From Luzula sylvatica (taxonomy: Eukaryota; Streptophyta; Magnoliopsida; Poales; Juncaceae): 64,000 nucleotides of DNA. The notes beneath the pieces were generated by a model, which saw only the letters and a program-made list of their open reading frames with translations, ran no database searches and had not been told where the DNA came from. Shown here piece after piece: positions 1-64,000 of this stretch. The position numbers were made by a program, and so were the translations under genes. The stretch covers positions 12,689,167 to 12,753,166 of the forward strand of contig OX326956.1 in NCBI GenBank assembly GCA_946800325.1, written 5' to 3'. Numbering within the stretch: position 1 is the first letter of the stretch; each line of letters begins with the position of its first letter.

Positions 1-757
1 TATGTATAATTGAGTCCGTTACGAACGGACATTGTACGTTCGAACGGACCCAAGATGTACTTGCACGTTATTTTGAAACGGCTAGTGCAAACTTCAAGTG
101 CGTTCTGAACGAACTGTAATGCGTTCGAACGCACTGCAAGTTTTCTGAAGGATTTCTATAGAGAGTATAAATAGAATCCTTCATGGGTCTCTCTCTCCCA
201 ACTCTTCATTTCTCAAACATTCAAAACCTAAAAAGAGAGAAACCCTAAGCTGTGATTATCTATATCCATTGATAGCTTGAGAAACCTCTTTAGATCATTG
301 ATCTACTTTCGACATTCTCCACTAATCGTATCCCACTCACGTGACCGATCACGTTGTAGCTCGATTAGTGAAAAAGTGTAATAGGCTAGTGCAACAAAGT
401 GTAAAGAGCCTAAGCTATAGATCGATAGAAGCGTGTAAATCGATCTAGGCAAATCCTTGTAATCGAGTTGAGTTGGAATTCAATCGAAAGCCAAAAAGAG
501 GCACAAGGCATTCCCGGAGACGTAGGTACTCGCAAATAATTGAGTCGGTCAATTAAGCGAGTAAAGGGTGAGTTAAAGCTACAAAGCAACCACCTACCGA
601 ACTTCGTAAACAAACATCTTGTGTCAAAGTGTTTGTACGGTATCATCTTTATCATCTAAATTATTATTTATTCCGCACCATAAATTAGGTTTAAATCTAA
701 ACTAAGTATAAGTTAGATTGCCAAATTTACCCCCCTCTAGGTTAGAATTAACCAACA
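1..757 (+). repeat. 5' LTR (3' part) of the Sirevirus-like element
   Basis: This is the end of the 5' LTR, closing with ACCAACA at 751-757, directly before the primer-binding site. It includes a TATA-like stretch near 164-172 (GAGTATAAATAG), a likely U3/R promoter. Palindromic repeats such as TGCGTTCGAACGCA lie upstream of it. The short minus-strand frame at 410-655 recurs unchanged in the 3' LTR and is not a gene. Confidence 0.95.
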
Positions 758-759
758 AT

Positions 760-771
760 TGGTATCAGAGC
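760..771 (+). other. Primer-binding site (initiator Met tRNA type)
   Basis: TGGTATCAGAGC begins two bases after the LTR end and matches the common plant Copia primer-binding site, complementary to the 3' end of initiator methionine tRNA. It fixes the LTR boundary at 757. Confidence 0.93.
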
Positions 772-826
772 AGGGTACTAACCATCTCTTAAATTTATTA
801 AGGATAAACTTGTACCTTACGATCTA

Positions 827-2032
827 ATGGCTGAAGTTAATCCCATGAGCGCGGTGGAAGCAGCCATTCACTCTCTCCGTATTGAACGAGGTTTAACTTC
901 GACACACCACCAGCCCATAATTGTAGACGCAGAACCTTCCTCTCCCACTCTAAGCTCAACACATGACAAAAGTTATGAGGTACGTAATAACTCTCTGTAT
1001 GGTATCAAATCGTTACCTAGACCTGAATTTTCTCCCGCATCCAAACTAGAACTCGAATCTTGTGACGAGTTTCTTAGGGATGAAGGTAACTCTCAATTAA
1101 ATGAGGGTAAACTTGAAAGTCCCACCCAAGCTCTCAAGGATAAGGTAGCCTCTCTTGAGTTATCCATCTTGGCATACAAAACTCAAATAAATAAATTTAA
1201 AGGATTTTCAAAATGTGAATGTAAAACCCTGAAATGTGAGATTTCTCTTTTAAAAGTCGAAATTCAAACTATGAAAGTTGAGAATGAGTCTTTGAAGAGG
1301 GCATGTACAATGATTGCATTGAGTCCCCCTTCATTGGATGATGTCTTAAAATCGTCATTAACGGGACAAAAGCCCAATGATGAATCCGGTTTAGGACATA
1401 AGAAAATTAACGATAATAATCCCAACCTTACAATATCTCAAAATCAAAAATATAAATGGGAAAACCATAAAGTAAGTAGTCATGGAAATGCTTTTATGTA
1501 CCATGACTACAACAAAGGTAAATATGCAAAAAATGAACAATCTAAACGAGTCAAGAATAACTATAGGAACAAGCATTTTACACAAAATTCACAACCTAGA
1601 CATACTAATTTGGGACGAACCGATTGTTTGTTTAAAAGGGGACCAAATGGGTATTTCTATGAAGTGACAAACTACACCGAAGCTTCATATCAACAAGAGT
1701 CCTCCAAACATTTCACCAACACACATAAACAATTTAAACAAAATAATGTTAAGCAAAATAAATTTAAATCAAATAACCTTCATCAAATGCCAAAATCGAT
1801 AACTTCCAAGAGAAGTAATCCGAATAAACTCTCGGACTATTTTGTGAAGAGTACCACACCCACAAATAAGCCCACCTTAGCTTTTTGTAACTATTGTTGC
1901 AAAATCGGTCATGTCTCAACCGGGTGTAATCTTCGCAATCCAAAAGTAGCACCAAACGTCATGTGGATGCGTAAAGATCGTCACTCAATGGGTTCCTCTA
2001 CCTCCTTTGGTATAGGACCCCCTAGGGTGTAA
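827..2032 (+). CDS. gag: Gag-like nucleocapsid protein, 401 aa
   Basis: This is the first open frame after the primer-binding site. Residues about 105-160 are heptad-like and rich in Lys, Glu and Leu, which suggests a coiled coil. The middle is basic and Asn/Lys-rich. A CCHC zinc knuckle (C354, C357, H362, C367; CX2CX4HX4C) lies near the C-terminus, as expected for RNA binding. I do not see the conserved N-terminal helical Gag domain found in most plant Copia Gag proteins, and 401 aa is short for the group. The frame stops at 2030-2032, and pol resumes in the same frame 135 bp later. The ATG at 827 is the first in frame; a second ATG follows at codon 7. Confidence 0.85.
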   Translation: MAEVNPMSAVEAAIHSLRIERGLTSTHHQPIIVDAEPSSPTLSSTHDKSYEVRNNSLYGIKSLPRPEFSPASKLELESCDEFLRDEGNSQLNEGKLESPTQALKDKVASLELSILAYKTQINKFKGFSKCECKTLKCEISLLKVEIQTMKVENESLKRACTMIALSPPSLDDVLKSSLTGQKPNDESGLGHKKINDNNPNLTISQNQKYKWENHKVSSHGNAFMYHDYNKGKYAKNEQSKRVKNNYRNKHFTQNSQPRHTNLGRTDCLFKRGPNGYFYEVTNYTEASYQQESSKHFTNTHKQFKQNNVKQNKFKSNNLHQMPKSITSKRSNPNKLSDYFVKSTTPTNKPTLAFCNYCCKIGHVSTGCNLRNPKVAPNVMWMRKDRHSMGSSTSFGIGPPRV

Positions 2033-2167
2033 AACCCTAACTTGAGACACTATACTCCCTAGTATACCATACCATAAGCCAAATATTTAGGGGGAGTATA
2101 GTTAGTAAGAATTCATATTAGTCAATTTCAATTTCTTTTTGGTTTAACTAATATGAATTTCTTATAG
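2033..2167 (+). other. gag-pol spacer with purine tract, hairpin and splice-like end
   Basis: The 135-bp spacer keeps gag and pol in the same frame but holds further in-frame stops, so simple readthrough would not give Gag-Pol. It has a purine tract (TTTAGGGGGAG, 2086-2096) like those before the 3' LTR, then an inverted repeat (2107-2122 and 2147-2163) with arms of 16 and 17 bases that match except for one extra A, around a 24-base loop. It ends with TTCTTATAG immediately before the pol ATG, which looks like a splice acceptor. Function is inferred only. Confidence 0.6.
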
Positions 2168-5100
2168 ATGGGCCTAACTTCCAGAACAAAGTCATCAAAA
2201 TGGTGTCTAGATAGTGGTTGTTCTAGACATATGACTTGGGATCGAGAGATGTTCAAATCTCTCGAACCGTTCAAGGGAGGAGACGTTACCTTCGGAGGAA
2301 ATCAAAAAGGTAAAATTATCGGTATCGGTTCAATAGGTACCTCAAATTGGACGTTAGAGAATGTCTACCTTGTCACTGGACTTAAACATAATTTAATTAG
2401 CATAAGCCAATTATGTGATGCCGGATATTGTGTGAAATTCGATCAACTCTCATGCTTGATTGATCGAATGAAAGACAATACCACAGTATGCAAAGGAACC
2501 CGACACGAAAATCTATACTACTTTGATTTCGAATCATTCGTGCCGGGAATCCATTGTCTCACTGTATCAGAATCAGTATCTCGATTATGGCATAGACGGT
2601 TAGGTCACATTTGCATGAAAACTATACATAGGTTGTCCAAAAAGCAATTAGTTAGAGGACTTCCCTCACATAAACTTGAACTAGAAGGATTATGCGATGC
2701 GTGTGAAAAAGGTAAGCACACTAGATCGTCCGGGTTCAAATCAAAGAACATGGTCACCACGAATCGACCTCTTCAACTCATCCATCTTGATCTTTGCGGA
2801 CCAATGAGCGTTACTAGCATAGGTAATAAAAGGTATATGTTTGTTATTGTGGATGATTATTCACGGTTCACTTGGATACATTATTTACTTCATAAAAGTG
2901 AAACGTGTGACAACTTCATCAAATTTTGCACTCTCGTTGAAAATGAAAAAGGCACCTCAATTATCACCATTCGAAGTGACAATGGAGGTGAATTTCGAAA
3001 TGCAAAATTTGATGAATTTTGTCATAAAAAGGGATATATACGCGAATTTTCGGCTCCTCGCACACCTCAACAAAATGGTGTGGTTGAACGTAAAAATCGA
3101 ACGTTAATTGAACTTGCCCGTACCATGCTCAGTGAGCATCCTTCTCCAAAATACCTTTGGGCCGAAGCCACTAACACCGCATGTCATGTGGTGAATAGGG
3201 TTAGCTTAAGGCCTATTTTGAAGACGACGCCATATGAGCTATGGTATGGGGGAAATCCAAATGTCTCTTACATGAGAGTATTTGGATGCAAATGCTATAT
3301 CTTGGATGAATTGAGTAATCGAGACAAACTCGATCCAAAATCAATTGAAGGAATATTTGTCGGTTACTCAAGCACAAGTAAAGCATACCGAGTTTACATA
3401 CGATCAACACGAGTCGTATGTGAATCCGTTCACGTACATTTTGATGAAACTAACAAGGAAGCCGAGAAAGGTAGCTTAAATGTAGGTGAAGTCACGGAAA
3501 CAATTCCTAAATCACCGAGAAAACAAGCCGAGCTGGAATATCAAAACATCGACATAACTCTTGATGAACCTCAGAGAGAAAACAATGATCCTCCAGAAGA
3601 GGAAGAACAGGAGGAAGAGGAAGAAGAGAGTGAAATTCCGTACCAAATCCCCGAGGTTCTCCGAGAAGTACCCCACCATCCTCTCACAAACGTTGTTGGA
3701 GATCCCCGAGAAGGTGTACGAACTCGGTCTCGCGTTCACAACTACGTAGCTCATTGCGCATATCTTTCTCACACCGAGCCAAAATCCTTCAAGGAAGCCA
3801 ATCTAGACGAAGATTGGATTATCGCAATGCAAGAAGAATTGGAACAATTCGAAAGAAATCAAGTTTGGATGTTGGTTCCAAAACCCATGAATCGTTCGAT
3901 CATTGGGACTCGATGGATCTTTCGAAATAAACTTGATGAACACGGAAACGTAGTACGAAACAAGGCAAGACTCGTCGCTCAAGGATTCAAACAACGAGAA
4001 GGGATAGATTTCGAAGAAACCTTTGCTCCAGTGGCTCGTCTCGAAGCGATACGACTCCTCCTAGCTTACGCCGCTATTGAGGGGTTTACACTATTTCAAA
4101 TGGACGTCAAGAGTGCATTTCTAAATGGTGAAATCGAAGAAGAAGTCTACGTTGAGCAACCACCGGGATTTAAGGATCCTAAGTTCCCCGATTACGTGTG
4201 CAAACTCTCAAAAGCCCTATACGGATTGAAACAAGCCCCACGAGCATGGTACGATCGACTATCCTCATTTCTCACCTCAAATGGTTTTGTGAGAGGTATA
4301 ATCGACACCACCCTCTTCACACGTAAAAAGGGAGTATCCATTTTACTTGTTCAAATTTACGTAGATGATATTATTTTTGGATCAAGTGATGCGGCTCTTG
4401 CCGAAGAATTCTCTATTCTTATGCACAGTGAATTTGCCATGAGTATGATGGGAGAGTTAAAATTTTTCTTGGGTCTTCAAGTCACACAATCAAGTGAAGG
4501 AATTTTCGTCAACCAATCAAAGTACACTCGCGAATTATTAAAGAGATTCGAGTTGGACCAAACTAAAACGAGTGACACTCCAATGGCAAAGGAATCAAAA
4601 TTGGATGCGGATGAAGAGGGCGAATCGTTCGACATTACGTCCTATAGAGGAATGATCGGGAGCCTTCTTTATCTAACGGCAAGTCGTCCCGACATAATGT
4701 TCGCCGTATGCTTGTGTGCTAGATTTCAGGCTAACCCCAAGGTATCACACTACACGGCCGTAAAACGCATATTTCGTTATTTAAAAGGTACAATTGAACT
4801 TGGGATATGGTACGGGCATAGTGGGAACCTAAACCTAGTAGGATACACTGATGCGGATTTTGCCGGATCCCGAGTTGATCGTAAAAGCACTAGCGGTACA
4901 TGCCAATTTTTGGGAGGTTTACTTGTATCATGGTCAAGTCGGAAACAACACTCGGTAGCCTTATCGACGGCCGAAGCCGAGTATGTCGCCGCAGGAAGCT
5001 GCTGTGCTCAATTACTGTGGTTGAACCAAACCCTAGGAGACTACGGTTTGAACTTCCGTAAAATCCCCATATTGTGCGACAACAATAGCGCAATATGCAT

Positions 5101-5305
5101 CTCGAAAAACCCGGTCCACCATTCACGAACCAAGCATATCGACATACGTCACCACTTCATTCGGGATCACGTGGAAAAAGGCGATGTTAAGCTCGAATGG
5201 ATAGAGACTCAAAATCAAATTGCCGACATCTTCACAAAACCGTTACCATTTGCTCCCTTCTCCGACTTACGACTAAAGCTAGGTATGTTATCTCTCAAGA
5301 ATTAA
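2168..5305 (+). CDS. pol: Copia Pol polyprotein: protease, integrase, reverse transcriptase, RNase H
   Basis: This is an uninterrupted 1045-aa frame. The aspartic protease active site is LDSGCSRHM (D15). The GAG-pre-integrase motif LWHRRLGHI is near residue 140. The integrase core has D208 (HLDLCGP), D271 (SDNGGEF) and E307 ([10 protein letters not shown]), with the D-35-E spacing intact. An acidic Glu-rich linker is near residue 480. Reverse transcriptase has [20 protein letters not shown] and the catalytic YVDD at 731-734. RNase H has YTDADFAG near 893 and STAEAEY near 938. All key residues are present, so the protein could be active. The ATG at 2168 is only 14 codons before the protease Asp, so protease may really start further upstream through splicing from gag. 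Confidence 0.95.
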
Positions 5306-5738
5306 AATTCAGCATATTGGGTCTAGTCTCATGTAGTTGCATCATAATGGTATAATCATAAGTACAAATAGAGTTGTTGAACTAGGGTCAGTGTTTTGGG
5401 TCAATACATCCGGGTCTCAGCTCAGTATCTAGTCCGTTCGAACGAACAAAAGAGTGCGTTCGGAACGGACAAATAAATTCAACAAATACCATCCTTCCAG
5501 ACTCAAGTCCGTTCGAACGAACTAACTGTGCGTTCTGAACGGACAGATGAAATGAATGATTACAACAAATTCTTTGAGGGGGAGCTCGCATTTAGGGGGA
5601 GCCTTCCGTTTTTGAAGTCTCCTTGGCCCTTTTGATCTCTTTCAAAATGGGGGAGAAACGATCGTACGGAAAGTTCTCAACTAAATGGTGAAACTCTCCA
5701 AACCGACAGTGTTTTGAAATTAATCAAAAGGGGGAGTT
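5306..5738 (+). other. Post-pol region with multiple polypurine tracts and palindromes
   Basis: There is no coding sequence here. Palindromes such as AGTCCGTTCGAACGAAC lie near 5430 and 5510. At least four G-rich purine tracts follow: near 5573-5583 (GAGGGGGAG), 5593-5600, 5647-5655 and 5727-5737 (AAAAGGGGGAG). The last abuts the LTR start TGTTGG at 5739 and is the expected plus-strand primer. Several tracts before the LTR are a described trait of Sireviruses. Confidence 0.8.
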
Positions 5739-7148
5739 TGTTGGTTCAAATTTCCTGATAGTTTGATTATTTCAAAACACTGTCATTACTAATGTTTACA
5801 TCCAGAAAAGTGCAGGATAACATAGGTACGATACGAAGATGAAGGAGGACTTGTGAAGGAGGACTTCATTGGATTACATCAAGAATCAAGACATGAAGTC
5901 TCAAGATAAACAAGAAAAGAAGAAAACATGGAAGGCCATTGGAATACATCAAGACTCAAGATGTTGAAGCCTTCCGTGAGTGGGATACGCCACAAATAAA
6001 CCATAGGTACAAACCTAGTAGAACTCAAGAAAAATCATGTTCAAAATAACAAAGAGTTCAGTCAAGCAGGAAGTGCGTTCTGAACGAACTCAAAGTCCGT
6101 TCAGAACGGACTTGCTAAATATCAAAACTTAAAAAGCTTGATTAGAATCAAACGTGTCACAGGGATGTGTGCGTTCGAACGAAGAATCATGTCCGTTCGA
6201 ACGGATAATTAGAATCCGTTCAAACACCTTCTGAGTGCGTTGAACGGACAATCCTTCCTGTGAACGGAAAATGTCACAGGAATGTGTGCGTTCGAACTAA
6301 CATCCATGTGCGTTCGAACGGACAACCTGGAATCCGTTCACCCACTTTTAAGTGCGTTGAACGGACTCTTGTTCCTGTGAACGCAAAATGCTATGTATAA
6401 TTGAGTCCGTTACGAACGGACATTGTACGTTCGAACGGACCCAAGATGTACTTGCACGTTATTTTGAAACGGCTAGTGCAAACTTCAAGTGCGTTCTGAA
6501 CGAACTGTAATGCGTTCGAACGCACTGCAAGTTTTCTGAAGGATTTATATAGAGAGTATAAATAGAATCCTTCATGGGTCTCTCTCTCCCAACTCTTCAT
6601 TTCTCAAACATTCAAAACCTAAAAAGAGAGAAACCCTAAGCTGTGATTATCTATATCCATTGATAGCTTGAGAAACCTCTTTAGATCATTGATCTACTTT
6701 CGACATTCTCCACTAATCGTATCCCACTCACGTGACCGATCACGTTGTAGCTCGATTAGTGAAAAAGTGTAATAGGCTAGTGCAACAAAGTGTAAAGAGC
6801 CTAAGCTATAGATCGATAGAAGCGTGTAAATCGATCTAGGCAAATCCTTGTAATCGAGTTGAGTTGGAATTCAATCGAAAGCCAAAAAGAGGCACAAGGC
6901 ATTCCCGGAGACGTAGGTACTCGCAAATAATTGAGTCGGTCAATTAAGCGAGTAAAGGGTGAGTTAAAGCTACAAAGCAACCACCTACCGAACTTCGTAA
7001 ACAAACATCTTGTGTCAAAGTGTTTGTACGGTATCATCTTTATCATCTAAATTATTATTTATTCCGCACCATAAATTAGGTTTAAATCTAAACTAAGTAT
7101 AAGTTAGATTGCCAAATTTACCCCCCTCTAGGTTAGAATTAACCAACA
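5739..7148 (+). repeat. 3' LTR of the Sirevirus-like element (1410 bp)
   Basis: It begins TGTTGGTTCAAAT after the purine tract and ends AACCAACA, so the tips form a short inverted repeat. Many 14-16-bp palindromes of the GTCCGTTCGAACGGAC kind lie between about 6070 and 6520, upstream of a TATA-like box near 6555. It matches the 5' LTR over all 757 comparable bases except one. Confidence 0.95.
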
Positions 7149-8155
7149 GATCGCTCTGATACCACTGAAGGAGAATATCCTCGAATCCGGGCCCGCGCAG
7201 CGGAATGAAGGCCCGGTCCGATTCTCCGATTCCCGAGATCACGCCATGACTTCGAGGGTACGATGCGAATAGAAGGATAGATCTATACCAGCGTGAAATT
7301 GATCACGCACGAATGGTTGATCGCCGCCTTCTATCTCCTGTCACGTTGGTGACAATCCGCGCGTCCCATACCACGCGTCTTTCACCGTTCGTTGGCCGTC
7401 TTCTCACTCCTTGGGTCGATCACAATCTAAGAGCCACAATTGTCGCTCCTCTACTTGTATCCACCGTGAGTCGCAAGACGTCGGTCGCGGATGCACCTGC
7501 CTAGACGATGCACCGTCGAACCTGCTCGATCATTTGATTCTCTACACCGAGAAAACTCCTTTTCTCGATTATCTCTCTTTACACCATTTCACTCAATAGA
7601 AAGTTGTATCTCAATTATTCTAGAAAATCTCCTGAATATACTGAATAAGATTGCATTAACTTGCTTTGTGATAAGAGAGAAATTATCCTATTTATACCTA
7701 ATAGGATCAGGATTAGCCAAAAGGCATCTATATCCAATATACACCCTCTCACACAGAAAACTGCATGAACCTGTTCAGTATTCTGTCATTTCGAAATTGG
7801 TAAATTTCTCAGACAGACAATCACCCAACATGAAAGTTGTAGATAATCTAATTATCTACACAACCCAATTTGGCCCAGCCCAATTGGAGTTCGTATGCAA
7901 AAGTTATTACTGTTTTACTAACTGTATGTCATACTGTTGCACCCTTTCGGTATTTCACATAAACGACACTAATACTTCGTTCATATGAAATATATTTCTA
8001 CATGAAGGTTATAGATAATCTAATTATCTATCTAACCCAATTTGAACCATTCAAATCGGATTTTCCCATTGACAGTTATGGCCACGAATGTACGACTACA
8101 TTCGTTTATCCTTGTGTACACTTTTACTGTTGATCCTGAAACTGTATTTCCTTCA
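7149..8155 (-). mobile_element. Minus-strand Copia: 5' LTR and primer-binding site
   Basis: Read on the minus strand, an LTR (7166-8155, 990 bp) starts TGAAGGAAATACAG and ends TCTCCTTCA. It is followed by TGGTATCAGAGC (7153-7164), the primer-binding site. The rest of the element would run leftwards, but the Sirevirus-like element is inserted four bases beyond the primer-binding site, so the body lies outside the window. The LTR is the same family as those at 41028-42060, 42233-43118, 43828-44829 and 53258-54260. Confidence 0.85.
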
Positions 8156-8640
8156 ACGTCGATACCCAACAGTGGTATCAGAGCGATCGTCACGATTCGA
8201 TCGTCGAATCGATTTCAAATAAGTGTTATTCGGAATTTCATGTAGAATTTTAGGACATAATCATGTAGTTATAAAATTAGGACCATAGAAATCTTACTAG
8301 TATTTGATCATGAGATGATCAAAAGAATCTAGAAGTAATCATGAATTGTTCATGATTAATCGTTTTTGAAACGATTAAAATCTGTTAAAATTACAAAATA
8401 AAATTGAAATTCAGGTCCGGTGCGTCATGACGCACGATATGTTGCGTCGTGACGCACAAGTGTATCGGGAAATCCAAGAGTTGGATATGAGGCGTTACAC
8501 TCTGTCCGTCGTGACGCACAAAAGTTGTACTTGTATTTGTATGTTCAATCATGATTTAACGTCTTATTTTGATGTTCAATCATAAAATAAGATAATAAAA
8601 CCTCAAATTAAGATGTTAAATCATGTATTTGTATGTTAAT
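8156..8640 (+). mobile_element. Remnant of a third Copia: LTR end, primer-binding site, leader
   Basis: GATACCCAACA (8161-8171) reads as an LTR end and is followed by TGGTATCAGAGC (8173-8184) on the plus strand. The leader resembles that after 44842. The minus-strand element to the left therefore went into the last bases of this LTR. Near 8420-8435 is the perfect palindrome GTGCGTCATGACGCAC, with partial copies to about 8520. No gag or pol follows, so the element is truncated. Confidence 0.65.
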
Positions 8641-10978
8641 TCTTGAGGTGTTAATCCATATCCACGTCATCAAGGCTCGTGGGGGTGAGGAGCAGGGGAT
8701 GTCCAACATTTTCCTTCCTTGAATGCTTGGTTGTTGATGTTGCCTTCCCCCATTTTTATAAAACACCCTTGTAACATCTCAAAATCTTGTATTGTCCTTA
8801 TAACATGGAAAAAATACTCAAAATGTGACGCATTACCCTTTGCATAATTTAATGTGTACCCCTTGAAAATCTCAAAAGACAATGGCATCAACATTCCTAC
8901 AATAAAAAATAAAATTAATCGCAAATAAAACCTAATCGAGTAGAAATCCAAATTAACTACACAAATCAGCCATGTTGAAGTGACCGATTTAACCCCAAAT
9001 TTAACCCCGAACAAGTTTTGTGTATATTAATTCTGGTGGTACCCACTTCTGGGCAACTTTTTATTTGATGAGCACTCATATTTTTCTCCTAATCTGGTCC
9101 GTCCATCACAATTCAATCAACAATTTAAATTTGAGTCCGAATCTTATTCCGAGTTCTTATTTTGAGTGACCAATTTGGGTCCGGTTCCGTTGAAATTTTA
9201 TTTCGAATCCTTATTTGAATTTTGAAGTGACTAATTTGGGGTCGGTTCCGTCGAGATCTTATTTCGAGTCCATATTTTGAGTCCGAATCTTGATCATAGA
9301 TTGAAATCTCCGAATTTGTTGACTCGCCAAAAAAGTAAGTTTTACCCGCATGTATTTCCCTTCTTTTCTTGCTGAAATAGTTTAACTTAAATCTGAAAAT
9401 GAAGTTAGAAAATCTTATATGTTTTCAATATTCAAATAAGTCAAAAAATAAATCTAATTTCAAACTCACAATTAAATTGAACTAAAAAAAATACTTAAAA
9501 TCCACAAATTGAACAAAAAGTACATGCAACTCTAAACTTGCATTAAAACCACAAGCCATAAATTATAGAAAGTGTACGGAATACTAAAAATATAAAAGCA
9601 TGCTCGCAAAATGAGGCTTGGTGAGATGGTTTAATTTGACGCGTTGCATGTATCAAATTGTATGAAATCCTACAATTTGCATGGAGGTGCAAGAAAGGAA
9701 GGAGAATAGGAAAATCTAATTTTTTTGAAAAGTCAAGTAAGGAAAATAGGAAAATTTAATTGAATAGTCCAATTAGAAAAGATGAACCCTAATGAAAACA
9801 TCAAAGGGGAATCGATCTTCTTAGCAGCAAGGTTTTATGTTCGATTATCCATTACACTTTTCATATCTTCGTTTCCTATTGATTAAAAAGAACGAAACGA
9901 TGACACAAATCAAAACGAATGAGAGATTTTGCTTTTCTTTTCTGATCCTGAAGTATCATAAATATATCAGATCTTCTCACAATTAAACTATTTCCCATAT
10001 ATTAATTATTCTGTTTTCATTTCTAATCAATTTTGCAGAAAATTTAAATAAATTTGAAGCAACTGCAGCAGGTAAAAAAATAACTGCCCGCTGAAATCAG
10101 GTCTTTCTTTTTAATGTCTACATATTTTATATTAGTTGTCCAACTTGTCTACCGTCGCTGATACCTCAAAATGTTGTAGTGCTAGGAGAATACTCGCGCA
10201 ACGAGACGAACATGTTAATTATATTTCTCGTTATAATACGAAATACATATTTGTATTATAATATTTATAATATCATCTCATAATAAAATTATTTGAACTC
10301 ATTATCTATGATAATGTTTATGTTTTACAATTATTTTACATTAAGATAGCAAAAAAACTCATTTTCTTAATCAAATAATAACGTTTATATTAATGTCATT
10401 GTACAATAATATATGAGCCATAACACGATTTTACGAAAACATAACAAAAAAATATTATATCAGTGTTGTTCACAATATTTCAAAGAATATCAAATATAAA
10501 AATAATGAATCATACGACACATGTAATAACATATCATTAGTTATGTAGTACTAAAAATTTGTAATTAATTCAAAATGCAATGAACTCTTGCCTTCCTTTC
10601 TAGTTGCTCTCCCTTTTTTTGGAGTAGTGACTTGCTTCTCAGTTCGAGACGTGGCCAAGTCCAAAAGAACAATATAAAACTTAACAGTGAAAGTAAATCA
10701 ATAAGTAATATACAATAAACACAAATATAAATTATTTTATATCATATGATTTTTTTAACTTATATTTTAAAAAATGACAATACTATTTGATAGGTGTTTA
10801 CAAGTTTAAGAAAATATTTAGATGGATACACTATTTTTTTTATTTCTATTAATTTTTAAAAAAATTAATATTAAATTTGTTTGATTAAAAACACAAATAT
10901 AATCGACTTAATTATACTTTTTCTAAAAATAAATATTAATTATATTATGTAATAAAATACTTAAAATTATATTATGTA
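8640..10978. other. Gene-free stretch
   Basis: No coding sequence with support was seen. 8650-8720 resembles one arm of the foldback MITE at 17135-17380 (it shares CATCAAGGCTCRTGGGGG). 9167-9288 holds a tandem repeat, listed separately. The rest is AT-rich and featureless by eye. Confidence 0.6.
9167..9288. repeat. Two tandem units of about 61 bp
   Basis: Units at 9167-9227 and 9228-9288 share TGACYAATTTGGG, GGTTCCGT and TTATTTCGA. The same words form the terminal repeats of the (TA)n-flanked element at 35868-37032, so this is probably a fragment of that family. Confidence 0.6.
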
Positions 10979-12445
10979 TGTTGTTTAATTTAGACCTAGA
11001 GGGGGGTGAATATGAAGTCCTAAGGTCCAATTTTCGCGGTAATGTAATACAATTACAATTTGGTGCGGAAGCGTAAATAAATTAGAGGAAGAATACAATA
11101 CCAAAACAAATAACACAAGATATTTGTTTACGGAGTTCGGTAGGTGTTTGCTTTGTAGCTTTAACTCACCGTCTACTCGCTCAATCGACCGACTCGATTG
11201 ATTGCAAGTACCTACGTCTCCAGGGTTGCCTTGCGCCTTTTCGGCTTTCGATTGAATACCCAAATCAAGCAATTACAAGTTTTGCATAGATCGATTTACA
11301 CGCTTCTATCGATCTATGGCGAGCTTTACAATCTTTGCACTAGCCTATTACAATTGCCTAATACGAACTGCACGTGATCGGTCACGCAAGTGGGGAATCG
11401 TATTTTATAAGGGGATCTAATAATCTCTAAGAATGTTTAGAAGATTAAGCTCAAGATTTAAAGCTAGAATTTCTCTCTTTTTATTGGAAAAATATATTGG
11501 TTGAGATCATGTGGAGAGAGTGAGGGAAGGGTTCTATTTATAGAACACATAGACTCTTCCCTTATCTTGCTTTTTTCTGCACAGTCCGATACAACGGACA
11601 TATAGTCCGTTACAACGGACCAGAAGTCAAACTAGCCGTTACGGCCAATATATTCGTATTTTTCATAGTCCGTTACAACGGAAATAAGGTCCGTTATAAC
11701 GGAGTTCATGAATTAAGAGTTCGTTATAACGAACTACACAGTCCGTTACAACGGACGTTCAACTATGACCTCACTTCAGGTTTGTTTTATATATCCGTTA
11801 TAACGAAGATTATTCCGTTACAACGGACATGGAGTAATATTTGGTATACTGAAGTAAGTTCAATGTCCGTTACAACGGACATAGTGGTCCATTACAACGG
11901 ACATAGTTCTGTGACTTTTCTTCAAGTTGGCATTAATTAGCGTTGTAACGGTGAAACTTTCGTTACAACGCTTGGTGGATGTCCGTTACAACGGACTGGT
12001 GAATCCGTTGTAACGGACTATACTGTGTTGGTCATTCTTGAAGAGGACGAGAAGGTCCGTTACAACGGACATTGATGGTCCGTTATAACGGACATATTTC
12101 TGTCAGCCTCATTTGCTATTTCATCTTTTTGATGAATTTCGAATATATTTCTTTGACTAATTTTGAGCTTAATAATTCATAAACAAGTTTAGGGATACCT
12201 ATAAATTATTTTGGTGATTTGTGTGATACCCCAACTTGCGGAATCTTCGATGTTTTGATATCTTCACTTGATCATGCGTTTTCGTGCCATCGTTTCTTCA
12301 CCGTCTTGACTTGCGACGTCTTGATTCTTCTTTTGATCCTTTTGTGGGTTATGTCTTCTATCCTTATAAATGTCACTCTCGCAAATAGATTAGTGGTATC
12401 GACATTATTTTGAGATAATCAAATCCTAGGAAATTTGAACCAACA
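10979..12445 (-). mobile_element. Solo LTR, Sirevirus-like, minus strand
   Basis: The 1467-bp LTR runs on the minus strand from TGTTGGTTCAAATTTCC (right) to TTAAACAACA (left). It is flanked by the 5-bp duplication ATGTA (10974-10978 and 12446-12450). Its ends and U5 resemble the 7.1-kb element's LTR (CACCCCCCTCTAGGT), but its palindrome array is a different sequence. No internal region remains, so it arose by recombination between LTRs. Confidence 0.92.
11583..12091. repeat. Array of about 16 palindromes, GTCCGTTACAACGGAC type
   Basis: Some 16 irregularly spaced copies lie in about 510 bp of the U3 part of the solo LTR. Each has 7-bp inverted arms around a 2-bp centre. Several are variants (GTTCGTTATAACGAAC, GTCCATTACAACGGAC). 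Spacing varies from about 4 to 50 bp, so they are not a tandem repeat or a CRISPR array. Confidence 0.85.
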
Positions 12446-12450
12446 ATGTA

Positions 12451-13036
12451 AACATGCACTTTTTGAATTGTATTTTTTACATAATATTTTTACAAATTCA
12501 AATTATGGAAAATGGTATGTATGAATTATGGTAATATGGATGTCAAAATAAAGATAAAATAAAAATATATATATTTGATGAATTTTTAAAATTAAATTTC
12601 TAAAAATAATACTAATATATGTTTTATGTTTTATAATATTGTATATTAAGTTATTAGTATTTTATATATAAACATTTTCATCTTCCATTGCATTCACATT
12701 TGATCACGTAATCTTATGTGAAATAATAAACAATTAAATAAACTTAGTCTAACATGAACATAACTAATAATAATAATTCATATCATTGATGTAGGATGAT
12801 GTGAATTTCTACGAATACTTAAAACATGTTGTAAAATAAGATACATTTAAATTATTACAAAGAAATTATTTTTATAAAAATCAATGATTAACCAATGGTC
12901 TAAATTTTGCTATATATGTGATGATGTGGCACAAAAAAATTACACAAAGTTTGGTTCAAAATAAGAGTGTACATTTTTACAATAATATAATAACAAATTT
13001 TAAGAAATCACAGCTAGGACAGAAGAGTTCTCCTAA
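12451..13036. other. AT-rich 3' flank of the terpene synthase gene
   Basis: No gene was seen. The last part before 13037 is the likely 3' UTR and terminator region of the minus-strand terpene synthase gene. Confidence 0.5.
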
Positions 13037-16000
13037 TTACGTCTCAATTGGTTTGAACAAAATCGAGGTAATATGATCTTTGGACTCCTTGCCGGGATCT
13101 CCATATCCATCCCCATGCTGGTAAATACATTGTGTCATTCGCGTAGCATTCAAACCGACATTTATGAAGTATTCATCCAAATCACAATTCCATGTATTTT
13201 TACCATTCAACAATTTCCAGTATTTCAATGTCATCTCTTTTAGTTTTTCGCGAGCTTCGTATTCCGAAACTCCTTTCTCATGCATATAGCATTGAATCGA
13301 TTTTGATACATCTCCTCGTGCGAGTTCAGCCTACCAAATTAAAAGAAAAGTCATAATTCAAAAGAAATCGTGCTACCGACTTTCAAATTGGTTACTTGTG
13401 TTTTAATTATATAGCTTACTTTCGAAGTTGCTAAATCGCCCCAAAGACGACAAATCACTGATGATATACGCACTACATCAGGATAATTCAACGAAAAATT
13501 GTCTAAATCTTTTGCAGTAACATGTTGATTCATGCAAAAAACATAAGTAAAAATTAAATCGCCCGAAGTCGAGATCCATGCGTTATCCAAATACTCTTCG
13601 AATTTCGGCGTATATTTGTTGTGGTACCACTTTGCTTCCATCAAATATGCATTGCACAAGTTTGCCCACTGCATGATATACATTTCTTAAGAATTCTCCG
13701 GGCCAATTGATGTGTTGTCATGACATTGAATACGGATGGTAAATTATGAAAAAAATTACATCCTATATATGATGACGGAAATAAAGCTACCGATTCACAC
13801 GTCATTTATGCATTTAATCTTTTTAAGGCTTCCGTTTAACATTTGTTAAACATATGCACCGAGAATATTTTCGCCGTTTCCTAACTAGCTCGTTTAACAT
13901 GTGTTAAATCCAAAACTAGTCTAAATCACATTTGAAATTCATATATAAATAATTCAATGGAAAACTTGATTTTCATTTTCGACGTCAGATTTTTAGTTTA
14001 CCACCTCTTCGATTTGTTTAAAAATATCAAAAATTATACTTCTTTTTATTTTAAAAAATAATAGTGCAATAAATTTTGGCAAAAATATAATGCAAAAAAA
14101 AAAAATTAACGTGGCTAGAAAAACATACAAGTCTGAAAATAAAAAATAAAAGAATTCGCAAAAAATCTACAAAATACAAATACAAATATTTTATTTTTCA
14201 AAGAGATTAAAGATGAATAATTAAAAAAATATTTTAATAAATATAATTTAGCATATGTTAATGAAATAATAAACTATATTCAACTGAACTAAATTTAATA
14301 TCTAATTAACATGGTTTATCATCTAATTAATGCGATTTATCATATAATTAGTACAATCTACGACTTACCATGGTTTACCACCGTACATAATTTAGCATTA
14401 ATTGTTTTTTTTTATATATATTGTCCATGGTTCGTAATATCGGCCGAGTTAAAAAAAACTCGGCCGAATATATCGGACTATGTGGCAACCGAGACGAGTC
14501 ACCTGCGATAAAATCGCAACCGAGTCACCGATTTTTTTTTTTTTAAGAATGGTCCATGGGAGCCTTGCATGATTAGGATTCGAAAATTGGAGGAGTTCTA
14601 TTTTCTCGTGTTTATATATCAGTGAGTATGCAAAAAAAATGAGACTTCGCCATTGTAGTCGTGGAGAAAATAAGTTTTTAAGACAAATATGGAAGCAATT
14701 TTGTAGATGAACGAGTGGGGTAGAAAAATGTTGTGGGATATTTTGTGAAGTTTAATTATGTAATCTTTGTATGTTTTAATTATGTAATATTTAGTGACCA
14801 ATCATTAATGATAAGCACTATTTTTTATCTAGCCTCACAATGGTCCTGTTTTTGTTAATGACATCTAATGAGAATTAATAGCTATAGGACACATAAATTG
14901 AGGCCATTTTAACTTGTTTTCTTTTCTTTGTAATCCGAAGAATCCTTTGTAATGTTTCCTTTCCTTCAAATATCACGTCAAAGATTTCAAAATCCATACA
15001 CATAAAATCAAATTACCTTTATGAGGGAACCCATCAATATTGCTTCTTTCAAAAATATCGTAGAAAATATTCGGATATATATATTCAATTTTTCTTGTCC
15101 AATATTAGTTTTCCGAAAAAAGGAATTCAAATAATATATTTACATTTAATTTATTAAATTATCTTTTAATTATATTTAACATATTTCTTGTATTAATATT
15201 TAATTATTGGAGGACACTTTTATTCGTTAATTCCTCAGAAACTAATAAAACTTATTCGGAAAATGGATATGCATCACATATTTTTGTATAATTTATAAAA
15301 TTATTTTCTTAATAATATTTTAAATATTTTTTACATAAATTTCTTTATATAGTATTCTATCATTAAATATTATATTTTTTACACAATTTTTTTTTCAGTT
15401 TATTTATTGTTCTTCCATCATTTTGTTCTAAAATAATGTCTGATCCCGATTTCAACTTTCGAAATTATGTTATGTCGTAAATCTTAATTTGAGTTTTTAT
15501 TAGTTCAATTAGTTCTTATAATATTTTTCTATTTTTTTTTATTTTTTATCAACAGTCCGATTTTTTTTCGACTCGCCATAGTCTGGTCCGAATCGATCGA
15601 GTCTCGAGGCGACGGAGCCCGCCGAGTCCGAGTTCAAGTCCGATATTCAGAACCATGATATTGTCAACACATCAATTGATCGAGACGGTATAAAAAGATA
15701 TATAACTTTGTTTTCTTAACTTTGATTATATATTATGTTATGCAAACTAGGTTATGCAATAAACCAATCTAGCTTGTTACCGATTTCCTTAGATGTGGAA
15801 CGATGTTTAGCCCAGATTCCTTCATAACCTCGCGACCATGTTCATCAATGGTCTCAAACAGTGCTAAGAAACATATCTTCATGTACTCGGGAAGCTTCTC
15901 TGCGTCCGTCACGTCCCACCTTCAATCGAATGTAAAAATGAAGTGATTATAATTTTCCATCAACAACAAAAATAAACGTCGGACTTTGAGCGTTCTTCGT

Positions 16001-17703
16001 CAATAACCCTAAACCTAAAACGAACACATTATTAAAAAATTTACCTGCTGATGACGTCAGTGAAGAGTTCCAGTTCATCGATTGAGCCGTAAATATCATA
16101 GATATCATCAATAGTTGCGACGAGACAATTTGTTTGTGTTACTGCTTTCCTGCAACTCGACTGCTTTGCCTCGGAGAGCCAGCCAACAGACATTAGGTAG
16201 CTCTCCACAAGCCTGTCTCTTATAAATGGCAATTTTCCATAGAGACCCAGACTGGCCCACCAACTAATTAAATGAGACAGGCATCAGAGAAAGAGAGGGT
16301 TTATTCATTTTGAGTTTCAGATCAATTGATCATACTGTATTAACTGAGGAAAATCTACCACCTTGATAATTCTTTGAGCTTTTTCTTGTATGTGTTCTGA
16401 ACAAAATTAAAATCTAACACGGCTAGTTCGAGCAGAATAGGCCTCATCGTCTCGTCATTCTTGTATTTATCTATGGATAAACGAGTATGCAATCTTTGCA
16501 TTCTCCAGTGCAGAGGTAGTTCTAATGCATGAGCAACGGAACTTCGTAATATTGCATTTTGATTAGACTCGTATGACAAGAATTTCTTAAGGTGCATTGT
16601 TGTGAAGCGCCTAGCCTTCTCTAATACATCTTCGTCCTCTTTTGCGAGATAAGAAGCCTCGTACAAACTCAGCATCCCTTTTGTGTCAGAACTTAGATTT
16701 GCCTTGAAGTCGCCATTCATGTCGATATACTTTTGAAATATATCTGCAAAAAGAATGTGATGCATGGTTCAAACTTCAAGCTATGACCACCAAGAACAAC
16801 ACAGGAATGTATATAACATATACTAATTAATTACCTTGTGAAACCCTAAATCCATGAACCCTAAGCAGTCGAAAGAGAAGCGATACGGTATAAACGTCGT
16901 CCATTATATCATATAAAACCTGATCCAAACATACATGGATCTCATTTAACACTAATCTTATCTCCTCCTTGAAACGATATGCCATGCCAATCTGTTCCAA
17001 TGTATCGACGAGCTCTAGCTTATTTCCTAGCCCTTCTTCAGCACAAATCATCTTCTTGGTTTCCTCAAATAATATACGAGTTATTTTCATGCTGCTGTCC
17101 TACATTGATCAAACCAAAAATTAAAGGAAAATGTTGTACCTCCCCCTTATACTCCCCCATGAGCCTTGATGTGGTCATCATAAAAATTAACACCATCAAA
17201 TCTAACATCCTAATTATGGTTTAACATCTTAATTTATGAGTTAACATCTTAGTTCATCTTAACTAAGATGTTAACTCATAAATTAAGATGTTAAACCATA
17301 ATTAGGATGTTAGATTTGATGGTGTTAATTTTTATGATGACCACATCAAGGCTCATGGGGGAGTATAAGGGGGAGGTACATCACTAAAAAATTAAATTAG
17401 CTAGTTTGAATAATCTATTTCAGACTTAATTAACCTTGTGCTCCTTAATTTCTCTACCATTTAATAACATATTGATTATTGAGCACTATTGAAGCCAATA
17501 GTGAATGGTTTCTATTCACTATTTACCTGTGCATTGATGTTTATTGACTGAATAAAATGATCATGCCAAATAGTTGGTTTGTAGTTTGCAGAACGGCGTT
17601 GTACGCAAACGACCGACTTGTTGCGAACCACTTTTGCATGGCCTCCAAGCCCGCCGCAAGGAATGTTCCTGTAACACAGTAAAGGACCCATTGTTTGGAA
17701 CAT
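13037..17703 (-). CDS. Terpene synthase, TPS-b type (probable plastid monoterpene synthase), 7 exons
   Basis: Exons (minus) are 17527-17703, 16835-17099, 16362-16743, 16045-16263, 15781-15919, 13420-13668 and 13037-13330, all with GT-AG introns. Phases agree, giving 574 aa. Seven exons with a 249-bp exon 6 is the usual TPS-b layout. Residues 36-46 are RRSANYKPTIW (RRX8W motif), after a short, basic, transit-like leader. RDR is at 290-292, and the metal-binding DDIYD at 327-331 is intact. The second metal motif reads GDLATSKAE (471-479): the usual first Asn/Asp is Gly. The family ionises geranyl diphosphate in plastids; the product cannot be told from sequence. No stop or frameshift was found. 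Introns 1 and 5 carry transposons. It may be active, altered or a young pseudogene. Confidence 0.9.
14426..15657. mobile_element. hAT-like non-autonomous element in intron 5 of the terpene synthase gene
   Basis: Ends are CATGGTTCGTAATATCGG and, inverted, CATGGTTCTGAATATCGG. The exact 8-bp duplication ATATTGTC flanks it (14418-14425 and 15658-15665). The 8-bp TSD points to hAT. The 1232-bp interior is AT-rich with GGCCGAGT/ACTCGGCC words near both ends and no transposase frame. It makes up more than half of the 2112-bp intron. Confidence 0.88.
17135..17380. mobile_element. Foldback MITE in intron 1 of the terpene synthase gene
   Basis: The 246-bp element is almost a perfect inverted repeat with arms of about 115 bp (TGTACCTCCCCCTTATACTC at the left, its complement at the right). 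The centre is GTTAACATCTTAG followed by its inverse. No clear target duplication was found. An intron transcript would form a long hairpin. Confidence 0.85.
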
Positions 17704-17790
17704 TTTCTTAATTAGTTTCCTCTTTTTCCTTCTTTTTAACTCGAATTGTATTATGATTGTGTGTATGTTATATAATGAAAACCCTCCTCG

Positions 17791-17800
17791 CTTATATAAG
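17791..17800 (-). promoter_or_regulatory. Probable TATA box of the terpene synthase gene
   Basis: CTTATATAAG lies about 90 bp upstream of the start codon at 17703, a fitting distance for a plant promoter with a short 5' UTR. The sequence just beyond it (17806-17870) looks like the end of a Mutator-like repeat, so the promoter may partly derive from a transposon. Confidence 0.55.
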
Positions 17801-17805
17801 AAAAA

Positions 17806-18744
17806 GGGAATTTTTTAGAAAACCCCCTAACTTTTCTGAATATTGTGAAAACCCTCTTACCTTTTTTAATTCCTTGCAAAGTTAAGTCCTAGGTATTTTT
17901 AAAAAAATAACCATTTTATCCTTGTTATAATATTTGCATGCAACATATATGTTGTTGTTTTTTTTGTATTTCAATATAATAATATTTTACGACACATTAT
18001 TTTTATTTTATGAGTTTATATGATATAAACTATTATTTTATATTACATAGCATGTAATGTATTATGTATTGCACAAAATAATATATCGTAATTGGTATCA
18101 CAAAATAAGATAATATAGTTATGTGAAATATTATCATGCAAAATATTTTTTATTTTTTATTTTACGATTTATAATACTAGTATGCAACATTTTATATTAT
18201 TTTGTGATTTTATTTTATATTGGCCAATCATTGCTTCCGGTAAATTCTAGTAAACACGTTTTATCCCTCCCTTGGTCCTTCCTTTCAAGGAGAAAGAGTG
18301 GTTTCATTACGTGAATCACTCTTTTCAGGCCCCGAACAAAGCGCTAATTCTAGCGAAGGATAATGATAGAATCTCGCACCTATCTCCGAAGTGTAACATT
18401 TTATTTTATATTATGTAAAATTTTATTTAATATTATAATATATATTATATAAAATAATATTTTATGTACAATCTAAAATGAATCTACAAAACATCATAAT
18501 ATAAGTACAGTCAAATAATATATTGTAAACATTATTCATTTACGGTTTATTATACTATTTTACAACACACTTTAATTTATTTTATCATTTATATTACAAT
18601 ATATTACATAAAATCTTATTTTATATAAAATCTTTCACAAAAGATATTCATGATATGATACAATGTATATGTAGGGAAACAGTTCCATCAAGTGACAAGT
18701 ATATAATATTTTACTAAAACAATACAAAACACTCTATAATATAT
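17806..18744. other. AT-rich DNA beginning with a Mutator-like terminal motif
   Basis: 17807-17870 (GGGAATTTTTTAGAAAACCCC and on) matches the terminal repeat of the element at 38306-39173, but I found no partner end. The rest is AT-rich without supported genes. 18240-18370 is less AT-rich but was not recognised. Confidence 0.45.
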
Positions 18745-18747
18745 GGG

Positions 18748-19932
18748 ATTATATATTCAGTTCCCAAAACTCATTCTTGATGGGGTGGAAAGAAAGATTA
18801 AGTGAGTTGATTATTATAATTAATTGATTCAATTAACGATTTTAATTAAATTGACACGTCAATTAATATTTAAAAATTATTAATGTGTCAATTAAATATG
18901 TTAATTAATAATTAATTAAGTCAATTGATAATACTAATCAATCCATTTTATTCTTTTTTGCTATCTGATCATTGGTGTTGGGATGAGTCTCGGAGCTAGG
19001 GATGTCAATGGGTCGGGTAATACCCGAACCCGCGGGTACCCGACCCGAACGGGTCGGGTAATACCCGAAAAAAAATACCCGCGGGTCGGGTATTACCCGA
19101 AAAAAAATACCCGGTCCGGGTTCGGGTCGGGTACGGGCGGAGTACTACCCGCCCCGCGGGTAACCCGAACCCGTACCCGAAAATTACCCGAAAATTACCC
19201 GAAATTTATATTACAAATTAACCCTCAAATATCTCTTGGAAGTATAATCTGAACCACTCATAAGATTTGAAAATTTAATCTGGACCACTCGTATGATACC
19301 CTTGGCCCAAATAACCCAACATAACCCTATCGTGAAACCCTAAACCAAATAATAAAATCATTTCATACCATTCAAATGGCGCCTCTCATTTCAGAATTTC
19401 TCAGACATTGCCTCCGTTGCATTTTATTTTCTGGCCCCATTGTTCAACTTTTTTTCCTTTTGAATTGAAAATTTCATTTGACCATGTATTTGTGCTTTTG
19501 TTTTTTTCCTCTTTTGTGCTTTTGTTTTTTCCTCATTTGACCATTGTTCAACTTTTTTTCCTCTTTGTGCTTATCTGATGAAGATGTACTAAATAAGATT
19601 TTTGTGCATAAACTATTCTTTGGTTTTGGAGTGAAATTGAAGTATCTTGTAATTACAAATTATGACGCGCTGATTATATTTCAATCAAAATTTATTTCAA
19701 TTTTCGAGCAAAAAAAGTTGAATTTATGTATTTTCGGGTTACGGGTAATACCCGCGGGTATACCCGTTACCCGCGGGTTCGGGTTCGGATATGATTTTTT
19801 ACCCGCGAGTATTTTGGTTTCGGGTTCGGATAATACCCGAAAATTCGGGTTCGAATATGGGAAAGGCTTATCCGAACCCGATCCGCCCCGTTGACATCCC
19901 TACTCGGAGCCAAGTATATTTTCTCAACATAT
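18748..19932. mobile_element. TTAATTGA-rich palindromic MITE split by a hAT-like element
   Basis: 18748-18988 and 19911-19932 together form an imperfect palindrome (TATATTCAGTTCCC at the left, AAGTATATTTTC at the right). The hAT-like element at 18997-19902 lies in its right arm. Similar palindromes occur near 39290, 39640 and 63410. The boundaries are approximate. Confidence 0.5.
18997..19902. mobile_element. hAT-like non-autonomous element, 906 bp
   Basis: The tips are TAGGGATGTCAATGGG and CCCGTTGACATCCCTA, flanked by the exact 8-bp duplication CTCGGAGC (18989-18996 and 19903-19910). Both subterminal regions are packed with CGGGTA/TACCCG words, which look like transposase-binding arrays. 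There is no transposase frame. Confidence 0.93.
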
Positions 19933-19934
19933 AT

Positions 19935-20783
19935 TTGTAGGATGTATCCGTACGGAAAAAGAAACTATCTACATGTGCAAATTATTTGAGGACACGTTTT
20001 CTGGATGTCCAGCCTGTATGAAAGGAAGTACGCTGGATATGAAAAGTAAAAGAGCCCATTTAACATGACCCCAAAATTCACCACCACATCTGTGTATGAA
20101 AGGAAGTTGGAAGCACAATTACCCAACCATGACTTTTCGTACCGCTGAATTCTGTATGGATGCCAAGATTTCAGTATTCAGTATCATCATAATTGTTATG
20201 TTGCTTTCAAGAGAAATAATATCAGTTTTGATTTTTCTTTCTTTCTTGTTTATTTTTTTATTTTAAATTTGCTTTGTTTTCATAGTGGTCTAAGAATTTT
20301 TTTTATTTTCAAGAATTCATTTCAAGTCAATGAGTTCATAACCTAATTGGTTGAGTGTGAGAAAAAAAATCATATGTTGTGAGAGATTGTTGATTCAATT
20401 CTCATTGACATACGAATTTTTTCCGTTTATTATATAAAAAAATTATTTTCAATATATGAAACTTTGAATATTTCATGTTCTAATTCAAAAGCTCACGGGC
20501 TTGTTTCTCCAAAAAAGAAAAACGGGCTTGGATGTCTCCACATAAATAACTTGTAATTTGTAGTATTGAAGTATGTAATTATACTATATATGAATTTAAT
20601 AATTTTAATTTATATTTATATATTAAAGTTGATTATGTTATTTGTCTCTTTATTCCATTTTTTTTTTTTTCACTTTTTTGTGCAGCGGCCAGCCAGTCGA
20701 GTAATTAGTTGGTTCCATTTCCATTAAATTTATAAAATAACACACAAGGCCAATGCTTATATCCTTATTTACTCTTCAATTAA
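19935..20783. other. Gene-free AT-rich stretch
   Basis: No coding sequence, repeat ends or RNA genes could be supported here. Confidence 0.5.
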
Positions 20784-20814
20784 ACTAGCGTGGTACCCGC
20801 GCAAATGCGCGGGT
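20784..20814 (-). mobile_element. Helitron 3' terminus, minus strand
   Basis: On the minus strand an 8-bp-stem hairpin (ACCCGCGC, loop ATTT, GCGCGGGT) is followed by ACCACG and the terminal CTAGT, with T as the next base. A hairpin shortly before CTRRT next to T is the Helitron 3' end pattern. The body would extend to higher coordinates; I did not find the 5' end. 20815-24800 may therefore be Helitron, possibly with captured gene pieces. Confidence 0.65.
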
Positions 20815-23800
20815 TTGTTTTTTGAAATCACGACTGTTTTTTGTTTTTTGATTCGACTTGTATTTTGTGTTGTTTGTTCTGTCTGTGTGTTCTATTTTAT
20901 TTTCGCTCAAAATTCATATGGACGCGAATAGTTTGAGCATAAAATAATTATGGAAAGTTGACATTGCAGTTTTCATGTTCGCACAACTATTAATAGTTGC
21001 GATATTGTACAATGCCAAAAATAACTTTTTCTTGGCATTGTTTTCTTCGACAAAACAAAACGGAACAAAATTGGGACACTTTTTCTTTTCTTCGACCTTG
21101 TCATTTCTTCAAGCTTCCTCGTCACCTGACCTGGAAAGAGACATGCATGTACTTATTAACATTAATTTTTTTTATTTATGTTTTTGCTTCTTTTGTTCTT
21201 TACCAATTTGCACGGAAGTTGATGCCTTCTCTTTGAACAGATTTGTCATATTATTGTACACGTATTGTTGTTGTATCTCGTGTCTGGTATTGATATCATT
21301 GACACATTTCATTCGATGATTAATAGCAAAATCAACTTATCATGCATCTAAAGTAACTAATATAATCAATATATATCATAACACATTCAATATATATTGT
21401 TGGCATGTAACCATTTAGACTCATACATAATCTTATACAAATTATTCATAACATAAATTCAAATAAAATTCACTTGAATAACATGTCCAAATTTGCATAT
21501 CACGCCAAGCAACCAAAAACAAAAAAAATACCATAAATATCATAAAAGTCTGAAATATCGTATATACCCTTTAAAATTTTCAAATATCATATTTATGCTT
21601 TTTAGAAATGTGAAAATATCATATATGCCCTTGTAAAAATATGAAATATCATATTTATTGGTTTAGACACATGAAATGCCAAATTTAGCCTTTATGAAAT
21701 ATGGTATCTACATTCTCAAAATATGGAATATCACATTAACCCTTCTTATAATGTAATATATCGTATTTACCCTTCTCAAACCTCCAATATCATATTTATC
21801 TTTTTCAACCCTAAATAATATACCCTGTTCAAAGTTCAAAATATCATATTCACCATTCAAAAGTCCAAAACATCATATGTACCCACTAAAAATACAATGG
21901 AGAAAATGGATGAATAATTGGCTAAGAATAATTGGCTAAGAATAATTGGCCATCCAACTCGGTGACCATTCCTGTTGAAGAAGAATAATAGAAATCACCA
22001 GCTAAAGATACACTCTTGATTTTTTTTTGTTCTACAGGGCCATAAAAGCAATAATATTGTCAGGATTTATAAGGGCTGAAACGGAAAAAAAAATTACCTT
22101 AATTTGGTGTTCTTTGCAATGCTGACTGGAACTGTACATTTTGAAAGTAAATTGGCGCTCTCAGTTTGAGTATGGTAGAAATCTGGCCCCATCATCATTA
22201 TCCTAAAATAGTTCCATTAACACTTAATTCATTAGTTAATAAAAAAAGGGAATCATAACAATAAATCACCTTCAGTTCTAAAAGGGGGTCAGGTCGGTAC
22301 CGAGTGTGAATTATTGAGTGCTAAATCTTGCATTTGCACCAAAAAGACCCATCCGGAATTAATCGAATCAACCACCTGTTCAAGGAAATTAGCAAAATTA
22401 TGAATGTGGCCCAAACAAATACACAAACTTTCCTATAACCCCTCCAAATTACTGAGAATTGCAAGAAAATACAACAAAACTATTTTTTTTTAAAGTAAAA
22501 TATAATGGAGAAAATTCAGCATAAAAAAACTGAAGAAAATTTGCAAAAAAAACTTGGAAATTTCAAAAATCCCAAATCAACCCAAGAATTGTTATTTCCT
22601 CAAAATAACCCTGCAATGCAAAAATTGACCTCGAACATTATTAATGGGAATTAAAAGAATTAATTACATGAATGGAAGTGACGACTTTCCTTTCCCTGAT
22701 TTTATTGTATTTTTGCTTCTTAGTCTCTCTTTTCAGTCCCTGCCATGGCAAACTGTACTAAAAGGGCTTCAGCTCATCGAACATACACTGATTTTTTTGC
22801 GTGCATAATTTAAAAACGAAAGCATTAGATTTTTTTTTATTATTCAAAAACTGAAGGGGGTTTTTGTAAATTGTACTAATTATTACCTCTATGACTATCC
22901 TCTTCTATTCCTCTCTTTCAGCGCCGACTACTCAAACCTAACCCTACAAATGTAAAAGGAATTAGCAAAATTAGCATAAAATCGAAACTACGAAAAGAAT
23001 CGACAGAAATCAAACCAAAATTAGCACCGGAAAACATCACCAAACCCATTCGAATCGAATCAAAACGAAACACAATACGAAAAAACGAAAAAAAAAACTG
23101 GCCTGACACACTTCAGCGTCACACTTCGTTTGACATGAAGACTGAACCGGCGATGCCGTGTGAGAGATGATTGTTTTCCCGCCTGCTCCGCCTCGCGCTG
23201 CTAGCAGCTTTTCTCTCTCGTGGCTCATAAATATATACATTAAGAACATAATATATACAACAAACTATTTCTTTGATTAATAATATATGCCTGAAAAACC
23301 TATTTTAAGGAATATATATAGATTAATTAATAGTACATAAATAGCAACAATGCTAGGTTTTACCTTGATAATGGACAATTCATACTGAAGTTCTTTCTGG
23401 AAAAAAAAATGAACGATTTTGAAAAAAAATCAATGCCTCATAAATGATAAAGAATTAGAAAGTACCTTTTTGCTAAATTACATTACTAATTTGTTTCTTG
23501 TTGGGGTAATTTGGTAATTGAGCAGGGATCCGCTTTCATACGACTCCCAAAACAGGACATGTATTTGTGCTTGTCCCTGTAATTCGATAGGTTAAAGATT
23601 GAAACTCAAAATCTCTGAAATTTGGAGTACTACAATTAGAAAGTAAAATTGGAAATTACTTTCTCAATGTTTTCGGTTTTGGAATAACTTGTTCCATGGA
23701 CTCATCTTCCATAACCTGAAATGAATTAACACTAAATTGGAGGTAATTTTACAATAGATATAATCCTTACCACTAAATTGGAGGCAATTAACACTAAATT

Positions 23801-23940
23801 GGGGGTAATTTCTCAGATACCCACCAAAAAGAACCGTGAATACATTTCAGCAAAATTCCACAGTAGCAGCCGCTTCTGCCTGGCGCGTTTCTGATGTGCT
23901 CCGCGAGGCGACGCTCGCCCATTTCTCTCTCACTCGTGCT
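20815..23940. other. Gene-free stretch, possible Helitron interior
   Basis: 21530-21890 repeats short units with ATATCATATTTA, as in the long-terminal-repeat family at 26117-26826. 22700-23240 has GC-richer islands. No frame here resembles a known protein. Confidence 0.4.
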
Positions 23941-23959
23941 TTCTGTCTTTGCGGCTAGG

Positions 23960-24302
23960 CTTTCTCTCTCACCTTCGAAACTGGTGCGAGGAATTGGCGC
24001 TAAGATGGCATCAGCGGGACCTGTTACCCTCCCATCCCACACCCGCATCAGTGGGACCCAACTCCGACTCATCCCAGACCCTGCAGGAAAAACAAATGAA
24101 CAAAAAAAAGAGTAAAAAAATAAGACAAAAAAATGACTTAACAAAACTAATAATCTGAAATAGAAAAGGGTAAAAAAGTAAATTTGCAAACCTTCGAAAC
24201 TGGTGCGAGGAATTGGCGCTACGCTGGCATCTGCGGAACCCGCCTCGATACCGTACCAGTCCCGCATCAGGGGGACCTGTCTCCAGCCCATCCCAGACCC
24301 TC
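23960..24302 (-). repeat. Duplicated exon-like unit
   Basis: Two copies (about 23960-24085 and 24189-24302) share CTTCGAAACTGGTGCGAGGA and ATCCCAGACCCT. On the minus strand both read an open peptide ending APIPRTSFEG, and both are followed at once by GT (GTTTGC, GTGAGA), as at a splice donor. The family is not recognised. They could be exons of an unknown or captured gene, or a GC-rich repeat. Confidence 0.45.
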
Positions 24303-24921
24303 ATTGGTGAGACTCGTCCCCACCCCGTCCTAGACCCGCGTGCCCGTCACTGCCCCGCCTCCAGCCTGGAACCAGCGATGTCGTGGCTCTTCTCACGGAT
24401 TTCTCGCCAAACACCGTCGCCCTACTGTCGCCGCTAGGTCATCCTGGACAACCTTCCGTCACGTTCTGGCCGCTGGGTTTCAACGCTAGGGTTTTCCGAC
24501 GCTCCATTTTTTGTTTTCTTTTTTTTCTCTTTTTTCTGGGTTGGGTCGTGGAAATGGGAGAAAAAAAAAGTGGGTGGGAATTTATTTACGATGAACATTA
24601 ACATATGAACAGTACATATGCACAGTAACATGCGACGTGGCCGAATGCTGGAAGGGCAAAATGTTCTGCATTATATCTATTTAAAGATTTCAAATACTTA
24701 TGTCCCAGAAATCACGTTCACGTTTAAGACTATCGAGCCGTCCATCCGAATACATCTCAACAAAACTCTCTCCCCACTCTCATTCCGCCCTTCATAGGGT
24801 TTCTCTCATGGTTCATTGACTCGGCCGATTTGGGTCGGACTCGGTCTTGTCCGAGTCGAGTTTTGGCCGAGTATATCTCTGGCGAGTCTCCGATCATTTA
24901 TTTATTTGTTTATCTTAAGAT

Positions 24922-25600
24922 TAGGACTGCAAACGAGTTGAGTTCGAGCGATCCGTGCCAAGCTCAAGCTCAAGCTCAGCTAGGAACTTACTCAAGCTGG
25001 GTCGGCTCGTTTAGAATTATGATTCGAGCTAAAAAATCAAGCTCAAGCTCGGCTCGTTCTAATTCGAGCTAACTCGGCTCGGCTCAACAGTAGCTCAATT
25101 AAAAAAATAACTTGAATGTTAATTAATTTTTTTTTAACAATTGCGAATAAACAAAAAATATTCTCAATACCAAAATATCTTAAAACATAACAATAATAAA
25201 TCAAACATACAATACAAAATACAAAATAATAGGACTTCGACTTGGAATTATTAATTTGTTTTCCTTAGTTAATTTTTTTTTTCTTTTTAGGACTTGAGTT
25301 ATAACCCGACTTGGAATTATTAAGGAGATAAAAATTTTCTTTATAATTTTTTCTAATTATAATAATATATATAATATGAATCAATTATGATACAAAAATT
25401 TAATTTTTTAAATCGAACTCAAATTCTTTTCGAGCTTAAAACGAACGAGCTGAGTCTGGCTCAACCTCGGTTCGATAAGCGTTCAAGCTAGCTCGGCTCG
25501 GCTCGATTAATTTCGAGTTAATATCGAGCGAGCTATTATCGAACTATTCTCGAATCGAGCTCGAGCGAGTCACGAGTCACGAACTAAAGTTGTAGCCCTA
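24922..25600. mobile_element. hAT-like non-autonomous element, 679 bp
   Basis: The tips are TAGGACTGCAAACGAG and, inverted, TAGGGCTACAACT. The flanks are CTTAAGAT (24914-24921) and TTTAAGAT (25601-25608), 7 of 8 identical. Both ends are dense in AGCTCGGCTCG/CAAGCTCAAGCTC words. There is no transposase frame. Confidence 0.8.
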
Positions 25601-26116
25601 TTTAAGATAATGTATCTTGGTTTTCTCTTGCATAGACCAGTAAGACTCGGGCCCGGGTCGCAAAAATGTAGATCAGGTTGATCTTGATTTTATCTTGTAT
25701 CTTGAGAAAGTAAATAAAAAGTTTTTGTAACAACGGGGATATGAGTTTCAAAGCCAGACAGTGAGATGCAAGACTTATCGGATTATTTGTAAAATTTAGT
25801 TTATAACTTTTGGTCTTTTGCAAAGATGATCCTTTCGGAGATCCAAATTTAGAACTTAGATCGTAGTAGATTTTTACCTGGATTGATGAGAGAAAATAAT
25901 TAACCAATCTCGACATTACCATTCATGTTACTCGCTTTTTAAAAAAAAAAAAAATGCTCTTTCTTTCAAATTATTATTATTTTCATCAACATTTATTTTT
26001 TTTAAAATCAACATATCCTCGATGCATTCCACTGATTTTGTGTGAAATATGCTCAATTAATTTAATTCTTAATTATTTATTTCAGGCTTATTTGAAGGTT
26101 TCGGATGTATTTTTTT

Positions 26117-26826
26117 GGTGATTTACGTATTTATCTTTTATTAAACTTAAAATTACATATTTATCCTTCTTAAAATTAAAATATCATATTTATCCTTTTA
26201 TAAATCTAAAATATCATATTTGTCCAAAAATAAAAACCATCTAATTTCTCTGTCAAAATTGATAGTCAACATTTAAAATTACTATTTTGTCATTTGCATA
26301 TTTGTCCTTCTAAAATTCCAAAACATCAGATTTACCCCTTTAGAAATAAAATATCATATTTATTCTCTCAATAATAAAAATAACATACTTATCCTTACTC
26401 GACAAGAAGAAATCATGCCATACAATTTAATAATATTTTAGTTATGATTATATTTTTGCAATAAAATTATATTTTTTACATTTTTGTTTTTGTCATTTGA
26501 GATAGAAATAATGATTATCTTTTGAAATTTTATTCATGTATTTTTGTGTTTATATTGTTATCGATGGAATTACATTGTTATATTCATTGGGTAAATATTA
26601 TATGATTATTTTTAAAAAGGTAAATATGATATTTTGGATTTTTAGAAGGATAAATATGTAAAGGGTAAAATAGCTGACAGTTAATTTTGACGGGGAAATT
26701 GGATGATTTTTAATTTTTGGATAAATATGGCATTTTATATTTATAAAAGAATAAATTTGATATTTTAATTTTAAAAAAGTAAATATGTAATTTTAAGCTT
26801 AAGCGAGAATAAATATGTAAATCCCC
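26117..26826. mobile_element. Element with long terminal inverted repeats (Mutator-like)
   Basis: The arms match for well over 70 bp, beginning GGTGATTTACGTATTTATC and, inverted, GGGGATTTACATATTTATT. They contain repeated ATATCATATTTATCC words. Non-coding. A clear target duplication was not found. Fragments of the family lie at 21530-21890 and 59815-60390. Confidence 0.65.
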
Positions 26827-26952
26827 TTATTTTGTTTTGGTCTTGTATGGATCTTTACTTATAAAATTTGTACTTCTGTACACATTTCTACTTTAAGGAC
26901 ATTGTAAGAGTTATTTCCACATTTTCATGGTAAATTAGTCTTTCTTAATGGG

Positions 26953-28138
26953 CATGTTTGATTTGAGGGATTAGATGGGATAAGATTTTGAAATCCGGGA
27001 TAAGCCTAAAATATGTTGTTTGATTTGAGGAATTAGATGGGATAAGATTTTGAAATCCGGGATAACGTACTCCCACTTCAAAAATGGTATTTCATCTCTT
27101 ATCCATGAATTACTTATTCTAGCCAATTTACATTATATTTATGAATAATAATTATATTATATTTATATTATGTTATATTATACAATAATAATATTATATA
27201 CTATCATATAATGTAATATAAGATAATAAAATTTACAACAATATATAATATAAAATAATATGATATAAAAATATAATATAATATAATATAATATAACATA
27301 AAACATTATAATATAATATTATATAATATAATATAGTATATTATAATATATTTAACATAATTTAAAACATTATAATATAATATAATATAAAATAATATAA
27401 TATATATAAATATAAAACAGTATAATATAAAATTATATAATATCATATCATATAGCATAAAATAATATAATATTATCTAAAGCAATAGAATATAGAATAT
27501 AAAAAATATATAATAGAATAGAATATTATATAATATAATAGAATATCATATAATATCATATTAAATTAATATCATATCGCATAATCATATAATATAATAT
27601 AATATAATATAATATAATATATAATATAATATAATATGATATGATATGATATGATATGATATAATATAATACAGTATAATATAAAATAATATAATATATA
27701 TAAATATAAAACAGTATAATATAAAATTATATAATATAATATCATATAACATAATATAATACAATATAAAAAATAGAATATTAAATAATATTATTTAAAG
27801 CAATAGAATATAGAATATAAAACAATAGAATATAATAGAATATCATATAATATCATATCGCATAATCATATAATATAATATGATATAATATAATACAGTA
27901 TAATATAATATAATATAAAATAATATAATATATAATAATATATTATAATATAATATAATAAGGGATTAAATATTAAAATATTAAAATCCTGTATTTTGCA
28001 CCAAGAATCAAACAAAGGATTTCATATATATGATTTCAAAATACAACAAATCAAACAACTCACATGGATTACCAAATACATGGATAGTGAAATGTATTTC
28101 ACTATCTATGTATATCACAATCCCTCAAATCAAACATG
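26953..28138. mobile_element. TIR element swollen by an ATAAT/AATAT satellite
   Basis: The ends CATGTTTGATTTGAGGGATT (left) and its inverse at 28116-28138 bracket the unit. The left end holds a tandem duplication of about 60 bp (26956 and 27016). Between 27120 and 27965 lies a degenerate TATAATA-type repeat of about 850 bp. There are no genes. Confidence 0.65.
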
Positions 28139-28398
28139 GATAGTGAAATACATGGATAGTGAAATATATGTAAAACTTCAAATGTAATTCAAACGATATA
28201 GACATCGAAATTTCAATTTCAAATGTAATTCACAAAATTCCAGTCGCACCATGATTTCATAAAACATAATAAACTTGCAATTTCATATATAATAACTATA
28301 TAAGGGTCTGTTTGGTTTTTAATGATGAAATCAAACTAATGATTGATTTATTCGAATAGCACACAAATCATAATTATAAACATATACTTACATAAATT

Positions 28399-29105
28399 TA
28401 GAATGTCAATAGATCGGGTTCGGATCGGATATAGGCCCATCCATATTCTTACCCATCTTAATCGGATAATATCCGTATCTGACCCGTCAACAAAACGAAT
28501 AATTTTATCCGCTCCGTTTAGTACCCGCGAGTTTTCGAATTACCCACGAAAATTTTTACCCACCCCTAAACATATATAAAAACATTAAAATATACTAACG
28601 GAAACTATATTTTTTCAAATTAAAATAACATAATAATATCACAAAATGAACAACAAAATATTTTTAAGCATAAAATACGAACCGTGAAATAACAGAGATT
28701 AGATAATCAAACTAAAATTGGTAGAAACATGAAATAACTGTAAAAATAAAAAATATAAACATAAATCTAGGAAATTATTTTTGGTTTTATTTACTAAAAA
28801 AATACAAAAATAAGTTGTATAATAAATAAACAGTAGAAAAAATAAATTACAAACAATAAAAAATCAACAAAAAATAATAAAAAATATGAAATTATTAATA
28901 TAACTACAACTATTAAGTATCGGGTTCGAATCGGGTATATCCACGAGTTGAATACGACCTCACCCATACCGAATCCGTATCCGAGTCGGGTATTTTTTAA
29001 TCAGGTAATACCTGACCAGTAGGTAGGCTTAATCAAGTATTATCCGATCCGTCTGGATCGGGTACCCATCTGACACGGGTATTAGTCAATTCATTGACAT
29101 CCCTA
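28399..29105. mobile_element. hAT-like non-autonomous element, 707 bp
   Basis: The tips are TAGAATGTCAATAGATCGGG and CATTGACATCCCTA, with the exact 8-bp duplication CATAAATT (28391-28398 and 29106-29113). Subterminal CGGGT/TATCCG words are dense. It is related to the element at 18997-19902. Confidence 0.92.
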
Positions 29106-29262
29106 CATAAATTTATTTAATGTTTTAATTAACATACATCTTTTAATTTTGCTGAATATTCTAAAATTCATGATATTTTCAGATTTTGAAGGTTACACAT
29201 ACAATTTGATCATTTTAAAATTCTACATGTTATTCAATAATTAGGTTAGCAAGAAGGGAAGG

Positions 29263-29265
<3 letters not shown>

Positions 29266-29320
<55 letters not shown>
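29266..29320. repeat. (GA)n microsatellite
   Basis: An uninterrupted AG repeat of about 55 bp, then AAAGAGAGACAGAGACAGAG. Confidence 0.97.
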
Positions 29321-29329
<9 letters not shown>

Positions 29330-29415
29330 CAGAGACAGAGTTGCAGGCTATTTTCCCAGGACAAATGGGCGTCTCAAAAAAATCACAACAGGGGAAGGAT
29401 AGTGGAAAATACAAA

Positions 29416-31301
29416 GCCCCCGTTTGGATGAGGGATAAGGTGAGGATAACTTAACTCATCCCTCTATTCCTTGCCAAACATACAAGATGTAAAGAGGTAT
29501 AAGATGGGATAGGGATAAAAATTAGGAATAAGGTTATCACCACAAAAAGTGGTGATAAGGTTATATACTTCATCTATCCCTCAAATTTTTGACCAAACTA
29601 CCCTCACACATATGATTATTATAATAATATTAATATAATATAATATAATATATTATAATATAACATAACATAACATAATACAATATAATATAGTATAATA
29701 TAATATAATATAATATAATACAATACATTATAATATAATACAATACCATACGTTTTAGTACAATACAATATGTTATAATATAATATAATATAATACAATA
29801 TAATTTAATTTAATATAATACATTATAATATAATATAACATAATATAATATAATACAATATAATATAATATAATATAATATAAGATAATACATTATATTA
29901 TAATATCATATCATATCATATTATTTAATATAATTTAATACATTATATAATATTATAATATAATATATATTATAATATAATATACTATAATTAAATATAA
30001 TTTATTATATTATAACATAAGATAACATAATATAACATAATATAATATAATAGCATATATTATAATATAATATAATATAGTATATTATAATATAATATAA
30101 TATAATACAATAATACAATTATAATTTAATATAATTTAATATTATATAATATTATATAATATAATGTAATATAATATAATATAATATAATATAAGATAAC
30201 CCAATAATAATATAATATAATATAATATAATATAATATAATATAATATAATATAATATGTTATAATATAATATATAATATGTTATAATATATAATATATA
30301 TAATATATTATAATATAATATAACATAATATAATATAATATATTTTAATATAATATAATATATGATAATAATTATATTATAATAAAATATAATATAATTT
30401 AATACATTATATTATATTATAATATAATATAATATAACATAATACATTATAATATAATATACCATAATATAATATAATACATTATATTATAATATAATAT
30501 ATAATATATAATATATTTATGTTATAATATAATATAATATAATATAATACAGTTATAATTTTATATAATTTATTATTATACAATATTATATAATATAATG
30601 TAATATAATATAATATAATATAAGATAACCTAATAATCGTACAATATAATATAATATAATATAATATGATGGATAATATAATATACTATATAATACAATA
30701 TAATATAATATAATATAATATAATATATTATAATATAATAAAATATAATTTAATACATTATTTTATAATATAATATATTATAATATAACATAATACATTA
30801 TAATATAATATACTATAATATAATATAATACATTATATTATAATATAGCATATTGTAACATAATATGATATAATATAATATAATATAATATAATATAATA
30901 TAATACAATACATTATAATATAATATAATATAATATAATGTAATATAATACATTATAATCTGATACTTTGTAATATAAAATAAAATAATATAACATAATA
31001 TAATACAATCATAATTTAATATAATTTAATAGTATATAATATTATACAATATAATGTAATATAATATGATATAATATAACCTAATAATATTATAATATAT
31101 TTTTTTAACATATTAATTTGAAATTGATAAGAAAAAGGGTATTTTGGTCATTTCAAAATATTATATTTTAATATCAATACTATCCCAAAATTTATCCACA
31201 CAACCTTACCAAACACCATTCCAAAATTTAGGGATAAATAGGAATAACTCGTTATCCCTCAAATAATTTATACCCACCTTATCCTCTTTCCAAACGGAGC
31301 C
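29416..31301. mobile_element. TIR element with a 1.5-kb AATAT satellite core
   Basis: The ends are GCCCCCGTTTGGATGAGGGA and, inverted, GGCTCCGTTTGGAAAGAGGA, followed by GATAAGGTG on both sides, next to AAA. 29625-31090 is a long degenerate TATAATA/ATAAT repeat with short inverted units. The true ends show that a small MITE has been stretched by satellite growth. There are no genes. Confidence 0.65.
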
Positions 31302-31313
31302 AAAGGGTACAAC

Positions 31314-31666
31314 TAGGGGTGTAAACGGTTCGGATAGTGGTTATACCAGATTTGTATTCTTTCTATCGAATACGGATATTCAGATACGGAACAGTCTGGA
31401 TCCAGATACGGTTCGGATATTAATCGGATACGGATACGATTCGGATATTGTCGGATACGGATACGGATCATATTCGGATATTAAAACGGATACTATGATG
31501 TGATATTATAATATTATTTTTAAAGCTAGCATTAATTATTTTTAATTACAAAATTTGTTTTTAATTTGAATTTTAGCATCCAAATTCATAATATGTTTTT
31601 TCAATTTTCAATATATTTTTAAACTATATTTTATGGATACGAATATCGTATCCGATATGATACGTT

Positions 31667-31711
<45 letters not shown>

Positions 31712-32666
31712 ATTGACAATAATTTTTATTAAATAGTTATATTTAATTTATGATAATTTAAACATATTGATAAAAAATCATTGCAAAAGATATAAGAGTC
31801 AATATAATATATATATAATTGTTCGTTACACGTGTATGTACAAAAAGATACGTGAGCTTTCAGCCGAAAAGAACACAAAAATCAATACCTATCTATTACA
31901 CAATTTAATAAATGAAAACAACATACATAGCCAACTAGAGTTAGCCTAGTTGGTCACAGCTCTTGGCTAGGGAGCGAGAGGTGTGGGGTTCGATTCCCGG
32001 CGGGGATACTGGATTATAGATTAAATGTTAAATGAGTGAATAGAGTGTGTGGCCTACGGGTTTGTAATAAAATAAATAAATAAAAAAAAAAGGAGATTGT
32101 GTTTGGAAGGGGGACTTTGAGCCCTCTCCGAATTTACTCAAAAAAAAAACAACATACATAAACAGAGGCCCATGAGCTTTCAGCCGTAAAGAAAAAAAAA
32201 AGAAATATTGTGGGATTTGGATTCGTGAGCTCGTGAACGGTACAGACATGAAACATTTTCATAGTCCCACAAGTACGAATGAATAAACTTAGAATCCATC
32301 CTCCTTATAAACTGGTCCCGTCTCTCCATCATTATAGTCACTCGGACTAGGATGTGGTTTTATTGGGCAATATTCATGGGTTCCGTATCAAGGCGTGTCT
32401 TGACCGTATCCAAAAAAATTATATTATTAAATAAACGTTGGGTGTTATTACAAAAACGGATACCCGTTTTCACTTAAAATCTTGATCCGGATAATATCCG
32501 GATTTGTATCCGGATCCGACTGATATATAATGTCCTGGATTCGGTTCCAGATTCGAAAAAATGGATCTGCGTCGGATCCGATCAGATCCGGATATTTTTA
32601 TTCGGATTTGGACAATTTTTCGGATACGGGTCGGTTCGGATAATATCCGAACCGTTTACATCCCTT
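31314..32666. mobile_element. hAT-like element containing a SINE
   Basis: The tips are TAGGGGTGTAAACGGTTCGG and CCGAACCGTTTACATCCCTT, with the exact 8-bp duplication GGTACAAC (31306-31313 and 32667-32674). Subterminal GGATACGG/CGGATATT words are dense. The interior holds a TG/TA microsatellite (about 31668-31706) and the SINE at 31930. Confidence 0.92.
31930..32145 (+). mobile_element. tRNA-derived SINE
   Basis: The 216-bp unit has an A-box-like TAGCCTAGTTGG (31942-31953) and a B box GGTTCGATTCC (31987-31997), an RNA polymerase III promoter, and it ends in an A tract. The 15-bp duplication AAAACAACATACATA flanks it exactly (31915-31929 and 32146-32160), as expected for LINE-driven retroposition. 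The head is too diverged to be a tRNA gene. Confidence 0.88.
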
Positions 32667-33799
32667 GGTACAACCCATCAAAAACCTTCATTACACACCG
32701 TACAAACAACACAAACTGTACAAGAAGCCATACACTTACCATAAAACTCTCTTTGTTTCTATGTGTATATACCCTTCTTCTTTTTCTTTCTAAAACTCTC
32801 TCTTTCTTTTCTTTTTTTCGGTGTATTGATCTGTTTCTTTTTTGTATGCCCTCTCTTTCTATTATGATTGATCAATGCATGCTAAGTCCTATTCATAGCT
32901 GCTATTCAACGGATCTAGTAGAGGATATGTCTCTTGCACATTATACAAAGTCGGCATCTTCGTCCATATGGTACTTCATCCTTAAAAATTAGATTTAATT
33001 ATTCAATTCTTATTCACTAAGGAAAATAAATTAACATTTCAGCATAACATCTACGAATATGACAACACAACTCGCGGTTGAGACGAGAGATATAATATGT
33101 CATTCGACCACACAAAAGAGTTTCATTGCTATTCCATTCTTTGAAGTTTTGAACCAATCACATCATCATGTATATATCTTATTATAGATGATGTATGAGA
33201 ATATTGTGAATTTGGTTTTATATTGTTTCGTGCCAATTATAACATAAAATTTTAGTTTATAATGCGATTAACAATTTTTTGTAAGAAAACGTCTAAACTG
33301 TTATAAAATTTGGTGTATTTGGTTCAAAGGGTCTAACATTTAACATTTTTCTTCTTCAGAAAATAAAATTCTTATATAAGTTTTAACCGGTCTAATTAAT
33401 AATAACTATGCATACGAATATCATGTCTAACAACGTTGTAACCGGTTTAAGATTTACCAATCGGTTTTTAAAACCAGTGCTACAAGCTTTACCACGCATG
33501 CTTGAACATCGGATTCAAAACTGACATAGGACGAGTTTTAGACTGATTTTAACTGGGTCTCTACAAGCATTTCAATCCGATGCTAGGAGCGGTCTTTCTA
33601 GAAGTGACATTAATTTTAACTTAGACAACTCTTTTAGCATTTTAGATGATAAAGATTGAAACTCATTGTTCCTCTTTTTGGTGTAAAAAACAATTGGTAC
33701 TCTTAAACAAGCTAGCATAAAGAGGGAAGAAATACATAAACTGATGAGGATGAAAAATTCAACACAAATAAATAGGATTTGTTACAATGCTGTAGCAAT

Positions 33800-34388
33800 C
33801 TATGTTGCACGGATACGGATACGGATAGCGTATCCAATACGGGTAGCGTATCCGATACGATACGGATACGGCGATACGGCAAATTTCAAAAAATCACGAA
33901 TACGGATACGGCTATATAATTATTAGTTTAATATATTTATATTATATATAAGTAATAAATAAGTAATAAACTAAATAATAAAGTAATAATAATTTTAAAT
34001 TAAATATCATGACAATAAATAATGTCAACCAAACAATACAAACATCATAAAACTATCATAAACTTGTTCTAGAAATATTTTAGAACTAATCTAGAAGTAT
34101 CCTAGAAGTATCCTATATAATTTATTTAAAAATATTATGGGCCAAAATATATAATGGGCCGAAGTATCCTAAATGGAGTATCCCAGCCGTATCCTGGACG
34201 TATCCCCAGCCGTATCCTGCCGTATCATGCCGTATCCCCGCCGTATCCGAAAAAAATAAATATTAAAATATTCGGATACGCCACGTGACGTATCCGATAC
34301 GTATCCGAGCCGTATCGCATCCGTATCCGTATCGGATACGCGTATCCTCAGGATACTTCTGCATTTTTGAAGTATCCGCGTAACATAG
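33800..34388. mobile_element. hAT-like non-autonomous element, 589 bp
   Basis: The tips are CTATGTTGCACGGATAC and, inverted, CTATGTTACGCGGATAC, with the exact 8-bp duplication GTAGCAAT (33792-33799 and 34389-34396). Subterminal CGTATCC/GGATACG repeats are dense. It has a different tip from the TAGGG group. Confidence 0.92.
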
Positions 34389-34615
34389 GTAGCAATACAT
34401 CAAAATAGAATAGTACCTTAATAAAATAAAATAAGAATATTTTTTCATCAATATATCCTGAGGATAGGTCATGGAGTCAATACATCAGTGAATAAAAAAA
34501 AATAAAAAAAAAATAAGAACAACAAACGACACCAATCAGAATTGAAAACATTTTAATCTCGCTGAAGCACTTCAAATGCTTGTGATACACATTGACCTTT
34601 AACATATCGAGAGAT

Positions 34616-35233
34616 TCACATTAGCAAGGGGAAGAGAAATATGAATAGAAGACCATATACATAATAAATATATGAGAAACCCCCGTCATCAGGATATAGA
34701 GAGTATTTCTTCAAATTAGTAGTGGCAATGGTCATTAGAAACTCTATCACAGTTGGTAAAAGAATGATTACCAAGATAAGTATGCTGATCCCCTTGATAA
34801 CCGGAGCCAACATCAAGTAGAGACCTAATCCGAATGCTAAAATCATACATTTCAGTGCTATAGAGAAAAGAATCAACGGGACTGTGATAAATCCATCGTT
34901 ATCAGCATCCGAAGTTAAACCACCATATACTATTGAGGCTACAGACGAAGCGGATAGAATAAATGCAAAGGTGTCTGCTAAGATAAATGCTTTGAAAAGA
35001 TATTCCTGCGCTAGCAGTGGAGAGCCATTTGAATCATAACCTCCCGGTAGTGTGAATGCCACGGCAAATGCTATTGTTGTGATAAGTACAGCACCTAATC
35101 CTATTAATTGGAGTTTAACCATCACACTATTTGTATCTTCTCCACCACGAATTTGCAATACCCCTTTGAACCAAGAGGAAGTAAAGACTGCGCCATGTTT
35201 GCTAACGTATTGCTGAATCTGTTCTTTCGTTGC
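34616..35233 (-). CDS. PGG-domain membrane exon of an ankyrin-repeat protein (last exon)
   Basis: Reading minus from the splice acceptor TCTCATAG at 35234, the exon encodes 205 aa and a stop. After a polar start (ATKEQIQQYVSKHG) comes the PGG domain, with ITTIAFAVAFTLPGGYDSNG and then four strongly hydrophobic segments (roughly residues 37-56, 73-97, 110-135 and 139-160), plus a hydrophobic tail. PGG domains end plant ankyrin-transmembrane proteins of the ACD6/ITN1 kind, which act at the plasma membrane or ER in defence and stress signalling. The exon starts in phase 0. The only ankyrin exon in the window is at 58963-59699, and it ends in phase 0. There is no stop or frameshift in the exon. 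Confidence 0.85.
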   Translation of the reverse strand, partial: ATKEQIQQYVSKHGAVFTSSWFKGVLQIRGGEDTNSVMVKLQLIGLGAVLITTIAFAVAFTLPGGYDSNGSPLLAQEYLFKAFILADTFAFILSASSVASIVYGGLTSDADNDGFITVPLILFSIALKCMILAFGLGLYLMLAPVIKGISILILVIILLPTVIEFLMTIATTNLKKYSLYPDDGGFSYIYYVYGLLFIFLFPLLM

Positions 35234-35647
35234 CTATGAGATAAAGAACAAGCAGGTTACATAATTAACCAAACAAATTATCAACGCAAAAAGACAAAAC
35301 TAAGTATTTTACTTTCAAAATCAGCACGTTACATCAAACGCATGTTAAAACCTCAAAAAAAAAAATATAACTGGAAGATATTTTTGTGGCTGAATCCTCT
35401 TTATGTTTACGAGATTTACATCAAACACATGAGATTAGATTTTTGGTAAAGGACAGGGAAAATATGCTTGGCCTCCGAAACTCATCCCAAATTTATTGAC
35501 GAGGTGACAATTTTTTTTTAATTAGATTGATTAGCTTCTCTAATTGATTCTATAGATATTAAGAAAAAAATGTAAAAAAAAAAAACTTTAACGTCACTGA
35601 TAATTTCTTTGGATGGGGAGGTCTCTCGAGTCCTCTCCAAAATTCAT

Positions 35648-35648
<1 letters not shown>

Positions 35649-35695
<47 letters not shown>

Positions 35696-35819
35696 CGGGA
35701 AATTTTATAATAGATTCATTTTTTTATGATAACAAAAGAATATTTTGAATATTTGTCAACAAATAATTTGTTTTTGTAAGATTCAAGTGTATATTTATTT
35801 TTTAATACTATGTAAAATA

Positions 35820-35864
<45 letters not shown>
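35649..35864. repeat. Two (TA)n microsatellites
   Basis: TA tracts lie at about 35649-35692 and 35822-35864. Further TA tracts lie at about 37033-37064 and 38073-38114. They border the two elements below. Confidence 0.95.
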
Positions 35865-35867
<3 letters not shown>

Positions 35868-36833
35868 GGGGTCGGTTCCGTTGAGTTCTTATTTTACGCT
35901 CTTATTTCGAGTCCAAATATAGACCGTTAATCAAAATTTGATAAGGGGACCAGATTTGATCTTAAAAGAATTATCTGCCAATACTTACTAAAAAATCTGC
36001 CCAACCCGAAATGTTTGCCTTGTTTCCATTGATGTCTTTCTCCCTCGGGTATCTCTTTCTTCGCCAGGATGAACTCCTCTCACGCCAGGGCTCTCTCTCT
36101 TACACTCATGATATATCTCTCGCATCACCATGCCCCTCTCTCTCTCTCTCAAGGACGTTTTTTCAATCTAACCCTTGCAAAACGAATTTTACTCAGGGCT
36201 GCATATAGGTTGTGCATATGTGAAATTTAATTTCGTGGCAAGTTAATGTAATTAATTCATTTCTTTGGGGGGAACAAATGTAAAATTGAATTTTCTGGTA
36301 ATTTTCTGCTATTAATTCAACTTTCTAAAAAACGTTTTTCATTTGTTTCAATTTTGTGTAAAGAAAGATGTAATGCTTTGTTTCTAAACTTGCTGATTTA
36401 GTCGAAGAATAAGCACAGAAAGATTATCATCCTCTTGCAATATATTGAAAAATCTAATTTGGCTCAACTGATTTCTTCCGCTAAGATTTATATGATAAGA
36501 TGAAATTAATTTAACTATCTATCAACATTTTAATTGAGTAGAAGTATCTAGATTATGAAAAGATGAAAACTTCGGCCAACCATGTCCCATGAAGTACACA
36601 GAGGATAAAATCAACGAAAATAAGACTAAATATATTAAATTGTGGCTCAATTGAATGCTAATTCCTAAATCTAATACAATTGATAACCCCTCATTGCAAC
36701 TATAAAACAAATTACGAAACATGCTTCTGACTACTTCGTTTCTGGAGCATTGATTTTTTATTTTAGTTATTTGGAAGTAACAAATCGGTTTCGGGTATTA
36801 ATGGAGAAAGTCATGGTTAAAAAAAAACAAGAC

Positions 36834-36872
<39 letters not shown>

Positions 36873-37029
36873 CATTGAAATAGGTCAGGGTTTTAGGGTT
36901 TGGGCAGGGGCAAGAGGTATGGGCAGCGTGTTATTAAAAAGGAAATCTGGTCCACACATCAAATTTTGATTAACGATCTAGATTTGGACTCGAAATAAGG
37001 ACTCGAAATAAGATCTCAACGGAACCGGC

Positions 37030-37032
<3 letters not shown>
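35868..37032. mobile_element. Micron-like element flanked by (TA)n, first copy
   Basis: The ends are GGGGTCGGTTCCGTTGAG and, inverted, GGGGCCGGTTCCGTTGAG, and the arms match for about 90 bp (both include TTATTTCGAGTCC and GTTAATCAAAATTTGAT). (TA)n flanks both sides. The interior is non-coding, with a GA repeat at 36838-36869. Rice Micron elements also sit within TA repeats. Confidence 0.75.
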
Positions 37033-37064
<32 letters not shown>

Positions 37065-37067
<3 letters not shown>

Positions 37068-38069
37068 TATGTCTACTATAAAATTGGTTTTACCAAGCTC
37101 TTGATGTAATTAGTTTTTAATCTGTTTGATTTGCTTTAAACTTCGTGCCTATACCAGATCCGACCATTCACATAACTTTATATTTCCGTTAAGTTTCCCT
37201 CACTCCGTCATCTTCGTCCTGTCTTTCTCGTGCTAGGGAATCGAGCGGCTAAGCCCTACCCTCGCAAAAGCCCCTCTCCTCCTCACGATTTTGCTAGCCT
37301 TTAGTCAATCTCTCATGCGAAGAACTTTCAATCTCCCCAGAAAATCCTTTATTATGGAGTTTGATTTTTAAGGTATCAATATTGGATTATTTCTTCTTCA
37401 TGGATTTTACTTGCTAGTTCGGATTTCACTTGCTAAATCCGCAAACAATTATCAATGCTAATTAAAACTTTGATTGGTCGCAGTTTTGAATGATTACACT
37501 CTAATTTCAGGTTTTAGAGTTGACAATTTCTCATTCTTTGCAATTTTTCAGTGCATTTGTATGCCAGTCTTTACGGATTTTGATTCTGATTAGTTTTTTT
37601 TATTTGATATGGGTTTGTAATTGTCTTTCCTTTTGACTTTTGAGTAAACATGGTTTGCAATTGTCTTTTATTTTTTGACTATTGAGTAAACAGGGTTGGC
37701 AATTTTCATTTGTAACTTCGAATTTGGTTAGTTCTTTAATTAAATTCTATCTGCTGAATTTTAACTCTTGCTAAATTTGATGCGAAATTGTTTCGGTATG
37801 TTCAATAAGTATATATATAGCAATGCAATTATGCGACGGAGAGGCAAGATCTGGGCTAGGGCGATGGAGAAGGTGTAATGAGGGATTTGGGTTTTATTTT
37901 GCATCAAGAGGAGAAGGGGATGGTTAACGGAGGGAGAGAGAGAGAGATTAACAGAGATGAAGGGAAGACCATAAGTCGGATCAAATGGACACGAATTTTA
38001 AAGCATATCTAATGATCATTAAACTAATTACACCAACACCTTGATAAAATCGATTTTACAGTAGACAAA

Positions 38070-38072
<3 letters not shown>
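37065..38072. mobile_element. Micron-like element flanked by (TA)n, second family
   Basis: The ends are GAGTATGTCTACTATAAAAT and, inverted, GAGTTTGTCTACTGTAAAAT, with about 60 bp of arm similarity. It shares the (TA)n at 37033-37064 with its neighbour and has another on its right. Non-coding. Confidence 0.75.
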
Positions 38073-38117
<45 letters not shown>

Positions 38118-38305
38118 GATAAATATCTAAAATATCTGTAAATATTTTTTGAAAATAATTCTATCATCAAAAAATTAATTTATCATATAACTCTCCAATC
38201 CCATATATTATATCTGTAGTTTCTTTCCAAATAATCCAACAGTGGATTGGTTGGTTTTTTTTTTTTTTTTGTCGGATTACTACTTCCAGAGTACCATTAA
38301 TTTTC

Positions 38306-39173
38306 GGAAATTTTTCAGAAAACCCCTATCTTTTTTGGATATTTAAAAAAAAAACCCTATCTTTTTGAAAACTCCAAAAAAACTACTCTACCAAATTTTT
38401 TTTTTCAAATACTCCCTTAGGGGGTCAAAGTTAATCATGGATGGTGTTAAAAAAAATTTATGAACAAAATACCCTTCATTTACATATGTAGTAATTAAAA
38501 GAATATTTTTGTTATTTGTATTAATTTTTAAAAAGTTCTAATTTTTTTTAGCTTATAATAATTTAAAAAAATAATTATCATATGTTATATTTATATAATT
38601 TTAATATTCACACATTATATATATTTGACTTTTATATATTTTTTTCTGAAAAATCAACATAAAATAATAATAAGATGAACAACAATATTGAAAGAACACC
38701 TTGCAAATATTTAAAAATGCAAATATCACGAAACTATTAAAAACATACAAAAAAGAAGAACGAAAATAAAAAAAAACTAGAAATTTAAAGAAATATTTTT
38801 CTCTCAATATATTTTCAAGGTGTTTATTTAATTATTATCTGATGTTAATTTTTATTGAATAATAAATGAAATGTTAAAATTATACAAACACAACATTTAA
38901 TAATTTTGTTTTTGTAAAATCACTATATGTTAAAAAATTATTATGAATTTTCTTAAAACTAATAAAATTAATGAAAAATTAACAAAAATATACATATGAA
39001 AATAGAAGGGTATTTTGATCATAATTTTTTTTAATACCATTCATGATTAAATTTAACCCCATAGGGGGGTATTTGAAAATAAAAGTTTGATATAGGGGTT
39101 TTTTGAAGTTTCCAAAAAAAATAGGTGTTTTTTAGAATATAAAAAAAAATAGGGGGTTTTTTGAAAATTTCCC
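38306..39173. mobile_element. Mutator-like non-autonomous element, 868 bp
   Basis: The ends GGAAATTTTTCAGAAAACCCC and, inverted, GGGAAATTTTCAAAAAACCCC are flanked by the exact 9-bp duplication TTAATTTTC (38297-38305 and 39174-39182), which is typical of Mutator-type elements. The arms stay similar for over 100 bp. Non-coding. Confidence 0.8.
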
Positions 39174-39289
39174 TTAATTTTCGGGGTACATAACTACATA
39201 TTATTCCCACACTCGCAAGGTTCTCACCCTTTATATTCTCTAGCGACTAGCGATCCTTGCCATAGAAAATTGAGATTAAATATGGAGTC

Positions 39290-39940
39290 CCACAATGATG
39301 TATATTCTTGATGCGTCAATGGAGACTGTTTTAATGAGTTGATTAGATTGATTAATCCTCCAATCAATGCTTAATTTAATTGATTCAATTAAAAAGATAA
39401 TTAATGTAATAAAACATTCTTGATGAATACGTCAAAAATATTTTATTGAGTTTGGAAAGCAACATATATTTTTCCTAGAAAATTTAGTCTGCTCAGGTCC
39501 ATATGTTTAGTGACCAATGCATGTTCTCGCTGGCCTCGGATTTTGGCTCCGTAGACACATGTCACACATGCCTCCAAAAAATAAAAATAAAACCCTTTGT
39601 TACGTATAAACACATTATACATATTAATATTAATATGGGGTTATATGTTCAGCACCCACAACACACAAAAATAAGTTTGATGAAGTAACAAATAATGGTT
39701 AAGTAAATTTATTAGTATTATTAATTGATTCAATTAACGAGTTGATTGATCGTTTAATTTAACTGACACGTTAATTAATATATATTAATATAATTTATTA
39801 ACGTATTAATTGAATGTATTAATTAATAATTAATTAAATTAATTAGAAGGACTAATCAACTAACATAACTTTTTTGCCACATCATCAAAGAACGTGAGAT
39901 GATTTTGGAGGGCCGAATATATTTTCCTTGTTAATATAGC
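39290..39940. repeat. Two TTAATTGA-rich palindromic MITE remnants
   Basis: About 39290-39480 and 39640-39935 share TTAATTGATTCAATTAA, a start like GTTATATGTTCAGCACCC and an end like CCGAATATATTTTCC with the element at 18748. The boundaries are approximate. Confidence 0.45.
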
Positions 39941-40092
39941 AAATGAGCCAACACCCCGGTGTGAGAATAAAAAAATCATATATTATTATATATTATGAAA
40001 GATAGGTTCAAGACTCATTTACATCAATGGATGTATAACATAACTGTTAATTTAGAAAATAGTATTTTATATTAATAAAGTTTACTATGCAT

Positions 40093-40923
40093 GTATGTGT
40101 GAAATGTCATGTTCATGAATGTTCTCAACCCGAGAAGTGTGCAGATAATGTGCTTACGAGTCGACATGAAGGACAAAGCTTGGCTCTGACATTTGCGGTT
40201 TAGACATTTGAGCTATGGAGGTCCGCGAGAGTTGGCGAAAAAGTACATGGTGCACGGTCTGCCAAATATAGACTATACGAGCAGATTTTGCGAATGTTGC
40301 ATACTCTGTAAACATTCAAGAGTCCAGTTTTAGAAAAAGGCGAAATATACAGATGCAAGCCCTCTCGAATTGGTGCATATCGATATTTGTGGTCCGATCA
40401 CACCGAAATCGTTCAGTGAGAAAAGATATTTTATTACATTCGTTGATGACTACACAAGGAGGACCTGGATTTATTTTTTGAAGGAAAAATCCGAGGCATT
40501 CAAAGTGTCCAAGAGGTTCAAGGTGCTGGTTGAGAAGATGATCGGACGATATATCAAAGTTTTGCGGTCATATAGAGATAAAGAGTACATCTCAATCTCT
40601 TTTACAAACTTTTGTGAAGAACAAGAGATTAAGAGATTATTGACTGCGTCGTACTCGCCTCAGCAAAATGGTGTGACCGAGAGGAAGAACCGAACCATTC
40701 TCAACATGGTTCGGTCGATGTTGAAGAGTAAAGAAATTCCAAAAGAATTTTGGGCCGAGACGGTACAGTGTGCGGTGCATGTACATAATCGATGTCCTCA
40801 TGCGAAATTGGGTGAGAAAACACCTCAAGAAGCTGGTAGCAGTCAAAAACCGACAACGCCGCATTTCAAGATGTTCGGAAGTGTGACATATGCACATGTA
40901 CCAGATCAAAGGAGGACGAAACT
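40093..40923 (+). pseudogene. Decayed Copia pol, left part: GAG-pre-integrase and integrase
   Basis: The piece is 5'-truncated and starts in the GAG-pre-integrase domain (a W-to-stop change before HLRF, then LSYGGPRELAKK). An in-frame stop at 40330-40332 is followed by an open integrase segment with HIDICGP and FVDDYTRRTW. The usual second catalytic Asp (SDRGGE region) reads RSYRDKEY, so Asp is Tyr; the Glu of NGVTERKNRT remains. The frame ends at TKL, where an LTR begins at 40924. The missing continuation (LDDKSKKFVFIGYD) resumes at 54274, so this is one element split by 13.35 kb. Confidence 0.9.
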
Positions 40924-41027
40924 TGAAGGAAATACAGTTATAGATCAACTAGTAGCATGCACACATGAGGATAGAAATAACATAGTCAGTCATGATGGAC
41001 TGGTTGTCAGTCATGATGGACCTATAG

Positions 41028-42060
41028 TGAAGGGAAATATCCTCGACCCCGGGCCCGCGCAGCGGAATGAAGGCCCGGTCCGATTCCCCGATTCCCGAGA
41101 TCACGCCATGATTTCAAGGGTACGATGCAAATAGAAGGACAGATTCATACCGGTGCAAAATTGATTACACTCGAAGGGTTGATCGCTGCCTTCTATCTCC
41201 TGTCACGTTGGTGACAATCCGCGCGTCCCACACCACGCGTCTTTCACCGTTTGTTGACTACGCCGGTTCACTCGAATCGTGTTCGTGCGACCAAGCGTCA
41301 CCACCGTCTTTCTCACTCGAGTCGATCACAATCGAAAAACCACAAACGTCGTTCCTCTACTTGTATCCACGATGATTCGTAAGAAGTTGGTCGCGGATGC
41401 ACCTGCCTAGACGATGCACCGGCGAACTTGCACGATCTAATCGATTCTCTATCACTCGAGAAACTCTTTTCTCGATTTCTCTCTCTAAACACCTTTTCAC
41501 TCACTAAAGATCAAATCTGAATTTTCTCTTTTTCTCTTGTGTATTTGGCAGAATAATTGCTTAGAATTGCATGGTTAGGAGAGAGAAAGTATCCTATTTA
41601 TATCTAATATGATCAGGATTAGCCAAAAGGCATGTATATCCAATATACACCCTTTCACACAGAAAACTGCATGAACCTGGTCAGTATTCTGTCCAGACGA
41701 AATTGATAAATTTCTCTGACAGAAAATCACCTATCATGAAAGTTGTAGATAATCTAATTATCTACAAAACCCAATTTGGCCCAGCCCAATTGGAGTTCGT
41801 ATGCAACAGTTATGACTGTTTTACTAACTGTATGTCATACTATTGCACCCTTTCGGTATTTCACATAAACGACACTGATACTTCGTTCATATGAAATATA
41901 TTTCTACATGAAGGTTATAGATAATCTAATTATCTATTTAACCCAATTTGAACCATTCAAATCGGATTTTCCTACTGAAAGTAATGGCTACAAATGTACG
42001 CTTACATTCGTTCATCCACGTGTACACTTTTACGGTTGATCCGAAACTGTATTTCTTTCA
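41028..42060 (-). mobile_element. Solo LTR, minus strand, 1033 bp
   Basis: On the minus strand it runs from TGAAAGAAATACAGTTTCGG to ATATTTCCCTTCA, flanked by the exact 5-bp duplication TATAG (41023-41027 and 42061-42065). It is the same family as 7166-8155. Confidence 0.93.
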
Positions 42061-42232
42061 TATAGGTTAATCTGTCATATTACACAGAAATATACACCGT
42101 CAGTCATGATGGACTGGTTGGTCAGTCATGACGGACCAAAGAGAATTTTGTGTACCAATCTGTGAGTATGAGTCATGACTGACTGTATGTCAGTCATGAC
42201 GGACAATATAGTCAGTCATGACGGACTGTATA

Positions 42233-43118
42233 TGAAGGAAATACAGTTTTGGATCAACGGTAAAATGGTACGTAGAAGGACAAACGAACGTACGCGTTCG
42301 TGGGCATAAGAAATAATTTTAGTAAAACTGGCATGACTTTCAGATCCGAACTCCAATTGGGCTGGGCCAAATTGGGTTGGAAATATAATAAGATTATCTA
42401 CAACTTTTGTGAAGGTTTTAAGTCGGTTGGAACGATTTAACAATTTCGTTTCAACAGAATACTGAAAGATTGTGTGCAGTTTTCTATTTGAAAAGGTGTA
42501 TAGTATATATACATACCTTTTGGTTCATCCTTATCCTATGTAGTAGATATAGGATGTTTCTCTCTGATCTATGGAGTCAAGAGAAAGTTAATCGAAGTGA
42601 ATCAATGTCAATTAAAGAGTTAATCCTGAATCTAATTCAGATTAGACTAATTGAGATGATCATTCGAAAGAACACCATCAATAGTTGAATGGGTGTGATG
42701 AGAAAGAGAGAAAGAGAAAAGGAGTTTTCTCGGATTAGAGAATCAAACGCGATCAAGCAAGTTCGCCGGTGCATCGTCTAGGTAGGTGCATCCACGATCG
42801 AGGTGCTACGACTCACGATGGATACGAGTAGAGGAGCGACACATGTGGCTCTTAGTTGTGATCAAACCGGAGACATTCATGGAGATCAGACGGTGGGAGA
42901 CGTGTGGTATGGGACGCACAGGCTAGTCACCAACGTGACACCGGAGAAGAAGAAGGATGCGAGTGATCAACCCGTCGTGCGTGATCAATTTCACGCTGGT
43001 AATCGTCTATCCTACTTTGCATCATACTCTCGAAGTCGAGGCGTGATCTCGGGATTTGGGAACCGGACCGGGCCTTCATATCCGCTGCGCGGGCCAGGAG
43101 TCGGATCGATTCCCTTCA
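42233..43118 (+). mobile_element. Solo LTR, plus strand, 886 bp
   Basis: It runs from TGAAGGAAATACAGTTTTGG to CGATTCCCTTCA, flanked by the exact 5-bp duplication GTATA (42228-42232 and 43119-43123). It sits in the palindrome array of the surrounding LTR. Confidence 0.93.
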
Positions 43119-43827
43119 GTATAGTCATGACAAACTGTATAGTCTGTCATGACGGAATGTATAGCATGTGAGGTGTGTCACGACAGACTGTATAGTCAGT
43201 CATGACGGACTATAAGAGTAACTGCTGTTTTTAGTAACCGTGACTAGTGCGTCATGACGAACTTTATGTCAGTCATGACGGACTATGATCCAAATTCCAT
43301 ATTAACAGTTTTCTTTGTACTCATTAATCCTCTAATTAATGAGGTGATTAATATAAGATCTGGGTGATCCTTTCCTCTCTCCCTGATTAATTTTCTACAG
43401 AGATTATTATGCTTGTGAGACAAGTAATAGAGAGAGCTTGATAATCACCATTAGAGTTAGATGAAGTTCAAGCAAGTTTACGGATTACGGGAATCGAGCG
43501 TAACCGAAAGACGAGGCTCAAGGTGGATACGAGTAGAGCGATTTCACCTAAAATTCTTTATTGTGATCAAGCGAGAGCATGATAAAGGACGGACCGGATG
43601 CAATCCGGTTGTATACGACAAATCGGAGCTCAATCGAAGGTGTCGAATCGCGCGAGAATGGAACGCTTGTGTTACCGAAGATTGGAGCAACAAAAGGAAG
43701 CAACAACCATTCCACCCGTCGTCGTGATCAATTTCACGTGGTATGAATCTATGTCTATAATGGTCCTCAGGATCGGGTCGGACCGGACCCCACAATCCGT
43801 TGCGCGGGGCTCAGTAGTGACCCCGAT

Positions 43828-44829
43828 TGAAGGAAATACAGTTTCGGATCAACCGTAAAAGTGTACACAAGGATAAACGAATGTAAGCGTACATTCGTGG
43901 TCATAACTTTCAGTAGGAAAATCCAATTTGAATGGTTCAAATTGGGTTAGATAAATAATGAGATTATCTAGAACTTTTATGTAGAAATATTGTTCATTTG
44001 AATGAAGTATCAGTGTCGTCGTAATGGAATACCGAAAGGGTGCGACAGTTTGACATACAGCTAGTAAAACGTCCGTAACGTTTGCATCCGAACTCCAAAT
44101 GGTCCAGGACAAATTGGGTTGGAAAGATAATAAGATTATCTACAACTATCGTGAAGGTTTAAAGTCGGTTGGAATGATTTAATATTTTCGTTTCAACAGA
44201 ATACTGAAAGGGTGTCTGCAGTTTTCTGTCTGAAAAGGTGTATATTAGATATACATACCTTTTGGCCCATCATTATCCTATGTGATATAAATAGGATGTT
44301 TCTCTCTCTCTTTAAAGGCAGATCATTCAGTCCAACCTGTTGAATTAATTAGATTAATCCAGAATATTGAGAGTTATCTTTCAGAGAGTGAAAGAGTGCG
44401 AAGAGAGAAAACCGAGAAAAAGAGTTTTTCTCGGATTAATTAGATTAATCCGCGACCGACGTATTCCGACTCAAGGTGGATACACGTAGAGGGGCGACAC
44501 TTGTGGCCCTTCGATTGTGATCAAACCGAAGGAGCAAAACTGTTGGCTGTGGAAGAGTGTGGACGTGGGACACACGAAAGACAACCGGAGGCGTGTCAAG
44601 ACGGTGGGAGACGTGTGGTATGGGACGCACGGGCTAGTCACCAACGTGACACCAGAGAAGGAAAGGATGCGAGTGATCAACCCGTCGTGCGTGATCAATT
44701 TCACGCTGGTAATCGTCTATCCTTCTATTGCATCGTACCCTCGAAGTCATGACGTGATCTTGGATTTTGGGAACCGGACCGGGCCTTCATATCCGCTGCG
44801 CGGGCCCAGGATCGGGTGAATTCCCAACA
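43828..44829 (+). repeat. 5' LTR of the 10.4-kb Copia
   Basis: 1002 bp, from TGAAGGAAATACAG to GAATTCCCAACA. TGGTATCAGAGC begins two bases later. Confidence 0.9.
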
Positions 44830-44830
44830 G

Positions 44831-44842
44831 TGGTATCAGAGC
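44831..44842 (+). other. Primer-binding site of the 10.4-kb Copia
   Basis: TGGTATCAGAGC, initiator methionine tRNA type, just after the 5' LTR. A GC-rich leader patch at 45070-45180 follows. Confidence 0.9.
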
Positions 44843-47294
44843 GAACGCCATCGATTCGAGGGTCGAATCATAGTCGTATATTGGATATACGCACGGGTTA
44901 TCAAAGTTCGTACCCGTTTGCATGATGCTAGATATTTAGAACGTCAATTTCGTTAAAATCACAAGTGGAATTCACTAGATATCAATCAAAAGTTGATTGA
45001 GAGTATCTAGGAATGATCGTGAAAAAGTTTCATGATTTATCGTTTTGGAATTCACTAGATATTAATAAAAGTTCGTACCCCGGGGTCAGTTTTTGGCGCC
45101 CCGGACGCGTCCCGGACGAGGTTTTCTCGCGCCCCTTGGGCCTCTGCATTACAACGGATGGGGCAGGGACCCCCCTCTGGATGCTGATTTTGTTTTCGGG
45201 ATAACTTTGGCTACGAAACTCGGAATTTTGAGTTCTTTATATCGACTTGATCGGCATCAAACATTCTAGCATATAAGATAATTAATTATTTAGAATAATT
45301 AGTCTCCCTAAATAATTCATATGCATTAGAAAATCTTGTGATAGTGATACAATACAATTATGTCACGAAATGAAACATGCATAGGCATGATTCCTCATAA
45401 TATTTAAGTAATGGAAATGCCTTCCATGTCCACAACCACCGAGTTTGGTGTTACGTTTCACGTGGGTTCAGGCTAAAGTCGGGCACGTGATATTGTAACT
45501 ATCGAAAGGGTGGCAAGCATTAAATCAGGACTTGTGAGACCCAGGCTAAAGTCGACTCACTAGTAGGTTATTTGAACGATACGTTGGATATGGTTGTGAC
45601 TTAACTGTCCAGGACAATCGGATTGGAGTTCGGGGCATAGATAGAATGCACACACGGAACTGGGATTGCATATGATACGATCCATCACCGAAATTCTATA
45701 AAGGTTCAAGAGTCGTATTGGATACGATTGGATATTTATCCTACTTAAATAACGGGATCCCACCCGATAGGCTAAAATCACTTGTGGGAGGAACGGAAAT
45801 ATGGGTCTTGAGTGTTATGGACTTGGAGTCCCGTATTGGTATGAGGGTTATCGATTCGATAAAAATAACACATTCATATATTCATCATGTAAGCATATAG
45901 ATTAAGTACGCACGGTTAGGAGCTTAATCTTCATCATCCGTTTAGAATTATGTTTTCTAGCAATACCAAATATATCGATGAGATCGATATGATAGATGGC
46001 TTTTGGGCCGAAATTACCATGATTAACCTTGATAGTTAAAGAATAGTTCTTAGACTTAAAGGAACGTGTTGGACACGGAAAATGGTAGATTCGTGGCTCG
46101 AGGCTTTGGCTTTAGATAAATCCGGGTTCGATACACTTTAAGGAGGAATCGAACAATATTACGTGCCTTGTGGTGGCATGTATAGACGCAAATTTCTCAT
46201 AATTGTTTTGAGAATTCGGGTGCATATGGAAGTAATACACAACGCTCATGAAATAGTTTCAAGAGCTAGAGCGCGTTGAATGGTTCAATGCGGCTCAAAG
46301 AGTAGGTTAATTTTGAGACACCTTATGGGTCTTTGATTAACACTCGAGTGTTGATGGTACGAGATTTGATCTTCGTGACCGAATATCATATACATTCGAT
46401 AGATAAGTCGATCCCGAATTGCATGAGATGCGATGTAAATTTGAATAAGAGATGATTAGAGTGTTCGGGGAATCCAAAGCATAGAGATGCATGGATGTCC
46501 TTGTAATTCAAAGGCGGGATCGAAAGAAATATAGGTCTAAGGGTATTTTGGGAAAATGTTTTCCAAACAGAAAGTTCGGACAAGGAGTTGTCCAAACTAA
46601 TGACTCAAAGAATGGTGAAATCCGAGGAGGATTAAACCTAGAAGTTGATTGCTTCTTTTGGCGTTGCCGTCTTGGCCATATAAACGAGATACGCGTATCT
46701 TGATTCCATATGATGGATTGCTAGAATCTTTCGAATTAGATTCGATTGATTAATGTGATACTTATTTATTAGGCAAGACGACAAAGTGCATCATTCTCCA
46801 AAGGTTGGAGAAAGATCCAACGAATTATTGGAAATTACATTTAGATGTAAATGTTCCGATAAATTCCGAGGCAAGAGGAGGCTATCAATATTTTGTTACG
46901 TTTACGGACGGTTAAAGTAGATACGGTAATATATGTTTAATGCGTGCCGAAGCGGAGACTTTTGAAAGGTTCAAAGAGTTTCAAAAACAAAATACAAAAT
47001 CGACTAAGCAAGAAAATCAAAGCATTTTCGATAGGATCGAGAAGGCGAGTATTTGAACTAAACATTTCGATAGGATCGAGAAGGCGAGTATTTGAGTTAT
47101 AAGTATTGATTATCATTCATCATTGTGGAATCGTTTCACGATTATCTTTATTCGGAACATTGAGATGTGTCCGAAAAGAGGAAATGAACGCATGTTAGAC
47201 ATGATTCGATAAATGATAAGTCAAACGAATCTCCCAAAAATGTTTTGGGAATACGCCCTTGAGATAGCGGCACTAATGAATGGTTGTATATAAG

Positions 47295-49314
47295 TGTAAC
47301 GAGCATAATTAAGCACATTTTTAGGGTTTAAAACCATGCAAAATAATGTTAATTAAACATAAAAACATGCTATAATCTTTATATTCAACAATTCTTGAGG
47401 AAAATACTTTAATGATGAATTTATGTTTATTTCAGGTAAAAAAGGCCATATTTCGACAAATAAACCCCATGGATGGATTCCTCTCATCGAGACGAGCGTT
47501 TTGGATATAAAGATCGTACCATTCGGTGGAAGGACGAAAAAGTCGCAAAGTTTCTGATGAAACGGGTCAGAATTCCTATCCAAATGACCCGCTACACGAA
47601 TGGCTACACCGCAACTAACACAGCATACAACCGTCAAACCTCAGATCCTTCAGTTGATCCTCTGTGGCAATGTGATCACGTGACCCACAGTACATGCATC
47701 TGCCCTCTCTCGAACAACTCTCTTACGTGATCAGCTACACTCACAGAGCCACAAAAGATGTCACCAAGCAGTTCAAACGAACTCATTTGGCTCCATTCAA
47801 TCTCTTCTCCTCTCCAATTCCTCCAACACAGCAGTCTCCTGTTTGCAATTGAGTATAGTAAATGACGAAGAAACATTACTCTCTCAATATAACAGTGCCA
47901 TGGCTGTTGAGAGCTCGAGCTCGTCGTACAGGCGACGTGGCTCACTTCTCTCTCCACCAGCCACGTAGTAACCACCCTGGGACCCTCCTCCACCTCTATC
48001 TCCTCTCAATTTCGATCTCAAATGATAAACTCTGGTGCAATCTCGACTATAAATCTCTGCCATGAGCGAAGCTTAAAAAAAAACCCCTTTCGAGGGGCCT
48101 TTTGGCCCTCTCTCTTCTCCTTCACCTTCGTACCCACTCTCTCATCATCACCACTCTCTCAATTCCACTGATTAGAGCTTAAGTCTCCACCTTTCTCTGA
48201 GTTTAGCTCTGACCAGAACACCCCTCGCCATTACTGCCACCTCAAGCTCTTCTAGTACCCACTCTCCCTTCTCACACCACCATACCCACTCCCAGAAGGT
48301 GTCTCAAGCATCAATTAGATTGATTCAAGCCCAAGCTTCGAGCTTTCTCAGTTTGGCTTCGTGACAGAATCAACCTCCTCCATTAGAGACCTTCAAGCTT
48401 CTCATCTCCCTCCTGGCAGCTTCATTGGGGTGACAACAGACCATAGGATCTAGCCAGATCATCACAACATCCATCTCCACTCTCCATTCTCAGATTGGGT
48501 ACTATCTCTCTTGTTAGGATATTTTTGATATTTTCTTAGTTTCATGCTTGTTTAGATCCAGTTTTGTTTAGTTTTTAGATCTTGTTTGAATCTTTGAATC
48601 CCCCCTTTTATTTGTTTAATGCTTGTTATTCTGAATTTGTGATTTAGTTTAAGTTTAGTAGTGTTTGAATCTGTGCACTGTCTGAGCTGTTTCTTTAATT
48701 AGTTTAAAAATAGTTTTATATCTGATAAAAATCCATAAAAATATGTTTCTAAATCTTGACAACATCTAGTTCATGTAGGAATTTACTGCATCTCATTTCA
48801 TCCATTTTCTCATTTGTTATTGATTGTTAAATTCTAAGATCTGAATCTCTGTGTTTTCTGTCCAATAATTAGTCTTGCATTTTTAGTTAATCGATTATTG
48901 CATATAAAAATCTATAAAAATTATTATGTCTTGTTTGTTTGATTATTGATCTGTGATAAAAGTTTGAAATAATTTGGAATTGTAATTTGAGCTATAAAAA
49001 TTATTGAAATTGATACTTTTCTGTGATCTAGTTTTTGAACACTCTTTGTTTGAGGAATTTTAGAATTTATTTGGATTGATAAAAAGATCTGAAAATTGGA
49101 ACATAGTCTCTCTCAGTGTTGAATTTGTTGTGTGCAATTTAGGAGAATTTTTGGGACTATGAAAGTTGAATTAGAACATTAAACGCTAGAATTACCGTAA
49201 TCTCCCTGTGGATCGATACCCTAACTTGCCATTTTGCTAAGTTTAGGAAGAAATTAAATATTGTTGAATTACTCAAATTAAGAAATAAACGACGCTTAAA
49301 ATTTCGAGTTTTCA
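47295..49314 (+). mobile_element. Solo LTR, TAT/Ogre-like Gypsy type, 2020 bp
   Basis: It begins TGTAACGAGC and ends GAGTTTTCA, with the exact 5-bp duplication ATAAG (47290-47294 and 49315-49319), and it splits the integrase of the surrounding Copia. CCCTGTGGATCGATACCCT (49204-49222) near its 3' end is a motif common in plant TAT-type LTRs. A TATA box (CTATAAATCTC, about 48047) suggests its old promoter. Orientation follows from these. Confidence 0.85.
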
Positions 49315-49867
49315 ATAAGATATGGACCATAAACCTTCTAATCGGTACAAAAGACGCCATATGAGATATGGATCGGAATGGTTCCGAAGTTGTCATTTGT
49401 ACATATTTGAGGATGTGAGTATATTTCGAAATTGGTTTCGATTAAACTCAATCCCAAATCTGAAATTTGTTCGTTTATCATATATCCTTAAGGAAACTAA
49501 AGGGTATTAGTTCTAACGTCCCGACGGAAATGAGATTTTCGTGGCTCGAAGAGATGCCTTCTTGGAGGAGGACTGGATGCGCACAAGTTTGGAACTTGAT
49601 GTTGCTAATCTCTATGCGGGCTAGTGGGAGTAGAATAAATCTCGAAAGAGTTCGAGATCTGAAAATGAACATTGAGCCGATGAAAGTTGACACGACTTCA
49701 TCAAGAGTTTATGAATACGAGTCGAACACACAAATGAATTTTTCGTAGATCAAGTAGGCTATATCATAAGCCGATAAATACGGATTTATCGTGGCTAATG
49801 ATGATAGATCGAAATCATATGATGATTCGATATCCTACAAGGATCCTATGAAAAGTAACGATTCCAC

Positions 49868-50487
49868 TGAAACAAAATATGGCTTAAGAATTAACTTGGA
49901 AGAATTTATATAAATAGGCAAATCTGCAGTCAGAATTGGGTTCGTTCGAACGAACTATTTAAGTGCGTTCGAACGAACTATTTAAGTGCGTTCGAACGAA
50001 CTTATTCGTGATAGTCAGAAGAGAGTTTGTTGGAATGAACTATTTAAGTGCGTTCGAACGAACTTATTTCCTATATATATATAGAATTCTGATTTCGTTT
50101 TAACCTAAGCCTCTTTTCAGAAATTAGGGTTTTGAGCCGCCGCTTTCTCTCTCTTCTTCCACAGAATTTTAGATTAGATCTAGAGAGATTGAGAGGGAGA
50201 TTTGAGCAAAGAACTTGAGAGAATTAATCGTGACGTCGACTAGAACGACGTTGACGGTTTCCGATCGGTCGAAATCAAGGTGGACACGAGTAGAAGGATT
50301 GCACGAGCACTCCTTGGAGAAGGTTCGCGGATTTGGAGAAGAAGTTGACACGTACTAACTTGTACGAGGTAATTTTCTCCAACCCTTCCTTTTTGGATGG
50401 TTTTCGAGTGTGATCCCGGTAGAATTAGGTTATGCATGCGAAACTAATTCCGCTGCACACTTTGATAAACGTGTGCGTAACCCTACA
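49868..50487 (+). mobile_element. Solo LTR with GTTCGTTCGAACGAAC palindromes, 620 bp
   Basis: It begins TGAAACAAAATATGG and ends CGTAACCCTACA, with the exact 5-bp duplication TCCAC (49863-49867 and 50488-50492); it splits the reverse transcriptase N-terminus. Several 16-bp perfect palindromes (49942-50067) lie just before a TATA box (CCTATATATATATAG, near 50072). Confidence 0.9.
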
Positions 50488-53257
50488 TCCACATGACATG
50501 ATGTCATGAAATCTGAGATTCGATCGGTGTAAATTATCAAGTTTAGAACTTGATTTCATTACTTTCCGGGTTCGACCCGTGAAATGTCAATGGGTTTTCA
50601 AGATGAGAACCGACACGGATAGGAATACGCATATATGTAAAGCGGGGCTTGTAGCGAAGAGTTTCATGCAATTCATAGTGAGACTATGAAGAAACGTTTT
50701 CGCATGTTGCCATGCTTTCACATTCTCGAAATTCTGCTTGCCATGGTCGCATATTATGACTATGTGATGTGGCAAAATGGATGTCAAAACCGAATTTCTT
50801 GACAGAAATTTTATGAAAGGATATGTACTTGACACAACCTTACGGTTTTGCCGATTCATAAGAATCGGGGATAGGATATGCACGCTTTAACGATCCATAT
50901 GATGGATTAGAGAAAGCTTCTCGGAATTGGAATATTCGTTTTGACGAAGTTATAAACTGTTATAACATTGTCGGAACGAATGGAAACTTTGTGTACACAT
51001 GAAGGTTAGTGGGAGCCGCGTTATATTTCTTGTAACGACAAAGGATTAAGGCGAGGCCACTTATGAATTAAGCGTGAAGATCTATATGATAGATCTAAGA
51101 AGTTCCTCGTTCTATATTATCACACGTATATCGACATACTGTTGAAAAAAAAAGGTTTTCAACATATAACTCCTTGGAGGAGTTAAATCAAATGTCGAAT
51201 GGCATACATTTTTGTGGCTTGATGTGAGACATCAAGCAGCGCAAAATAGAAATGATATGATGCATGCTTCACATTTTGATGTGAGAATCTATTATGTATG
51301 CCATGATATGTATGTCGATATGTATCGTACGGATGAAGCGTCTAATTTACCGTTAATAAAATCTAAGGGAATCACACGAGTTTGAATGTAATGCGATTAC
51401 ATGCGACTAACTCTTGTGAATGTATAATGGTTATACATATATATACATAATGGTTATGTATATTTAAACCATCAGGATTTGTATTGATAGCAGTGAGGTT
51501 TATCCTTGAATATTTTGCGAAAGAATTCAGGATTTTATTTTATCTATAATGGTGTGGAGGAGGTGTTGGTTATAAAGAGTTATAACAACAGAAGTTTCCA
51601 AGTATTTAGCACGTCCAAATATGTAGCATGACTTTCGATCACAAAGTGTGTACATGTTTTGCTTAAACGAAAACACGATTATGTGGAAAGGTTCCACACG
51701 ACTAACAATTTATGATTCTATTTACGGAGGCGAGTATATTGCGGTTATTAATCGCAAAAGGAAGCTGTGTGGATCAATGATACATGACCAAACTCGAGTA
51801 GTCACGAGTTATCGAATTTATGAATGTGGATTGCGTGAGACGCAATAGTACGAGCCAAAAATGTCGAGGTCACAACCACTTCTAGCCAATACTCGGAAAA
51901 TTTCATTTGATGCATGAAATTTTGTGAAAGATGTGATCATAGGTATTGGAAATGTTCCAAACCTTAAGAAAATTAACACTAGCGGCAACGTGCGGAACCG
52001 TTTACAAAACCGCTCTCTCTAGTCGCGCGTGACTGTCATGCGATGACTATGGGTATGGAGATACCTAGAGGAGGAAGAGAGCAGAGTGTAGTTATCTAAT
52101 ACGATAGTCCTCGCAGGTTGTGGGTATGGAGATACCCATAGGTCAACGTTGAATCACCCAAATACTTAATCCATATGAATGCATCCGTTTAAAAATTTTG
52201 TTTACTTAAATTAATATGCATTCACCTTATATGAAAACTGTGTGCGGGTTGTGTAATTTGATTACATGAACCCTGATTTGAACTTGTGTGGACGTCGGCA
52301 TAATACGTGATTATGTGCAGCGAAACCATCACACCTAAAGTTTCATTTCTAAACATCCCTAGTCATGATTCGGTTTGCTTAAGACTGAAGCATATATATT
52401 ATCAGATAATAGACTGAACGTGTACACTTGTACGTTAGCCGAGGAGATGATTATGTTTTGATAATCATAGGACAAAGGTGTTTGTCGAATTGGGAACGTA
52501 GATATATGCTAGGTGACATATATTAGATATGACCGAAGCCGCGAGACCATGACATGGTTTAGTCATTATGGATGGACTTGCGACGAGTACGGTATTAGGT
52601 TCTTCATACTTGAGGGGACCATTGATTGCGTTACGTGCGTAACACAATGCTTTGATATGACCTTATGCTCACCGTAATAGGGAGTCAAAACGGTCATCAT
52701 TGGATATTGTCCGAAACACGGAATTCAATGTGAGTCTCCAAGATAGGAATTGTTTATTCCGAAAGGAAGAGATATCTCTTTGGCCACTCGATGAATTGAT
52801 TAACGAAAACTACGGCCGTAATCAATGATATTAACGGTTAATATCGATTGAAATTGTTAAATCAGTTCGGAATCGAGGAATAAGTATAGTTAATCAAAAT
52901 ATAAGGATGACTACCACCATGTCTTTTGATTCACGGATATCGCTAACAAGAGAATTAATAACCGCTATTCGAGATAGGCACAATGATCACAATCATTTTT
53001 CGATTTAACATGGGTAGCCATGATGGAGTGACTAGATCCCGCTCATGGGATTTTAGGCTTTGGAAACAGCCTATTGTCATCGTTAAACGAACCTACATGG
53101 TCACACAACGAGTCGTACTAAGTCGGGCTTGATTATAAAATTGGCACATGAGATGTGCATAGCTTGGTATTTTGATACGCGAGTTATATTCTCTAAAATC
53201 GTGCATATTGGATATTCATGAGTACATTTTAGGTAGATCTGAAATTGAGTGGGAGAC

Positions 53258-54260
53258 TGAAGGAAATACAGTTTCGGATCAACCGTAAAAGTGTACACAA
53301 GGATAAACGAATGTAAGCGTACATTCGTGGTCATAACTTTCAGTAGGAAAATCAATTTGAATGGTTTAAATTGGTTTATATAGATAATGAGATTATCTAG
53401 AACTTTCATGTAGAAATATTTTTCATTTGAACGAAGTATCAGTGTCGTTTTAGTGGAATACCGAAATGGTGCGACAGTTTGACATACAGTTAGTAAAACG
53501 TCCGTAACTTTCGCATCCGAATTCCAATTGGGCCAGGACAAATTGGGTTGGAAAGATAATAAGATTATCTACAACTTTCGTGAAGGTGTAAAGTCGGTTA
53601 GAACGATTTAATAATTTCTTTTCAACAGAATACTGAAAGGGTGTCTGCAGTTTTCTGTCTGAAAAGGTGTATATTAGATATACATACCTTTTGGCCCATC
53701 CTTATCATATGTGATATAAATAAGATGTTTCTCTCTCTCTCTTTAAAGGCAGATCATTCAGTCTAACCTGTTGAATTAATTAGATTAATCCAGAATATTG
53801 AGAGTCATCTTTCAGAGAGTGAAAGAGTGCGAAGAGAGAAAACCGAGAAAAAGAGTTTTTCTCGGATTAATTAGATTAATCCGCGACCGACGTATTCCGA
53901 CTCAAGGTGGATACACGTAGAGGGGCGACACTTGTGGATCTTCGATTGTGATCAAACCGAAGGAGCAAAACTGTTGGTTGTGGAAAAGTGTGGACGTGGG
54001 ACGCACGAAAGACAACCGGAGGCGTGTCAAGGCGGTGGGAGACGTGTGGTATGGGACGCACGGGCTAGTCACCAACGTGACACCGGAGAAGGAAAGGATG
54101 CGAGCGATCAACCTGTCGTGCGTGATCAATTTCACGCTGGTAATCGTCTATCCTTCTATTGCATCGTACCCTCGAAGTCATGGCGTGATCTTGGATTTTG
54201 GGAACCGGACCGGGCCTTCATATCCGCTGCGCGGGCCCGGGGTCGGGTGAATTCCCTTCA
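53258..54260 (+). repeat. 3' LTR of the 10.4-kb Copia
   Basis: 1003 bp, from TGAAGGAAATACAG to GAATTCCCTTCA, following a purine tract. The end differs from the 5' LTR (CCTTCA against CCAACA). Confidence 0.9.
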
Positions 54261-54273
54261 CCTATACCCAAAA

Positions 54274-56110
54274 AAACTCGATGATAAAAGCAAGAAGTTC
54301 GTGTTTATTGGATATGACGAGAAAAAGAAGGCATACAAGATGTACGACCCGATTGAAAGAAAGGTTGTGGTAACCCGAGATGTCCATGAGAATGAGAAGA
54401 GCGCATTAAGAAGTGTGAGATGGAAAATGAGGAGGCCGAGTCAGATGAGTCCGAGAAAGAAGAATCTCCGACTGTTTTACCGACTAGCTCCATAGTACTT
54501 GATGATGAACACGAGCCAAGACAGACACGTACGAGGATCTTACGAGAGTTGTACTATGCAACCAGTGTAGTACGTCTTGTTTGTCTTTTGGCCGATGCGG
54601 AGAATGTTTTCTTTGAAGAGGCTGTGAGAAACAAGAAATGGAAAGCCGCAATGGATAAAGAGATTGGGGCTACCAAATAACACGGCGTGAAACTTGGTTG
54701 AATTACCAGAAGGATGCAGGTCCATAGGAGTCAAGTGGGTGTACTAGAAGAAGATGAGTGCTCAAGACGAGATTGAAAGGTACAAGGCTCGATTGGTGGT
54801 GAAGAGGTATCGACAACCGGCCGGTATTGATTATGACGAGGTTTTTGTTCTTGCGAGAATGGAGACGATTCGACTTCTTATATCTCAACCAGCGCAATTC
54901 AAGTGGCCAATCTATCAAAAGTGCTCGAATAAGAAGTCTATGGCGAGCAACTACCAGGCTACTTGAAAGCTTGGAAAGAAGAAAATGTGTTGAAGTTGAA
55001 AAAGGCGGCTCAAACAGGCACCTCGAGCATAGAATTCTCGAATCGACACATACTTCAAGCAGGTCGGGTTTGTACAATGCCCATACGAGCATGCACTGTA
55101 CGTGAAGAAGAAGGAAAATGACGTGTTGTTTGTTGCTCTCTATGTCGATGATCTGATTTTCATGGGGAGTAATGAGAAGATGGTGAAGGAATTCAAGGAA
55201 GCGATGACGCGAGAATTCGAGATAACTGATTTGGGCATGATGAAATATTTTCTTGATCTCGAGTTTAAACAAGGTTATTCGGGAATTTTTGTATTGCAGG
55301 AGGCGTACACGAAGGATATCATGAAAATGTACAAGATGGAGCCGGAGCGCAACAACCCAGTGGTTACACCGATGGAGTTCGGTGCGAAACTCTCTAAATT
55401 TGAGGGAGAAGACAGAGTTGATCCGAGCAAATTTCGAAGTTTTGTTGGGAGTTTGCGGTACCTTACTTGTACCAGGCCCGACATTGGGTATAGTGTTGGG
55501 TGGTAAGTCGATTCATGGAGGAACCGAGATATACACACTAGAAAACGATAAAAAAGATTCTTCGGTACATCTGATGTACAGAATCATTCGGGTCATACTA
55601 CTCGAGGACGAACGAATACAAGCTGGTGGGCTACTCAGACACTGATTGGTGTGGAGATGTTTACGATCGATAAATCAAAACAAGTTATGTGTTTTACATG
55701 GAAGATATTGCATTTACGTGACTTTCGAAGAAACAACCAATAGTGTATCAACGCACGAGGCATAATACGTGACAGCATCTTTGTGTGTGTGCCATGCGAC
55801 TTGGTTAAGGAATTTGTTGCACGGGTTGAAAATGACGCAACATGAGGCGACCGAGATACGTGTCGACAACAAGTCTTTAGTCGAGATAGCAAAGAATTTT
55901 GTCCATCATCAGAGGAGTATGCACATTGATGTGCATTTTCATTTCATTCGAGAGAAGGTAAAGAAAGGTGATATGCGAATGACTCATGTGGCGAGTCACG
56001 ACCAGGTAGCAAACATTTTGAAGAAGCCCCTTCCGACAACGCTGTTCGAGTATTTCAAGACGACGATTGGGATGAAGAACACGCTTGAGATGAAGAAAGG
56101 AATTTGTTGA
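54274..56110 (+). pseudogene. Decayed Copia pol, right part: reverse transcriptase and RNase H
   Basis: It continues the integrase C-terminus, then has FEEAVRNKKWKAAMDKEI, YKARLVVKRYRQPAGIDYDE, a damaged region round 54900-55080 where [10 protein letters not shown] should be, and the catalytic YVDDLIF at about 55141-55161. It goes on to RNase H (TEIRVDNKSLVEIAKN, HIDVHFHFIREKVKKGD) and ends at 56110. Several stops and frameshifts make it inactive. Open minus-strand frames here are shadows of it. Confidence 0.88.
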
Positions 56111-56425
56111 TAAGCCCAAATCCGAAATTAATAATTATTGAGTTTAATTAGTCAAAATGGTTTTTTGGAAATTTTGATTCTAAGGAAAGTAATTTATGGG
56201 CAGATTTTATTATAAGGAGATTAGTTTATGAAATAATTTTAAGGCAATGTTTTAGTACCTTGTATTTCAAGTTTATGGAGACTATAAATAAATCTTAGAT
56301 GTTGAGGAAAATATATTAATTCAGACAATACAAAAATACTTGTAATTACCTATTAGAATAATAAGAGAGAGTTTTGTTTATTAAAAATTCTATTTGAATT
56401 CATATTTGAATCCATAATACCAACA
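56105..56425 (+). repeat. 3' LTR of the split Copia element, 321 bp
   Basis: TGTTGATAAGCCC directly follows pol and the segment ends CCAACA; the tips TGTTG/CAACA are inverted. A TATA-like ACTATAAATAAA lies near 56281. No 5' LTR was found left of 40093. Short LTRs suit Tnt1/Tork- or Ale-like elements. Confidence 0.75.
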
Positions 56426-57178
56426 CGATTAGAGTTTTATTAACAAATTTCCCTTGCGTTAGTAAGCGTAACACCCTATATTTGTTTGGGCAAAGACAGG
56501 TTGTTGGGTGGATCGAATAATACCAACCCTCACATGGGTGCAGTACAAGACGTTGATTCTCGCAATCCCAATTGCTTCAGATTGCATTGATCATACGAAA
56601 CTCTCTTACAATTTCCTATTATTTTGATGAGGTGGAATTTTATCATGTAATATTGAACATGATGCTAAATTAGTATATTATAAATTGTGTATATGGACCC
56701 AGTTCAATATAACTCGCTAGATAAACTCAAAACGGCATGCAACAGAGAAGTCAACAAATTTTTCAAATCAATTAGAGAAGATTACTGCATATATGCCACA
56801 AATCGGTTAAGAGAAGAGATTCTGACGACAGAGAAAGAAGGTTTTGGTATAGAGATTTCAGATGATAACTTTCAAATGAGAATCGATCTCAAGGCGTATT
56901 CAATGCATTCTAATGAAGAGGTGACATTTTCTCGAGGAAGAGAAAGATTGCTGATGCGAGTTAGTGGAGATCGAAGAAGTTTGGATAAAAAAAAATGAGT
57001 ATACGAATCGATTGGAGGAAGAGAGAGCCATTTATGGAGGAATCTCGAGCTTTCATATGAGAGTCGGGGGAGATCGAGCAAGTTGAGAGCAAATAATGGA
57101 GCATAAGAATCGATTGGAGGAAGATTGGGCGATAACTGGAGGAAGAGAGGGATTTCTGAGGCGGCTAAAAGATAATTA
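56426..57178. other. Gene-free stretch
   Basis: An open frame at 56687-56998 has no recognisable domain and shows no sign of selection by eye. No repeats were recognised. Confidence 0.45.
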
Positions 57179-57186
57179 CTTGGAAG

Positions 57187-58146
57187 CAGTGTTGTAAAAA
57201 ACGGTGTAAAACGATAAAAAAAACGGTGAAAAACGATAAAACGGTGGCAAATCGTTCCGTTTTTGCCAAAACGGTTGAACAAAACGGTCCACCGTTTTTT
57301 TATCAAAAACGGTTTGCTTACCGTTTTACTGGCCGTTTTTTACATAAAAAATTAGGGATAACATTTTTTTGGGCTTTTAATCTTGGCCCAATCTCAAAAA
57401 TTTGTTTTAATCCTTTTTTCTTTGCTCATCAGACCTAGTCGTGCATGGTCCTTCCTTTCATTATAGTGGCGACTAAGTGCCTAAGTGGAGACTGGAGAGT
57501 GGCCGGAAGTGGAGACTAGTTGGAGACGTTCGCAAAATCAGGTCTCAAGTTTTCGCTCTCTTGCACTGCTGCAGCAAGGTGACTAGTTGGAGACGCAAAT
57601 TTGCAAGTAATTTCTTTTTTTCGATTAGAGATGTATTTGTACTGAATTTATGACGTTTGTGATGAATTTGTTTTTTTTTTTGCTTAATATATGCTGAATT
57701 TGTGTTGTTTTTGGCTGAACTCGGGCTGTTTTGGATAATTTCGTGCTGAATTTGTTGAATTTGTGCTGTTTTTGTTCTGATTTTGCTGATTTTGTGCTTT
57801 TTTTAATGAATTTGTGCTGTTTTTGTGCTGATTTGGTGCTGTATTTGCCTAATGTGTGCTGTTTTGTTCTGATTTTGCTGATTTTGTGCTGTTTTTAATG
57901 ATTTTGCGCCGAGTGATTTTAATGATTTTACGACTTAGTTTTTTGTGTGTTATTGAGACTCTGTGTGTTATTTTTTTGTATTTGGACATTGTTTATGTTT
58001 TATTAGAGATGATATTTTGTTGTATTTTGATGATATTTTATTGTATTTTGACTTAACCGTTTTTTATCGTTTTTAACCGTTTTACGGATTAAACACTAAA
58101 ACGGTGCCGGACCGTTCTGTTCCGTTTTCCGTATTTTACAACACTG
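57187..58146. mobile_element. hAT-like non-autonomous element, 960 bp
   Basis: The tips are CAGTGTTGTAAAAAACGG and, inverted, CAGTGTTGTAAAATACGG, flanked by CTTGGAAG (57179-57186) and CTTGAAAG (58147-58154), 7 of 8 identical. AACGGT and AACCGTTTT words are dense at the ends. The interior repeats TTTGTGCTG. There is no transposase frame. Confidence 0.82.
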
Positions 58147-58635
58147 CTTGAAAGAGAGAGATGGAATAAGTCAACGAGGATTTATATATCTTAGGGTTAA
58201 CACAAATAACACACTAAGATATATCATTAACTCGAAATCAAAGTCTTGGAGGAAGAAGTTTAAACAAGTGAAGGAAAATAAAGCATGGTTTTCTTTCAAC
58301 TTCATGCAATTGATTAGTTTTCCTGATTTATAGTTTTGTTTTATGTTGCATTATGTTAGTATTAAGGGTGTTTTTATACATATGTGAGACATCTTTAAAT
58401 AGAACTAATCTTGAACATCGCTGCATCAAAATAGTGAGCCACGTAGGCTTTTTTTACGACAACCGTTCGATCAAAATCGGAGGGTTGCGAAAATTAATTA
58501 AACATTAATTAAGAATTAATTTATAGTTATTAAAAATATAATACGTAATTAGTGTCTTTATCAATTAAACATTAATTAAGAATATTTAAAAATTAATAAA
58601 TATGAATTAATTGTTAATTGAGAGGAGATAATTAG

Positions 58636-58841
58636 GAGTAATTTTACACAACATGTTCTCGCAACATAATTGACAGCAGAATGATAAGGTGTATGATATG
58701 GATTTTTTTTTTTGAGTTTAAAAGTGTATGATATGGATTGAATTAAATTCAACTATTTTATAGTGTAAATACAATATCCAACGTTGGTTCTATATTCTGA
58801 TGCGAGAACATGTTGAGAAAACATGTTGTGTAAAATTACTC
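58636..58841. mobile_element. MITE of 206 bp, Mutator-like
   Basis: The ends GAGTAATTTTACACAACATG and its exact inverse are flanked by GATAATTAG (58627-58635) and GATAATTGG (58842-58850), 8 of 9 identical. It lies about 120 bp downstream of the ankyrin exon's donor site. Confidence 0.82.
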
Positions 58842-58962
58842 GATAATTGGTGGGTTAATCTTCAAATGTATCACATCATCAAAGTATGCGAAAAATGAAA
58901 GGTCATAGGTGTCATAGTAGATATGATTTATTTTAAACAAAAACTAGGTAGGTATTGAGTAC

Positions 58963-59699
58963 CTGGAAGTGTTCCGCACTCTTTTCAAACTCCACCGATA
59001 TATCGAATGCTGTCAATTTCTCCCTATTTCGTAATTTCAGGTCGATGTTCTCGTACCCCAAAATATATTTATCCCCGCCGCCCATAATGATGGATACCAA
59101 GTATTTGCTATTCCAAAATTTTATGGTTTGGGCTGTCACCTTAATTGCCCAAATAATATTCATGGTCGATTTGCATCCTTTCTTAGCTGCAAGATGCAAT
59201 GGTGTATTTCCTTCATTATCTACTTCGTTAATCATTATAAGCGACATTTCTTTCATGTTCATGGGGAATTCATAGTTTGGTTCGTATTTATGGTATAATC
59301 CTCCTCCTCCAGGCGTCAGTAGGTTGGTATAGAATAATGGTATTTCTTCCGCTTTGAAAAATAGATGAAGCCTCCTGACCGAGTTTGGTGTGACCCGTAC
59401 ATTTTGCATAATTAAGTCGAAAAGGGCATATAACACATTTTCTTCTGCAGCGATATGAAAGAAGTTTCTTCCTTGCTTATCCAACAACTCTACAGAATCA
59501 GGAAACATCTGAACAAAAAGAGCAACCATTTCAGCGTTGCCTGTGCGAGCAGCCAAATGAACCGGATAGAATCCCTTAGAATCTTCAAGATACGCCAGCG
59601 ATGGCATTCTTTTTAGCAGGTCTTCGACCACTTGAGTCGATCCAGCGGATACTAAGAAGTGGATAGGCTCGATACCCGAGATATCGGCATCTTCAGCAA
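58963..59699 (-). CDS. Ankyrin-repeat exon, probably of the same PGG gene
   Basis: The minus-strand exon runs from acceptor TTTTTTAG (59700 side) to donor CAG|GTACTC at 58962, 737 nt, entering with two bases of a split codon and leaving in phase 0. It encodes at least three ankyrin repeats, with FYPVHLAARTGNAEMVALF, NFFHIAAEENVLYALFDLI and NTPLHLAAKKG, separated by an insert rich in Gly, Tyr and Leu. Such repeats bind partner proteins. The frame continues past the donor for only a few codons, so splicing is expected. Earlier exons, with the start codon, were not found in the window. Joined to the exon at 34616-35233 it would give a C-terminal ankyrin-PGG protein. Confidence 0.82.
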
Positions 59700-59701
59700 C
59701 T

Positions 59702-60802
59702 AAAAAAAGGACAAAAAAATGTTAACAAAAATAATTTTGTGTTTCCGTACAGAACTTTGATGTGATAATGCATGAAACGAAGATTTAAATTCAAGAGATT
59801 TTTAATTTAAGGGATTTACATATTTAATCTTTTCAAAATTTAAAATTACATATTTATCTTTTTGAAAATTAAAATATAATATTTATCCTCTCAAAAATCA
59901 AAAATACCATATTTATTTAAAAATTAAAAAGCATCTATTTTCCGTTAAAACTAAGCTTAACATTTAATTTTTTTTTAAAAACCCAAAATATCATATTTAC
60001 CTTTCTAGAAATAAAAATTCACATTTATCCTCTAAATAATAAAAAATAACATTTATCATATTTATCCTCCAATATAAGAACATACTTCAAAGATCCACAC
60101 AAAAAAATTATTCAAGTATACAAAATAACAATTCAATATAATTCACATGAAATTTAGTTAAGTAAACTTAGCATGTCATATGAAACCAAATTGATAATAA
60201 TCATTCTTTCAATCTATCAAAAGAGTGCCAATGCGATTTTTATCATTAAGAGGGTATATATTTTTATTTTTATTTTTAGAACGGTAAATATGATATTTTG
60301 GATTTTTAGAAGAGTAAATATGTAAAGGATAAAATATGAATTTTAAATTTTAAACGTTAATTTTAACGAAAAAATTTGGATAATTTTTAATTACACAATA
60401 TCAATTATAAATAGTACTTTTATGACTATAACTTTAAAAAATGCAAATCCAAATCGGTTCAGCCAAAAATATTAATGAAAATATTGTTAAAAGATGGGCC
60501 AGCAAAAAATAATATTTAAAATAAATTATGCTTTAAATCCAAATCGGTTCAAATCGGTCCAAATATCGGCCCATATCGACTAATATCGGTCCGTGTATCG
60601 GTCGACTGATTTACTCAACCGATACGGACCATATCGTAACGGAGGGGCACTGATTAGAGATATGAAACTGACATACCAGTCCATATCAGTGATATTTAGA
60701 ATACTGATTATGATGAGTTTGAGGGTCAATTATATTTTTCTTTCATAAATGTGTATAATTTGAGTTGCAATAGAAACAAAATTAAAAAACAAAAACAAAA
60801 AC
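59702..60802. other. Gene-free flank upstream of the ankyrin exon
   Basis: 59815-60390 resembles the long inverted-repeat family at 26117-26826 (GGGATTTACATATTTAATC, ATATCATATTTACC), with a worn right end. No earlier ankyrin exon was found. Confidence 0.5.
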
Positions 60803-60810
60803 AACGTGTC

Positions 60811-61366
60811 TAGGGATGGAAACGGTTCGGATCGGTTCGGATAGTGGTCATACCAGATCCGTATCCATATTTTTTCGGATACGGAACAACCCGGATCCGG
60901 ATATGATTCGGCGGTTCGGATATTGTCGGATACGAATATGAATACATATTTTTTTTTGGGATATTAAAACGAATACTATTATATCATAATATAATATATT
61001 TTTTAATTATATATATACATAATTTACGACATCAACAATCTATGTTATTGTATTTAAACTTAATTTTATGATTACGATTTTAAATCATTCAGAAATCATT
61101 AATTATTTATATATTTTCCAACTAATATGCAATAAGACACATAAAAAATATATATATTATCCACATTCGGATCCGAATCCGGATCCGAGTACCGGATCCG
61201 AAAAAATACTCAGATCCGGATCCGGATCCGACACTAAATCCGAAAATCGGATTCAGATCCGGATCCGATTAAAGTATTCAGATCCGGCTATTTTTTTTCA
61301 GATCCGGATATTTTTCGGATACGATTCGGATCGGTTTGGACAATATCTACATCATTTACATCCCTA
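60811..61366. mobile_element. hAT-like non-autonomous element, 556 bp
   Basis: The tips are TAGGGATGGAAACGG and TTTACATCCCTA, flanked by AACGTGTC (60803-60810) and CACGTGTC (61367-61374), 7 of 8 identical. GATCCGGATCCG words are dense at both ends. It is close to the elements at 31314 and 63666. Confidence 0.85.
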
Positions 61367-61374
61367 CACGTGTC

Positions 61375-62325
61375 GACATGTGATGACATGTACAAAATTA
61401 TTACTAGTGAAGAATATATTGTTATATCAATATAATGACAAGAGGATTTAACCTCTCTCCTTACAAAACAACACCAGTTACAAAAAAAGGGTTAAAACGA
61501 CTTTATAGGGATTAGTTTTTTTTTATTAAATCTAGAACGTGAGGTGTTTTTCATTAAATTACGAAATTAAAAGGAGGGAAGGGGTGTTTTTCATTATCGA
61601 GTCTGGTTACCTCGTTTTATAATAGCATGAAGCTGATGTATGCTATCCAGTTTATTTTGAAATAAAACTGAGATGAGTCGACCCATACTCAGTATGTGTA
61701 TTTAAATAGTTTTTGATATATCTATGATCCCTTAACCTATTGGTATATTGTTTAGCACAAAATATAAAAAATTATGAGGACAAGTTTCGTTGATATTATA
61801 AATAAATAAAAAATATACATTCATAATTCATGCAATATGTTTTACTTAAAAAAAAAAAATTTGAGATAGTTTGAAAATTTTACAATAAGGATTCCTTCTT
61901 ACATCCCCTTGCTGGGGCCATTAACTTATCTATAGAATTACGAGTTACGACACAATTACCCATTCTATCTATCTTGATTCCCTATTGTGCTATCAGGTTT
62001 TGTACCGTTAGATTTACATCAAGATTTTGATTTTGCAATCAAATAACTCCGGAAGGTGTGTTTTTGTTAGTTAAGGATATTGTTAAATTCGTAACATTTC
62101 ATGCTCAATTGATTGATTACTAAATGAGAAAAAGTTGTCAATAATATACATATTATTTACATAAAAAGTATATTGTCACAATGTCATTCAAACCTCGGTT
62201 TATATGCAAAGACACAACAATAATGATGACATGTTTAAAAGGCTTAACTTATACCAAATAAAATGATGAAATGCTTAAACATCTTAACATAGACGATATA
62301 CCACGTGGAATTATTAAGGATAATT
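61375..62325. other. Gene-free AT-rich stretch
   Basis: Nothing could be supported here beyond simple A and T tracts. Confidence 0.5.
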
Positions 62326-62575
62326 ATACCATATCCACTCATTTCCTCACCACATCCTCTATATCACTAATTAATTATTAATTGATGATTAATTAATATG
62401 ATCATTAACAAAAATATATTTGATTAATAATTAATTAATATTAACTAAGAATTGTTAATATATTTTTTTTTTAATTATATATTAATTAATTATTAATCGG
62501 ATGTATTTTTGTTTATGATCATACTAATTAATCATCAATTAGAAATATAAAGAATGTTGTGAGGAAATATAAGGG
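62326..62575. mobile_element. Palindromic MITE, TTAATTAA-rich
   Basis: The left arm (ATTTCCTCACCACATCCTC) and the inverted right arm (ATTTCCTCACAACATTC) match for about 60 bp. A similar, more worn unit lies at about 62970-63168 (CTATGTCACGAATTAA and, inverted, TATATCACAAATTAA). No clear target duplication was found. Confidence 0.6.
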
Positions 62576-63409
62576 TACAATATATGGCCTCAATTATTGT
62601 GTGGATGTAAAATAGATTAACAATATTGCACCAAATGGCATGTTTCATTTATGCTTGTGTTATGTATATACCGTGGCACAAAAATATGGGAACAGGATTA
62701 TATCTCCAAAATTCATCTCTCTCTCCCTCTCTCTCTCTCTAAGAACCAGAAAAAAAAATGAGAAAACAAAAGTGAATCTGAAATGGGGGTGGGGCTAACC
62801 CTAGTCGCCTATTTATTGATTCATGGAGTAAGGGTCTTTCTTCTCTAACTAATGACGACTTCTCGACGACTGGCTCTTGGCTAGGTAGCACTTTAATTAG
62901 GTCAATTTTGTTCCATTCTGTAATGTAATCCTATTATAGCCCATTTATTGTGCTCCTGAAATTACCTCGGCTGTTCTCTATGTCACGAATTAACAATTAA
63001 TTATTTTGATGATTAATAAAAACACACTTCATTAACAATTAATTAATATATAATTAAAATATGTATCAAATAACAGTTAAATAATTAATATCAATTAATT
63101 GTTAATAAATTATTCTTTAGATAATTATTATGGTAATTAATCATTAATTTGTGATATAAAGGAGAGTACGAAAATTTGGGGGAAAACCAGAATTGTCCAC
63201 TTTATGGTGTTGTAAATTTTTTTATCTTTTTATTATATACAAGAGCTCGACAATTTGCCGTCTTTCTTTAAAAAAAAAATATGAGAACAAAAGACAATAT
63301 ATACTTGATTTTTTATAACAAGAAAAATAAATCAGTATGGAAACAAAAAGACAATACTTGATTCATACATAATACAAAAGGAGAAAACATACTATGTTGT
63401 CATAACTCA

Positions 63410-63660
63410 CCCAAATAACTTTGATGTGGTGGACAAATTAGAATTAGCTGAATTAATTAATATCTAAATTAAAATTAATTGACACGTTTAATTGATACAT
63501 CAATTATTTTAATGTGTTAATATTAATATAAGTTAATGGACATGTCAATCTTTAACCGATTAATAAGTCATTAATTAATTTAGTTGTGTTAATAATCAAT
63601 TCACTTAAACATTCTTGTCACGTCATCAAGGATGTGTGAAAATTTTTTGGGGCACCACAT
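63410..63660. repeat. TTAATTGA-rich MITE remnant
   Basis: It resembles 18748 and 39640 (AATTGACACGTTTAATTGA, ACGTCATCAAGGATGTG). The ends are not resolved. Confidence 0.4.
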
Positions 63661-63665
63661 ATAAC

Positions 63666-64000
63666 TAGGGGTGTAAACGGTTCGGATAGTGGTCATACCA
63701 GATCCGGATCCGTATTTTTTTCCGGATACTGATACAGATACGGATATTCCCGGATCCGGATACGGTTCGGATATTAAACGGATACGGATTCGGTTCGGAT
63801 ATCTCGGATATGGATACGAATATGGGTATTATTCGGATAGTTCAGACGGATATTTTGTATGTAACATAACTATTTATTTTACCAACGAATCTCAAACAAT
63901 ATCAAAATAATACTTAAATAATACATAAAAGGACATTATAATTTTACGAAACAAAATCAAGTATTTGTCAAATATTTTGGGATTTGGAAAAGCATACATG
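63666..64000. mobile_element. hAT-like element, cut by the window end
   Basis: It begins TAGGGGTGTAAACGGTTCGG, as at 31314, followed by GGATACGG and CCGGATCC words. The right end and target duplication are outside the window. Confidence 0.75.

What the first reader, a model, noticed from the sequence alone, without database searches (positions are those of the whole stretch)
5431..50067. Different LTR families share arrays of 16-bp palindromes of one form
Unlike sequences repeat a palindrome fitting GTNCGTNNNNACGNAC: GTCCGTTCGAACGGAC (7.1-kb element), GTCCGTTACAACGGAC (solo LTR 10979-12445), GTCAGTCATGACGGAC (split LTR, one position off), GTGCGTCATGACGCAC (8420-8435) and GTTCGTTCGAACGAAC (solo LTR 49868-50487). 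They cluster in U3, often just before a TATA box, with irregular spacing. The middle bases differ by family while GT-CGT and ACG-AC persist. This suggests binding sites for one family of dimeric host factors, an element-encoded protein, or CG-rich sites for silencing or antisilencing. Palindromes are known in Sirevirus LTRs; a shared form across families is my inference.
Basis: partly seen in the sequence, partly recalled or inferred. Interest (0 to 1): 0.82.

Follow-up and report, generated by a model that had tools for sequence, protein, structure and literature searches.

The report
Helically phased palindrome arrays in retrotransposons
Several different jumping-gene families in this plant-like genome carry rows of the same 16-letter mirror-image DNA site, mostly spaced by whole turns of the double helix, which suggests that one family of proteins grips them from one side to control them.

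Summary
The palindromes are real: 36 matches to GTNCGTNNNNACGNAC with at most 1 mismatch, against a shuffle mean of 0.67. The host genome (445 Mb, plant-like, unnamed) has 39,846 exact copies, against 352 for the reversed, equally palindromic control. The five examples fall into three sets: two Sirevirus-like LTRs; two members of another family, whose PBS junction is not that of Sireviruses; and one unclassified solo LTR.

Neighbouring palindromes sit mostly whole helical turns apart: pairs at about 22 bp, longer gaps near 30, 43, 52, 63, 73, 84 and 94 bp. Over nine array groups the best period is 10.50 bp (none of 10,000 jittered sets reached it). Groups without a window member repeat it, also under a harsher grouping. 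Singly, 13 of 23 arrays are significant.

Phasing points to proteins on one face of duplex DNA. RNA hairpins or neutral duplication would not predict it. Palindrome arrays upstream of TATA are known in Sireviruses (Bousios 2010). New here, as far as my searches reach, are this box form, its presence outside Sireviruses and the phasing. The protein is unknown; I judge a cooperative dimeric host activator most likely.

The parts
1..134 (+). 5' LTR (cut by window start) of the 7.1-kb element: sites 14-30, 34-49, 98-114, 119-134
   Evidence: window 1-757 = 6392-7148 at 99.87%; sites
5432..5544 (+). Two palindrome pairs in the linker between pol stop and 3' LTR of the 7.1-kb element; centre distances 22.5, 52.5, 21.5
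5739..7148 (+). 3' LTR of the 7.1-kb Sirevirus-like element (PPT octamer AGGGGGAG at 5577, 5594, 5729; CA/ATTGG junction at 5' LTR; C-rich signal)
6073..6525 (+). U3 array of 12 palindromes ending about 32 bp before TATA (6557); vector strength 0.92 at 10.66 bp
8420..8519 (+). Leader array (3 palindromes; 22 and 62 bp) about 235 bp 3' of PBS 8173 of a truncated non-Sirevirus element
10979..12445 (-). Solo LTR, same lineage as the 7.1-kb element (identical first 17 bp; R/U5 80.6%)
11584..12093 (-). U3 array of 14 palindromes at <=2 mismatches (two more degenerate ones at 11938 and 11958); best period 10.48 bp over the 13 at <=1 mismatch
40924..43827 (+). LTR carrying GTCAGTCATGACGGAC-type palindromes, split by two solo LTRs (41028-42060, repeat TATAG; 42233-43118, repeat GTATA); truncated at 43827
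40985..41021 (+). First palindrome pair of the split LTR (21 bp apart)
42099..42226 (+). Second segment of the split array
43142..43283 (+). Third segment of the split array
49868..50487 (+). Solo LTR (5-bp target repeat TCCAC) nested in a 10.4-kb element (43828-54260)
49940..50063 (+). Array of 4 (<=1 mismatch) or 5 (<=2) GTTCGTTCGAACGAAC-type palindromes next to a TATA-like run; 23-bp spacing, weakest phasing

Best explanation
The arrays are cis-regulatory platforms for one family of sequence-specific, dimer-forming DNA-binding proteins. Each half-site reads (G)TNCGT-Y, and a dimer sits on each 15-17 bp palindrome. SHOWN: the sites are enriched about 100-fold genome-wide over the reversed control, occur in more than one LTR lineage, often come as pairs about 22 bp (two turns) apart, and the longer gaps between neighbours are mostly further whole turns (best period 10.50 bp). 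INFERRED: dimers therefore line up on one face of the double helix and bind cooperatively, possibly with bending or looping between pairs. INFERRED, less sure: the protein is a host transcription factor that activates the LTR promoter next to the arrays, and several families, probably including elements without coding capacity, have converged on it.
For: Enrichment. Phasing: window arrays, period scan peaks at 10.50 (P 0.0007 against uniform distances). One representative of each of nine groups: 45 long distances, best period 10.50, none of 10,000 jittered sets as high; 35 of 45 within 1.5 bp of a multiple of 10.5, about 13 expected. Five groups with no window member in that grouping: best 10.50, none of 20,000 at fixed 10.5, 0.007 with period scan, 16 of 24. 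Another grouping, by spacer DNA only (42 arrays, 12 groups): best 10.50, 35 of 44; its groups without a window member: best 10.55, P 0.002 with scan, 14 of 20. Pair distances: mean 21.76, sd 0.79, n=37. The short linkers inside pairs differ in sequence in eight of nine representatives (in L122 all three are the same). The middle of the palindrome differs by family in a symmetric way: positions 7 and 10 are T-A or C-G in 248 of 255 sites. The 7.1-kb element moved recently (756 of 757 comparable LTR bases identical) and has a full array next to its TATA box. Between its LTRs only two ORFs of 150 aa or more exist: pol (Pfam) and one read as gag by its place (no Pfam hit), which favours a host protein.
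Against: No protein has been identified, and no binding, expression or methylation data were available. Taken singly, 10 of 23 arrays of 7+ sites do not reach P<=0.05 (L121, L122, L131 leader, L134, L140, L141, L146, L147, L153, L154), nor do the split LTR, solo LTR 49868-50487, the linker array and the leader array of the window when only the long gaps are jittered; 39-bp steps recur in solo LTR 49868-50487, L139 and L152. Shuffling the order of distances lowers the fit significantly in only 1 of 19 arrays, so register is kept between neighbours, not proved along whole arrays. The spacer between half-sites varies by +-1 bp, unusual for a rigid dimer. Site conservation figures come from sites chosen at <=1 mismatch to the pattern. 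Activator and repressor cannot be told apart.
Confidence: 0.6

Rival explanations
1. Element-encoded anti-silencing: a protein made by some of these elements, working like VANC of VANDAL transposons, binds the arrays in non-coding DNA and removes silencing; the other families hitch-hike.
For: Family-specific variants of a short motif in dense arrays in non-coding regions resemble VANC targets (PMC5735166, passages seen). Arrays lie in U3, linker and leader, not only next to TATA.
Against: The 7.1-kb element holds only two ORFs of 150 aa or more, pol and a presumed gag. VANC targets grow by tandem duplication, whereas 345 of 377 spacer pairs here are not more alike than shuffled at P<=0.01. The VANC paper's main text has no occurrence of 'helical', 'spacing' or 'palindrom'.
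Confidence: 0.12
2. Host silencing signal: the palindromes fold as RNA hairpins, are diced into siRNAs and attract DNA methylation, as proposed for maize Sirevirus palindromes.
For: The U3 array of the 7.1-kb element folds far better than shuffles (z -11.1, none of 100 as low). Maize palindromes are siRNA hotspots (reported in PMC5311732 and PMC10760457, passages seen).
Against: RNA pairing does not need 10.5-bp spacing or two-turn pairs with unrelated linkers. It can still be a side effect.
Confidence: 0.1
3. Nucleosome setting: the sites keep one rotational position so that they face outward on nucleosomes, and a factor reads them there.
For: The period 10.5 bp fits in principle.
Against: A/T dinucleotides in the spacers show no significant phase relative to the sites (R 0.056, P 0.20).
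Confidence: 0.1
4. Neutral duplication: arrays grew by slippage or unequal exchange and the spacing is inherited, not selected.
For: A 117-bp duplication in the 7.1-kb element and an exact 23-bp repeat in solo LTR 49868-50487. 32 of 377 spacer pairs are more alike than shuffled at P<=0.01, against about 4 expected. In L122 the three linkers inside pairs are identical.
Against: It gives no reason why lengths near 2 to 14 turns recur in groups with unrelated spacers, or why palindromes stay alike while most spacers diverge.
Confidence: 0.05

Closest known systems
Sirevirus repeated-motif (RM) boxes, Bousios et al. 2010 (PMC2829016; sections 9 and 19 read in full, otherwise passages)
   Same: High-copy palindromes in U3 shortly upstream of TATA, 8-32 per element, extra copies in the linker of some, forms differing by element.
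   Different: Published core is CGG then CCG (12 of 13 RMs); here GTNCGT...ACGNAC (CCG then CGG in some, absent in others). They call RMs absent from classic elements and linker copies absent where env is absent; here palindromes occur in a family with a non-Sirevirus PBS junction, and linker copies occur in an element with only 433 bp between pol stop and 3' LTR. 'Helical' and 'spacing' occur in that paper only in its reference list.
Maize Sirevirus LTR palindromes as siRNA hotspots, Bousios et al. 2016 (not held; known here only through passages of PMC5311732 and PMC10760457)
   Same: Clusters of palindromes in the LTR regulatory region, strong predicted RNA structure.
   Different: Different sequence (CACCGGACNNNGTCCGGTG). 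Whether helical spacing was examined there could not be checked.
VANC target motifs of VANDAL transposons, Hosaka et al. 2017 (authors recalled; PMC5735166, passages seen)
   Same: Short motif in dense arrays in non-coding transposon DNA; motif version varies between related families.
   Different: DNA transposons (recalled), non-palindromic motif (YAGTATTAY), arrays grow by tandem repeats, protein is element-encoded.
Box repeats of Tnt1 and similar plant Copia LTR enhancers (Tnt1 box I is named in PMC2829016 section 19; the rest is recalled)
   Same: Symmetric or repeated activator boxes in U3.
   Different: Few copies, one family; sharing across lineages in one genome is not known to me.

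Membership tests
Sirevirus (7.1-kb element) | Several identical PPT octamers AGGGGGAG, the terminal one starting 10 bp before the 3' LTR | tested here: met
   5577, 5594 and 5729; LTR starts 5739; definition
Sirevirus (7.1-kb element) | 5' LTR/PBS junction CA/ATTGG | tested here: met
   ...ccaaca|at TGGTATCAGAGC at window 760; definition from PMC2829016
Sirevirus (7.1-kb element) | C-rich integrase signal near the LTR end | tested here: met
   tttacccccctctagg about 20 bp before the LTR end
Sirevirus (7.1-kb element) | AT/TG attachment site after the terminal PPT | tested here: not met
   TT/TG here; the paper reports AT in 20 elements, so I call the element Sirevirus-like
Sirevirus RM boxes (the palindromes) | Core CGG-CCG signature | tested here: not met
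   core is TNCGT...ACGNA; CCG...CGG only in GTCC/GGAC variants
Sirevirus (family of the 8420 array, L131, L150) | CA/ATTGG junction | tested here: not met
   CA/GTGG in window 8173, L131 8397 and L150 1141
Sirevirus (split LTR 40924-43827) | PPT and PBS junction | not testable with these tools
   truncated LTR without adjoining PPT or PBS of its own; assigned to the L131 family by 69.8% LTR similarity
Sirevirus (solo LTR 49868-50487) | PPT, PBS, C-rich signal | tested here: inconclusive
   no C-rich signal at its end; a solo LTR has no PPT or PBS; shares a U5 box with the split LTR
VANC-type anti-silencing | Element-encoded DNA-binding anti-silencing protein | tested here: inconclusive
   the 7.1-kb element has only pol and a presumed gag as ORFs of 150 aa or more; full elements of the other array families were not examined
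Same-face dimer array (a working model, not a named family) | Site-to-site distances near multiples of about 10.5 bp | tested here: met
   pooled; singly 13 of 23 arrays
Same-face dimer array (a working model, not a named family) | A protein that binds, with phase-dependent cooperativity | not testable with these tools
   needs binding assays

The most novel reading that the evidence does not exclude
Sirevirus-like and unrelated LTR retrotransposons of one genome, probably including elements with no genes, have converged on one architecture: dimers of a single undescribed DNA-binding protein family stacked in two-turn pairs along one face of the LTR. The middle bases of the palindromes diverge by family while the core and the helical register are kept, possibly tracking different members of that protein family.
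Probability: 0.35. Interest if true: 0.75.

Novelty: new variant of a known kind. Interest (0 to 1): 0.62.

Why it matters
The 2010 Sirevirus study could not name a common binding factor for LTR palindromes. Later papers whose passages I saw stress RNA structure and siRNAs, though one also says that such palindromes mark the regulatory region. Helical phasing is a signature of proteins on duplex DNA, so it redirects the question to a protein and gives a bait (two palindromes 22 bp apart) to find it. A factor shared by several retrotransposon lineages would be a common control point for many elements of a genome.

Tried and rejected
Rejected: chance; 'irregular spacing'; RNA structure as the main cause (one search shows strong folding, but it does not explain phase); rotational nucleosome signal from A/T steps (P 0.20); a single rigid lattice over whole arrays (order shuffles, 1 of 19 below 0.05); all arrays by tandem duplication. 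NAC, MYB, ARF and HSF sites were considered from memory only; none seemed to fit all variants, and no claim is made.

Copies of solo LTR 49868-50487 and counts of 17-bp palindromes could not be searched because the tool stayed busy. Pfam on 17 ORFs of 70 aa or more of the 10.4-kb element found nothing at E 0.1.

Weak points of my statistics: outside the window, arrays come from contig C1 (most of them chosen through exact matches listed first) plus two systematic windows on C4 (L128, L134); groups were made by similarity of masked DNA and are not a phylogeny. In one search, 49 of the 69 hits were used; 4 in the 5' LTR copy and 16 isolated ones were dropped by hand. In some searches, L123 and L124 (repeat copies) and arrays of fewer than 3 sites were dropped. 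The five 'no window member' groups hold only in the grouping; the L122 and L153 arrays join the group of solo LTR 10979-12445, so one search repeated the test with the groups (L134 left out as a relative of L160).
Full report
WHAT WAS CLAIMED.

THE OBSERVATION. At up to one mismatch the window has 36 matches against a shuffle mean of 0.67. A half-site model (GTNCGTY, 0-5 bp, RACGNAC) gives 29 exact and 46 at one mismatch or less, against 0.03 and 0.97 in 30 shuffles. The window lies in a 445-Mb genome of six large contigs (61-77 Mb) plus small ones. There the form occurs 39,846 times, while the same pattern read backwards, also a palindrome of equal composition, occurs 352 times. For GTCCGTTNNAACGGAC the numbers are 12,427 and 1. 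In 12 systematic 10-kb windows, arrays occur in 3 (L128, L131, L134) and a lone site in a fourth (L127); one further 18-bp match in L128 is probably chance.

ANATOMY. (A) A 7.1-kb element, its 5' LTR cut by the window start: PBS 760, pol ORF 2168-5305 with integrase and RVT_2 domains, an upstream ORF 782-2032 read as gag by its place (no Pfam hit), PPT octamers 5577, 5594 and 5729, 3' LTR 5739-7148. Twelve palindromes fill U3 up to about 32 bp before TATA, and four more lie in the linker. (B) Solo LTR 10979-12445, minus strand, same first 17 bp and 80.6% in R/U5. (C) A split LTR from 40924, interrupted by solo LTRs 41028-42060 and 42233-43118 with target repeats TATAG and GTATA, truncated at 43827. 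(D) 8420-8519, a leader array about 235 bp after PBS 8173. (E) Solo LTR 49868-50487 with target repeat TCCAC, nested in a 10.4-kb element (LTRs 95.6% alike) in which no coding domain was found: 17 ORFs of 70 aa or more in Pfam, no hit of A's RT, RNase H, integrase or gag pieces.

LINEAGES. A and B carry Sirevirus marks (PPT octamers and CA/ATTGG junction in A, C-rich signal in both; definitions from PMC2829016); A's attachment site is TT/TG, not the usual AT/TG. D belongs to a family seen in L131 and L150, with a U3 array, a CA/GTGG junction and a leader array (U5 box seen in L131). D is 97.6% identical to the L131 leader. C resembles the L131 LTR (69.8% over 630 bp). L131 also matches the internal region of the 10.4-kb element (77.7% over 529 bp), so this family may be non-autonomous, which is an inference. 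E shares the U5 box with C. L146 has R/U5 like the Sirevirus-like A family (77.7% over 220 bp with L128) but mostly CATG-centred palindromes like C. Palindrome centres therefore switch within a lineage and are shared between lineages. The lineage of E stays unproved.

HELICAL PHASING. Neighbour centre distances in the window fall at 19.5-23, 30-31, 43.5, 51.5-54, 62-64.5, 73.5 and 94 bp, with exceptions at 39 and 68. The 18 distances above 25 bp peak at period 10.50 (P 0.0007 including the period scan; 49 of 69 hits used, see Tried and rejected). Window and genome stretches gave 35 arrays of at least 3 sites (<=1 mismatch) in nine groups by similarity of masked DNA. For one representative per group there are 82 distances: 37 short (mean 21.76, sd 0.79) and 45 long, best period 10.50, none of 10,000 jittered sets as high; 35 of 45 are within 1.5 bp of a multiple of 10.5 where about 13 are expected. 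Five groups with no window member in this grouping: best 10.50, 0 of 20,000 at fixed period, 0.007 with period scan, 16 of 24 within 1.5 bp. After adding nine more stretches (seven more arrays) and grouping 42 arrays by spacer DNA alone into 12 groups: best 10.50, 35 of 44. That grouping links L122 and L153 to solo LTR B, so the hold-out was repeated with its groups that lack a window member: best 10.55, 0 of 20,000 at fixed 10.5, 0.002 with scan, 14 of 20; leaving out L139 and L148 as well, best 10.60, 0.0001 and 0.003, 12 of 17.

LIMITS OF THE PHASING. Singly, 13 of 23 arrays of at least 7 sites reach P<=0.05; the other ten are L121, L122, the L131 leader, L134, L140, L141, L146, L147, L153 and L154. 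C, E, D and A's linker array are not significant alone; the copies of the C/L131 LTR family pooled give 19 of 25 and P 0.003 with scan, but they are related copies. L146's distances taken as neighbours fit better (6 of 7) than its array-wide register (R 0.63). Shuffling the order of distances lowers the fit significantly in 1 of 19 arrays, so the register is a rule between neighbours, not a proved lattice. Some duplication is present: a 117-bp unit in A, a 23-bp unit in E, and 32 of 377 spacer pairs more alike than shuffled at P<=0.01.

THE SITE. Among 255 sites with the 2-bp spacer (redundant copies included, chosen at <=1 mismatch, so high conservation is partly by construction), T2, C4, G5, T6 and their partners are 95-100% conserved, while the outer G and C are 82-85%; position 3 prefers C, then G, then T. 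83 of 129 single mismatches are at the outermost bases and 17 are CpG transitions. Positions 7 and 10 are T-A or C-G in 248 of 255. Twenty-nine sites have a 3-bp and 9 a 1-bp spacer.

MECHANISM. Phasing with mostly unrelated spacers is what cooperative proteins on one face of duplex DNA would select. Two half-sites face each other in each palindrome, and two palindromes make a two-turn unit. The arrays sit beside a TATA-like box in A, B and E, and A moved recently (756 of 757 comparable LTR bases identical), so the arrays are at least compatible with activity. I infer a host dimeric activator; a repressor or an anti-silencing protein is not excluded. RNA folding of A's U3 array is strong (z -11.1) and may attract siRNAs as in maize, but does not explain phase.

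WHAT IS KNOWN. Bousios et al. 2010 described palindromic RM boxes in 13 Sireviruses, 12 of them with a CGG-CCG core, upstream of TATA, said to be absent from classic elements, with no common factor found. Their text has 'helical' and 'spacing' only in references. Bousios et al. 2016 could not be read. VANC targets are the best functional analogy for variable motif arrays. In the searches made (listings, some capped) I found no report of helical phasing of LTR palindromes; this covers only the held open-access papers.

VERDICT. A real, strong and partly new feature: a known kind of LTR palindrome array in a new form, present outside Sireviruses, and helically phased.

Noticed in passing
43828-54260: A 10.4-kb LTR element (LTRs 95.6% alike) with no detected coding domain, PPT-like GAGTGGGAGAC and PBS TGGTATCAGAGC: a candidate large non-autonomous (LARD-like) element; no palindrome array was found in its own LTRs.
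   Followed up: partly
L131 8644-9243; L150 1389-1511; window 8420-8519: Palindrome arrays also lie downstream of the PBS, in the 5' leader, of the L131 family; L131 and L150 have a U3 array as well, so arrays flank the promoter on both sides.
   Followed up: partly
solo LTR 10979-12445, spacers at 11757-11792, 11829-11864, 11903-11937, 12019-12054: By eye, four spacers carry a CTTCAAG/CTTGAAG-like short symmetric motif near their middle; possibly a second factor's site.
   Followed up: no
L014, L029, L044, L050, L075 (viral contig IMGVR_UViG_3300037991_002558): A viral contig carries several scattered copies of GTCCGTTNNAACGGAC, perhaps a phage regulator site; not examined.
   Followed up: no
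40298-40939 and 54694-56074: Copia integrase and RT/RNase H remnants only 29-37% identical to the 7.1-kb element: other Copia lineages nearby.
   Followed up: partly
27175-27960 and 29624-31099: Long AT-rich 5-bp tandem arrays (ATATA/ATAAT type), about 155 and 293 copies.
   Followed up: no
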